A stretch of DNA of 64,000 nt from Tribonema minus (taxonomy: Eukaryota > Sar > Xanthophyceae > Tribonematales > Tribonemataceae): positions 248,001 through 312,000 of the forward strand of contig JAFCMP010000434.1 of the NCBI GenBank assembly GCA_017506865.1, read 5' to 3'. The notes under the pieces were generated by a model that was not told the DNA's origin, searched no databases, and worked only from the letters and a program-made list of their open reading frames with translations. Position 1 is the stretch's first letter, and every line of letters starts with the position of its first letter. The position numbers were made by a program, and so were the translations under genes. Positions 1-64,000 of the stretch are shown here, one piece after another.

Positions 1-464
1 AGGGGGGGCAGTGTTGAGGGGGAAGGGGTGCTGACAACGGCCACACGGGGGGGGGGGGGGGGGGGGGAGGGGGAGGGGGGATGATGGCAGCAAGGGGGAG
101 AGGGGTGGTTGGTCCTGATGACAGCCGCATTCTTTGCGCTGAGTGAGGGATTCGTTGGGGCAGCACACAGCAGCGCTTGACATGTGCACAAATTGGCGGG
201 GCCTCAGTGAGATGAATTGCAGATGAGCCGCAGATGTACTGCGCTGTAGTACACTGCTGGTGTGGACGACGAAGACAAACTGAGATTTGAGCCTTTTTGT
301 TTGAAAAAAGACAAACTTCAACTGCTGGTTGAGCAGTGCGCCGCACCTCAAATTCTTGTCCGGGTTGAACCGCTGATGCACTGCACTGTACATGCTGTTG
401 TGGACGACAAAGGCAAGACTGAGGACGACCTTCTACAAGTAGATGAACTTCAACTGCGCCGTAC
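1..464. other. Intron sequence and poly-G tract
   Basis: This stretch lies 3' of the phosphatase exon 465-670 in the minus sense. It begins with a G run at about 47-79. Around 340-370 there is a degraded copy of the donor edge of that exon (GCGCCGCACCTCA followed by TTCTTGTCCGGGTTG, compared with the real edge at 458-490). No credible coding exon was seen. Confidence 0.5.
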
Positions 465-3463
465 CTCAGCGTTCTCGTCCGGGTTGGTGATGATGGTCAC
501 GCGCCCGTGACCCGCCCCCAGCAGACCGCGCAGCAGCGCCGCCGCCGACGCCAGCGTCCGCGTGTAGTCAGTGCTCCGCACATAGAGCCCCCCCCCGTGC
601 CCCCCCGTCACCTGGCTCAGCAGGTGACCGTATGCCGTCCGCAGCGCGTCGCCCAGGCGGAAGTGCTGCCTGCAAGGAGGCGGCGGGGCGCGAGTGAACG
701 AGTCGAGTGAATGAGTCAAAGCTGTGCGGTTCAACAAGTAGCACTGGGTTCCACGTGCAGAGCCTTCCCCCACTTGCCATCATCCCCTCCACCCCCCGGA
801 GGCCACCAACTCCTCCCGCCCCCCCAACAATGACCGCAGGCTGCTGCCGCCTTCAGAGCCTCCCCCACATGAAAGCGCACTTTTGGGTGTTGTTGTGTGC
901 ATTGGCTCTGTCCCCACACATGCACACCTGACCTGAAGCGGCTCTGCAAGTTCAGCAGACTGCCGCGGAAGTTCAGTGAACACATTCGCGGCAGCCCTTC
1001 TCTGTGAGCGGCTTCGAGTGCACGTTCCTCACGGCGGCGTCCTCTCCTGCAGCGCCGCAGACACTTCACCATGCCCCATACCCGCACGCCCGACTAGAAT
1101 TGGCTCTTCCCCTGTGCGAGGTCTGCTGTATGCATGTGACTCTCCATAGCCCCTTTCTCCATGACCTGCCCCCGCGTGCACAACCATCCCCGGCGCGCCC
1201 CCCCCCCCCCCCGCCCTCCCCTCCCCCTCCCCCCCTTCAGCAGCGCCGCACCCGTGACCATACACGCACGCATGCCTGGATCTACGCTTCTGCTCTCGAG
1301 CAGTTGGCTCTGGCAGAGTCACCCCCCAAAAACAAAGAGTCCAGCCACTCACCGTAGCCCCTTCTCCGTGAGCTGCCCGGGGGCGCATGCCCCCCGCGGC
1401 GGCGCGCGCTCCCGCTCCCCCCCCCCCCTTCCCCTCCAGCAGCACAGCAGACAATAATCTACTTTACACGCATGCCTGGATTGGTGCTGCTGCTTTGGCA
1501 GATTCCCCCCCAAAAAAAACACAGAGCCCCCACTCACCGTAGCCCCTTCTCCGTCAGCTGCCCGGGGGCGCACGCCCCCCTTGGCGGCGCGCTTTCCCCC
1601 TGCCTCCCCCCCATCCCCTCCAGCAGCGCGGGCCGCAGCGAGCGCTCCAGCGGCTGGCCGTCCACCCCCACTACGCCAATGTTGCGCTCCACCTCTGACC
1701 AGACGCTCTGCGGGCGGGAGGGGGCGCGGAAGTGGCGGGCGGCGCGCATGACCGTCAGGGGACGGTGTGAGGAGCGTGGTCTTGTATAGTTGAAGTTGTG
1801 GAAGGCGCTCGTGCCATTGGAGGATGCTAGGAGTAGGGTAGTGAAACGCAAGGAACTGGTTTTGCAGTTGCTTGTACGCAGAAATGCCAGCGCCGTACAG
1901 AAGGCATATTCAACAGCTGCTTTGGGAACAGCTGCTTCGACTGCACTGCGGAGGTGACGTCACCGCAAGCAGTGATGCGCCTGACTTTGACCAGCGTTCG
2001 ACTTTGCGGGAGGACGCAATTCAACATTCGGCTCGTAGGGCAGGCAGTGCCACTGCACACGGGGTTTGTGTTGTCCCGCATGAGCCTCCAACCAGTACTT
2101 CAACTTCAACTTGAAGGCGGCCAACCTTGACATCTGGCACAAAGTGTTGGCAGTGCGACATCTGATTTTACTAACAGGTCAGCTATCAAGGTTACACACA
2201 TCAACATCTGGCGCGTGGGGCAGGCAGTGCCAGCACGCAGCGTCCGCGTCCACATTGGAGTGTACCACAAAATGCCCAACAAATACTTCAACTTCAACAG
2301 CAACGCACCTCGACATCTGGCGCGCAGGGCAGGCAGTGCCAGTGCGCAGCGTCTGCGTCCGGGATGAAGTGTATTACAATGCCCAGTTCAACAAGTATTT
2401 CAACTTCAAAGGGGGACGCACCTCAACATCTGGCGCGTAGGGCAAGCAGTGCCAGTACGCAGCGTCCGCATCCGGGATGGAGTGTATCGCGGAGCGATCG
2501 CCGTGGCGGATCGTGAGCTGCACCTGCCGCAGCTCCAGGCCTTCAACCTGCAGCGTGTGGTTAAGGTTACGGTAAGTCCACGTATGACATGAAGGAAGGC
2601 GTTGCGAGCTCCTGGCCATCGAACTGCAGCGGCCGCGCGCGCAGTCACGCAATGCGTGCACTCATGAGGGAGGGCGGCGCGTGCGCACCCATGAGGAAAG
2701 GCGCGTGCATGCTGCGCATGACCAGCTACAGCCGGTCTTCGCAGCCTACTTCAACTTGCACCACTACTTCAACTTGCACCGCTCATCGCGTGACGCACTC
2801 TTCAACTTGCACTTGCGCCGCTCCAGGCCTTCAACCTGCTGCATAGGTTAGGGCGAGTCCACGTGTGACATGGGGGAAGGCGTTGGAGCTCCGGGCGATC
2901 GACCCGTGGCGGCCACACGCGCAGCGGTGCGCGCAAATTGCAGCCATACTTCAACTCAGGGCCGTGCGCACGGGCAAGAGGGTGGCTGTGCGCGCTGCGC
3001 AGGGCAAGCTCGACTTGCGCTAGACGCGCAGCCGCCGCACCAGGCGAGGCTGCCGCTCTCACAGCAGGTACGAGGCCCCCCCCCCTCCCCCCCCCCGCCC
3101 CCTCTCTCCTGCAACCCCGCACCCGCACTCCAACATGGCACCCAAGCCTCTGTAGAAGTACGTACCTTCGGCAACGACACCCCGCCCTCCCCCGCCCCCA
3201 CCTCCGCGTCGCAGTACCCCACGCTCCCCTCCTCCACGCGGCGCGGCGCCGGCGACAGCGGGGGGATCACCCAGGGGGGGGGGTCCGCAGCAGCGCTCAG
3301 CGCCGGTGAGCGCTGCTGCTCTGCTGCGAAGCGCGGCACAAAGCGGTAGCTGCTGCGGTAGCCGAGCGCGGCGAGCGCGCAGCAGCAGCAGAGTGCGCCG
3401 CAGCCGGCGGCGATGCGGCGCCGCGCGGCGGGGCGGAAGCCGCGCTTGGCACGGCTCAGGTCC
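465..3463 (-). CDS. Histidine acid phosphatase, 2-phosphoxylose phosphatase-like (3' end off window)
   Basis: Exons on the minus strand, read right to left. Exon 3166-3463 (acceptor after 3464, donor GTACGT) encodes a basic stretch, a hydrophobic Cys/Ala-rich anchor (about GCGALCCCCALAALGY) and a linker: a type II Golgi-like anchor. Exon 2422-2547 encodes LRQVQLTIRHGDRSAIHSIP, the catalytic RHGxR motif in the context known from 2-phosphoxylose phosphatase (PXYLP1/ACPL2). An exon ending at 1538 (start uncertain, about 1780-1850) ends in PGQLTEKGLR. Exon 465-670 continues in exact phase (CG + G gives Arg) as QHFRLGDALRTAYGHLL and LYVRSTDYTRTLASAAALL, the family's second conserved block. The C-terminal catalytic His-Asp lies off the window. 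An exon between 2547 and 3166 (about 2850-3060) is likely but unresolved. The family removes a 2-phosphate from xylose during glycosaminoglycan linker synthesis; the algal substrate is unknown. Family call is firm, subfamily less so. Confidence 0.8.
1141..1620 (-). repeat. Three tandem copies of a phosphatase exon end
   Basis: The 3' end of the exon that encodes APGQLTEKGLR, with its GTGAG donor, occurs at 1533-1585, again almost intact at about 1347-1400, and in a degraded form at about 1150-1185. Spacing is about 190 bases. The second copy keeps frame, sequence and donor, so it could be spliced as an alternative exon end. Confidence 0.75.
2010..2470 (-). repeat. Serial copies of the donor edge of the RHGDR exon
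   Basis: The real exon edge (2415-2470) reads on the plus strand as CTCAACATCTGGCGCG then a GGGCA-GCAGTGCCAG block. Copies begin near 2303, 2194 and 2012, with a weaker one near 2125. They sit in the downstream intron and are separated by TTCAACTTCAACTT-type spacers. Confidence 0.75.
2540..2900 (-). repeat. Duplicated acceptor edge of the RHGDR exon
   Basis: The plus-strand block GCTCCAGGCCTTCAACCTGC and the following 70 bases (a CCACGTNTGACATG block, then GGAGCTCC) occur at 2531-2620 and again at 2819-2905. The second copy lies upstream in the minus sense, inside the preceding intron. Confidence 0.7.
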
Positions 3464-3680
3464 CTGGTATTGAAGGATAGTAGAGTGAGTAGGGGGGGGG
3501 GGCAGGGCTTGGGCTAAGGTTAGGTGGGGCGGAAGACACGCTTGGCACGGCTCAGGTCCCTGTTTGGGGGGGTTACTGGGCGGTAAGAGAGTGAGTAGGA
3601 GGGGTGGGGCTCGGGTTAGGGTTAGGATTAGGGTTTAGTAGGGCGGAAGCCGCGCTTGGCACGGCTCCTGAGGGTGGGGG
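3445..3680 (-). repeat. Three copies of the acceptor edge of the anchor exon
   Basis: GGGCGGAAGCCGCGCTTGGC with ACGGCTC occurs at the start of the real exon (about 3431-3465), at about 3528-3565 and at about 3647-3672. TTAGGG-like runs separate the copies (3500-3525 and 3605-3640). Confidence 0.75.
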
Positions 3681-3719
3681 TATCAGGGGGTAACACAGTG
3701 AGTAGGAATCGGGAAGTGC

Positions 3720-4457
3720 TTGAGGATGGTGTGGTGTGGGTTGCGATGCGATGTGCACGTCGGGCTGTACCTGCATGCCATGGGGTCTATTGTCACGTGC
3801 GTCGGGCAGCAAATATTAAGCATGCTGCTGGAATTGATCGTCCCAATTTCAGGATGTTTCGAAGCGCGTGCTGCGGAGCGCCTCGCAGCAGCAATGCGGC
3901 AAGTGCAAGCCACCGCTCATGATAATGTACTGGCTTGCGCCGTAGCAGGGACCGCAGCTGTGCCACCACCATGGGCGAGGCAAGTGCACACGCTAGAAAG
4001 CATGTCAGAGACTGCGGCCCGCATCGTGGCTTGCCTGCTGAGCATTCTCATGAACATCATAAGGACTGCACCGGTTGGAAGCCATACACCCACCAACATG
4101 GTAAGGACACGTAGGCAAGTCTGCATACCTGTTGTAGGGTACCGCACCTCCCTCAACATCCAGGCCCTCCGCTCCCTCAACCGGCAGCTCATTCATTCTG
4201 TGCAGGAAAAGTGCAAGCGGGGCCACACTGTAAGGCAATCTGCAGCGTTGGCTGATGCCCTACTTGCACTTGTAGCTGAGACGCGATGCATGGCAGTTGA
4301 GACAGCTCCAAAGAAACGCGCAGTTCAATTTTTTGGGAATAGTGCATTAGGCGCATGGTCTTTCTTGTGTGGTGCTTCGCTCATGATGCAGATTTTCAAC
4401 AGCATCAGCAACTTGAACAAAGAGCATGGTGAATTGCGCACTGCCGTGCGTACGTAA
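3720..4457 (+). CDS. Unidentified 245-aa open frame
   Basis: An uninterrupted frame of 245 codons lies between the phosphatase exons and the acylphosphatase gene. I recognise no family. The composition is ordinary, with a hydrophobic stretch near residues 95-112 and another near 210-225. It may be part of the upstream region of the phosphatase gene on the other strand, or chance. In a GC-rich genome a frame of this length is weak evidence on its own. Confidence 0.2.
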   Translation: MRMVWCGLRCDVHVGLYLHAMGSIVTCVGQQILSMLLELIVPISGCFEARAAERLAAAMRQVQATAHDNVLACAVAGTAAVPPPWARQVHTLESMSETAARIVACLLSILMNIIRTAPVGSHTPTNMVRTRRQVCIPVVGYRTSLNIQALRSLNRQLIHSVQEKCKRGHTVRQSAALADALLALVAETRCMAVETAPKKRAVQFFGNSALGAWSFLCGASLMMQIFNSISNLNKEHGELRTAVRT

Positions 4458-5136
4458 TATGTGACCTGCGTATTGAAAAGATGGTGTTTCATGCTGGGCT
4501 AGCTACTCTGGCACAACCAACATGACGACTTGCACTATTTCATGAACTCGCCCAACCTCATCAGCTGCGAACGATGTGCTGAGCTTTCTGGGCTGCTGTG
4601 CAGCAAAAATTTGTGTGGGCATCACGAGTTTAAGTGTACAGCAAGGCTCACCGCATGGGTATGCTCGAGGCGTTGCGCAGAAGCCTCAGGCCTCCGGCTT
4701 CGTTGGCTAGCCGCTCCCGAATGCCCCTGTTGGACAGCGGGGGTGGCGTGTTGACTCGCATCACCGGTACCCTCCCGTCATTGGGCCCACTGCTTGGCGG
4801 CGCAGAGTGCCACAGCTTGATACCACCCAGGCAGCGCAGCAGGAGGGTACGCAGCTACGCGACAGCAGCAGCAGGCCTGGGAAGAGCGCGACGCGCCTCG
4901 CTGTCGCGATGCCTTAACGCGAGGCTCTGCCACAGTGCACTTGCCAGCAGCAATGACTTTATATCCAGCCCGTCAACTACGCTGGCCACAGTCACACGTC
5001 ACACCGACAGCAAGCTAAAGGCTTCAGTTTTTGTTTAAAAAAAAAAAAAAACTGTTCGCGATCGGCGGCGGGGGCTGAGCTGAGCATCAGCAGGATTTTT
5101 TCGGTGTGTTGTGTGAGTGTGTAAGCCTGCGTATCA
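4458..5136. other. Intergenic region upstream of the acylphosphatase-like gene
   Basis: A Ser/Arg/Leu-rich open frame (4634-5038, plus) fills most of it but matches nothing I know. A T/A-rich stretch with an A run at 5037-5050 lies about 90 bases before the ATG at 5137. Confidence 0.3.
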
Positions 5137-8100
5137 ATGAGTATCATGAGGAGCATTGCATTGTGTCTGGTGGTGGCCATCGCCCTGCTGCAGCTGGCAG
5201 CGGCCTTTCTTGCGCCACAACCGCGACAGCTGGCGGCGCAGAGAGCATGCTGCACAGCCAGCAGACGGCATGTTGAACCTCTGAGGGCGGGTGGGGAGGA
5301 GGATGACGACGACGCTGGCGCCATGGCGGAGGCCAAAATAGTGGTTTCGGGGCAGGTGAGAGGATAGCTGCTTCCTCACCTTTTTGCCACATCAAACCTG
5401 TTGCAAGCATCTATTTCTTCTCCGTGAAGCTTCGGGAATGCAAAAGTCAACCTCCGCTGGGGCAGCGTTAGTGGCCAACGCCTGTCTTTGGCGAAAGTTA
5501 GATGGTTGTGAATCATGCCATTAGTACCGTGGTAGGTTGCAGCAACGCAGCATGTGCGCTCGATGTGTGGGTCCTGCTAAATCTTGCATGCACGCAGCGT
5601 GGGTAGAAAACTCTGGATCTTTATGCCCCTGCCTCGTGTTTCATGGTACCGGCTAAATCGTTCATTACAGTTGATGACATCCATGCAAGCCGAAGTATTT
5701 GGCTACAACTCGCCTGTGCCAGCGGTGTGCGCAGCAGGATACGCCACTCATCCGTCAAGTGCGGTCGTCACCAGTTGCAAGCACAGCAACAGCCACTCCA
5801 ACCTGAGCCTGAGCTGGGCCTTGCACTATAGTCACAATAACCATGGAGCCACGTGTGATGGTACTGCAGATCCCTACGTTTCTACAGGTAGAAACTTTTG
5901 CACTTGGCCCAATTGCTTTAAATGCGGTGTTTCACTGCCAAGCAGCAACCACCGAGGCCCTAACTGAAACACCACACCAGAACACGCTGCACTTTCTTGA
6001 TGAGCCATGTTAGGCGCGCATGCAGTCTGCCTGGCTGAAATGCAGGGTTTTTCCAACATCGGTTCTTTTTCAACATCAGTTCTTTAGGGCATCTCTCAGA
6101 CTTGTGGAGTGTCAATGTCAGTCCAGCACGGTGAATGCCAGTGGTGGGGTCCTGCGCCGATCACACTATGTGCCAACTTTGGTGCCGCTAATGTGCAGCC
6201 ATGCACCACGGCAAACGCACTCGTGATGGCTTCATTGGTGCCATCCTCGTGTGTTCAGCCATTGCTGTGCGGGGCGGCATGCCAGCAGCGTCGGACGACG
6301 CTGCTCAGAACTGTTCCTTCGCCGTGCGCTTCTAGTAGAAGCCTTCTACCGCAATTGAAATTGCTAGATTTGTGGCATTATCACGCGTCACCTCTGAAAT
6401 TTCGTCGGTATGCTGCTGCGTCCGCTCACCGTGTGGGGTAGCCCCCTGACATGCGGCCGGCTACTTTCGGCCGCACGCGCGGAACATGAATTTTGTCACG
6501 CACGGTACCCGTGCGGCTTTGTTGCCATGCTGCTCCGTCTGACAATCAAATATGCGCCATCCCATGCCCCGCATGGTCGTTCTCCCGCAGGCATACGGCG
6601 GCTACTTCCGCGCGCACGCACGAACCATGCATCCCGTCACGCGGCGTGTGTGCATCTCAGTTGCAATGCTATCCGTTCGCTCATCGCATGCGCGCCATCC
6701 CATGCCCCACATTGTCACGTGTCCCCAGGCATACGGCGGCTACTTCCGCGCGCACGCGCGCAACGAGGCGCACTACATGCGGCGGCTGTCCGGCGCGCTG
6801 CAGGAGTACCCGGACAGGACGGAGATTATCGTGGAGGGAAAGAGGAGTGCGATTGACAGCTTTGTGAGGTGGTGCCGGAAGGGGCCAGGGCTGAGCCAGC
6901 AGATCTCCACCGTCGAGGTGACGTTCTCGGAGCACACCGGGATCTTCGATGGGTGAGTCTTGTGTGTTTGGCGCATGCTCAATGTTGGAGTTGAAATTGC
7001 GGAGCGCTCTGTGAATGAGGTGGAGTTAATAGGGCCGGGGCTGAGCCAGCAGATCTCCACCGTCGAGGTGACGTTTTCGGAGCACACCGGGATCTTCGAT
7101 GGGTGAGTCTTGTGTTTGGCGGATGCTCAATGTTGAAGTTGAAGTTGCGGACCGCGCTGTGCATGTTTGTCAGGTGGAATCATCGAGTTTTCAAGTGGAT
7201 CTTCGGTGGGGGAGTCTTGTGTTTGGCGGACTGCTCAATTTGAAGTTGCACTTGCGATTCTGAGTGGAGGTCATCAGGAGGGGAAGAGAGCTGCCGTCAA
7301 CATGTTGAAGAGATGGTGTTGGAAGGGGCAGGGGCTGAGCCAGCAGATCTCCAATGGCGAAGTGACATTTTCAAATCATACCGGTATACTTAATGAGTCT
7401 TGTTTGGTGGCACAGAGGCTCAATTTTGAAGTTGCACTTGTGGAGCGCACTCGGGAACTATCTGGTTAGAGATGTTGAGGCTGCTGAACATGTTGGCAAA
7501 GCGGACGTCAAGCTCAAATCCATCATCAAAACAGGTACAGATGCACGTGGTGTGTGCACAGGGTGTTGGGTTAGGTTAGGTTAGGGTCAGGGTCAAGGTT
7601 TGAGTTATGGAGGCCCCCTAACCCTAAGTTGAACATGGATAACTCTCGCCAATTTCAACGGTATCGCACACTAACATTCAAATCAGGTTTGCTGGCACTC
7701 TCACGTTGAGATGCCATGTGTGCATAGCACATCAAGGTGTTCTATCATGTTCATAAGTCTGCTGGCGCCATGTTGAGTCTGGTAGTGTGGGGAAGTTGAA
7801 GACGGACATCAAGTTAAAGTTGAACATCATAGAGACCATCGATGATTACGGCACATTGGTGGGCATTCCGTTATTGCGCTTTGCAAAGGCTGGCTGCTGC
7901 AGACTCTGTAACATCAATCAATTGCCGTGAGCGAGAAGGACTCACTTTGAGAATGTGCCGTGTCAAAACAAGTGACTCTGCTTACTGCTAGTTTAAGTAG
8001 TGTACTGGAGTATCGCAATAGAGCTCAGGTTCAGTTGTGAAAGCACGGCACATCTGCGGTGGTAAACTGTAGCATGCACTCGAACAAATAGTAAAATTGC

Positions 8101-9367
8101 CGTGCTATCGCCGCAAGGCAAGGACCTGATCACGAATGAACGCCAGTACATTTTTTTTAGTCAAGGTGGTGTTGGTTCCTTTTTGTGCACGTGCAACGTG
8201 CCTCCTGAAGATTGGATGCTGCGCCCTGTGAGGCAGTGCTCAACTGGCGTGAAGACCGCGGCGGCAGCTGATTCCGCATCGCAGCAGTTTCGCTTTGACA
8301 TCAACTTTTCAAAGCGTGCAGAAGCACAGATCAGCGCCATTAACAAATGACCATCAACTTCTGAAAGCACTGAGCCATGCCACCGCACACCAGAGCTCAC
8401 CACACAGCACACATAGGCTTTGAAGGTCCAATAATTGTAAAGCTGCGTGCAGCCGCAAACACGCACAAGCATTTCGTCAGAGGTGGTCTGCAGTGGCAGT
8501 GCTCGTGCACTGCAGGTGTGGAGGGACAGCAGCCCTTGCCAGTGGGACAATGGTCACTGATGGCATGCCACATAGCGGTCTGTTATCGCCACTGTAGCGT
8601 AGCACATGGTTGTGGACGGCATCGTGTCTCGTCCACCTCTTGCCTCGCCTAGCTTCGAGTCATAGGGTTACGGTTAGGGTTAGCCAAACCCTAAGCCAAA
8701 TCCTGAATTGCGCAAACACACTGATCCCAACTTGAAGCTTTGAAAGCGCACTGCTCACATAGCTGGGCTATCTAGTCCATCGCAAGTTTTACGGTAACCA
8801 AGTGTTGTGCCTGTTCAACATTGTCATGGACATCCAGCTAGGGCCTAAACCCTTGGTGCCAATGCTTGCCCTCAGCAACTTTGTGTTATGTGGTGTCAGG
8901 TGAAGGATGTGGACCTGCTTACAAACAGCAGACAAATCCGTGCATTCAATCTTGTGACAATGCGGTCATGTCCTGCAGTCTCCACATTGCCGTGCATTTT
9001 GATACGACGCTCTGTGTAGGTATCTTGACGACCATGGCATCACCTGTCGTACACTCAGACGGCGTCGCATTGTAGAAGTGCGCAAGGTCTGTGATGACCA
9101 AGCACGCTCTTGACTGCTTGACGAAACGCAGAGAACACTTGTTTCCTCGAGCTCGTGCAGTCTACGCTGCAACACCTTCACTACTGTAAATTCAGCATGT
9201 CTATTAACCACAAGTGTGATGCAGTTGACGCTGACCATTCTCATCCTCTACTCTATGTTTATTCTTCTTCGTACTTCAATTGCTCTCTGTACAGGTTCCG
9301 TGTGATCCCGGACCCCTCAAAAGCAGGCCCCGCTGCCCCTGTGACAAAGAGCGCTGGCTTGCCATGA
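5137..9367 (+). CDS. Plastid-targeted acylphosphatase-like protein
   Basis: Three exons: 5137-5355, 6729-6952 and 9295-9367, giving about 170 residues. Phases agree at both junctions (phase 0; then GG + G = Gly). Residues 1-22 form a signal peptide (SIALCLVVAIALLQLAAAF) followed by FLAP and a basic, Ser/Arg-containing stretch: the bipartite presequence used for secondary plastids. The body begins IVVSGQAYGGYFRAHARNEA, which aligns without gaps to the acylphosphatase signature VxGxVQGVxFR; the phosphate-binding Arg is kept. The conserved catalytic Asn (GWVxN) is replaced: the segment reads LSGALQEYPD. The later core IIVEGKRSAIDSFVRWCRKGP is typical. The family hydrolyses acyl phosphates; loss of the Asn makes catalysis doubtful. 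The C-terminus ends VIPDPSKAGPAAPVTKSAGLP. Confidence 0.85.
6420..6775 (+). repeat. Copies of the acceptor edge of acylphosphatase exon 2
   Basis: The real acceptor (AG at 6727-6728) with GCATACGGCGGCTACTTCCG and about 100 bases of preceding intron is copied at about 6545-6680, with its own CAG at 6588-6590. An older, decayed copy lies near 6420-6540. Spacing is about 139 bases. Confidence 0.8.
6885..7400 (+). repeat. Copies of the donor edge of acylphosphatase exon 2
   Basis: The exon end GGGCTGAGCCAGCAGATCTC through GATGG|GTGAGTCTTG is repeated at 7030-7110 (donor intact), partly at 7185-7230, and again at about 7325-7400 with decay. All copies lie in the following intron. Confidence 0.85.
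7400..9294 (+). other. Intron 2 of the acylphosphatase-like gene
   Basis: About 1.9 kb without a recognisable exon. It contains TTAGG/TTAGGG runs at 7565-7592 and 8660-8690. An 82-codon frame (8102-8350) has no recognisable content. Confidence 0.4.
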
Positions 9368-12300
9368 TGCAGCAGCAACGCTCTGTTGGCCACTGCGCAG
9401 CAAGCGGGGCTGGTCAGCCCTAGATGCTGCCCTCTGCGATGACATTACACATGACAACATTCGTTGCTGGGCTTTGCTCTGGCGTTGAATCTGAGGGAAA
9501 TGGGTTAGTTGAAGGGCTTGTATTGACGTTAAATTGAGGGAAAGGGGGGCAGGGGACTGCGCCGCAGCTCTTGTGTGATTCACATCTCTACCACCAGCAA
9601 AGAGACACTATGGTGCTACTGCACACATCAGAATGAGGTTTGACAAAGAAAACATATGACAAGAGGCTCTGCCGACATGTTCCATGTTGCTGACGCGTTT
9701 GCTGCGCGAATGATTGGCTGCCAGATGCTTGACATGTTGCATTTTTTGACTTCTTAAGAATTGTAAGCGTTTATGAAATGAGACGCCACCTGCGTGCGCG
9801 CTTTGTCGGGTTTTGATCGCAGGTGACATGTACAGGTTAGTACACAGGATATATAGTACAGAGCTCGTGAACGCCGAGAGGCGTGGCAGCGAATGCGGCT
9901 GGTTTGGTGGGTGGGCTGGGCTGCAGGGCTTGCAGGAGCTAGCACCAGCGGCCCTCAGGTGATGCCAGTGTGCGTAGCTCCTTCGAGAGAACTTCAAACG
10001 TGTGTTGGTGTCTCGGAAGCCCTGGCTGGCGTGCGGAGGAGGGACAGGCAGCGGCTTGGCGTGCTTGGAGAGCAAGCGGAGTCGGCTGCACGCCACGGCA
10101 CCAACCACAAGTTACTCGCAGCGGTATATGGCAATATCTTGTCAGGCTTGCAGCCTGCGGTGAGCCGTGACCTCGCTCATCAAGGAGGCGATGCTTTACT
10201 AGTTATGTAGCCTTTCTCTCTAGCGTCAGCGCCTGGCGCCCAGTGACTCCCTCTGCTTATCTCTATGATATCGGGGTTCACGTAGATAGCCACAATCTCC
10301 AGTTCAGGGCCCATCATGGTGACCTTGGCCTGCATGAAAACTTTGAGATGGAGTCTGCGTGGAGCTGGGTGGCCCTTAGAAGGGTCTGTCTGTGGGGGGA
10401 GAGTCTTGCAGCTTTGTTTGGTATCCCTGCAAGTGTGTGGGGGACAGTCGCTTGCGGATGCTTTGTTGGGGGTGATAGGGGGGGGCCGGTGAACCACCGT
10501 CCTGCTCATCAAGGAGGCAATGCTTTGCTTAGTTATATAGCCTTTCTTTCTAGCGTCAGCGCCTGGCGCCCAGTGACTCCCTCTGCTTATCTTTATGATA
10601 TCGGGGTTCACGTAGATAGCCACAATCTCCAGTTCAGGGCCCATTATGGTGACCTTGGCCTGCATGAAAACTTTGAGATGGAGTCTGCGTGGAGCTGGGT
10701 GGCCCTAAGACGGGTCTGTCTGTGGGGGGAGAGTCTTGTAGCTTTGTTTGGTATCCCTGCTAGTATGTGGGGGACAGTCGCTTGCGGGTGCTTTGTTGGG
10801 GGTGATGTGGGGGGCGGGGTGTGGCGTGCAAGCTTTGCATGCTACATCCAAGAGTGAGAACAAGGCGACACACCTACAACATGGCATTTCCACAGCCACA
10901 AGTGGAATATAATAAAAGTACAGGCTCGTGTATTGTGCTCTTGCTGGCAATTGTTTTAGCACATAATGCTGAAACGAGCACGACACGTGCGTGCAGCCTG
11001 ACGCAAGGCACTCGCTGTCACAGCAGTGCGGCAGCAGACAGCGTGCACATTGTAAGCCGGTCCTTGCAGCAATCTCATTGGCTAGTCATCGCGTCACTTG
11101 AGGATGACAACTTTGCCTGTTGTAACGTGAGAGCTGCGCGCATGGCCAATGACATCTGTGAAGCGTGAAGCATCTGTGAATCTGATCGTCTCGTGGCGAT
11201 AGTGTCAGGCTGCTCTTCATGTACCTCAGTACTAGCATTTGGTGTGTGGGAAGGCCCTGACCATTTTGCTTGAAAGCACGAAGACATCGTGTAGGTAGAT
11301 GACCAACTGGCAGAGTCGAGGAGGGGGGGGGGGGGGGGGGGGGGGGGGAGGCAGACAAGCCTCCGGCTGTTGTGAAGGGGAACGCTATTCGTTGACAACT
11401 ACATGGCACGGTTGAGCATTGCGTCGTTTGCGGCAACATCGACCCTGCTTATAGCAGGCGTACTATCGATCTTGTGGGCTTTTCGCGCCCTACATGAAAT
11501 TTGTTCTCAGAGAGAACATGGTGTAAGATCATCAAAAGGCCAATCGCGCTCCAGTGACTGGCTCTCAACCCCAACCCTAACTTGTGGTGTTGAACCCTAA
11601 CTCTACTTTCACTGGGACAATGCAATGGGCGAATCATGACAGGCGACAAATCAACACCCCCCATATAGCGTAACCCCTAATTCTGACCTCATTCTACCGC
11701 TAGCCCCCAACCCTGACCGTACTAGTACGCATGGCGCGCACATGACCGCTTTCATCAAGCCACGAGTGTCGGGGGCTGAAGACAGATGCACCTTGAGGCC
11801 TTGTGACGTTGTCTTCGGACACTCAAACAGTGTGATCTCATTACAAGCAAGGCTGAGCATATGCAGGCGTTCTCCACGAACAACTGCAAGTGGCGCCGCT
11901 GCTGGCCGTGCTGATGAATCGCAAGTTGGAGCGTGAACGAGCATCACAGCGGCAAGACGACAAGTGTTGTGTGCATGGCAAATGGCATTTACTCCGCATG
12001 GCAGCGAGTGATACAGACAGCAAACTCCACGCTGCCCCCGATGCATTCCGGCCCGTGCAAAACAGGGGGTGTGCGTATCCCCCTTGACCCAACCCACCCC
12101 CCCCTACCAATATGGAGAATGACGATGATTCGGTGCAGGCCTCCATCTACAACGCTATCCGCGGTTGCGCTCGAACCTGTGGGGCTCGAACGCTGGGCAC
12201 TGACACACATGAAGTGATGGAATGAGGCAGGAGCGTCAGTCAAGACGCAACTGCCGTGCATGCGCGTTCGTCGGGCACAAACATGAACTTCAACTTGAAG

Positions 12301-12712
12301 TGGAGGCGGCGGCGGCAGTGCCACTCCCCGCCCCCCCAAGAAGTGGCCGCGCGCCGTGCAGCAGCGGCGACTAGAGTGACATGCACGGCGGCACCGCCGC
12401 ACGCACGCACATGCACGGAGGCGCTATCTACAGTGGTGCACACGCTCTCGAGCTTTTCGGGCATCGTACACTACACATACCCCCCCCCCCCCCCCGCGAT
12501 CCCCCCCCATACTCCAGTCAGTGCGCCGTTGTGACCCCCTCTTCTGTTCCTGCAAAATTGAATGCCGCAAGAGCACTGCACCTGCAGGACCCCAGCCAAG
12601 CCTAACCCCAGACCCCCTGTGAGACCCCCCCGGGGGGGACGTGACGCGCCGCCATCGCGCGCAGAGACCCTGATGAGGCAACTTCAAGTTGAAGTCACCA
12701 CTGCAGCAGCGC
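9368..12712. other. Region with no recognised gene
   Basis: Between the acylphosphatase stop and the AWPM-19 last exon. It holds a 312-bp tandem duplication (10180-10800), a G run (11323-11348), CCCTAA-like runs (11570-11600) and a C run (12479-12495). A plus-strand frame at 11403-11520 encodes a hydrophobic start (SFAATSTLLIAGVLSILWAF) and ends at a GTAAGA donor; it could be a first exon, but I found no partner. Confidence 0.35.
10180..10800 (-). repeat. 312-bp tandem duplication with a kept reading frame
   Basis: Two copies (about 10175-10487 and 10488-10800), roughly 95 percent identical. On the minus strand each contains, after a CATGCAG acceptor-like site, the same frame: AKVTMMGPELEIVAIYVNPD in one copy and AKVTIMGPELEIVAIYVNPD in the other. 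The frame then runs on as IIEISRGSHWAPGADA. It is plausibly an exon of a minus-strand gene that I do not recognise; no convincing donor was found. Confidence 0.5.
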
Positions 12713-15700
12713 TCAGACGGCCGGCGCGCGCTCCTCCGGCGCGAGTTCGTGGCCGCCAGCAAATTTGGGGCCGGCGACGGCGCCCTCTGTGGGGCCCCTC
12801 TCGACGCCGGTGACGGGGGCGGCGCCGGGGGCGGCGCCGCGCGCCTCGCGGTGCTGCAGCAGCGCTCAGCGGCAATGGACGAGTCAGTGATCAGCAGTGA
12901 TGCTGACAGTTATCTATGAGAGCAGTGCGACGATGGCAATGCGGAGCAGAGAGACACGTGCTGACAGGTTGGGTCGTGGTGGTGTCTTGGGTATCGTTCA
13001 GCTTGCGCGCGGGCTCGCGGTGCTGCAGCAGCGCTCAAGCCAATCGTCAACGCGCAGCACGGTCAGCATCAACAGTGTTGCTGAGCATTACAGCGATGAA
13101 AATGGGGGCTGCAGAGGGGCAGTGGCGGGCGCTGACAGGTTGCGTCGTGGTGGTGTCTGCACGACGCCTGCTCTCGCGCGCGTAATTGCAGTACAGCAGC
13201 AGCAGCAGCGTGCCGTCGACTTACGCACGTGATCGGCATCAGCATTGCCGAGCATTGCAGCGATGGCGGCAGGGCTGGAGAGGGGGCAGCAGTGCAAATA
13301 CGAGGATTGTGGCAGTGTCTGCGAGACGCGTGCATACGTGGTGCCACTGCTGCAGCAGCGCTCAGTCGACAATCGCACGCTCCGATCAGTGCGGCACGGC
13401 AGCAGCGCAATGAAATCGCACTGATGTGAATATATACATGAATGCGGTGACTGATACAAGTGATTGTGAATATATGTAGTTCCTCTGGGATTCAGAGCAG
13501 CTCCACTCTCCTCCTTTGTCAAGCGAGCAGGGAAACCCTGTGCGCGACAACAGGGCAGATAGAAAGGCAGTGGCGGTGCTGTTTCGACAGTCACAGTTGC
13601 ATCGGCAAGACCCCCTTTCGGAGCTGTCGGCGGGCAGTGCAGCACGTTGCGTTGCAGCAGTGCTCAGTACAGAAGTGAGGCGCATAAGCGTCTGTGGGCA
13701 TAGGCAGATGCTGCAAGGGGAAGGGAGGGACGTGCAGGGTTAACGTTAGAACAGGGTTAAAGTCAGGCTAGGGTTAGGGTTAGGCGCGGCTGTCTCGACT
13801 CATAGTGGATGGGCAAGCACGTGGGCGCGGTGCCGCACTTGAAGTTAGAGTTAGCGTGAGGTTGAGCTTAGGGTTGGGTGCGGGTCAGGGGTGTTAGACC
13901 TACTGCACTCATACATACATGCCCTCTGGCATCCAGGTGAAGATATAGGTGGAGATGCAGGCGCCAGTGTCACCCTGGTGTCCCCTGCACTGCGCACGCG
14001 TGCAGAATCACACACTCTAACCCTAACCCTATCCCCGAGCGAAGAACGAACCTTGACATAGGGCAGACTTTGAGAATCCTGACGCTCGTATTACTGCGCA
14101 CGTTGTGCGAGTATTCAAGTTGCTGATGCAAGCATCGAACTTGTTCAAGCCCTACAAAGCATGCGCCAGGAAACGGGCGCCAGGCTGATGGCAGAACGTG
14201 AGAAATCAGCGAAATGGCGGCAACCGCACCTCCTGAGACGCCTTACTCTTTGCCAATCTCAACCTCACACAAACCGTAATTCTACTCGCTGACCTACTCA
14301 CTTACTCACTTGTCCTAACTACCGGCGGCGTCACTTCAAGATGGCGTATACCTTGAAGAGGCCCAGGTTGAGGAGGTACATGAGCATGGTGAAGCCGGCG
14401 ATGATGTCGAGCGCGGCTATTGTCTTGAACTGCTTCACGCGATTGCTGGGTCCGCTGAAGCCGCGGTCGATGGCCTTGCAGGCAAAGCCGAAGGCCAGCA
14501 TGATCTGGCAACGCACGCGACGGTGGAAATACGGCAGAGGCACACAGGGGGGTTTGAGGTTGCAACGGAGAGTCGCAGGAGGGCGAGAGAATAGGGAAAC
14601 GACGCAGGCCAAGCAGCCCAGAAATGGTGCATAAATGCAATACTTATGAATGAATATGTGCGATACTTCGAAGTACATGTATGCAATATTTTCACACTAC
14701 TTCTGGAACATTGAACAACAGGAGGCATGGGCCACGAAGTTACAAAGCGCACACTGCCGCACGGCATCAGGAAAACACATGTACTTACCTGCCCACAGAA
14801 TGCTGAGCGCTGAGTCATCGCGGTGCATACATACCGTATCCACACAAAAGCTGAGCGCTGAGCAAGCGCCGTGTGAGCAGACGACACTTGCCGGCTTCGA
14901 CAGACGTTTGCGCGCGGCGGTATGCGCGCCGCTCGCAGAGGAAGCGAGCGTCACTGGCAGCAACTTCAACAACTGACTGCCGATGCACTGGGGCCTTGGA
15001 ACCCCCATTTGTAACCCCCCTTGAACATGTGCCGCCGTCATTGCTGCGGACGCCAGGCTAACTTGTTACATGACACCATACTTGTACTTCAACAGCTGGG
15101 TTCGATGCTAGCCCTTGGGTTGCGATTAGGGTAACCACGGGGTAGGGTTAGCGTCAGGCATACGTACCAGGGCGAAGGCGACGAGGTTGGAGCCAAGCGA
15201 CGAGTAGCCCTACTTTCTTACCCTAGCCTGATGCTAACCCTTGGGCTAGGGTTAAAATCAGGAATACGTACCAGGGCGTAGGCAACGAGGTTGGAGCCCA
15301 GTTCTAACCCTTACCCTACCCTAATGCTAATCCTAGCTTGATTCTAGCCCTAAGGCAGGGTTACGGTCAGGCATACGTACCAGGGCGAAGGCGACGAGGT
15401 TGGATCCCAGCGACGAGTAGCGCGACTCCTCATTCCACGAGCCGCCGTGCACGGCGGCCATGATCATGCTCGCCAGGCCCACGGAGGCAGCGAGCAGCGT
15501 GAAGAACACTGTCACAATGTTAATGGGGTCCGCAAACAGAATTGTGTCCTGCACGAGAGGGCAGCGGCGATGCATGATGTGAGCGACGGTGCAACAGTGT
15601 GATTGATGGCGTGTGGGGGGGGGGGGGGGGGGGTCGAAGATTTAATTGCGCCGGCAGCACATTGTAGCATGCTCGCAGCTCTTCTCTGATTGAAAGAGAT

Positions 15701-16303
15701 TGCACAGGCACAGTAACCATGACCATGAGTGCATGGATTGTACAGCCATTCAGTTCGGAGTCATCAATGATTTTGCACCGCCGTCAGGTCTTGACAAGCG
15801 TGCAACTGCGTCGTCTGGAGTACGTACCTCTCGATGAACCAAGCATACCAGGGTAAACACGCAGCAGCAGCTTCAAAGGGCGCCAACATGAAACATACGG
15901 AATGGCCTGCAACCGCTTGCTGAAACTGGAGATGGGGGCAGCCAATCTTACTCAGAGGAAGGCATACTCTCTATGGCAGAAATGTCCTCAGTCCTCTGGT
16001 AGAACAGTAGATCTGCTGGCCGTTTAGGCAAGACATACTTTGCCGGCATTGTGGTGGCATGTGCGTCACTGATTCTATTGTGCAAAACGTCCAACATACA
16101 ACACACAGGCGCGCGACAACAGCTTGAACTTGTAGAGCGTTTGCAATTGCCGAGCCGAGCACGGCACTCACCGCTCCGTCGAAGTACTGTTGGGCCAGCG
16201 CGCTTGCTATGCCGATCAGCACACAGAATATCATCATGTTCAAGACCACCCAGAACAGGGTGCTGAACAGGAACCCGGACTTCTTGCTCGTTGCCGACTT
16301 CAT
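12713..16303 (-). CDS. AWPM-19-like (PM19L) four-helix membrane protein, copy A
   Basis: Four exons on the minus strand, all joined in phase 0: 16172-16303, 15381-15548, 14352-14504, 12713-12853; 196 residues. Helix 1 is LFWVVLNMMIFCVLIGIASA; helix 2 follows DPINIVTVFFTLLAASVGL; helix 3 includes the family-diagnostic MLAFGFACKAIDRG; helix 4 is IAALDIIAGFTMLMYLLNLG. The C-terminal tail is hydrophilic and ends GPKFAGGHELAPEERAPAV, matching the tail of the paralogue at 42370-44756, which identified the last exon. AWPM-19 proteins are plasma-membrane proteins of plants linked to ABA and water stress; the algal role is unknown. Reading on past 14352 would give a short alternative C-terminus (VYAILK). 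Confidence 0.85.
12841..13375 (-). repeat. Copies of the acceptor edge of AWPM-19 copy A exon 4
   Basis: The plus-strand block CTCGCGGTGCTGCAGCAGCG with CTCA marks the real acceptor (12846-12870). Copies occur at about 13014-13037 and, decayed, near 13192-13210 and 13335-13365. Spacing is about 160-170 bases. They lie in the upstream intron in the minus sense and keep the CTGCTGCAG acceptor. Confidence 0.7.
15150..15425 (-). repeat. Copies of the donor edge of AWPM-19 copy A exon 2
   Basis: The real edge (CAGGCATACGTACCAGGGCG then AAGGCGACGAGGTTGGA at 15368-15405) is repeated at about 15155-15205 and 15260-15300. Each copy keeps the GTACGTAT donor, and TTAGGG-like runs lie between copies. 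All are in the downstream intron. Confidence 0.85.
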
Positions 16304-18407
16304 GGGCACTCGAATCGCAATGCTCTGAGGAATGGCTTGCTGACGATGGGCAAAGCGCTCACGGCTCCTCAATTTAAGGTTGTCGGGCGCAGGTCAACTC
16401 CTTTGCACACTTGAGGCTGGCGTGTTGTATCTCCGCGTGTGAAGCAGCTGCAGAGGCTGACACGCCCCCCAGGGATCGATCCAAGGCGGGCGAGTCACGC
16501 ACTTTTCTTCCTAACGTTCACCGACAGTAGAAGCGGCAGAAGCAGGCAGGAAGGCTAGGCTGAGTCCGCGAAGGGCCTGATACATGTCAAATAGCTATCT
16601 CATAGCCATGCCTCGTAACCACATTAAAGGGCGTGCAAAAGAATGTTGATGTTGAACCACCGGTTCGTGAAAGTGCACAAATAGATCCGACGAGTTTACA
16701 TGCTTACGGGCATGCCAACATCCGCTGCGTGCCAGCGCCTACTCATGTGCTTGTTGCGCTCTGAGTAGCATCCGCACTCTCAGCCATCGGCCACGGCCGT
16801 TGAGAATGCGTGTGCACGCGAAGAGCCTGCCCCCATGCAAAATACCATTTTCGAAGTTGTGCATTGCAGTGCGAGTGCGCCGGCATTGCTAGCGCGCAAG
16901 CCTCAGAAACGAAGAGCACAATATGCAGAGCATGAAATCACTCAATGCACAGTATCGGCCTGCATGATTTCGAATTATTTGAGGATAACATGGCTGCGCT
17001 GGCGCAGCTGCTTGGACAGCAAAAGAGACTTCTGCAACGAGTAGTTCGTAATCAACCTGATGGTACAAACTTGATCGTTTGCACAATGCTCACAGCATGT
17101 GCAGCTCTTGAAAGGTTTTGCTCGTCTATGCTGCCAGAATCTGCAAGAAGTCATTGTGAAGTCATCTCGTTCCCGGCCATTGTGGCAGTGCCCTCGCAGC
17201 ACAATAGCCCTCACCGCACCAGCAACCATCCTACTGGACGTGCACCCCCATATTCAAACGCGGCACTTGACACCGGCACCACACCTGGCTTGCAAGACTT
17301 GCAACACAGCACCCCTTCCGTGGAAATGCAACAATGTCAGCACCTCCGGCATCGTGCCCACAATTAAGCTTCAGCGTATCTGCGTCTGCAGCTGTGTGCA
17401 CCTCAGTCTACGGCATCTGTGGAGCTTGCAATTCAGTCTACTGACCGCGCATGGTAAGAGGGTTAGGGTTACCTTTGCAGAACCCTTTGCACGTCCTCCC
17501 CCCCCACACACTCAAATGCCCCCATGCGCACCTCTCGTGCCGCCGTTGTTGCTGCTGCTTGCTGCACCACAAAAGTAAACTGCACGGAAGGCGCACACAG
17601 CGCACCGATGCTACTGGCTCAATCGTATTCCGTTGGCGCCGCTGCACCTGCGCACGCCCGGGGTGGAAGGGGGGCGGGGGTGTGCACTTGCGTCCGCCAA
17701 AGACTCTTGCCTCTCGCACACTCGTGCTCCTCCGCACTTGCTGAGCGATGTCTCGCCGTCGCCTCGTCGCTGACTCGCGATAGCAGCCAGTGCACCCTGG
17801 TGGCAGGTGCTCTACTCTTGCTCCCCGAGCATGGGCGCATCGCTCAGCGTACGTGGAGGCATTGCTCAGCAAGCGAGGGGGCATCGCTCAGTGAGGGAGG
17901 GGGCATACTCAGGAGGCTTGGGGACATCGCTCAGCATGCTCTCCTGGCGGCATGGCTCAGTATGCGCTGGGGCGCCTCACATGCTCCCGCAGCCCTCGCA
18001 CCCCGCATGAGCACCGCGCACGAGAGAGCAGCGACATCCCTGCCGCCGCCCCCGCCGCAGGGACGTTAGTTGCGCCCTGGAAATCAAGCGTCAGCGTACC
18101 GGTACCCCGCGATCAAATCAAATTGCACCCGGGAGCTATGCTCCGCGCAACCGTGACGTGGCACGTCACGCTCCGAAGCTAGTGGCAGTTACGTGGCACT
18201 TACAGTTGTCCTGAAGCGTCCAGTGGGCCCGTGTTGACGCCGTAGCCGCCATCTATCCAGCATCAGAATTGTAACGCTCGGCCCATCCGGCAAATGCACG
18301 CCGCCGAATGCATCAACAGCCAAGCACAGCCAACGCGCACAACGCTGCGGCGGCACAGCCCACTGCGCATGATTGGTGCGTGCGCACAAACGAGCAATTT
18401 TACCAGC
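16304..18407. other. Region with no recognised gene
   Basis: Open frames here (for example 16945-17367 plus) have no recognisable content. 17740-18220 is rich in GCATCGCTCAGC-type words and is repeated, diverged, at 21640-22045. Confidence 0.35.
17740..18220. repeat. Dispersed repeat, copy 1
   Basis: The order of blocks (GGCAGGTGC, CGCGTACGTNGAGGCA, GCATCGCTCAGC words, TGGCACGTCACGC, TGGCAGTTAC) is shared with 21640-22045. It is diverged but collinear. Confidence 0.5.
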
Positions 18408-18590
18408 AGCAGCGAGTCTCCTGCTGCACCTTGGCGATGAAGAAGAGGTCATGTTTGCAAACGCTGACCAGGAATCCCTTGTTGACCACTATATGGGAAG
18501 TGTCTCCTCCTTGTCCTCCAGCTTGCACACGTCCCAGAAGTAGTCGCACACGCTGCGGGGGGTGACCTCCCGCCAGTGTTTCTCTATCAG
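18408..18590 (-). pseudogene. AP-3 complex mu subunit, exon fragment with frameshift
   Basis: After a CACAG acceptor the minus strand reads LIEKHWREVTPRSVCDYFWD in one frame. After the Pro-Ile codons near 18497 it changes frame to VNKGFLVSVCKHDLFFIAK. Together these match the N-terminal longin part of AP-3 mu (EKHW, SVCDYF, then Y/F-L-x-S-x-x-x-x-x-LFF). The two frames abut at CCCATATAGTGGTC, where two extra bases (TA) or one missing base would explain the shift and create a TAG. I found neither the first exon nor the following ones. It is a pseudogene fragment, or a real gene with a sequencing error. AP-3 sorts cargo to lysosome-type organelles. Confidence 0.6.
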
Positions 18591-18885
18591 CTGTGATGGC
18601 AGCGGTGGTGGAGGTGGTGACTTGAGAGAGCTGCGACACGACCCATATCTCACGAGGGCCACTCTGAACAGAGACAGTTGTTCTGCCTTGAATGCAAGCA
18701 CACGCATGCAGCAGCTTGCATGCAACAGCGTGCAATGCGGTTGCAGCCCTGCAGGGCATGCCTCGTGCTTCAGATTGTCGACTCGCTCGCTCGCGGTAGA
18801 CATACTTCACTGAGTTCAAGACCCCAAAACTTCACGATCTACTTCAACTCGGAGAGGAAAATCTCGAAGCAAGACACACAGCAAC

Positions 18886-20480
18886 ATGGCAGAGCTTCTG
18901 GAAAATGTGCTCATGCTTTGCTGCAGGCAGGGCCTGCTGCCAAAGCCGGGCTGGGCCCTCAGCAGGCACCTGCGCTCCAATCTACAGCCATCGGCAGCCG
19001 TGAAGATCGTAGCGGAGCAGCTGGGTGCTGAGGATGCCGCCCCCGTCCTTCTCGCCACCACGCACATCAAGTTGGTGGCGCTGACCCTGGAGGGCAACTT
19101 TGAGGATTTCCACCTGCCACATGTGCCCACCACTCTCACAAGCCTTCACGTGGAGCGATTCTTAACCAGGTATTGATTAGGCACAAACCTACCAAGCCTG
19201 CGCAAGCTCGTCGTGCTGGCCGGCTCCGACCCCTCGCCCCCTTCGGCACACCCCTGGTGGAGACTTGGCCCGACGACGAGTCCCACGCGTACCTGGCCGT
19301 GGCACAGGCTATCATCAGCACCACCCCACCCACAGTCCGGGAGCTGCGGACGGATGTGCCTCTGGCTCGGTTCACACCCGCCTCGCTGCGGCGTCTGAGC
19401 GGCCTGCGCTCGCTGCGACTGGACAACGTCAACATGGCCATCAACGGCGAGCCTCGCCAGTTTGCCGACCTCCCCGCGCTTCGCGGCTGCATGGCGCTGC
19501 CGCCGGCGCTAGAGAGTCTGCACCTCAAATGTTACGTCATGGATGGCTCGGAGCCGCTGCTGCGCGCCCTGCCGGCCACCCTCTCCTCTCTGCAGCTAAG
19601 CTGGTGCAGGTTCTACGCCACACCAAGTGGCGGCGGCGGTGGCGGCAGTGGCGGTGGCGGTGGCAGCAGCGTGTTCCGCCTGCCGCCGCTGCCCGAGGGC
19701 CTGACCAGCCTGACCATCGACCCCATGATACCAGCGGTTGGGGTTAGCGTCGACGTCACAGCGGCGCCGCTGCCGCCTTCACTGACCTACCTGCACCTGG
19801 CTAACGACCACGGGCCTGTCGTGCTGCAACAGCTACCTCAGCGACTGCGCCAGCTCGTCCTGTTCTGCACCGAGCTGACATATACGCTCCCATCGCCGCT
19901 GCCGCCAGCGCTGCTCGACCTCAACCTGGACCTGCAAGACTACGAGCACGCACTGCCACCACTGCCGCCCGCGCTGGTCAAGCTGCAGCTGTGGAACGCC
20001 GACCGGCCGCTGCCGGCGCTCCCGCCGACGCTGCTCCACCTGGCGCTGAACAGGTGTCAGCATGCTGCGCCCGCGCTGCTGCCGCCGGCGCTGACGCACC
20101 TCTCGCTGCACCAGTGCCGCCGCGGCGACGGCGCCGTGATCGAAGCGCTGCCGGACACGCTCACCACGCTCGAGCTGTCCTACAACTACCAGCAGGTGCT
20201 GCGCCTCCGCAGCCTGCCGCCCGCCCTGGAGGTGCTCAAGTGGCTGGAGCACGGCGCGGGCGATGGCGGCGGCAGCGACGCGCCAACGCCCGTGCTGCCG
20301 CCGCTGCGCGCGCTGCCGCGGCTGCGCGAGCTGCGCGTGGGCAACGTGGCCTTTGCGGCGGGCGACGCGCTGCGCGCATCGGCGCTGCGGCACGTGCGCT
20401 TGGACGACCCAGTGACGGCGCTGCCGCCGCTGGACGGGCCCGCGCACGTGTTGCTGAAGGCGGAGGGTTGCACGCTTTGA
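18886..20480 (+). CDS. Leucine-rich repeat protein with disturbed frame near its start
   Basis: From 18886 a frame with LRR-like content (LTSLHVERFLT) runs to a TGA at 19174-19176. The same frame reopens as LPSLRKLVVLAGSD (about 19190-19230), and from about 19250 the coding continues one frame over to the stop at 20478-20480. The main part has at least ten irregular LRRs of the form LPPxLxxLxLxxC (for example LPPTLLHLALNRCQ, LPDTLTTLELSYNY) with a Gly/Ser-rich insert at about 19630-19672. Removing 27 bases with GT...AG ends (about 19170-19196) would join LT to SLRKL in phase, a possible micro-intron; the later shift stays unexplained. Cytosolic or secreted cannot be told; no signal peptide is seen. 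Confidence 0.6.
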
Positions 20481-22046
20481 GCGGAGAGCGGTGGCGGCAG
20501 CGCGTGGGTGAATGCAACTCAGGCGGTGATGGCGATGAGCGGGCTGCCAGCTGTGCGGGCTGTGTGTTTCGCAGTGTCTCCTGGTGATTGCGTGCGGCGC
20601 GCTCGTAGGATACCATATGGCAAGGTGATGGCACGCGTGGAAACGATCGCGGCTTTGCGCTAGTGCTTGTATATATATAGTGCTTGTCAACTGAAAACTG
20701 TTAGAGAGACTGGTCGAGCTGGACGCCGCCGCTTGTGATGTGTAGAAACATGTTGAGGCACGACAACCAAGCTAGTCAAACATCAACTATGCACTCCTTC
20801 ATGTTTCACATCATGGTCTGGATATCTGCTTCTTCAAGTTTGCTGCCTGCCTGGGCGCACAACCTCCATTTTTGTGCACAGCGCTGTGCTTGCATTGGCA
20901 GTCACAGAGCTGATGCAAATGTTTTACACATTGCAGAATCCAATAGCGGCCATGTGCATCTACCTACTGTTGTGTTGTTGCACAGCGCCATTTTACTCTT
21001 GATGTGTGTGGCGCAGACATGTGAAGCTTCAATGCACGCCAGCAAAGCGATAAGGCTGATAATGCTGCTCTTGCAGTGTGATCATATACGAGTCATGATG
21101 TGTCTGCATTGTATCGTACGCGCCACTGCCTATAACGCAATGAGATGGAAAACAACATGCAGTGGGCACGCGCGGTGCTAGCCCACTGCGCGCTTTGACA
21201 AGTGGACGCCGCTCAGTATTGCCGCGTACAGCGCACCATCGCATGATACATACACCCCCCACACAAGACGTCGCGCGCCCTGCGCGCCATATCTCTTGCG
21301 CCAGCGTACACACACTTGCCGTACACCTACACGCCAGAGAGCTGAAGCAATGTGCCTCTGCTGAGGCTCTACGAAAGCGCCGCACACACACACCCGCCAC
21401 ATTACTCGCACCGCCTGCTCTTTGCTGCTGCTTGTGTGATCGGCCTGAGTGGCGCACACCTCTGCCCACGGCACCCTCTTGGGCTGCTTGAGCTTCCTTA
21501 CGCCGGAGTTGGCTGCGGGCTCGACGATTGCAGCCGTAGGAATGTTGTGGCCTTTGTCGTTGGTGGTCGCCGCCATTGCCGTCATCGGCGCGCCTGTCAC
21601 CACGTGAGATGCGCATGCTGTACACGACATGCGAGCATCGCTCAGCGAGCGCCAGAGCGCGCCCTGCCGGCAGGTGCCCCGCTCGTGCTCCGCGAGAGCG
21701 TGAGGCGCACCGCTTCCGCGTACGTAGAGGCAGTGCTCAGCGAGCACGGAGTCGCATCACTCAGCGCTCAGCAAGCATCAGAGCATTGCTCGGCGAGCGC
21801 GAGGGCATCGCTCAGCATACGCTGACGCGCCTCGCATATCCAAATACTGAGCTCATGTATGCGCACTGGTTTCGGAAGAGCAGCCACCAGTATTCCCCCC
21901 CATCCCCCGCTGGAGCAAAGGCTGCGCCTCAAGTGAACCAGTTCCGCCGCAATCGATCCGCGCCCAGGAGTGACGCTCTGCGCAACCCCAACTTGGCACG
22001 TCACGCCCTGAAGCACTGGTGGCAGTTACCAGGTGGCAGTTACAGG
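20481..22046. other. Intergenic region
   Basis: No recognised gene between the LRR stop and the TMEM138 stop. It contains the second copy of a dispersed repeat (21640-22045) that abuts the TMEM138 3' end. Confidence 0.4.
21640..22045. repeat. Dispersed repeat, copy 2
   Basis: Diverged collinear match to 17740-18220 (GCTCAGCGAGC words, CGCGTACGTAGAGGCA, TTGGCACGTCACGCCC, TGGCAGTTACAGG). It ends right at the TMEM138 stop codon. Confidence 0.5.
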
Positions 22047-25000
22047 TTAGCCTGCGGGGCTGAGGCCGTCGTTATTAGTGGGCCAGTGCGCGTCAGCACT
22101 GCCGCGGTGCGGCGGGTGCGCCATGGGCCTGTAGCGGCTGACCCAGGCGTCCTTGGTGTAGAACATGGGGTCACCGAGGCGGAACGCGGCGCGCGTGTTG
22201 CTCATGTAGTACACGCAGGCCCCTGTATGGGGTAAATTGTGCAGGTGGGGGTAGGAGGGGGGGGGGGGGGGGAGATGTCAAATTTCGCCTGCGCACTTAC
22301 ACGATGCTGGCACTTGTACGTAGTCAACTACAGTAGCCAATTTCATGGCTGTTGAATTGTGCACAGCGTTGGCGGTGAGGTCGCGGCACGGCTGCGAGAC
22401 TTGATGCAAACATGTTCTTCCCAATGGCGAGTACTGAGTGAGCTTGTCACATTCGATGCACGTTGCAAGCTCGCTGTGATATTTATCGCTGCGCACAGTG
22501 GGTTTTGTGGTCAGACAGGGAAGCCTCCTGTGGTAGCATCAACGACTTCAGAACGATTGCATTCTTTCAAGAAGCATACTCACAAGAGACTGCCCTCGGT
22601 ACATGATTCTTCGTGTGCACTTGGATGCGTCATGTATAGTAGCTGCGGGTAGCAGGTGTTCCACGGTGAAGCGGCACAGGCACTGCCTGTCCAAAGTTGA
22701 CGCGACAACAGCTCGCCAAGGGCGCACGCGTTTGGTGCACGTGTGGTACACGTTAGGTCAGGGTTAGGGTCGGTTAGGGTTAGGGTCAGACGTAGCACCT
22801 GCGACCGTACACAGTTGACGCGACAACGCCTCGCCGAGGCGGAATGCGGCACGCGTTTGCTGCAAGTGTGGTACCACATTAGGGTCAGTGTTAGGTTTAG
22901 AGTTAGGGTTAGGGTTAGGTGCAAGTGTAGTACCACACACTGGACAGGAGGCATCCGCAGACAGGGGCGGCAAAGATGCAGTTAGATAAGCTGTTACATA
23001 GGCCACCTTCGTGCATACAGTGCAGCTGCACTTGTTGCGCGCCGAGCGTGGATCGGCGTGCGCGCACATATGTGCATACATGCTAGTACAACGTGCGCAT
23101 GGGCCTCGGGAGTGGGGGCGCAGGCTGTACACAGGAAGACAGGGGTCATATGCGATGCTGAGAGACCAGCTATCGCGACCGAAGCCTTGACACAGCATCG
23201 CACATGTGCCTGGGGAGATTATGGGTGCTGCATGTAACGCCATGCCGGCGTATGGCTGCTGCTGTTCGCTGCAAAAGCGGGCTGCTGGCGATCGCGCGCA
23301 GTGCAGACTGTGCATGCGCGCGAGGGGCGCCTCCGCCTCTGAACAGAAGGATGTTGAAACACAGACACTTGACGCTGCAGAGCGAGATCGCCTGTGAACA
23401 GCTTGTACGCTGCATGTGACAGCATGCTGGCGCATGGCTGCCAATGGCCTACACATGCCCAAGGCAGCTCGCACTGTGCGAACAGGGTTAGGGTTAGGGC
23501 TAGGTTTAGCTTTCAGATGGGGAGCCCAGCACGCTCATGTGCGGTACAGGCAGCAGGCAGCGCGTACGGCTCGTCTGCGGGCGACAGCGCACGGCGGTCC
23601 CCCATGCGTGCGTCACTACAGCTGAAGTGTTTTTGTCTGCTTCAAAGTAATGTTTGAAGGTTGCGCGGCGCGTGCCGTCCGTCGGCATCACAGTCTACAA
23701 AATGCAGAACCTGTTGCGCGTCCACGTACTTCAAGCACATCACATATGCGTTCCTTTTTGTTAGCAAAAATAATCTGCTAGTGCTGTCATAGTTGAACTT
23801 TGCTTCCTCTTTGACCTGCCTGCCATACTTAAATTTTGCATCCCTCTTTGAAGCTTTCTGCGCTCACCGAGCTTGTGCATGATCGAAAACGCCATGTACG
23901 CTCCGCTGTCCCACGGATCCCACGCCACGCCGCCGCCGCCGCCGCCGCTGCCGCCTGCGCCGCCGCCGCCGCTCGTGCCGATGAGCTTCGCCAGCCTGTA
24001 GCCATACAGCAGCGCCGTCGCCGTGATGTAGGCGCCGTTTACAGCGTACACCCACTTGTAGTGCACCGCCACGAGTCCCATGAGGCCCGCCTTGAACGGC
24101 CACGTGTCAAACATCATGATGAACAGCGTGAGCAGCACGGCGACCTGCACGAGCAGCTGCACGCCGTGGACGAGGACGAGGATGGTGTCGACGTCGTCGC
24201 CGCCGCCGTCGAGCGTGAGCTGCGAGTACGAGTCGTACTCCACGCTGCCGTTCAGCAGCACGTCCGCCAGCATGAGCAGCATGAGCACCGTCAGCTTGGC
24301 CTGGAACCAGGCGTCGGCGCCGCCCTTGGCGCGCTTTTTCCTGCAGGAGGGGCGCAGGGCAGGTGGCCAACCACACCAGTACAAAACATCAGGTTGTGCG
24401 CAATAGGTGTAACTGTCACTGGCTGCTGTTGATCATTACGGAGGCGGGGTTGGGTGCGGAGCAGGTGGCCAAACCACACCAGTACAGTCATCACGATTGT
24501 ATGCCGCTAGAGCACACAAGAGCAGCTGCGAGAGGGGGCTGAGCGCGTGCATTTTCTTGTGAGTAATGCGTGAACAGCCTACTGAGAGGTAACCCACGCA
24601 CTTTGGAGCTGCACCTACTGACCTGCATTCATTCCACCAAAGTTATCTTTGGTGGTATGCAGTGGCCATGTGTCATGTGTTGCATTTCAGGCTCCTGTTC
24701 CACAAGACCGCATATGATAGTGCTGGTCATATATATGAAGGCGCTGATTGTAGTGGAATGATTGCTTCAATACAGCCAACAAAACTTGCTTCCTTGTGTC
24801 ATTGGCTGCTGCTGATCTCCATGGAGGCCGTGTCATTGGTGGCGGTTTGTGCTCTGACGAGCAGGTTGTTTGATTTTCCTGCTATTGCGATAATTGGTGG
24901 CCTCTGGCACTGCACTCTCGCGGTGAATCAACTTTCGAACAGATCCAGCATACCATCTGCGTCAAACTCGCCCTGCAATACCCTGATCGTGCAGAAGCGG

Positions 25001-25066
25001 CCAAGCACAAGAGGAAGGTATGGAACCTTACCTGGCTCCGCCGGCAGCTCCATTGAATAAGTGCAT
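22047..25066 (-). CDS. TMEM138: TMEM138 homologue, ciliary transition zone protein
   Basis: Three exons: 25032-25066 (ATG, only 35 bases), 23871-24340 and 22047-22222; about 226 residues, phases consistent at both junctions. The middle exon has four hydrophobic segments, including QAKLTVLMLLMLADVLLNG and LLTLFIMMFDTWPFKAGLMG; the latter matches TMEM138 (xMFFNTxxFQAGL). A Gly-rich insert (about 23925-23970) lies before the last helix. The last exon gives TRAAFRLGDPMFYTKDAW, matching the vertebrate end RLGDPHFYQDSLW. In animals the protein acts at the ciliary transition zone, so the host probably builds flagella. The 35-base first exon is inferred from start, donor and phase only; the other two exons are well supported. 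Confidence 0.8.
22150..22880 (-). repeat. Copies of the acceptor edge of the TMEM138 last exon
   Basis: The edge CGAGGCGGAACGCGGCGCGC with the following bases (22170-22225) is copied at about 22690-22745 and 22815-22880, both upstream in the minus sense. The second copy still encodes TRAAFRLGEAL. TTAGGG runs lie directly beside each copy (22755-22795 and 22880-22920). Confidence 0.8.
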
Positions 25067-27239
25067 CGCGCGCTTTTCCTCGCAGCCCCGTCGTTTTTTG
25101 TCCAGTTGGCAGTTGGGCATCCTTCAACAACCGTCATGTGAACTTGAAGTTGTCGTGCTGTCCGAGAATGATCTAGCGCTTGAGCCTCAGGCTAGCAAGT
25201 ACTGTAACGCTTTGTCTTGAGACACCCAATGAGGGACGCGGGCGACTGCCATTGCAATGGTGCCACGTGCGCGCTGCGACAGCACCTCCAGCAGGCCGGC
25301 GCACACAAAGATCTCCGCCACTGGTGGCTCAGAGGCTGGCATACAAGTGGATGTGCGCAGGGGGCGCTGGTTGCAGGGTTATCATCATCACTGTGCATAC
25401 CGATGGGAGGCATCATGAAATGACAAGCAGACAGCTGCACCTTCATAGGTGCAGGGACCATTTTTGTTAAATGCTGCACACACAGGCTCAGGCACCATTT
25501 TTGTTGAATGGTGCACACCCAGCTTCGCGGGGGCCAGTCGGCTTCACACCACATTACCGCTCGAGCTCGCCAAAGCGGATGGCATCCTCAGCACACTACT
25601 GCCTCGTCAAGGAAGGGGGTAAAATCTCTGCAGCACAGGCGGCGGCGGGGATTGATGGTTCAAGCTTGTGTTGCACCAGTGTATGTATGGGTTGCACCAC
25701 CATGCTGTGCGGGGCAGCGGAAAGCTGATGTTGGCGAACACTTGCACTTTCAAGATGAGGCGTGCTGCATGAAGGCAAAAGGTTGGATGCTCGTGGACGC
25801 GGCGCGCGTCGTTCAGTCGCAACAGACGCCGCATGTGCTGCTTCAGCGAGATCTCAAGGCATACATGGGCGTACCTCGCCATCATGCGCGCTTGCATTTT
25901 CACAAAACGAGTCCATGTTGGCACCGCAACATAAGTGCACATAGCTGAAGTCATGCACAAAGCATGCCAAGCCCGCGTGTAATGACCAGTGTGCCACCGC
26001 CTAGACAGCTGGATTGCGCTGTGCCACCACTGCAGCGCCATGTACTCGTCTCAACTGCGAGCAGAGGTCCCCCCCGCCCAGAAAGGCTGAAAATCGCCTG
26101 GGGAGATTTTCACGAGTGGCATGCAGCACAGTGCGTGCGGACGCTGAAGGAGATGACAGATGCACAGCTGGCACAGTGCCGCACGCGGAGCGCGGCGGTG
26201 TGCACGCACCCTGGAACAGGCTGAGCGCTGCGGCTGCAACCTGTCTTTGGCCAGTTTAAGGCGGCAGGAGTTGATGCTGTGGATCATATCTTTGAAACAG
26301 GAGGAGCGCTTTGGGACCATCAATTACTTTTACTGCTTCCACGAGCCGTTGATAAGGATCTAGCTGATGACGTCTCGTGTCGCATGACGTATACATACGC
26401 CCACACTACACGGGCTGGTGCTGTGGATCACATCTTTGGAACAGCAGGAGCGCTTTGGTACCATCAATTACTTTCACTGCTTCCAAGAGCCGTTGATATG
26501 ATCTACATAGCTGGTGACGTCTCACACGAGGTATACATGCGCCCACACTGAAAAAAAGTCACATGTACAACGCGACCCAGCTGATTCAGGCACAAGACCA
26601 ACTGAGCGACATGATCAGCTTATTAGCGCGATCACATTGTGAGAGGACCACAGGGAGGCACCCCCGCAAAGTCCTCATCAGAGACATTTGATGTTATGGA
26701 TGTTCATAGTTGGTGCATACCCTACCCATAAAATACCTACCTACCTTCCATTCTGACTTTCCCCCTTCAATCTGCGGAGAGAAGCTTGAAGAGATAAAGC
26801 TGAGCCTGCCTAACACGTAGATTACGCGCACAGGTAGCCTGGAGTTACAGAGCGCACTGCCGACAGCAAGAGCAGAGGGGCCACGACTCCGCCTCAGGTG
26901 ACCTTGTGTTCCTTGCGGCCGTCGCGGCTCACGATCTCCTGAACTGTGAGCTTGAGATCTGTGTAAGGGCGATGCATTACTGCCATCGTCTGATGATGGC
27001 CTTACACTAGCGGCGCGAACCACAGGAGGAGCCTGGCTATGTTGGAAGCACTCATGCATCTCCTGTGGAGCTGCAGCGCGCCATTCGCTGCTGCTACCAG
27101 CGTGTCGTCTGCTGTCTGATGGCACGTGCTCTCCGTGCTCTACTAACAATGTCTGACATGTATAGTGGCGGAAGTAGGCAGCCCAGAGGGTCAGCAGGAT
27201 GCCCGCAACACAGGCTTCCATCCCGGATATCAGACGCTA
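25067..27239. other. Region with possible unassigned exon
   Basis: At 26160-26360 a plus frame reads RRQELMLWIISLKQEERFG then TINYFYCFHEPLI, which looks coding. A copy of its end (about 26275-26400) follows at 26421-26545, as at other exon borders. I recognise no family. The rest holds nothing I can support. Confidence 0.35.
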
Positions 27240-27720
27240 CACAGGTGAGGTGACTGATTAGGGGGCATCCTGGCCTGGGCATGTCGCAACGAATCCCTAG
27301 CTGTATCGGACATGGGATCCAGGCTTGCGCCTGGACGAAACCCCTGCGGTGTGGGACGGGGAACCAGGCGAGGCACTCGGGACAGCCCCCCTGATCTGCC
27401 GCTCTCACAGAGTGTCTGTGTAAATCGCGTCGTTGCCTCCAGAAAGATCCTTAGCACCTGATGGCGGCTGGCGATAGGCATGCAATACGACATCGCAGGC
27501 GGGTAGCACCAGGCTGTTTGCCCGCTCTCTGGGGGTGTGGAGGCTGTTCCGCCGCCTTCATGCTTCCCGGGCCGTCCCCATGTCCGCTGCAGCCGTAGCA
27601 AGATAGATGAAAGTAGAAGTAGTAGTCCCCCGATTTGGTCTCCACCTTGCCGAGGTTTGGGGGCTTGGTGGTGAGCCTTGGGCAAGCTCACTGCTGTACC
27701 AAGAGAGACCCGGGTAAGTC
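27240..27720. other. Compositionally distinct segment, possible retroelement piece
   Basis: About 480 bases, GC-rich, without the TTAGGG/TTCAACTT spacers typical of nearby introns. It has structured-looking segments such as GCCTTGGGCAAGCTCAC and CCAGGCTTGCGCCTGG. Both strands carry frames of 100-150 codons. It resembles the 5' leader of a non-LTR retrotransposon in style, but I cannot name it. Confidence 0.25.
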
Positions 27721-28659
27721 CACTGCCCCTGCAAGCTTTGTGTTACAAAGCTTGCTGCTGCTTAGCAGTGTACTGGTCAGGGTACACAACACGTGAGTGT
27801 ATGTTCACATGCCATGTAGGTTACCAAGCTGCTTAGCCTATGAAATCATTCTGCATTGTTGTATGCATGATGGCCTTGCAGCACTCAAGATTGTTGTACT
27901 TCGAAGTATTATTCATCATGTGATGCGAACACCCATATGCGCATTCATCTGGCCCAGCCTCCAACCCACTGTGATTCTAACGCCAGTCAGTTCGTAGCAT
28001 GCATAAATGCTAGCTTTTTTTTGAACACTATGTTGGCGTAAGTTTCATGGACGTTCTTGAAGTCAGTAAAAAGCAACGTCAACCACTGATGCTCATGCTG
28101 AGTTGGTGTCATGTGGCATATGCCGCATATCATATATGGAAGTGAGACGCCTGTAGCGCTCTTGTTGCATTTAGCAGTGTACGTATAACAGGTTGCGGAA
28201 ATTCAATGCCCTTAAGTCAAACATATGTTGTGAACCCTAAAACAATTAAAACAATGATGATGCAATACCGTCAACAGCGACAATGAATGATGTCAGAAGT
28301 TGTTGAAAGCACGGGCATGAGACTACTTCTATATGTACGCAATGTGTCAAAGCATGCAGCAGCACGACAACATGCAATCTGCCTTCTGCAGACAGAACAC
28401 ACAATTGCCTGATCAATACATCTCACAGGTAAGCCAACTTCACTTATCCACCAGCCAGCACTGTGGCCTACACGCAACAATTCTAGGCTGAGCTGATACT
28501 GTAGCTGCCGGTGATGCTTCAAGGTATAGGTGAGAAAACAAGTGAGATTGGCTCAGCCGTTTTGTCAACGCTGGTGGGGGGTGACGTGATCAATACACGT
28601 GCACACACGGCGCGATGCACAGGCCAACACAGGCAGGCCGCACTGCAAGCGGTATGTAT
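27721..28659. other. Intergenic, AT-richer
   Basis: Downstream of the ASCC2 stop in the minus sense. Lower GC than its surroundings; no gene seen. Confidence 0.4.
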
Positions 28660-31600
28660 TCAGAACCCAGCCCGTGCAAGCTTCCGCAGCGCCCCCTTCT
28701 TTCTGCTGTGGTTGCCCACGGCCGCCTTACGCTGATCCTTCCGCCGCTTCGCCAGCCAATCCGGTGCCACATTGCGCGCTGCCTCCGCCCCCCCGCTGCC
28801 GCCGCCCCCGCCCCCCACACCACCATCACGACTGCCGCCACCGCCGCCGCCAGCAGCACTATCACCCGGGGCAGCAGCAGCGGCGGCGGCAGCGGCACCG
28901 CCGCCGCGGCCCCTGCCCCCCGCCCCCTTTCTCCCCCCTCTCTGCGCCCCCTGCTGCTGCTGGTGCTGCCGTGGCGGCTGCTGCAACCGCTGCTGCTGCT
29001 GCTGCTGCTGCTGCTGCCTGGCGTGTGGTTGCTGAGTCGTGCTGCGCGCGCCGCCATCGCTCTCGTCGCCGCTTTCGTCGCCATCGTCGTCGTCATATTC
29101 GTCGCTGCCGTCGTTGTCGCCATTGCCGCGGCGCGTCGATTGCGGCGGCGCAAACTGCCTGTACACGATTGATCACAGCGCGTGCGCACAAAGATAGTCA
29201 GCACTGCACCTTTTCAAAACCGTCGCATCATGCGACCTTGCCAAGCCCGCCTACGCATGTCTACAACTGCCCGCATGGCAAGATGTGCCTGAGACCGCGC
29301 GTAGTTTGCACGTGTACAACAAACATACCTTGACACACTTCAACCTATACCTGGAAACAGCGGGCGAATATATGTGCAGCAGTGCTTAGCGTGAGCGATC
29401 CTGCGTGTCATCTATGATGGGGCATGTGGAGTCTGCACCAGAGGGTGCTGTCCAGAAAACATTGCCATGTGATGATGCACTTGAAGCGTATATGCATACG
29501 TACCTATTGGTGCTCCGCGCAATACTCTACAACCATACACTGCCAAGCGCCAGAGCCAATTCGGGCCATAATGTTGTACATGTATACATACATGCCTGTT
29601 GGTAGAGCGCGCGCCCGCCCAGAACATGATGTGCTTGAAACGCATCCGATACATGAAGTGTATGCGATGCATACATACTCTGAAGTACGTAATTATTGGT
29701 GTTGCGCGCGCCCGCCCAGAAGCGCTCATCTTCCTCCTCCTCACACGCGGTTGCCTTGTACTTGAAGTTTAAACCATATATGAAGTGAATACGATACATA
29801 CATACCTATTGGTGTTGCGCGCGCCCGCCCAGAAGCGCTCATCTTCCTCCTCCTCACGATACACGCGGTTGTAGCGCCGCGTTGCCTCCAGGTCCGCCAG
29901 CGGCGCGCCCATGCCGACGCCCCCCGTCCCTCCCACTCCCGGCTGCACGTTGTCGTACTGGTCGTCGTAGTCGTCTTCGTACTCACGCGCCTCCCTGCGC
30001 ACGCGCACGTGAAACAAACGGGTGATTTACTGAGTGTGAGGAACAGGGCATTGGGTTGCATCAAGTGCGTGGAACATGCTTTCCTTCAATTCTTGTTTGG
30101 GGCACGAAGAAGCCCACATGGTGGATGTCAAGCTTGCAACCAGAATCCACATTGCATGTTTTGGCAACATGAGCTTTGTAGGCACCACTGTAGTGGCAAC
30201 GCTGCCGGGGGACGCTGCTGTACGACTGCTGATAGGATCATTGCAGTCGTCCTAGTACTCGTACGCCTCACCTGAGCACTGCCCTCTTCTTTCGCAGCGC
30301 CTCGCGCTCTACCTACCTACGTACCCTAGTCCAAATACCTACCCTACTCCAGATATCTCTCCCACCTGAGCACCGCCCTCTCATCCAGCAGCGCCTCGCG
30401 CTACACCTACTATAGCTCTAGCCCTAGCCCCACATCACCTGAGCACTGCCCTCTCGTCGAGCAGCGCCTCGCGCTCCTGCCGCGCCGCCTGCGCCTTGAC
30501 CACACTGGTCTGTGCTGACAATCCTAGCGCTAGCCATGGCTCTAGCCCTAGCCCTAGCCCTAACCCCATCTCACCTGAGCACTGCCTTCTCGTCCAGCAG
30601 CGCCTTGCCCTCTACCTACCTACCTACCCTAGTCCAGATACCTACCCTACACCCTAGCCCTAGCCCTAGCCCCACCTGAGCACTGCCCTCTCGTCCAGCA
30701 GCGCCTCGCGCTCCTGCCGCTTTGCCTGCGCCTTGACCACGGCCGCTGTCTCCGCGTCCACGCTGTAGCCGCGCTCGTTGGCGCGGCTCTTGCCCTTCCA
30801 CGCGCGCCGCAGCGTTTGTGGAACGTTCCGCAGCTGCGGCGGCAGGTCTTCCGGGCCGCCCGCTAGCGCCGACGCCACCACCTGCGCCGTGTACGAAGTG
30901 ATTTGTTGCTACTGAGTGTTGCTGTATTGTGCTTTGCAGAGTATGAGGGCTTGTGCTTATTGACCTTTGTTTGAGAATTCGTTGGTATCTATCTGAAAAC
31001 AGCTATTGGTGGATGCACAAAAGACCAACAGCAGCTGCAGCGGCAGGGCTTTCGGGCCGCCCGTCAGCGCCGACGCCACCACCTGCGCCGTGTACAAAGT
31101 TTTTTGGTATTACTAAGCGTTGCTGTATTGTGCGTGGCAGAGCACAGTGAGTTGGTGCGTGTTTGCCTTCGTTTGAGTATTCATTGGCGTTCATCTGAAA
31201 AGAGCTGACGATGCATGCACAAAAGACCGATGCCGCCGCCTGCGCCGCGTACGGGCGTGTTGACGGCGAGCACTGGTGCTATCAGTGGTGTTCATCCGAA
31301 CAGAGCGACTTTGATCCACGCATGAAATACCAACGTCAGACAGCATTGACTCGAGCAACCACGCTCGTACGAGTGCAGTGCTACTGAGCGCTGCCGTATT
31401 GCGCTGTGCGGAGGCGCTGCCGGCGTGGTTGCGGCGGGCAGCGCACGCGTGCATGCGCCCCCGCATGCATATGCACGTGCAGGGCGCTGAGCGTTGCTGC
31501 TCATTGTGCTGCGACGGCACTCAACGTGGCCTGCACCCCATCAGCCGTGTGTGCCTTAAAAAAGCGCCCATAGCGGCGGGCGCGCGAGCGGGGGGGGGCT

Positions 31601-34600
31601 GCGGCGGCGCACGACAGGCGTGCTTCGCTGCACAGACGTGACCCGCACCCATTGGTCACATGTGCGGACAAGGACCCCATGGCGGGGGGGGGGGGGGAGG
31701 GGAGGGCCAGAGTGTGCTGACCCTGACGAGCAGCTCTGGCAGCTTCTGCCGGCTTCTGATCGGAATTTGGAAATACATATAGGGAGGTGCTGCAGGTGAC
31801 AGCGTCTAGAGGTCTTCAACCGCTCACCCCAACCCTGATGCTAACCTTGACCCCAACCTAATCAAAAGTTGCAACCAGATCTGCATTACGGTCCCCGTGC
31901 CGAAAGTACAAATAATCAGTGACCTGCACATGCCCATGGTATTATGATGCGGATTACTGCTGAATCGAAAAATTTGATGCATGAGCTATTCAGCATGCAT
32001 TGCGAAGGTATACGGCAAGAGTTCAAGTTGTACTTCAAAGCTGAAGTTGACTTTTCACCTGCGGTGACCAACCCATGACACACGTTTCTAACTTGAAGGT
32101 GCCCGGCCCATGAGACACCCCACCCATGAGACACCTTTGCAAGTTCTAAGTGAAGTTGCACTTCAACTTTGACCGGCACATGGGACAGTTACTGCTGACA
32201 ACTGTGTAACTGCCGAGCACCCTGCAAGGCAGCTAAACTAACTCATAGAATGACAAGGAGCATTGCAAGCAAGATGCGCACTCCCCACATGGTTGAAGTT
32301 TTCGTATTGAGGTTCTTGTCGCCAGCGTTTGCCATGCTGTGCTGCTCACAGCCCTCCTGCAACCTGGCGCACCGACAGCTTTGTAGACGCGTGTGCTGTA
32401 TACATACCGTATACATACCGCATGCAGGCGAGGAGGCGCAGCGGCAGCGCCGCGTGGTGGGCGAGGCCCTGCATCGAGTCGGGCATCGACGCCCGCGGCC
32501 TGGCGGAGCGGCACTACGAGAACTCGCGGGACCCTCAGGTCGTCAAGGACATGCAGGCCATCACTGCCGCGCTGAAGCGGGCAGGCGCCGCGGACTGCAG
32601 CGTTGGCGCAGCTCTTGATGGCATCCAAGGCAAGGTGGACGTCCAGGTGGACTTCCGCCTCTTGACCAGGTCGTCCACCTCTTGACCAGGTGGACGTCCA
32701 CCTCGCCTTGGATGCCATCAAGAGCTGCGCCGACGCTGCAGTCCGCGGCGCCTGCCCGCTTCAGCGCCGCAGTGATGGCCTGCATGCCCTTGACGACCTG
32801 AGGGTCCTGCGAGTTCTCGTTGTGACGCTCCGCCATTTTTCTAGCTGCAAGGTGACCGAAGCTTGGTAAAGGTGAAGTTGCTGTTGAAGTTTCACATGCG
32901 GTGACCAGCCTGTGAGACACGTTCTAGCTTGAAGGTGAATTTTACAATGAAGTTTAGCCTGCGGTGACCAGCCTATGAGACTTGTTTGAAAGTGCCCAGC
33001 CCATGAGACACCTGGCCTCATGAGACCACATTTGTAAGTTCAAGGTGAAGTTTAACATGAAGTTTCACCTGCGGTGACCAGCCCATGAGCGACAGGCACG
33101 CCTCCACGAAGCCCTCCCCAACGCCCCCCTCCTGCTCCGGCCCGCCGAACACCTCCTGCACCTCCGCTATCTGAGCGGTGCCACGCAAGTCAAGAAGAGT
33201 CAGTGCTCCGCAGTTACACGCGAACTGGCATGCCGCCGCAGATGTACAGGCGTGCATGAGCCACTTACGCGCGACCACATTGAGGAACCATGCACCCGCC
33301 AATACACGCTGGCATATGCATGGGTGAAGTCGCCTTCTGCTGTCAACTTCATGTCTGGTTTATGCTTGAATTTGAAGTTTTGCGGACCAGCGGCGAAGGG
33401 TGGCTCGGGTGGTGCACACACTGGTGACTTCTGACTCATGACTCATGACTCGACTTGTTACTTGTCGCGTGAGCGCACACCACGACAATGGAAAAGCTTT
33501 GAAGGTCATGTCAGCGCTGCGAGCGAATCACTACTTCAACTTGCTGTAAAGGTGCGTCCTCGTGACGCGATTGCGCCATTGCAAGTTGTAAGTGGCGACT
33601 TCAGGCGTGTCAGGCGACTCGCTTACGGACCAAACCGGCGGCGGCGGTCAACGCATCGCACTGGCCCACGTGTGCTTGTTACAATGGTATACCTCACTAA
33701 AACGGTAATGGTGCTAACATAGCCATGCAAACGCTGTAACAATCTATGCTGCAGTGTGTTCAGCACCGCCAACTCCGTGGCTGCCAGTGCGTCAGTGCCC
33801 GGCGCCTACCTCAGCAGCACAGTGGCAGTCCTCGCATACTTATGCCAACACCATTGCGATCGCCGCTGCACTGTGTGCGGCACTGCCAACTCATTATGGC
33901 GGCCATTGTCTCTGGGTCCATTGCCTACTTCATCAACACGGTGTCAGTCCTCGCATACTTGTACGATTGACGCTGCAGATTGTGCGGCACCGCCAACTCA
34001 CCATAGCGGCAAGTGTGTCAGCGTCCGGCGCCTGGCCCGGCAGCAGCGGCTGCCGCGGCTGTCCCGCAGCGGCGGCAGCAGTAGCAGCAGCAGTGCTCAA
34101 ACCTGCTGCAGCAGCGCTCGACGACGGCGTGCCGCGAGCTCGTGCAGAGGGCTTGGTGCAGGACGCTTCTAGCTTCGGCAACCCCTCAATGACCTGTAAA
34201 TAAGGGAGCGGCAACTACCAGGTGTTGGTATCAGGTGTTGGTATCAGACTTGATCCCTCCTGTTTCGGCTGCAGTTGAAGTTGAAGTCGTAGAGGAATCT
34301 GTCTACATTTGCTGCCATCATATAGCAGCATAGAGGCAAGGCGGAGGCAAGGCGCTGCTGGCAAGAAGACTTCCAGATCTAAAGACTTGAAGTTTTGGCA
34401 GCCCTTGCATCACCTGCAAATAATGTAGTGATCACCTCTGGATTTAGGACTGGTTCCTGAATATTCTAGTTTGCATGCGTCAGAATACGCTGCAACAGAT
34501 GAGCGCAGGCAAGCTTGCACCGATTTGCAGCAGTGCTTCTCAAGAGCCGGCTGTGCTGCTGAGGCACGCGCGTTGAGCACGGCGACACAGACACGCAGTG

Positions 34601-37600
34601 CTGTCTGAACCACGCTGAGGCCCCGCGTTGCCGGCAACCAATCACAGCACCGAGGCCAAGTTGGCATCAAGGTACCGCAGTGGGTGTCGTTGAATGTGCT
34701 TACGTCGAACGATATGTCGAGGCACAAGCAAGCAATGTGTCTTTCCTCCGCCCCTTCTACGCTCCTCACTGCATAGCTGGCACAGGTAGGTGGTCGCAGC
34801 GGCCCTCTTTCAGGGCGCTCGCCGCAACAGCCGTCACGCAGCCGCCGCTGCCATCTCGGCCCCTGCCCCCCCTACCCTAACCCTAGTCCCACACCCCACA
34901 TCCCAACCCTGACCCTGATCCTGACAACACACTGCCCACCCGACACTGACCCTAGCATTAGGCACACGCACCTGGCACACGTAGTCGCAGCGGTCCTCCT
35001 CCAGGCGGCCCACGGCGGCGGCAGCGCGCAGCCGCTTTGCCAGCCCGAAGAACGACGCGTACCCCCCCAGCAGCGCCCCCACGCGCCCCCCCTCCGCCAC
35101 CCCCGCGGTCGCCCCCGCCAGCGCCAGCGCGAACGCCAGGAGCCCCTCGGACGCTGCCTCGGCAACTTCAACATCAACTTCAACACTGTCCATCGGCGCC
35201 AGGTTCAGCGTCTCCACGAGCTCACCCACAAGCTGCAGCAGCTGGCGCCGCGCGACGAGGCAGGCCCTGCGTCCGCGCGCCGCCGTTACTGACGTAACTG
35301 CTGTAACCGACGTAACTGCCAGCGCGCGCTCCAGCGCGGGGAGCGTCGCCTCGTACGTCAGCGCGAGCGCCGCGCACAGGCCCTCCCCCTCCAGCTCTCC
35401 GGGGGGCTGCATGGGGGGGAAAGGGGGGGGGGGGGGGGGGGGCGCGAGCAGGATTGATTAGGTCAGGTTAGAAAGGTAGGGTTTACTGCAGGGTCAAGGA
35501 TACGGTTGGAAATGAGGGGTCGAGGGTCAAGGCTAGGGGGATTGGGGTGAGGTGGTGGGTGTAGGTTGAGGCGTGAATCTGAGTTAACACAAGAGGCAGC
35601 GCTCAGCAATGTTCGGAGCGACACAGCATATGCCGGCCGGCTCTAAATGCTGTGCATGTGAAAGCGGCGCACGAAGCGGCGGCACTGGGAGGTCCACATG
35701 CGACGAGCGCTGAGAGCGTCGCGTGTGCGCGAAGCGGCGCCCAGCAATGTGCAGGGCAGTAATGGATTGCGTGTTGGGGGAGCCAGCCATGCCTACACAG
35801 CACGCGTGGGCGGCTCCGGCGGTGTACCGCCGCTGTCTTCGCTTTCAACACGCGTGTACTCTCTCTTCACTTGAAGAATACTTCTACAACATCTTCAACA
35901 GGTGACTTGCCTGCAGAGCGCGCGCTGCGAGCGCGCCGCCGCAGCGCGCCAGCTGCAGCAGCGTCGCCGCAACGTCTACGACGTACATGGCAAGGTCCGC
36001 CGCCGTGTCGGCAGCAGCAGCGGCACTTGCTGCGCCCTCGCCGCCGCCGGCAGCGGCAGCAGCGGCGGCGGCGGCGACGGGCGGCGCCGACAGCGCTGAG
36101 CACTGCGCGTGCACTTCCTGCGAAGCCGCGCAGCGAGACGGGGCGAAAAGCGTAGGGAAGATGAAAGAAGAGTTGCGGCGGCGGTAGTCCTTGCAGCACT
36201 CATGAGCTGAGCGCTGAACTGCAGCAGCAGCGGCGCGCCTCGGTGCGGCGGGGCCCGCGCAGCCGGCGCCTCCGCCGCGGAGCATCAGCCGCATTGCATA
36301 TTATAGCTCGCCGATCAGTCGTTGCGTAACAATTCGATGCTTCGGCCATGCACTTCACTCTCGGCGACTGGCCGACCTCAACGACAAGTTGCGGTTTGGA
36401 TCAGCGTTGCAGCGCACGCCGGGGCCGCGCGCGCGCCCGCAGCGCCTCCGCCGCTGACCGCGCTGCCGCCGCCGACTCCACTGCCACCACGGCCGCAGCC
36501 CTGCCGCCGTGCGAGACAGCCCTCCGGTAACATGTCAACGCTGTTAGGCGTTGTGAAACTCTATTTATTACAATAATCGACTGGCCACGGCAACTTGCGC
36601 TCAGAGCTGAGATTGGCATCAGCCACCACAGCGCGCGCCGCCGCCGCCGCCGCCGCCTCCGTCGGCAGCGCCAGCGGCGGCCACGCCGCAGTGGCAAAGT
36701 GCAGTGGGCTATCATTTCAACGCTGCACGTGCTGCGATGATATACTGTACGCCATCGGCACATGGCAACGGCAATATGCACATACGGCCACAATGACCTT
36801 AGGCGGCAAGGTGCGCATGCGTACCTGCAGCACCGCCGCCACAGCACGCGCCGCCGCCGCCGCCTCCGCCGGCAGCTCCGGCCGCAGCGCCGCGAGCGCG
36901 GCAAACAGGCCGCGCAGCAGGTTCGCGTTGGCGACGCCGTAGATCGCGCACACGTCGAGCAGCGCGGGCACGGAGAGCAGGCCCGACTGCGTCAGCGCTC
37001 CGCCGTAGGCGCGCGCGGCCGGCGCGCCGGGGGTCACGTGTAACTGTTGTTCTAGGGCGGCGACTTCGGGGCCCACGAGGCGCAGCAGCAGCGCCAGGAC
37101 GCGGCGCGTGAGCTGGACGAGGGCCTGCGCGGCGGCAGCAGCAGCGCTCAGCGCGTTACGACGGGTGTTACCAGTTGAAGTTGCTGAGAAGTCGCATGCG
37201 TCGGAAGCGCAAGCTAAGTATCAGCAGCAAGCCGGGCGCTGCGTGATCGCAAAGTCTAGCTTGAACCCTAACCCTAACTAGTACTTCTAGCACTAAGCTC
37301 ATGCACTCAGGCTCCGTGTGGCGCAGCAGAGGGGGTGAGAGGCATAGGCGGGGGCTGCACCAGGGCCTAAGCAGCGGGCATCGGCGCACGCATGAGATCT
37401 ACCATGACCCCCACGTGACACATGGGAATCATGTGCCTGCAAGGCGCACGCAACCAGGCAAAAGAACGTGCCAGTTGACGGCGCACTGCACTTCGCACTG
37501 CTCGACGTAAGCCGGGGCCCGATACGCGCCTCACAGCGGCGCACGGTGATCAGTGCACGTGGCGTGCGCTCTGCAGCCGGCGCGGTGAAAGGCGCACATT

Positions 37601-38065
37601 CGCACATTCACTCATGCGCACGAACGAGCATGCACGCACGCACGCACGCACGCACACGCATGCGCTCAGGGAGCGTGCTGCAGCAGGCACTTTTTGTTTT
37701 TCGCTGCCGATGGCGGCGGCGTTCTTGTCCACGCCAGATTGTTTCCCATCCCGACCTGCTGTTGTCGGCGCAGCCAGCGCCAACCCTAACCCATCTAACC
37801 CTAGCTCAACCCTCTTCGGCGGACGCACCTGGCTCTCCGGGCCGGTGAACTCTGCGGGGTTGCTCCGAACTTCAAGCTCGTGCTGGCGCCGCCTGTGCCT
37901 CAGGAACGTGTCCAGGAACTGTCCCAGGCCGCTGTCCTGGAGAACGATGCTGGAAAAGTCCGGGAACGGTAGCAGCAGCAGCGCTCCGAGGGCGCTGTTG
38001 GCTTGCGCGACGGGCCCCGTAGTGTCCGGGGGCGCGTCGTTGTCCTTCGGCAGAAATGCCAGCCA
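28660..38065 (-). CDS. ASCC2: ASCC2, activating signal cointegrator 1 complex subunit 2 (CUE protein)
   Basis: Minus-strand exons: 37829-38065, 36825-37124, 35911-36117, 34972-35406, 34002-34193, 33069-33170, a missing link, 30676-30881, 29806-29994, 28660-29158. The first five junctions are phase 0. Matches to ASCC2 run the whole length: PFPDFSSIVL with LGQFLDTFLRH; LLSVPALLDVCAIYGVANAN; LAMYVVDVAATLLQL; LCAALALTYEATLPALERAL; the CUE domain IAEVQEVF, GEGFVEACLSLMGWSPQ; the acidic EYEDDYDDQYDN; and the basic end NHSRKKGALRKLARAGF. The CUE domain binds K63-linked ubiquitin; ASCC2 works with ASCC3 in alkylation repair and ribosome quality control. The start exon (right of 38065) and an exon after the CUE part were not found. 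The last exon is rich in Gln, Ala and Gly. The donor after 35911 is GC (GCAAGT). Confidence 0.88.
29490..29875 (-). repeat. Copies of an ASCC2 exon donor edge (29806)
   Basis: The plus-strand block CATACCTATTGGTGTTGCGC with GCGCCCGCCCAGAAGCGCTCATC (29801-29845) is copied at about 29690-29740, at 29585-29625 and, shortened, near 29497-29522. Each lies in the downstream intron. Confidence 0.8.
30270..30725 (-). repeat. Four extra copies of an ASCC2 exon donor edge (30676)
   Basis: The edge CACCTGAGCACTGCCCTCTC with GTCCAGCAGCGCCTCGCGCTC is found at the real border (30673-30715) and at about 30269, 30363, 30427 and 30571. Spacers are CCCTAG/CTACCTAC-type simple repeats. The 30427 copy extends furthest into the exon (to TGCGCCTTGACCAC). 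All keep a GT donor. Confidence 0.88.
30838..31245 (-). repeat. Copies of the acceptor edge of ASCC2 exon 30676-30881
   Basis: A unit of about 190 bases (exon start, CTGCGCCGTGTAC acceptor region and intron ending in GATGCACAAAAGACC) is present at 30838-31030, 31031-31220 and in part at 31221-31250. Confidence 0.8.
32040..33100 (-). repeat. Copies of the donor edge of the CUE exon
   Basis: TTTCACCTGCGGTGACCAGC with CCATGAG marks the real donor (33061-33090). Copies are at about 32955-32985, 32880-32915 and 32048-32080. They are separated by spacers rich in GAAGTT/TTGAAGGTGAA. Confidence 0.82.
32501..32835. repeat. Near-perfect inverted repeat inside an ASCC2 intron
   Basis: Arms 32501-32650 and about 32686-32835 are reverse complements with only a handful of differences over 150 bases; the loop is about 35 bases. 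Each arm reads as MAERH(N/Y)ENS(Q/R)DPQV or a close variant, continuing MQAITAALKRAGAADCSVGA, on opposite strands. The plus arm is preceded by a GCATGCAG acceptor-like site. The peptide is not part of ASCC2 as I know it. Confidence 0.8.
33755..34040 (-). repeat. Copies of an ASCC2 exon donor edge (34002)
   Basis: The block GCGGCACCGCCAACTCACCA with TAGCGGC (33985-34010) and the exon beyond is copied at about 33878-33905 and 33762-33810 (AGCACCGCCAACTCCGTGG then GTCAGTGCCCGGCGCCT). Spacing is about 110 bases. Confidence 0.75.
36455..36860 (-). repeat. Copies of an ASCC2 exon donor edge (36825)
   Basis: CACGCGCCGCCGCCGCC and the following CCTCCGCCGGCAGC (about 36842-36875) recur at 36625-36675 and, diverged, at about 36460-36500. 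The sequence is simple, so part of the likeness may be convergent. Confidence 0.5.
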
Positions 38066-40440
38066 CTGCAGCAGCGAGCAGCACAAACTTCAACTTAGCG
38101 GCGGTACCGCCATGCCCTGGCAGTCTCATAGTTCTGAGTTCAAATTGAGGATCAGAGTGGTTTGACACAGCGGCAAGCTGCGTTCTGAAACAGTGAAGAG
38201 CAAGGTCGCCTGGAAGGGGCCATTTTTATTATAGTACCATCAGATCTGAATACCAGGGCTCCACAGGAAAGACTTAAAGGTTTTTGTCGCAGCTGCACAT
38301 GGACGCGCTGTTGCTGCGCTGATGATTAAACGCTGTGCCAACGATACGAGAGTGCTGCGTGTGCGTTCGTGCGACGTCACGGGATGCGCCTTCGCTGTCC
38401 TTGGGCATGTACGCTATAGTCGTAGATGTATTCTATGACTACAGTCATAGATGTAGTCATCGCAGCGATGCAGAGTTCAGCACTCAGAAGGGCCGCGATG
38501 TGCAGTGGCTGCGCACATGTGAACGGTGCTACCATCAGCGTGTGCCATCGGCGTAAGAAACGTCAGCTCATGTGCATGCGATGCATGCTGAAAAGTAGCA
38601 GCGGACTGACGGGGCAGCTCTGGACCATAGTGCAATCTCTTTCAGGGCGGTGCACCACCAAAGGCAGGAAGGGTGCAGGCTGTGCCGCTCCCACGGCACG
38701 TGACAGCCAATACAGGCCCGCTTATGTTCTGAAGTGCCTGTGATGCATTTTTTGGGTTACTGATGTTCGTCCCATAGAACATCCTTGCTTGAAGTCTACA
38801 GCCGGCATGTAGCCGCGATCTAGCATGAAGCTTCTGGAATGAAACCGTGCCTGCTTCTGGATAACGTGTGAATCCTCCTTGCGCTGCATGTTGAGGTGGG
38901 GACGCAGGCATCCGCTCCACATGTGGTGTCGCCCAAGATAGTGTTGTCATGTAGGTGCTGAGCTCCGTGATCACTCAAACCTTGATCGATAGGACTGGGG
39001 GCTTTCAGTGATACACAGAAGCTGGGTCGTCAGTTCAGTTGCCCGGTCGGCACTCATGCTGTACGCCTGCTGATAACAGCAGAAGCAAAAGCTGAAGCTG
39101 CAAAGTCCATATACTCATGATGTCATGCTCCAGTACTCGCATACCTGGTGTTGCGACAAGCCCTTGTGCTTGTCACGCAGCTCTTTCCAGCTCCGCTGCA
39201 TGGTACAGCCGCAGTTCTTCGCGCGCACTCACACAACTAGGAACTTCGAACTTCAACCCTTCTGCTGCCAACTCCAACTTCACTTTGTCGGCACATGCTT
39301 CAACGTTCAACGTTGGCCTCCCTGTGGTACTTGACTCTGTAGACACCAGCGTGTGGACATTAGCAAGTGGTTGCTGAAATGGTGTGCTCCATGACCGAAT
39401 CAGTCTTCAGGCCGCACGCATGGAGCAATCCTGAGACGGTGGTTTTCCTTGGTGCAGCGCTCAGATGGCTACATGACATTTCAAGACCACAGCAAACAGC
39501 TGCTGCGCATCGATGTATGCAACACAGAACAGGCTTTTGCGGGAGGCGCAGACGTGCCGCGGCAGGCAGTCAGTCAGTAGTGGCATGCCACCTAAGGGTG
39601 GTTGGTCATCGCTGGGCGCGGTGCCCTGCTGGGAGGCGCTGCCATTCTACAGTGCTGTTGCGGTGATGAGCCTGCATTTGTGTGCAGTGACAGAAGCGCG
39701 CGGTTTCCTGTACATTCTCACTGGCATGGGGATGCAGGCGGCAACGAGCGCAGATGGCAGCTTAACAGCGCAGCCTTAACACTTATTGCGGGGCTGTGTT
39801 CTCAGTGCTTCAGTAGGCAGCGCCTTTGCCGCTGAACACTCATATTAACGACACGGACGGCAGAATCGTAACCGGATCGGCAGGTGGGCGAGACTCCGAG
39901 GGGAGGGCAGACATAAGGCATGCGCTAATTGAGCACGCTGTTCTATCATGATAGCTGACCTACGACCACAAGCATGTGTTTATGCTGTATACTTGTAGTA
40001 TGTCATTGAAACGAATATGTTTGAAATGTAGGTAATCACGGACCAACCAACGAATGGTTGAGCAAGAACCCCGAACAAGTAAGTATAGCAATAGCCATCA
40101 CAATTTGTTTGATTTTGAGTAAGTGAACTGTTGACTGAATACACAACACCAAATACCTGCAGTTGTGGCAGCAGTTGGAGTGTGACTCAATGAGTCAATT
40201 GACTCATGCAGCAACAGGTCAGAAGAGTTACCTCCACATTTGTACCACACTGATGGTTGTCGTCAGATGGAGAGCGTTCAGGAAATTCTGACTTGTTACT
40301 ACTTGTGGACTGACTACACGTAATGGCCCCTCTGGTACTTTCCATCAATTCTCGCTCAAGGCGCGAAAAAGCCCAGATGAATGGTATCTAATTTGAAGCT
40401 TGCTGTATGGAATCTACCTGTCGTGTGACAGTCTGAAAGT
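38066..40440. other. Region with no recognised gene
   Basis: Should contain the missing first exon(s) of ASCC2 in its left part. I could not identify them. The rest, which is AT-richer near 39900-40150, shows nothing I can support. Confidence 0.35.
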
Positions 40441-40443
40441 GTC

Positions 40444-40870
40444 TCAATGACAACTACTCAAATGACGCCGCTGCCAAATGGCATCTCGAAATCCCCCCCT
40501 ACGTCCTCCTCCACGTGCCCCCCCCTCCCTGGATTCTGCCATGTGTGTCATGACACAGCCAGAGTACGCCATGTGGAGCGCTGCCGCTAGTGCCGAGCGT
40601 GAGCGCTGCCCTTGAGAGCTTTTGGGCGCGCTCTTCCGGGCACTGTCATCCTGCTGGCATACTCCGTCGTCACAGCCTCCAGCAGCTTCCGCCCCTGCGC
40701 CCCGCTGCTGCCAAATGACCCGATTCCCAAAGTGGCAAGTTTGTAGCAACTCTGATCATAATGACCGCTGGTACTTTTTATTAATTCTCGCTCAGGGCGC
40801 GAAAAAGCCCAGATGATTGGCATCTAGCTGTAAGGAATCTACATGTCGTATGACAGTCTGAAAGTGTCGC
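40444..40870 (-). pseudogene. Partial tandem copy of the retrotransposon-like C-terminus
   Basis: Repeats the last part of the neighbouring frame (YDQSCYKLATLGIG, GRKLLEAVTTEYASRM) with frameshifts and a deletion. The flank GTCGTATGACAGTCTGAAAG is close to its counterpart in the 3' flank (about 40423 versus 40846). Confidence 0.6.
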
Positions 40871-40882
40871 AACGACAACCAC

Positions 40883-41653
40883 TCAAACGCCACCGCCGCC
40901 AAATGGCATCTCGGGGTCCTCCCCTACGTCCTCCTCCATGTGCCCCCCCCCCCTGGATTCTGCCATGTGTGTCATGACACGGCCAGAGTACGCCATGTGG
41001 AGCGCTGCCGACAGTGCCGAGCGTAAGCGCGCCAGGGCGATGCCCTTGAGAGCTTTAGGGCGCGCTCCTCCGGGCACTGACATCCTGCTGGCATACTCCG
41101 TCGCCACAGCCTCCAGCAGCTTCCGCCCCTGCTCCCCGATGCTGCCAGATGACCCTATTGCCAATGTGGCAAGTTCGTAGCAATTCTGATCATAATGACC
41201 AGAATAGTGGGTAGTCTTGGCGGCCTCCTGGTCGCGGCAGCATCGCTCAGGGTCTGCTGCAGTCTTCGCCGCCCGCGACGCCACCTGTGCCTCGAAGCAG
41301 GTAACGTCCACCATGAGCGGTAGGTGGCGTGTCGGGTCGTCGTAGCCGGTCACCGGGAAGGCGTCGGCAGGCAGCACGATGTCCATCCTGCGACTCCCCG
41401 GCGGCCCGGCGGACCCCAGAAACGGCGTGTAGTCCTCGTCAACCAGTCCCGTTTTGAGGTATTGCCGCAGGATGCGCTGCGTGGCCCTCTTGACGCTATT
41501 ATGGACGATGGTGTCGTGCGCCTTGACGCGTGGCGCTTGACATAGCCGTGCATGCAGGGTGCCGCCCGTACCTTTTGCTTGTTCACACTGCTTGCCACTT
41601 GGCAATACTGTCGTTGGCGACACTGTGGCGGGGCGGGCGCTGCTGCAGCCCAT
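40883..41653 (-). CDS. C-terminal domain of a probable non-LTR retrotransposon protein
   Basis: Frame of 256 codons. The arrangement H-x-x-V near KAHDTIVHNSVKRAT, then SRRMDIVLPADAF, LMVDVTCFEAQ, a Lys in AAKTTHY, and a Gly-rich IGSSGSIGEQGRKLLEAVAT resembles the nuclease-like C-terminal region found after the reverse transcriptase in several algal and fungal non-LTR elements (D...D-V-T...K). No reverse transcriptase lies upstream, so the copy is 5'-truncated. It ends with an acidic and Gly-rich tail. A tandem partial copy follows at 40444-40870. Assignment is by pattern only. Confidence 0.45.
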   Translation of the reverse strand: MGCSSARPATVSPTTVLPSGKQCEQAKGTGGTLHARLCQAPRVKAHDTIVHNSVKRATQRILRQYLKTGLVDEDYTPFLGSAGPPGSRRMDIVLPADAFPVTGYDDPTRHLPLMVDVTCFEAQVASRAAKTAADPERCCRDQEAAKTTHYSGHYDQNCYELATLAIGSSGSIGEQGRKLLEAVATEYASRMSVPGGARPKALKGIALARLRSALSAALHMAYSGRVMTHMAESRGGGHMEEDVGEDPEMPFGGGGV

Positions 41654-42369
41654 GGATGCAATGACTCAAGCAGGTGACTGATCTTTATGTGTACACTTCT
41701 AAAATGGTGACCATTTCCGCCCTAGCAGGCTGCTTTTGTTAAAGTCGAATACCACCAAAGAGACAGAAGTCCAGGTTTGTTGTGATGGCAGCTTGTGATG
41801 TTGCAACCAATGCGACAACAACAAGAAAACTGATGCGATGACTGCAAATGAAAACAACAGGCAGCTTGCTTCGCAGCCACTCAGCGTCCTCTCATGGTAG
41901 ACAGAGCCCCTCCCCCCCCCCCCCCAACCATCACAGCTCTTACAGGTGTAGAGAGGGGACCCCCCCCCCACAACGAGACCACCAAAAAAACTGTACCGCC
42001 AGCATCATGACCACATGTACCCGGATCCAGAGCATTGTATGCAGGCCAGTGTTTATAGTATCACAAGACTTCACGCATGTATGCACACCTTCAATGGTGC
42101 ACACCCGCCTGTGTGTCAGCCCAATGCTTCTGCGCGTAGACCCTGCACCGCGTTTATTCTTCAACTTGAGGCAGGACGAGCCGAGAGAATAGCTCTGTTC
42201 TGAGACTAGACCCCTGCTCTTCTGCTGCATAGATACCGCTCCGCTGTTCGCCACAGAGTCATTCACCACTTCCCCGAGCACCAGTGACGCAGCACCACAC
42301 CACGGCTACTGCCGGAGATCTATACCTCGCCTCTCAACCACTCGCGCAGCTTTCAACGCCTGCAGTAAC
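41654..42369. other. Intergenic, upstream of AWPM-19 copy B
   Basis: C runs at 41912-41925 and 41961-41968. No gene seen; the last 100-150 bases are probably promoter and 5' leader of the gene starting at 42370. Confidence 0.4.
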
Positions 42370-44756
42370 ATGGCTCGCCACGGCACCACCACTACCGGCA
42401 GCACCGGACACAGCGCGGGCAACAAGATGGCTACCGCAGCTGCTTTGCCATGGATCCTGCTCAACATGCTGATCTTCTGCGTGCTGATCGGCTTGGCCAG
42501 CAACCTGATCAACTCTTATTTCAACTCGGCAGGGGTAAGTGCCGCAGGATTCCGAATTGTCCTGGCTTCGTTCTGCACAGTGTTCCTTGCTGAAGCAGTA
42601 TGTTGTGCGTCAGTGCGTATACTTAAGTGTTGCGTCAAAGATGGAGTTCGAGGCTGACGTAGCCGTCAGCATATCCATTCACGTTTGCGACAGGCGCGCC
42701 AGGATCGGTGCGGTTGCAGTTACATAAAACTTTCATAGGTCGGCACATGCTTTGACAGCCATACTTGATGCTATACACTGCTGTGTGCACCCGAGTTGGC
42801 ATTGTACATCACATTCCAGACTTGTCATATTTCAGTTCCCAGCAGATTTATGTTTTCCTGGCTTTACACCCTCGTTGGCCGCTGTAGCCAGCACTGATTT
42901 CTTGAGTCATTTCTTCATGGCATGCTCAACGTATCAGCGAACGCTGCATCCATATTCCAGTCTGAAGTGCAGCACGCTTGTACCGCAGTCACTAATTCTC
43001 ATGCTGCCATTGCTGCCCCTTGTCTACAGACCCTGCGCATTTTGGACGACCCCATCAACGTCGTGCTCGTCCTCTTCACGCTGCTCTCCTCGAGCGTGGG
43101 ACTCGCGACCATGATCATGGCGCTCGTGCACGGCGGCAAGAGCCGTGACAGTGGCGCGAAGTTCTCCTCACTCTCTTCCAACCTGATCACGTTCGCGCTG
43201 GTAAGTCACCTTTGCGGCTTCAACTTCGCAATGTGTTGTTGAAGTTGGTTGCTGGCTGACAGCCTTTGGATCAGTATGGTGTTTTATGCAACTGTGTCGC
43301 GACAGCGGCACAGAGTTCTCTCCACTGTGCTCCAGCCTGATCACTTTCGCGCTCGTGAGCTACTTGCACCTGTCAAGGATCGGCCTGCAAATTTTGCACA
43401 CAGAAGTCTTTTTTGTCTACTGTGGTCATGGTGGCACTGTTAGACTCGTGGCCGATGACTGCAGCAGCGGCGACCACGGTTTTTGGTGGAAGGCACTTGC
43501 GGCTAACCATCCCTTGTCACCTAGAGCTCAACGATCTTTTAAATTCGTTATTAATTATCATTCACACTCTCAGTACCTGAGATCGGTTCCACTAATTCTG
43601 AGTTGGATGTGGTTTATGGTTTTTGTTTGAAAAACGCTACAGCTCTCAATTTTGAAACTGCCATGCATTGTTCTTGCGCAATACAATCTTTGGCAAGATT
43701 CTTTGCAAACTTTCTTGGACAAGACCAATCAAATGTGCACTGGTTTCATGCTAGTGAAAGCTGAACTCAAGTGGAAGCCCCCAGTCCTGTGGCACGTCTT
43801 GTTGGAAATGAATGAAAAGATCGTAGAGCTTTGTGTTGTGATATGCGTCATATCCACTCAGGATGAATCGTGAGCACAATACATCAAATACACAGCGCGT
43901 GGATTGCGGATTTGATGAGTGTGTTGAAGTATAAGGTAGATGGCAACGCCAAGTGTGCCAATGCTCAACGCTTTCTGCTCCAACTGGTGCTGCTGCGCAG
44001 GTCATGCTCTCCTTTGGATTCGCATGCAAGGCCATCAGCCGTAGCGTGCCGGGCGGCGAGAGCACCAACCTGGGCCGCCAGGTCACCGCCATCGCAGCGC
44101 TTGACATCATCGTGGGCGCAACGATGCTGGCATACCTCTTCACTCTGGGCCTCTTCAAGGTGAGATGACATGGAGGATGGCGCTTCAAACGGGATACGTG
44201 TATGATGCTGCTACTGCATATCAGTATACTTTGGCGAGCTTTGGTATAGAAATGAAGATTATTGCGCTGACTATGCCACATATGCAGGTCAATTACAGGT
44301 GCTTGTAGCACGCGTGCGTGCGACGCTGAGGGTGTGATAAGGATCAGCAGTGGTATAAGACACTTGTGCGGCTGAGAGGGAGGCAAATGGTATGTGGTTG
44401 TCCTCAGCAACCCCAAGAATGTTGTGTTGAAATAAGATGTTTTTTTTATATTTGGATCTGCTGTGATGATGGTGGCTTGATCATTAAGGTAAGAAAGTTT
44501 ATCCTTCGCGTGTGGCTCTTGTCTTCTGATGACATTACATAATCATGTATCAGCAACCTGTTTTGTTGGCCACTATGTTGGCGGGCCCCAGCCAATTTAC
44601 TCAAATTTAATCATGCTGATCACTGCTGCGCCACAGACCCACGACAACACCTACAACACAAACACCACGACCGGCGCCACCACCACTCACCCCGGTGATG
44701 TTGCCACTGGGCCCAAGATGATCGGTGGACATGAGGCGCGTGCTCCCGCTGTCTAA
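42370..44756 (+). CDS. AWPM-19-like (PM19L) four-helix membrane protein, copy B
   Basis: Four exons: 42370-42534, 43030-43200, 44001-44159, 44637-44756; 204 residues, all junctions phase 0 with GTAAGT, GTAAGT and GTGAGA donors. Helices: LPWILLNMLIFCVLIGLASN; NVVLVLFTLLSSSVGLATMI; the FALV...MLSFGFACKAIS block with the family-typical FGxACK; IAALDIIVGATMLAYLFTLG. The tail is Thr/Asn-rich and ends GPKMIGGHEARAPAV. Exon borders coincide with those of copy A at 12713-16303, so the pair arose by gene duplication after the introns were in place. The start is the first ATG of the frame. Probably a plasma-membrane protein; function in algae not known. Confidence 0.88.
43150..43365 (+). repeat. Copy of the donor edge of AWPM-19 copy B exon 2
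   Basis: The exon end (GACAGTGGCGCGAAGTTCTC through CTGATCACGTTCGCGCTG|GT, 43147-43202) is copied at about 43302-43358 with GT retained. Confidence 0.85.
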
Positions 44757-46050
44757 GCCACCTTCTTTGGCAAGGGCAGAGCAGACGGTGCGCCAGCTCT
44801 CGAGGGACTAAAACGTCAGCTGCTTTTCGCTCGAGATATTGGCGGGGGGTGCCACGCAATGGTTTTGGAGAAGCGCGAGTGGTGACGGCGGCTGCTCCCG
44901 ATAGAGTACGCAGCAGGATGGGGGGTCTTGTGCGCTTAGGCAACTAAGTAGCTTGTTAGTCTGCAAAACTGGTCTGGCTGGTACTCCTCTTGTACCCTTT
45001 ACACTGCCACATAAGGGTTGGGGGGTTTAGAGCTGGAGTGCAGAGTTTCCAGTGTGGCTTATGGGCACATGGTGGGGTTTCTAAGACACCTGTTGTGCAT
45101 GTTGAAACAGCCGCAATCTGGTGTACATTAGAACTTCCTCGCAGGTATATACACACTTTCTTTCTCTCCCAGTGGCATTGCATAAATACTTGTCCACTAC
45201 AAAAGGGATTTGAGCCACGTCCCGCGTAGTGCAGCACGAATCAGCAGCGGCGCAGGGGTGGGCTGCTCTCGCCTCAGCCTGCTGCGGTTCAGCATGCCTC
45301 GGCAATTTGTGACTTCTCTCCAAGCGCGTACATGAGAATCCCTTGAGGAAAGGGGAATTTGTAATATCACTTCATATTTGAGAATTGTTTTTTGAGTTTT
45401 TGCATATTTTTTTGTTGTACATCTTCTCCTTGTTGATGATTGATGAAGCACTGGATATGTATTAATAGCTGTTATTGCAGCAGTGAATGTGTTTTTTTAT
45501 GATCAATTTAGTATGTTGTAGTATGCAGTATTGTTAGTGTTGTGACTGTAGAAGGTCTTCATACAAAAAATTGATTTGCAAGGCATACCAGTGAACTGCA
45601 CATTACCCAGATGTGATAGTATGTTGGAGGATTAGGCACATTACCCAAATGTAATAGTATATTATATTGGAGGATTATTGTCTATAATATAGAATTGATC
45701 AGATCAAGCAAACTTACCCCAGAGTTTATATACCAAGGCGACTTTTTATGCGACGTTAGCGAGGTTTTTTAAAACACGTATTGAAAAGGTCAACATTCAT
45801 GATGTTGCTTAGCGAGGACCGGCTCAATTTACTTAACCGGTTGCCAACGCGGGACCCACGCGGGGGCAATCCGGGGCTACTTTTATGACGAAACAGTGAA
45901 ACCCAGCCGGAGCCAGAGCTGGGACTGCAGGCGGCTATCAATAAGGTTTTGATTGCTCTTGCAATATCGGACTGCGAAGGTCTGGACGTGGTAGCTGGGG
46001 GCGTTAAGGAGGTGAACAACGCTGCAGCTGAGTCAACAAAATCGCCTCCT
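44757..46050. other. 3' flank of AWPM-19 copy B and AT-rich stretch
   Basis: 44757-45240 is probably 3' UTR and flank. 45360-45720 is strongly AT-rich for this window, with near-repeats of CACATTACCCANATGTNATAGTAT at 45600-45660. No gene seen. Confidence 0.4.
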
Positions 46051-46059
46051 CTGCGAACC

Positions 46060-46985
46060 CGCAGAGTGAATGAATGTGAATAAGTCGCCCCCTGACGCTT
46101 CTGCTGGTGATGCGTGCCACTCATGGAGACGCTGCCGTGCGGTAACGACACCGATAACGCTGCAGGTGAGCTATCATCTCGCCTCCACTAACGTACATTC
46201 AAGCAATAAATGTGAATACTTCGCCTCCTGAAGCAGTAACGCTGCCGGTGAGCCATCATCTCGCCTCCACTTTCCTATCTCTTAGCGATAAATGTGAGTA
46301 AGTCGCCCCCTGAAGCTTCTGCTGGTGCTGGCGTGCTATTCATGAAGACGCTTCGGGCGGTAACGACACCAATAACGCTGCAAGTGAGCTATAATCTCGC
46401 CTCCACTTTCCAGTCTCTGAGAGATAAAGTGAATTTGTCCCCCCCTGAAGCTTCTGCTGGTGCTGCGTGCTACTCATGGAGACGCTGCCGTGCGGCAACG
46501 ACACCAGTAACGCTGCAGGTGAGCTATCATCTCGCCTCCACTATCGTAAATTCAAGCGATAAATGTGAATACTTCGCCTCCTGAAGCTTCTGCTGGTGCT
46601 GCGTGCTACTCATGGAGACGCTGCCGTGCGGTAACGACACCAGTAACGCTGCAGGTGAGCTATCATCTCGCCTCCACTATCGTAAATTCAAGCGATAAAT
46701 GTGAATACTTCGCCTCCTGAAGCTTCTGCTGGTGCTGCGTGCTACTCATCAAGACGCTTCGGGCGGTAACGACACCAATCACTCTGCAAGTGAGCTATAA
46801 TTTCGCCTCCACTTTCCAGTCTCTGAGAGATAAAGTGAATAAGTCGCCCCTGAAGCTTCCGCTGGTGCTGCGTGCCACTCATGGAGACGCGGTGGGCGGT
46901 AACTACACCAATAACGCTGCAGGTTAGCCATCATCTCGCCTCCACTGATCCAATAAATGTGAATACGTCGCCTCCTGAACTTTTG
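46060..46985. repeat. Tandem array, unit about 136 bp
   Basis: About seven units defined by AAATGTGAATACTTCGCCTC, then CTGAAGCTTCTGCTGGTGCTGCG, CGGTAACGACACCANTAACG and TGCAGGTGAGCTATCATCTC. Exact spacing between two of the best units (46561 and 46697) is 136 bases. Outer units are diverged and one is shortened (about 46205-46290). Confidence 0.85.
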
Positions 46986-46989
46986 GAAG

Positions 46990-47896
46990 AGCACTGCTGC
47001 TCCGGGCGCCGACTGTTTTTAGCAACTTGCTAAGATCACAATAACCCAATGAACACCTTGTTGAGCTGACCGTGACCCGTATTCGATTGCAGTGCGTTGC
47101 TGGTGCATGAGGTAACTCACTCTGTGTGGACACTGGTGATATATGTGACTACTCACTCTCCTCAAGTACCAGGCATGGTGCGCGTATCTGCAATCACACA
47201 TCATATACAAGAACAACTGCATATATGCAAGGCCACATGCACATCGTTGTACGTATAACTCAGATTCCATTGATGAGCGGACCCTAGAAGAAGTCTGCCA
47301 TGAGGCTCACCTTGTTCCGTGCATATGCCCCAGATGCATGACGCCACGCTGTGCGAGGCTGTTATCCTGAAAATCTGTGACACTGCGCTGGCCGTGCAGC
47401 AGAAGCTCGTCAGCACCTGGATCCATATCACCTTGTGACAAGCGTCTGTGACACAGTGCTGACCATGGCATGTCACATAACTCACCAACATACATTTTTG
47501 ACATTTTTGACAATCTCAACAACCCTTCTCCTGACAAGCATACATTCAGTCTGTGACACATTGAGCAACAAGGCCGGGGAGCAACAATCGTTGCCATGCC
47601 TATGCATATCCTGGTGACTAACAATCTCTCTGTCCACTCTTTGCAGTTTCAACTGCGCGTGACTCATAAAGGGTTTAGCGGGCATACGCACAAACACGCA
47701 TAGTGCAATGAAGGAGTACACGTCTGCAAGGAGTCATCAAGGGATATGCCATCAGGTATTGGCATATTACAAACCACATTGGTCCCTGTCTCAGCAGCTG
47801 TCACTTGTCAGCATTGTTGGCACATTGGCGGGATCTTAGTGAGCGGGACATACGTAAGGTGATGTCTTGTAATGTGTTCATGTTGAACCCCATGTA
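46990..47896. other. No recognised gene
   Basis: Between the 136-bp array and the HNH-like gene. Short frames only. Confidence 0.4.
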
Positions 47897-49081
47897 TCAG
47901 CAGCTGTCGATTCTCCGGGTGGTAGGCACGTTGGCAGGGTTGTAACTGGCCCTGAAGTAGTTGTATTTGATAGCAGACCAGCCAGCGCACCCTTCTCCAC
48001 CATACTTGCTGGTTGCTGTGAAGTCTGCTGACTGAAACTCCATAGCGATGATGCAGCAATTCGCACGGGCGTAGCCCACATGCACATCTTTCCTTTTGAG
48101 TGACATCTTCCAGTCGCCCTCTGTGGTCACTGGGATGCGACTGTAGAAACACGCGCCACCCTGCTCGCGGTACATGTCCACAAGGTCCTTAAATGTGATG
48201 GTGCAAATCAACCCGCGAGCCGCACGAGCTGGCAGTTTACAATGAGCAGTTGCATTATTCACCAACCTCTTGAACGCCCCACGCCAGGTTGCCTCAACCT
48301 GCTTCACTGCATTACACATGCATTCCTTGCAAATTGTTCTCAAGCTGGCATAGAAGTCCTGTTGAAGTTTCCAGACGGCACATGAAGTACAGAGAGTCAG
48401 AGTTGCACCATCCTCCTCCTTTTGCTGCCACGGTTGGGCAACTCTGTGCTGGTTGGTGGGTTTGAAGAGTGCTTCACGCGCGACAGCCTCCACAATGGCG
48501 GCATCCACGCTATCAGTATGGGTGGCTGCATACCGTGCGTTCTCCGCAGTCCATTTAGCTCGCGTGTTGAATTCAAGCGCGGACAGGGCAGTGTTGGCAA
48601 CTGTGTAGTCCTCATCGTCACGAAGTCTCTCAATGGTCGCCTGCCAATCCGACATAGGGGCAAATGTCACAGGCAGACCACTGTAGACACAGCGGTCACG
48701 CTGCGCACTACAGATGCCGTCAAAGACGGTGGTTGTGAGTGCGTGTTGGCTCATGCCGCGCTGCTTTGATCGCTGTTTGGATGCTGCCACAAGGCCACAA
48801 ATGAATCCCGTGCGCGTGCTGATGCGCACAGGGTACTTTAATGCGTTACAATCCTTGCAGATTGATTGTAACCCATCGTTGTGTGTCTTGTCCTTACTAA
48901 AGTCGGTCAGGGGTTTCATGCATTGGCACTGGCTGCACCACTTCATGTCAACAGGTGCGAAGGGCAACGCCACTTGAACTGCATCAGGCTGGACAGTGGG
49001 CGCTGTCTGCAGCGCTACGGCTGACGCAGACTTGAAGCCCCCAGCCTCTGCGGAACAAGAGGTCTGCTGGGCTGGCGGCAC
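47897..49081 (-). CDS. Twin zinc-knuckle/HNH-like nuclease
   Basis: Intronless frame of 394 codons. Two modules in tandem. Module 1: CSQCQCMKPLTDFSKDK then DGLQSICKDC (Cys 49, 52, 75, 78), a treble-clef-like knuckle, followed at about 131-175 by CVYSGLPVTF, W146, ERLRDD, N163 and ALEFNT, the pattern of HNH-type endonucleases common in giant viruses and algal genomes. Module 2: CTSCAVWKLQQDF and CKEC (231, 234, 251, 254), then CFYSRIPVTT, W324, SLKRKD, N341 and AMEFQS. The likely job is DNA cleavage, as a homing or mobile-element nuclease. The frame as given starts at GTG; in-frame codons continue upstream to about 49130 without an ATG, so the true start, or a first exon, is not known. Confidence 0.7.
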   Translation of the reverse strand: MPPAQQTSCSAEAGGFKSASAVALQTAPTVQPDAVQVALPFAPVDMKWCSQCQCMKPLTDFSKDKTHNDGLQSICKDCNALKYPVRISTRTGFICGLVAASKQRSKQRGMSQHALTTTVFDGICSAQRDRCVYSGLPVTFAPMSDWQATIERLRDDEDYTVANTALSALEFNTRAKWTAENARYAATHTDSVDAAIVEAVAREALFKPTNQHRVAQPWQQKEEDGATLTLCTSCAVWKLQQDFYASLRTICKECMCNAVKQVEATWRGAFKRLVNNATAHCKLPARAARGLICTITFKDLVDMYREQGGACFYSRIPVTTEGDWKMSLKRKDVHVGYARANCCIIAMEFQSADFTATSKYGGEGCAGWSAIKYNYFRASYNPANVPTTRRIDSC

Positions 49082-50225
49082 AATGTTTCCGCACCAAATC
49101 TCAATGTAAGGTGACCATTCTTCAGAAGTTTTTTACACTCAAACCTGCGCGTCTTCTGAGCTATCTGTTGATAGACGTAGGTGCATTGGGGATCTACTCG
49201 GTCGTTTATGTCGTACCCCCACCTCGTGAACTGTGTGCGCCCAGGTGGTCAATGCAACGCATTTCGACCTGTACGACAATCATTGTGGTGGTGTGCCAAC
49301 CACAGAGGGTGAAGTGTGTGAGACTCAGTCTCAACCTTGACTTGAAACAGCCGGAAATGCCCACTGCCTGGTGCCGTGGGAGGTGGACCGGAGCGCCCTC
49401 CCCAAGTGCAATATCACCCTGATAATATCTGCAAGCGTGGCTAAACAAGAAGAAGCAGAAGAAGCTGTGCCATGTTGAAGGTTAAAGTCGTGTCTGATTA
49501 CTGCACAAAAGGCATTCGCAATGCAAGCCCTACTTCAACTACTGCTCCACCTAGGGTTGCCTCACTACAATCGCCCCCTGCATGGCTCTTCCACTCCACA
49601 AGTCGAAAGCCATGCACTCATGTGAGCACTCATGTGAGGCGCCCTCGATACTACACATGCAATACTGCTACAAAATGCAATGCAAGCACGGCTGTCATCC
49701 ACGACCGCCAAAACTCTCAAATAACACGGGCATATGGCATATACCAGCAACCCTCTGCCACCAACAAGTCTCAGAAGACTGTGGCGCGTCTGGCTGGAGT
49801 GGCAACTACATTGTTGCAAAACAACACATGACCTAACGCTGCAACAGACAAACTAACGAGCAAGCAACTGGCTCTGCTGCTATATGCGCCCCCGACATGT
49901 TGGCACTGCGCAACCAACGCAAGCAAGCGCACCACCATTCTACAACTACTATAGTATGTACGCCCCCGACATGTTGGCACTGCGCACTTATCCCCCGCCC
50001 AGCGTTTGTGTATCACGCGCAAAAGAAGTGCGCATGTACAGCTGAAACAAAACTAAAGGGTGGGCGGGTGGGTTTGTGCGCCCAGGTGGTCAATGCAACG
50101 CATTTCGACCTGTACGACAATCGCCCCCAGACACTACACTGCTGATGGTATGTAAGCGGTGTGGTGTCTAAACGTACAGGCTCAACAGTGAACCTGCAAA
50201 CAAGCGCCCCCATGAGCCAAACCGC
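49082..50225. other. Repeat-bearing spacer
   Basis: 49281-49570 is a copy of the 5' region of the gene at 50226-52493 (also at 52471-52756 and 55708-55981). GCGCCCAGGTGGTCAATGCA with the following 24 bases occurs at 49237-49280 and 50079-50122; GCCCCCGACATGTTGGCACT occurs at 49888 and 49963. Confidence 0.6.
49281..49570. repeat. 290-bp repeat, copy 1 of 3
   Basis: Begins CATTGTGGTGGTGTGCCAAC and ends CTAGGGTTGCCTCACTACAA. Other copies are at 52471-52756 and 55708-55981. The third lacks ten bases (GTGGACCGGA). Confidence 0.85.
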
Positions 50226-52493
50226 TCAAGATGCACTGGTAAGACACATGGCGCATAAAAGAGCTGCTGCCGTCTGTGTCTCACAAATGTCAGCGCAATA
50301 TGCGCTAAGCACAGCCTGATTGCTGGTGGGAGACAATGCTGTGCTAATGTCAGCACCGCCGCGCCTCCCCGCTGTTGCTGAGTCTGGCGGCTGCGCGCCA
50401 TTGCCACGCCTCTCCTTGCTCGCATGCCGCCTGTGCAGCGCCTTATGCCGCGCCTGCCAGTCGCGGAGGCGCTGCTGCTCCTCAGGCGTATGCGCCGACC
50501 AGTACTCCCGCCGCTTCTGCTGCCGCCGCGAGAGCGGCCGTCCCAAGCTGCTGCCTGCGGCGCGCATGCTGCGCCGCGCAGCGCTGATGCCGGCGCGCTG
50601 TTGCATCTGCACCGTCGCCGTCGCCGTCGCCGTCGCCGAGCTCGCCGCACCCGTGCCGCCACCCTGGTGGCGTGCGCCGCCGCCGCCGCCTTGATGGCGT
50701 GCGCCGCTGCCACCGCCTCGCGCGCCGCCGCTGCCGCCCCGCGCGCCGCCGCTACCGCCGCGGCGTGCGCCGCTGCTGCCGCCGCTGCTGCCGCCGCCGC
50801 GCGCGCCGCCGCTGCTGCCTCGCGCGCCGCCGCTGCTGTTTCGCGCGCCGCCGCTACCGCCGTCGCGTGCGCGGCTGCTGCCGCCGCTGCTGCCGCTGCC
50901 GCGCGCGCCGCCGCTGTCACACGCGCCACTGCGTGCGCGCAGAGAATCTGATGAAAGCGCCGCTGTCGCCGGCGCTGAAAGTGCAGCTGCAGTGCCGCCA
51001 CTGCCAGGCATGCCGCCGCATACACACGTCGATGGAAGCGCCGCTGCTGGCGGCGCTGAAACCGTGGCTGAGCTGCCGCTGGTTCTGTGTGTGCGCGTGT
51101 CGCACGCGCGCACAGGTGGAAGCGCCCCTGCTGCTGGCGCTGAGAGCGCAGCTGACATGCCACCGCTGCAGTCGCACACGCCTGTGTCGCTGCATACGCG
51201 CATGGACGAAAGCGCCGCTGCTGCTGATGCTGAACGTGCAACGGGATTGCTGCCGCTGTTGTCGTGTGCGCGCCTGTCGCAAGGGCGCACAAATGGAAGC
51301 GCCGCTGCTGCCGACGCTGAAAGGGCAGCTGACATGTCGCTGCTGCCATGCGCGCCCCTGTCGCAAGCGCATGCAGATGGAAGCGCCGCTGCTGCCGGCG
51401 CTGAAAGGGCAGCCAACACGTCGCTGCTGCTGTGCGCGCCCCTGCTGCAAGCACGTGCAGACGGAAGCGCTGCTGCTGCCGACGCTGCGGGGAGCACCTT
51501 ACGCAGCTGCACCTGCGTCGATACCGCGCATACCCGCGCAAGCTCGACCTGTGTTGAAACCGTGCAAGTGGTCGGCAACTCCCGCAGTAACTGTTGCTGA
51601 GCCTGCTGTTACAGTAGCTCGCTCTCCACTTCTGCAATCCGCGCTTGTAGCCGCTGTTCGTTGCTCTGCGCAGCTTCCAGAGCTACCTCCAGCTGATCGC
51701 CTTGGCACTTGGCATTGACAAAAGCTGTAGCTGCCTCACGCAACTTGGTGCGCAGTTGCAAGTCGCTCATGTCCAGCATTTGCTGGACGGATACGTCACT
51801 GCAATCAGCCAGCTTGAGCAACTGAAGCAGCTCCTCTCCCCACTGTTGCAGCTGAGAGTGCACTAGAGCACGCCTGTTCTTCACAGCGTCCCACTGGTGC
51901 TGCGACTCCGCCGTAGTGCTATAATGGCCGTGGCAGCGTGAACTCTCCCCCCCCGCCTCCATGCTCGAGCGCAGCTTGAGGGTGGTGGCGTCCATGCTGC
52001 CCACGAAGCTAGCAGTCTGAGACTGCATGCTGCTGCTGCTGTGTTGCTGTTGCAGGTAGAGTCGAAACTTGAAGCAAACGAGTTGCTGCTGACAAAAGAC
52101 GAGCTGCGAAGCCCACTCCTGTTGCGAAGCAGCGATCGCCAGAGGGAAGCCGAACCCCGTTGACGCTGCTGTTGATGTTGAGCCACGAAGAAAAATCTTC
52201 GCAGCTGACGAGATTGAGCTGTCGCCGCTTACAGCTGCTGCCTGCCGGCACTCCGTGTGTGGCTGGCCTCCAGGTTCTGGACTCACGAGTGCTGTAAGTG
52301 GCGCTCCTGCTAGGACGCCAGTAGACAGCACAGCTGATGGTGCAGAATCTCGAGCCCGAGCCGCCGCCAGGTTGCGTGCAGAAGAGGTGCCGCGGAAACA
52401 GCGAACACTCCCGTGTGGTGGAGCACTATTCGAGATAGTACTTGACAGGTCAGCACCTGCCGAGATCAGCCATTGTGGTGGTGTGCCAACCAC
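50226..52493 (-). pseudogene. Coiled-coil/28-aa-repeat protein gene with one in-frame stop
   Basis: One frame runs from 52493 to 50226 with a single TAA at 51609-51611. N-terminal part: 294 codons, ending in a coiled coil (LREAATAFVNAKCQGDQLEV, ARIAEVESELL). After the stop the frame goes on as QQAQQQLLRELP, then about seven repeats of 28 residues (ALSAPAAAALPSACACDRGA with HGSSDMS), a long Gly/Ser/Ala/Arg tract (about 50660-50940) and a basic segment SRRQQKRREYWSAHTPEEQQ. No known family. The TAA sits in a Gln/Leu-rich stretch, so decay of a CAA or true read-through are both possible. Confidence 0.5.
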
Positions 52494-52750
52494 AGAGGGT
52501 GAAGTGTGTGAGACTCAGTCTCAACCTTGACTTGAAACAGCCGGAAATGCCCACTGCCTGGTGCCGTGGGAGGTGGACCGGAGCGCCCTCCCCAAGTGCA
52601 ATATCACCCTGATATGCAAGCGTGGCTAAACAGGTAGAAGCAGAAGAAGCTGTGCCATGTTGAAGGTTAAAGTCGTGTCTTGATTACTGCACAAAAGGCA
52701 TTCGCAATGCAAGCCCTACTTCAACTACTGCTCCACCTAGGGTTGCCTCA

Positions 52751-53821
52751 CTACAACTGCATCATCATATCATGAAGAGTGACACTTTTTACCTCTGACG
52801 GCAGCGTGGTGCCCTTCCTGACTGCTGACGTCACAGCAGGCTTGGACTTCGCTTTGTCAGATCGAGCAGCAGTTACCAGTGGTTGCTCTTGCGCATGGAT
52901 GAGCGCACTGCTAAATTGCTCTGGCGCATCGATGAGCGCCTTGCTAAGCTCCAAGGCATTATTAGTATTGCACACAGTTGTTGCTGTGTGTGCAACTCCG
53001 ACAAGTTCATTCATCGTGGCGCCAACAGTCATCATTGCACCCTGTGGCAGCAGCACGGCAGACTTCACCCGTGGTTCAGGCGCCTGACTATGCGCATCTA
53101 TCGTGTGCACTGTCTGCATCGCCATACCACAAGGCTGTGGCTCATCACTCGCCTGCTCCTTGGCAGTTTCTGCAGCACGCTTTGCTGCGCGCCTCTCTTC
53201 AGCACATTGTTGTGTGTATGCAAAATATGTCAAGGCATGCTCCTCTCGTTCGCGCGCATCCCACAAACTGACAGTCTTGACCTCTACCGGCAGCTTGGTG
53301 GGCTTCCAGGCGAAACACAATGCAGGATGCCCGGGCTCAGCACTGTCAGGTTCACCAGTAGTTGGGACTTGTTGTGTCGGCGCGGTGGCGCGCGCACTGC
53401 AACTGTCCATGTTGTCGCCCACAATTGCCGTTTTGGGTGCTATCAGAAGAGGCTCTGGCATGTGACTCACCTGCTCTTTGGCACCTTCTGCAGCACGCGT
53501 TGCAGCGCGCCTCTCTTCTGCAAGTCGTTGTGTGTATGCGAAATATGTCAAGGCATGCTACTCTCGTTCGCGCGCATCCCACAAATTGACAGTCTTGACC
53601 TCTACCGGCAGCTTGTTGACAGGCACTGCTGCTGTGTCGGCTTTCCCAACAGGCTCCTTCCGTGCCTTCTTGCGCCCCTTCTTATTCGCAGCATCTGCAG
53701 TGTGCTTTGCGGTGTGTTGCCCTTCACTGCGTTGCTTCCTCTCCGCCTCCCTGTGCGCCATATATGCCAACGCATGCTCCTGTCGTGCACGCACCTCCCT
53801 CACTGCCTCCATATCCGCCAT
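52751..53821 (-). pseudogene. KLPVEVKTV-repeat protein with one in-frame TAG, copy 1
   Basis: One frame from ATG at 53821 to 52751, 356 codons, broken once by TAG at 53558-53560. The stop lies in the first of two clear repeats: NKLPVEVKTVNLWDARERE-stop-HALTYFAYTQ, against TKLPVEVKTVSLWDAREREE and HALTYFAYTQ further on; the paralogous codon is GAG. A third, shorter repeat (TLPSEVKSVTLHD) closes the protein. Each repeat is followed by an Ala/Glu/Arg-rich helix (AEERRAAKRAAETAKEQ). The N-terminus is basic (KKGRKKARKEP), as in a nuclear localisation signal. Function unknown. Confidence 0.5.
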
Positions 53822-54394
53822 GTCTGCCGAGGCAGGAATGTGTTTTATGATGATTGTTGAAAGTGAAGTGAATTGAGTTGCTCACAGTGATGTTGTTTGA
53901 TGTACATAAATTGATGTGTCACTGCCTGATATGCATGTGATGCGCGCCTCACTGCTTGGTAAACATTTTATCGACGCTTCACTGACCGTGAGTCGGGCCT
54001 TTCAAAACTGTAGTTCGTCAGATGCAAGTTTGTAAGGTGCAAATCGAGAAGAGTAGATGCCACGTTGAGAGAGGTGGAAAACTATGTCTCTGGAAATTGA
54101 GCAGAGACGACTGCTTCGCACACATGCTATATGCTCAAGCTACACCCATGGAATATAAAGGCACATGCACCATATCTTATCTCTGATTTTATTGATGATG
54201 TTGGTATCTTGCTTGTTGTCAATGCATTGTGTACTCTCTCTTTCATCCCCCTGCAACCTGCTTCCTGGTTATGACGTGTACCATGTGCAGGGCATGGACT
54301 GGCGCCAAACTCGTACAGCTCTTGCTCAACTGTCAACAGAACAGCAGCCTGCCCAGGATGGTGAGAGCTCAACACATGTCATCTATACTCTTGA

Positions 54395-55563
54395 AATTCC
54401 TGAGGCTGGGCATGTCGAGAACAGAGTTCATAAAGTGTAAATAATTGTGTCTCATGATCGAAAGTGTTGGAGGAGTCAGGCTGAGAGAGGTTCAAGCGTT
54501 CCCTACATTAGCAGTTACCATACTCAGCCTTACAGCATACACTTGAACTTTGGCACACACTTGAAGTTGCTGAGGGTGGGCCTGTCGAAAAAAAGTATAT
54601 CTCAGAGGCTGACCCTAAATGGGGTCAGTACGACGCTCGCTAGATTTTCGTAACCTGCAAATAAATAGGGCTCCTGATGGGCAGTGTAGGTGAGGTCAGT
54701 GTAAAAGAGGTTCCAGTATCCCCAGCATTAGCAGAGGCCATACTAAAGTTTAGAGCACAAAGTTGAACTTGTGCTTAAACTTGAAGCTACTGAGGCTGGG
54801 CCTGTCGAGAAAAGAGTTCATAAAGTGTAGATAATTGTGGCTCATCATCGAAAGTGTGGGTGAGGTCAGGCTCAGACAGGTTCAATCTATCCCTACATGA
54901 GCAGTCAGTTGCAGTATCCCCAGCATTAGCAGAGGCCATACTAAGGCTTAGAGCACAAAGTTGAACTTGTGTTGATATTGAAGTTCTTGAGGCTGGGCGT
55001 GTTGAGAAAAGGGTTCATAAAGTGTAAATAATTGTGGCTCATGATCGAAAGTGTGGGTGAGGTCAGGCTAACAGAGGTTCAATCTATCCCTACATGAGCA
55101 ATCAGTTCCAGTATCCCCAGCATTAGCAGAGGCCATATTAAGGCTTAGAGCACAAAGTTGAACTTGTGTTGATATTGAAGTTCTTGAGGCTGGGCCTGTT
55201 GAGAAAAGGGTTCATAAAGTGTAAATAATTGTGGCTCATGATCGATAGTGTGGGTGAGGTCAGGCTAACAGAGGTTCAATCTATCCCTACATGAGCAGTC
55301 AGTTCCAGCATCCCCAGCATTAGCAGAGGCCATACTAAGGCTTAGGGCACAAAGTTGAACTTGTGTTGAAATTGAAGTTCTTGAGGCTGGGCCTGTTGAG
55401 AAAAGGATTCATAAAGTGTAAATAATTGTGGCTAATGATCGAAAGTGTGGGTGAGGTCAGGCTAACAGAGGTTTAATCTATCCCTACATGAGCAGTCACC
55501 ATCTCCATCTTACAGCACACAGTTGAACTTTTGAACACACTTGAAGTTCTTGAGGCTGTGCCT
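54395..55563 (+). repeat. 195-bp monomer array, left, direct orientation
   Basis: Units carry GAGGCTGGGCCTGTTGAGAA, GGTTCATAAAGTGTAAATAA, TTGTGGCTCATGATCGAAAG, TGTGGGTGAGGTCAGGCTAA and AGCATTAGCAGAGGCCATAC. They start near 54408, 54571, 54795, 54991, 55189 and 55385, at about 195-base steps. They recur at 57630-58790 through the tandem duplication and in diverged form at 58790-59215. Confidence 0.88.
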
Positions 55564-58500
55564 GCACAGCTGATGGTGCAGAATCTCGAGCCCGAGCCGC
55601 CGCCAGGTTGCGTGCAGAAGAGGTGCCGCGGAAACAGCGAACACTCCCGTGTGGTGGAGCACTATTCGAGATAGTACTTGACAGGTCAGCACCTGCCGAG
55701 ATCAGCCATTGTGGTGGTGTGCCAACCACAGAGGGTGAAGTGTGTGAGACTCAGTCTCAACCTTGACTTGAAACAGCCGGAAATGCCCACTGCCTGGTGC
55801 CGTGGGAGCGCCCTCCCCAAGTGCAATATCACCCTGATATGCAAGCGTGGCTAAACAGGTAGAAGCAGAAGAAGCTGTGCCATGTTGAAGGTTAAAGTCG
55901 TGTCTTGATTACTGCACAAAAGGCATTCGCAATGCAAGCCCTACTTCAACTACTGCTCCACCTAGGGTTGCCTCACTACAACTGCATCATCATATCATGA
56001 AGAGTGACACTTTTGACCTCTGACGGCAGCGTGGTGCCCTTCCTGACTGCTGACGTCACAGCAGGCTTGGACTTCGCTTTGTCAGATCGAGCAGCAGTTA
56101 CCAGTGGTTGCTCTTGCGCATGGATGAGCGCACTGCTAAATTGCTCTGGCGCATCGATGAGCGCCTTGCTAAGCTCCAAGGCATTATTAGTATTGCACAC
56201 AGTTGTTGCTGTGTGTGCAACTCCGACAAGTTCATTCATCGTGGCGCCAACAGTCATCATTGCACCCTGTGGCAGCAGCACGGCAGACTTCACCCGTGGT
56301 TCAGGCGCCTGACTATGCGCATCTATCGTGTGCACTGTCTGCATCGCCATACCACAAGGCTGTGGCTCATCACTCGCCTGCTCCTTGGCAGTTTCTGCAG
56401 CACGCTTTGCTGCGCGCCTCTCTTCAGCACATTGTTGTGTGTATGCAAAATATGTCAAGGCATGCTCCTCTCGTTCGCGCGCATCCCACAAACTGACAGT
56501 CTTGACCTCTACCGGCAGCTTGGTGGGCTTCCAGGCGAAACACAATGCAGGATGCCCGGGCTCAGCACTGTCAGGTTCACCAGTAGTTGGGACTTGTTGT
56601 GTCGGCGCGGTGGCGCGCGCACTGCAACTGTCCATGTTGTCGCCCACAATTGCCGTTTTGGGTGCTATCAGAAGAGGCTCTGGCATGTGACTCACCTGCT
56701 CTTTGGCACCTTCTGCAGCACGCGTTGCAGCGCGCCTCTCTTCTGCATGTCGTTGTGTGTATGCGAAATATGTCAAGGCATGCTACTCTCGTTCGCGCGC
56801 ATCCCACAAATTGACAGTCTTGACCTCTACCGGCAGCTTGTTGACAGGCACTGCTGCTGTGTCGGCTTTCCCAACAGGCTCCTTCCGTGCCTTCTTGCGC
56901 CCCTTCTTATTCGCAGCATCTGCAGTGTGCTTTGCGGTGTGTTGCCCTTCACTGCGTTGCTTCCTCTCCGCCTCCCTGTGCGCCATATATGCCAACGCAT
57001 GCTCCTGTCGTGCACGCACCTCCCTCACTGCCTCCATATCCGCCACGTCTGCCGAGGCAGGAATGTGTTTTATGATGATTGTTGAAAGTGAAGTGAATTG
57101 AGTTGCTCACAGTGATGTTGTTTGATGTACATAAATTGATGTGTCACTGCCTGATATGCATGTGATGCGCGCCTCACTGCTTGGTAAACATTTTATCGAC
57201 GCTTCACTGACCGTGAGTCGGGCCTTTCAAAACTGTAGTTCGTCAGATGCAAGTTTGTAAGGTGCAAATCGAGAAGAGTAGATGCCACGTTGAGAGAGGT
57301 GGAAAACTATGTCTCTGGAAATTGAGCAGAGACGACTGCTTCGCACACATGCTATATGCTCAAGCTACACCCATGGAATATAAAGGCACATGCACCATAT
57401 CTTATCTCTGATTTTATTGATGATGTTGGTATCTTGCCTGTTGTCAATGCATTGTGTACTCTCTCTTTCATCCCCCTGCAACCTGCTTCCTGGTTATGAC
57501 GTGTACCATGTGCAGGGCATGGACTGGCGCCAAACTCGTACAGCTCTTGCTCAACTGTCAACAGAACAGCAGCCTGCCCAGGATGGTGAGAGCTCAACAC
57601 ATGTCATCTATACTCTTGAAATTCCTGAGGCTGGGCATGTCGAGAACAGAGTTCATAAAGTGTAAATAATTGTGTCTCATGATCGAAAGTGTTGGTGGGG
57701 TCAGGCTGAGAGAGGTTCAAGCGTTCCCTACATTAGCAGTCACCATACTCAGCCTTACAGCATACACTTGAACTTTGGCACACACTTGAAGTTGCTGAGG
57801 GTGGGCCTGTCGAAAAAAAGTATATCTCAGAGGCTGACCCTAAATGGGGTCAGTACGACGCTCGCTAGATTTTCGTAACCTGCAAATAAATAGGGCTCCT
57901 GATGGGCAGTGTAGGTGAGGTCAGTGTAAAAGAGGTTCCAGTATCCCCAGCATTAGCAGAGGCCATACTAAAGTTTAGAGCACAAAGTTGAACTTGTGCT
58001 TAAACTTGAAGCTACTGAGGCTGGGCCTGTCGAGAAAAGAGTTCATAAAGTGTAGATAATTGTGGCTCATCATCGAAAGTGTGGGTGAGGTCAGGCTCAG
58101 ACAGGTTCAATCTATCCCTACATGAGCAGTCAGTTGCAGTATCCCCAGCATTAGCAGAGGCCATACTAAGGCTTAGAGCACAAAGTTGAACTTGTGTTGA
58201 TATTGAAGTTCTTGAGGCTGGGCGTGTTGAGAAAAGGGTTCATAAAGTGTAAATAATTGTGGCTCATGATCGAAAGTGTGGGTGAGGTCAGACTAACAGA
58301 GGTTCAATCTATCCCTACATGAGCAATCAGTTCCAGTATCCCCAGCATTAGCAGAGGCCATACTAAGGCTTAGAGCACAAAGTTGAACTTGTGTTGATAT
58401 TGAAGTTCTTGAGGCTGGGCCTGTTGAGAAAAGGGTTCATAAAGTGTAAATAATTGTGGCTCATGATCGATAGTGTGCGTGAGGTCAGGCTAACAGAGGT

Positions 58501-58788
58501 TCAATCTATCCCTACATGAGCAGTCAGTTCCAGCATCCCCAGCATTAGCAGAGGCCATACTAAGGCTTAGGGCACAAAGTTGAACTTGTGTTGAAATTGA
58601 AGTTCTTGAGGCTGGGCCTGTTGAGAAAAGGATTCATAAAGTGTAAATAATTGTGGCTAATGATCGAAAGTGTGGGTGAGGTCAGGCTAACAGAGGTTTA
58701 ATCTATCCCTACATGAGCTGTCACCATCTCCATCTTACAGCACACACTTGAACTTTTGAACACACTTGAAGTTCTTGAGGCTGGGCCT
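55564..58788. repeat. 3.2-kb tandem duplication, copy 2
   Basis: Second copy; it begins inside a 195-bp monomer (the word GAGGCTGTGCCTG joins CACAGCTGATGG). The ten bases GTGGACCGGA present at 52571 are missing here. The truncated start MVGTPPQWLISAGADL (minus, 55496-55729) is the cut-off 5' end of the 50226-52493 gene. Confidence 0.92.
55976..57046 (-). pseudogene. KLPVEVKTV-repeat protein, copy 2
   Basis: Nearly identical to 52751-53821, including the in-frame TAG (56783-56785). The initiator ATG has become GTG (plus strand CCACGTCTG against CCATGTCTG); the next ATG is three codons on. One Leu-to-His change is visible (TQRLAEE against TQRHAEE). Confidence 0.5.
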
Positions 58789-59215
58789 GTCAAAAAAAGT
58801 ATTTTTCAGAGGCTGGCCCTAAACGGGGTCAGTACGACGCTCGCTAGATTTTCGTAACCTGCAAATAAATAGGGCTGCTGATCAGAAGTGTAGGTGAGAT
58901 CAGCGTCAGAGAGCTTCAAGCTTTCCCTACATCAGCAGTCAACATGCTCAGCCTTACATCACAAACTTGACCTTACGCTGCAACTTGGAGTTCTTGACCT
59001 TATGCTGCAACTTGAAGTTCTTGGGGCTGGGCCTGTTGAGAAAAGAGTTCATAAGAGTGTAAATCATTGTGGATCGAAAGTGTTGGTGGGGTCAGGCTAA
59101 GAGAGGTGCAAGCTTCCCCTACATCAGCCGTCACAATACACAGCCTTATCTATAGCACACGCTTTTGTGCACACCTGAAGGCCCCGAGGCTGGGCCTGTC
59201 GATAGAAGCCGATGT
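58789..59215 (+). repeat. Diverged monomers at the inner end of the left array
   Basis: Two to three further units with the GGGGCTGGGCCTGTTGAGAA word; they end near 59200 (GAGGCTGGGCCTGTCGATAG), where unique sequence begins. Confidence 0.75.
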
Positions 59216-59311
59216 TCAATTCCTCTAACTCTTCAGCTACTCATGTGTTGACCTTCTCTCATTCATCGCATCCATCACAGCTGCATCAACGCAAACACGC
59301 GTGACACGCAG

Positions 59312-59446
59312 AGCATGGATCGGCGCCAAACTCGTTCAGCGACAGCCAGTGAAGACGCTACACCCCACCATGCAGCAGCAGCATCAACAAGCTACAAAGC
59401 TTCTGCTGAAGTGTTGATGATGAACTGGACTGCACCAAGATGGTGA
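59312..59446 (+). CDS. Short frame, related to 54291 and 57516
   Basis: MDRRQTRSATASEDATPHHA and so on, ending at AAGATG|GTGAGAG. The related frames at 54291 and 57516 start MDWRQTRTALAQLSTEQQPA and end at GGATG|GTGAGAG. Both may be a first exon with a GTGAGA donor, or a fossil gene start carried by the repeats. Confidence 0.3.
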   Translation, partial: SMDRRQTRSATASEDATPHHAAAASTSYKASAEVLMMNWTAPRW

Positions 59447-59659
59447 GAGTCACGCCACACTTCTTGATAAGGATGACATGCATGATCTCCACTGCTTATC
59501 TTGTGCCAACGTGGCATTTCCTATTCTTCAACATGTTTAGTAGATGCAAGCAACGCCAATGCTGGGACTACAGTCACTTCCTCAGCGTTTGAATGTTGTT
59601 CATAAATGTGGTAGCTCATCTTCTCTAAGCGTGTGACTGTCTGACACGACACATGATTT

Positions 59660-60023
59660 GTAGCTGATGAGCATGCTCTGCACAGTCACGTCAAGTGTGA
59701 AGCGTGCAGAGAGTGCAAGGTGTGTCATGAGACATATTATCAAGGCAGCCAGGCATGTCCAAAACATCATGCCAGTGTGCCCTGCCCACGCAAAGGCTCG
59801 CAAGGTTGTGTTGGTGAACATGGCTGGCACAAGGAGAGTGTCCTCCCCTCGATTCTCGATGCAAGCCATGTGAACAAAAGTGCATTGTTGCAGACTGCGG
59901 AGGGCGCACAAATTGGAGCTACAAGTTTAGCAGATTTTTCCTGACCTGTGCTCGCCACAAGGATCATAACTTATCAGGCATTACACCGGTATGCCGCAAG
60001 CATTTATTGTACACACCATTCTG
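59660..60023 (+). pseudogene. Cys/His-rich region with an EsV-1-7-type motif
   Basis: From 59881 the frame reads CIVADCGGRTNWSYKFSRFF then LTCARHKDH, i.e. C-x4-C-x16-C-x2-H, the spacing of the EsV-1-7 repeat known from brown algae and the virus EsV-1. It ends VCRKHLLYTPF and TGA at 60021-60023. In the frame before it lies CEACRECKVCHETYYQGSQA with CPKH; a third frame has VCPAH. Cys clusters thus lie in different frames, as in a decayed or intron-split multi-repeat protein. Only the last motif has clean spacing. Confidence 0.35.
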
Positions 60024-60426
60024 ATCTACAGTGACATGCCACCATAATGTTACACACCGTTATTTTTCATCTACTGCTGCTGCAGGGCGGCTTTTGTGTG
60101 TCAACTTCGATGCTGCAGCCGGGGTGGTGACCGGTGCTGTTGCTACAATGACATGCCACCATGATTATACTGCTGCTGTAGTGCTGTAGGGCGGGTTCGC
60201 ATGAGGCAGCCACAGGGGTCAACGCCATGCAATTTTCCAATGTGTATGCAGCATGCCAGCCTTAAAACCAACAACAACAAGAAGAGAAATGAGAGACCTG
60301 GAAAAGCTCAACATAGAGTTGCCATTCATGTAACACGCCTTCACTTTGCACACATTTTCTTGAAGGTAGGGAGGTCTGTGTCTTTGAAGAATGTAATATC
60401 CTCCGTGAACCATTGCTCATGGGCGC

Positions 60427-62805
60427 TCAACGTGCCACGCTTGCGCTTTGTGACCAACGCATCGAATGCATTCTTGGCGTCACCGCCATGTGCTTGCACC
60501 GCCTCTCGATATTATCCTTGTAAGTCTTGCGTTTCAGACCCAGGGCTTTCCCGTATGGGCGTCCCCCACTCCCGCACCCACCGTCTACGTCCATCTCGTC
60601 TGTCGTGTCGGACGCAGCGGCTGTGGACGCCGTGTCTGCGATGGATGTGTCGCACTCCTCATCCGGCTCCGGGCACTCATCTTCACCCTTTGCAGGTGCT
60701 GCAGGCGGAGGCACGAGAGCGTTGAGCCCTCCATCCCTCATCAGCTGCCCGACGTGCTGTGCAGGCCCAGTGCTACTGGGTGTGATGTATGACTCTAACA
60801 TAGTTGTGCGAGACACCTGCACGTAGGCGGCGAGGCTGCTGAAGTCTGTAATGAGACCGCCATTGACCATCCACGAGAGCCAAAGTGCTCTCAAGGTGTG
60901 CGGTCCGAGTCTTGGCACCCCGAGCCATTCCTTTCCCACCTCTCCCACCCTGGTTTCGATCCAGCGCTGTGTGACGGGAGCGCCAGCAGTATCGAGGAAC
61001 ATGCGGGATGTGCTCTTGGCGCCTGTCGCGAGCATTGGCCTGCATAACAGCAAAGTGGTGTGCACCAGTGTGCTCTCTGTCTCGGATAGCTCCCACTTTG
61101 CGAGCTGTGGGATGCCGACGTCCTGGCATGAAGCCGTCTTGAAAGCTCGCGTCATATGAAGCGTGTAGAACACCTTGCCGTCGCGCTTGCTGAGTTCATA
61201 CTCATCAATGACAGAGTCGCGCCACACCTGCGATCTGAGGCATGACAAGTGAAGCATCAGCAGGAGCTGCACTCTCTCCGCGTCGTACCTGGTGAACCCC
61301 TTGCTGTCCGCAAATTTGACGATATTCCCCTCCTCTGCTGCCGACGCGTTGGTGTTCAGGAAGGACTGTAGCTCCTTTGGAACATCGTGAGCGCGCAGCC
61401 AGGGGGCGATGATTGACTGCCAAACGCGGCTCCATATCTGCTTGCGGAGGGCCCGCATCATGTCGCGAAGGCCGCCGTCTTTGGCGTCAGGGAGGCGACC
61501 TGCAGCCTTCTTCGATTTCAGTCCTCCCCTGTCCAGTGCGCGGCTGACTGTGACGTCCGCCCTCATCCGCCTCCGCGTGGTGAGAAAAGTATCCCTGAAG
61601 GCATCGATGAACTTGTTCACCGAGTACGTCAGCGCTTGCCCTGATGTGTCGAGCCAGGCCAGGTCTGCAGAAGGCATATAGGCGCGTACAGCAGCGATGT
61701 CCATCGCATCTGGCCTGTACCGCTCCGCTCCGCTCCTCTTGAGCGCACTGAACACCGATGCAATGTTGTTGCTGAAACCACAAGTTGTGTTGTCGCTCAC
61801 CGCCTGAAACACTTGCCTGAGAAGCTCATCTCTGTTCCCCCCCTCCGTAGTGCACTCCTCTGCAACCCGCAGTGCGCGCATCAGGAAGAATGCTCTCGGG
61901 ATGAATATGTCGGAGAAGCAGGCATCTTCTGTTATCGAACAAAGGAATGTGTACTCCTTGCATGGCTTGAATGCGTCAGCGTCAGTGACCAGGTCTGCAT
62001 AGTTGAGGGGGGGGATGATGCGTGTCCCCGACAGCAGGTCCTCGGGCACGCCGTGGCCCTTGACAAGCACCATCCACTCCTTTGCAGTAAGCGGGCGTAT
62101 CGCACTGAGAGGGTGGGGCTCGCGCCCGAGCACCACACATGCCGTCCACAAGGACCTAACAAAGGTGCTGGCCACACCGCGAATGGATTGCGTAGATGTG
62201 CCACCTGCCTCGGCAGAGTCGCCCTCAATCGAAAAATCACGGTCGAGGAAATACCTGAGCCGCTCGTCATCTGGTGTGAGGTTCCAGTCATAGTGATCCA
62301 GGAGGAGGACGTCTGCAGGTGCTCGCTTTACAAAGTCTGACGCCATAGCTGCCTTGAGGACCGTGTATGCCTGCATGCGTTCCTTGCGCAATGTCGCATC
62401 AGGTTCAAGGGGGCGCCAGTGGTGGGATCTGTTGCCCATTTTCGACCTCTCTGCAACATAGTATGGCACGAGTATCGTCCACAGCGCATATGCCATAGCT
62501 GCATGCATTGTGCCAAGGTGTGTGCACCATTTGTCCTTCACGCCCTCACCTAGGTTGTTGAATGTCTCGCTGCCCTGTGCAGATGTTGGGGGTGGTGTTT
62601 CTGCAGCAATTACCTCTCTTATCACGTTGCACCAGTATGCCTCCCGGACCATGGCCTTGTGACGCTCTTCGTGTATGCGTAGGTGCCGCTCCCCACCCAT
62701 GATGTCAGCTCGGTGACGGAGCAGGGGCTGAAGCGGTTGCTTTTTTTTATCAAGGCTTCGGCAGCGGCGGCAGCTGACCTTAGCCTTGGCCGGAAGCGGA
62801 GTCAT
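60427..62805 (-). CDS. Tyrosine recombinase (mobile-element integrase)
   Basis: Intronless, 792 codons, ATG at 62805, TGA at 60427-60429. The catalytic set of tyrosine recombinases is visible in order: Arg 524 in LLLMLHLSCLRSQVWRDS, Lys 556 in LHMTRAFKTA, His 636 and Arg 639 in GPHTLRALWLSW, and the nucleophile Tyr 673 in VQVSRTTMLESYI. The first 510 residues hold a Cys-rich start (SCRRCRSL) and an unassigned N-terminal part, presumably DNA-binding. The last 90 are acidic then basic. Cryptons, DIRS/Ngaro elements and some polinton-like viruses encode such enzymes; no reverse transcriptase or capsid gene is visible here. It lies between monomer arrays in opposite orientation. Its frame is unbroken, so it may be active. 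Confidence 0.88.
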   Translation of the reverse strand: MTPLPAKAKVSCRRCRSLDKKKQPLQPLLRHRADIMGGERHLRIHEERHKAMVREAYWCNVIREVIAAETPPPTSAQGSETFNNLGEGVKDKWCTHLGTMHAAMAYALWTILVPYYVAERSKMGNRSHHWRPLEPDATLRKERMQAYTVLKAAMASDFVKRAPADVLLLDHYDWNLTPDDERLRYFLDRDFSIEGDSAEAGGTSTQSIRGVASTFVRSLWTACVVLGREPHPLSAIRPLTAKEWMVLVKGHGVPEDLLSGTRIIPPLNYADLVTDADAFKPCKEYTFLCSITEDACFSDIFIPRAFFLMRALRVAEECTTEGGNRDELLRQVFQAVSDNTTCGFSNNIASVFSALKRSGAERYRPDAMDIAAVRAYMPSADLAWLDTSGQALTYSVNKFIDAFRDTFLTTRRRMRADVTVSRALDRGGLKSKKAAGRLPDAKDGGLRDMMRALRKQIWSRVWQSIIAPWLRAHDVPKELQSFLNTNASAAEEGNIVKFADSKGFTRYDAERVQLLLMLHLSCLRSQVWRDSVIDEYELSKRDGKVFYTLHMTRAFKTASCQDVGIPQLAKWELSETESTLVHTTLLLCRPMLATGAKSTSRMFLDTAGAPVTQRWIETRVGEVGKEWLGVPRLGPHTLRALWLSWMVNGGLITDFSSLAAYVQVSRTTMLESYITPSSTGPAQHVGQLMRDGGLNALVPPPAAPAKGEDECPEPDEECDTSIADTASTAAASDTTDEMDVDGGCGSGGRPYGKALGLKRKTYKDNIERRCKHMAVTPRMHSMRWSQSASVAR

Positions 62806-63189
62806 TGGCCAAACAGGTGATCCCAGAGTTCTTGGACATGGTGTGCTTGACTGCTGTTGTCAGTGTGCTTGCGGGGTTGATTGTGAATGTGATCACAGGA
62901 AATGAGCATGCTAAAATTCGGGGGTTATTTAGCAGTCTGTTTTAATTGTGCGATTCAGCATTTATTGCTGAATCTTGGTGCCGAATCTCCATAGTTACAC
63001 CTCCTGAACTTCAAGAGCATCCAACAAGTAGAACTTCAACCGCATACATCCAGTCTAACGCATCTAAGGCTGAACATGGTGAGTACGCAAATGCAGGAGA
63101 ACCTGAGCCTCTCGCAACCTGACCTCACATACTAATTCGGTTTGGTACGATAATTGTTTGCCGTTCAACAAACAAGTGACGAGCATCGA
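62806..63189. promoter_or_regulatory. Upstream region of the recombinase gene
   Basis: About 380 bases between the recombinase ATG and the right array. It contains the short inverted motif ATTCAGCATTTATTGCTGAAT (62951-62971, an imperfect hairpin). Assumed to hold the promoter; no element was identified with confidence. Confidence 0.3.
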
Positions 63190-64000
63190 ACCAGCCTCAT
63201 ATAGGGTCAGCCTTCTTCGACAGAACCAGGCTCAGTGTCCCTAAAATATTACCTGCACACAGTGAGGCTTGGTGTGGGAGCACTCATGTGGGGGCCGTAG
63301 CCACCATACTTTCGATCCTGAGCCATAACTATTTGCACCTCATGAACACATTTCTCGACAGGCCCACTTCAATTTCAACACAAGTTCAACTTTTTGCTTT
63401 AAGGCTTAGTATGGCCTCTGCTAATACTGGGGATGCTTGAAGCTCTCCGACACTGATCTCACCTACACTTCTGATCAGGAGTCCTATTTATTTGCAGGTT
63501 ACGAAATCTAGCGAGCGCCGTTCCAAGCCCAGTTAGGGTCAGCCTCTGCAGAATACTTTTTCCGACAGGCCCAGCCTCAGGAACTTCAAGTGTGCTCAAA
63601 AGTTCAAGTGTGTGCTGTAAGGCCGAGTATGGTGACTGCTCATGTAGGGATGGATTGAACGTCACTTAGCCTGACCTCCCCCTCACTTTCGATCATGAGC
63701 CACAATTATTTACACTTTATGAACTCTTCTCTCGATGGGCCCACCTCAATTTCAACACAAGTTCAACTTTGTGCTCTAAGTCTTAGCATGGCCTCTGCTA
63801 GTGCTGGGGATGCTTGAACCTCTCTTACGCTGATCTCACCTACACTTCTGATCAGGAGCCCTATTTATTTGCAGGTTACGAAAATCCAGCGAGCGTCGTA
63901 CCAAGCCCATTTAGGGTCAGCCTCTGAAGAATGCTTTTTTTGACAGGCCCAGACTGCGGAACTTAAAGTGTGCTCAAAAGTTCAAGTGTGTGCTGTAAGG
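63190..64000 (-). repeat. 195-bp monomer array, right, inverted orientation
   Basis: The reverse complements of the left-array words appear: GTATTAGCAG-type, CTTTCGATCATGAGCCACAA, TTATTTACACTTTATGAACT, CAGGCCCAGCCTCAGGAACT, TATTTATTTGCAGGTTACGA. At least four units, running off the right edge. They are more diverged from the left array than the left units are from one another. Confidence 0.85.

Follow-up and report, generated by a model that had tools for sequence, protein, structure and literature searches.

The window, a 64,000-nucleotide stretch of the Tribonema minus genome (C434:248001-312000; 158-Mb assembly of 554 contigs), contains several intron-bearing genes in which the ends of exons recur inside the adjoining introns. 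A preliminary description of the sequence had listed 15 such exon borders, and four Pfam families were found among the genes that carry them, namely AWPM-19 (twice), histidine phosphatase and acylphosphatase; a TMEM138 match lies slightly below the Pfam cut-off (26.2 versus 27), and two predicted genes with exons at 28.7-30.9 kb and 32-38 kb gave no Pfam family match. Two AWPM-19-like genes (PF05512) are thereby recorded in a yellow-green alga. The window also holds a 458-aa open frame with FNIP repeats (19104-20480, plus strand), an 810-aa open frame with no Pfam match (60427-62859, minus strand) and a duplicated block of about 3.2 kb (52751-53860 and 55976-57085) with near-identical open frames of 268 aa (minus strand) and 343 aa (plus strand), the arrays of which (54710-55498 and 57935-58723) each contain four copies of a 197-bp unit.

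Table 1 AWPM-19-like gene models and the 15 exon borders, with the exon-edge copies found on their intron side.
Feature	Position	Strand	Exons, copies and remarks	Best copy versus shuffle maximum
AWPM-19-like gene, PF05512	42370-44159	+	Exons 42370-42534, 43030-43200, 44001-44159, further exon beyond; annotated protein P0001	
AWPM-19-like paralog, PF05512	14331-16303	-	Exons 16303-16172, 15548-15381, 14504-14331; coordinates read from sequence	
Donor, histidine phosphatase gene	1538	-	1331-1412, 1139-1198, 974-1047; GT in nearest only	61 vs 21
Donor, histidine phosphatase gene	2422	-	2290-2366, 2186-2251, 2009-2059; TRF array 2197-2488, period 113	55 vs 19
Acceptor, histidine phosphatase gene	2547	-	2785-2853, including AG	35 vs 20
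Acceptor, histidine phosphatase gene	3463	-	3523-3562 (AG kept), 3641-3667 (exon part only, without AG)	34 vs 21
Acceptor, acylphosphatase gene	6729	+	6572-6646 (AG kept), 6443-6485	41 vs 17
Donor, acylphosphatase gene	6952	+	7043-7120 (77/80 identical, GT kept), 7337-7411, 7197-7227; TRF array 6882-7165, period 150	73 vs 16
Acceptor, predicted exon, gene not named	12853	-	13006-13037, just 16 exon bases	27 vs 20
Donor, AWPM-19-like gene (PF05512)	15381	-	15148-15214, 15258-15301, GT in both; TRF array 15143-15421, period 104	55 vs 17
Acceptor	22222	-	22831-22874, exon bases 10-52 without splice site; weakest of 15	26 vs 18
Donor, predicted gene	29806	-	29686-29744, 29584-29624, 29492-29520	53 vs 19
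Donor, same predicted gene as 30881	30676 (preliminary description), 30684 (gene finder)	-	Four: 30414-30498, 30550-30612, 30361-30402, 30251-30309	64 vs 22
Acceptor, same predicted gene as 30676/30684	30881	-	31031-31100, including AG	58 vs 20
Donor, predicted gene	33069	-	32941-32979, 32885-32916, 21 exon bases each	29 vs 19
Donor, predicted exon	34002	-	33758-33834, 33875-33926	34 vs 18
Donor, AWPM-19-like gene	43200	+	One: 43298-43367, including GT, skipped in P0001	35 vs 16

To score each border, 60 exon bases and 20 intron bases were aligned to the 900 further bases on the intron side and to 200 dinucleotide shuffles, giving 16 rows for 15 borders (30676 was run also as 30684). In every row the best copy exceeded the maximum of the 200 shuffles, and each border has one to four copies with 66-100% identity over the aligned part (Table 1). 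The exon-edge copies of the preliminary description are therefore real at all 15 borders, and its statement that the copied edge includes the splice site needs correction at the acceptor 22222 and for the second copy of 3463, with the copy at 12853 reduced to a short exon stretch. In the AWPM-19-like gene on the plus strand, splicing from 42534 to 43030 and from 43200 to 44001 matches the annotated T. minus protein P0001, which skips the intron copy. The same homologous donor carries copied exon edges in both AWPM-19-like genes, and the copies of each paralog are closer to its own exon than to that of the other, so the two sets of copies originated independently.

We extended the analysis to a sample of 257,065 bases, comprising the window, 13 stretches of 10 kb, one of 3 kb and one 60 kb block, using a purpose-written gene finder trained on this same sample. 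Its borders coincide with 14 of the 15 listed coordinates, two of the 14 (15381 and 43200) having been members of its first training set; the exception is 30676, placed at 30684. The gene finder itself miscalled copies as exons, and other gene finders will likewise take exon-edge copies for exons. We therefore took 34 of the 218 retained exons to be duplicates of a longer exon next to them and dropped them, a removal of decoys that underlies the main figures, may itself favour border copies and eliminated at least one exon listed in the preliminary description (34002); it left 106 introns of 300-4000 bp at 24 loci. A looser filter, which dropped 105 exons and included genes picked for their copies, was discarded.

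At a score cut-off of 20, copies are present at 40 of the 106 donors (0.377, interval 0.25-0.53 over 24 loci) and 30 of the 106 acceptors (0.283, 0.18-0.41 over 24 loci), and 56 of the 106 introns have a copy at either border. With the window left out, the counts are 30/84 donors, 24/84 acceptors and 41/84 introns at either border, and the match rate in a control with reversed target sequence, at score 18, is at most 0.03. In the window, 20 donors and 20 acceptors were scored, of which 11 and 5, respectively, have a copy at score 18, a tally that excludes 3463, 6729, 6952 and 34002 as gene ends or as exons dropped by the filters. The number of copies per border in the sample reaches seven at donors and eight at acceptors. 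Introns are longer where one of their borders has a copy (median 876 versus 560 bp, P = 0.008), longer introns also giving more room for copies. By eye, from profile coordinates, further edge copies were seen in two other CCT genes (contigs C51 and C135) and in two kinesins (C511 and C246), and none was noticed at 131 kinase matches. Thus, border copying is common in the sample yet far from universal, and the earlier statement that most or nearly every border shows it was too strong (16/40 scored borders in the window, the sample donors and acceptors as above).

We regard as probable an explanation in which tandem duplication is frequent, blind to exons, and tolerated across splice sites since the exon-proximal site stays in use. 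Segments of about 100-350 bp would be duplicated frequently irrespective of exons; copies wholly within coding exons would mostly be lost, and intron-internal copies would be neutral. Copies straddling a splice site would be nearly neutral because splicing keeps the original exon-proximal site, that is, the first donor or the last acceptor. Each such straddling duplication would add to the length of the intron and deposit in it a spare exon edge whose splice site decays neutrally, and, the exon being held constant, duplications at borders would stay recognizable for longer than those internal to introns. For the duplication itself we infer slippage, unequal exchange or fill-in of staggered breaks as the chemistry, and we likewise infer that living cells choose the exon-proximal site. 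Counting against exon-blind duplication are the donor excess at the strictest cut-off, copies that do not abut, the repeat coverage of exons, the third-position excess and the retention of AG, each described below.

The share of bases lying in local direct repeats is 24% in introns, 17% between genes and 22% in predicted exons, the last value coming near the intron level in part because copies had been called exons. At score 20, windows in the intron interior contain a copy at rates of 0.19 and 0.17, and the ratio of border to interior is 2.04 (1.44-2.82) for donors and 1.65 (1.16-2.35) for acceptors (bootstrap over 24 loci); at score 24, the ratios are 2.48 (1.60-3.49) and 1.96 (1.26-2.70). 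When duplications were simulated with breakpoints at random and the first copy's exonic part was allowed only 28% of the neutral rate of change, the ratio came to 1.53-2.13. The observed enrichment overlaps the simulation and is thus expected without any targeting of borders, so that the special status earlier given to borders does not follow from ratios of about 2.0 and 1.65 set against a simulated 1.5-2.1. An absence of enrichment at borders, named beforehand as the finding that would speak against the reading, was not observed either: some enrichment is present, and at the strictest cut-off (score 26, intron-level bootstrap) donors reach 2.94 (2.08-4.37), above the simulated ratio. Moreover, copies with at least 85% identity cover 0.095 of donors versus 0.019 of the interior. 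Without decoy removal, copies were found at 13/43 donors versus 0.078 in the interior and at 6/53 acceptors versus 0.110, with no acceptor enrichment; position coverage was 0.296 at donors versus 0.132 in the interior and 0.133 at acceptors versus 0.151. The flat coverage of the first comparison and the donor-only enrichment of the uncleaned test were both set aside as distorted by copies called exons. Exon borders accordingly probably need no special targeting, with a possible bias towards donors.

Such a bias would be expected if donors attracted or promoted duplication, as might happen through breaks or stalled forks tied to co-transcriptional splicing. Donor copies lie above the interior at every cut-off and exceed the simulated ratio at the strictest one, and they outnumber acceptor copies (24/68 versus 13/68 exons, Fisher P = 0.053). 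However, the locus-bootstrap intervals include the simulated ratio, the donor ratio at score 20 falls to 1.75 (0.94-2.81) when the window and locus L011 are left out, and the same asymmetry would arise if acceptor copies, in which the wrong copy is first in line, were less well tolerated. We consider donor targeting unlikely.

The geometry of the copies bears on how they arose. Local matches across the sample are direct in 387 cases and inverted in 17, 15 of the latter from one small contig; likewise, 60-mers from the borders of 111 introns have direct matches at score 20 in 41 introns (donor) and 30 (acceptor), and inverted matches in 2 and 1. Among 68 exons, the end has a copy in the downstream intron of 24 but in the upstream intron of just one (Fisher P = 1.6e-7); the start has a copy in the upstream intron of 13 and in the downstream intron of one (Fisher P = 0.001). 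Measured against this opposite-intron control, the claim that copies always lie on the intron side holds. The copies are contiguous with the border: the match rate is 0.32 at the donor edge but drops to 0.06 once the 50-mer ends 60 bp into the exon, and exon positions at least 60 bp inside match at 0.02-0.09. The nearest copy has a median period of 186 bp and includes a median of 56.5 bp of exon at donors and 50.5 bp at acceptors. Mutually exclusive exons, in which a whole exon and both its splice sites are duplicated, were rejected as a reading, with the far edge found in the other intron just once in 68 each way and a copied part of about 50 bp.

Of the 64 nearest copies, 16 abut or overlap the original, 4 are separated from it by gaps of 1-20 bases and 44 by more than 20 unmatched bases. 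The wide gaps would suit templated insertion during break repair, which would copy nearby sequence, exon edges included, into introns; in 23 of the 43 gapped copies examined, the remainder of the unit was located on the far side of an indel, against 6 in the reversed control. The excess of direct orientation and the near absence of copies from the exon interior and the far exon edge argue against this reading, which we judge very unlikely. Direct, contiguous and one-sided copies instead indicate tandem duplication across the border. The central proposal of the preliminary description, namely that tandem duplication has repeatedly spanned the splice site, making introns longer and leaving decoys in rows, is thus sustained by copies that are direct, contiguous and, at some borders, numerous.

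Under exon-blind tandem duplication, the copied sites would decay freely. Among donor copies aligned over the splice site, GT is kept in 77 of 96, against 74.9 expected from flank identity (z = 0.55), and among acceptor copies AG is kept in 51 of 57, against 45.2 expected (z = 1.94). Kept decoy donors have a median score of 5.39 versus 4.91 in real donors, and kept decoy acceptors score 4.47 versus 4.65 in real acceptors. By codon position (1, 2 and 3), exon and copy differ at rates of 0.117, 0.110 and 0.187 (donor) and 0.129, 0.111 and 0.160 (acceptor), a pattern that indicates a constrained exon and an unconstrained copy; copies with at least 85% identity show a third-position excess beyond a simple model (0.146 versus 0.075 and 0.053). 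Judged from sequence, the decoy sites look neutral yet as strong as real ones. The strength of surviving decoy donors, the third-position excess in similar copies and the many cores that are 86-96% identical beside unalignable neighbouring sequence would also be compatible with selection keeping the copies as regulatory decoys or alternative splice sites. Nevertheless, GT retention is no higher than flank identity predicts, codon positions 1 and 2 are free to change in the full set, and both annotated genes examined skip their copies, leaving selection a highly improbable cause.

The clearest case of exon-proximal site use appears, by annotation, to be CCT-gamma (contig C5), selected since its profile matches had already shown a copy. 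Its annotated protein of 546 aa corresponds to nine exons with 1638 spliced bases; copies lie at four of eight donors (3, 8, 3 and 1 matches) and two of eight acceptors (3 and 1), and the annotated protein contains none of them, every copy being skipped. Similarly, Hapterophycus and Phaeothamnion homologs show no extra residues when aligned to the joined exons of the phosphatase. It is conceivable, though we hold the idea only tentatively, that exon-proximal choice among equally strong sites is so reliable as to make duplication of a splice site almost neutral, with introns ratcheting upward as a result. Donor copies would then be tolerated better than acceptor copies, since transcription reaches the true donor before its copies and the true acceptor after them, and donors might also be hot spots of duplication. 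More broadly, the findings present intron growth by splice-site-spanning duplication as ongoing and common instead of a rare event, and the genome offers numerous natural examples of near-identical splice sites in competition within one intron at constant protein, so that the exon-proximal rule could be tested with RNA of a single alga. In laboratory experiments on splice-site duplication and cis-competition, Reed and Maniatis (in 1986) reportedly found that equal sites compete and that proximity and exon context decide. Unlike those constructs, the T. minus case is genomic and in housekeeping genes, with up to eight donor copies in one intron of CCT-gamma.

Related mutations have been described elsewhere. 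Intron gain through duplication of AGGT-containing sequence (Hellsten 2011; review, PMC3443670) shares with our case a short genic tandem duplication that adds splice sites and leaves the protein unchanged; in T. minus, by contrast, existing introns grow and exon interiors are not made into introns. The AGGT signature comprises an intron start resembling the next exon start and an intron end resembling the previous exon end; among 128 introns the respective counts were 0 and 1, as in the controls, and intron birth by this known route has thus left no sign here. The next exon starts with GT in 27 of 128 introns. In the potato RdRp gene (PMC4974935), an intron was gained through duplication across an intron-exon border, and a further 83-bp tandem duplication within an intron left the gene structure unchanged. 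That duplication likewise spans the acceptor and copies its signals, but it concerns one gene and one new intron, whereas in T. minus about half of the longer introns sampled are affected and the copies are skipped. Internal gene duplication is reportedly ubiquitous (Gao and Lynch 2009), partial duplications within genes being common in eukaryotes; relative to these, an excess in T. minus is an impression, with rates from T. minus alone. Introners (PMC9860276) also have sequence recurring at splice borders, whereas the T. minus copies are local and form no dispersed family. TTAGGG and TTGAAG, over-represented in noncoding DNA, are enriched 2.3-fold and 1.7-fold in the gaps between exon-edge copies, as a dispersed element might produce, yet the copies bear the exon edge of their own gene and the one unit searched against the genome (6882-7165) gave three matches, all in its own gene, so that an introner-like mobile intron or other dispersed element has next to no likelihood and was set aside. 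A literature search, with most subscription papers outside its reach, returned no report of the pattern in Tribonema. What is unusual, judged from T. minus alone, is how often this already known type of mutation occurs and that strong splice sites go ignored in whole rows.

Two minor observations concern the assembly. Kinase matches on the contigs C144, C223 and C278 score identically, so the assembly may have retained haplotype or duplicate contigs. The inspected parts of six contig ends contain no long telomere array; the most over-represented noncoding words in the window and the 257-kb sample are TTAGGG (30-65-fold), which we take to be telomere-like, and TTGAAG (8-23-fold).
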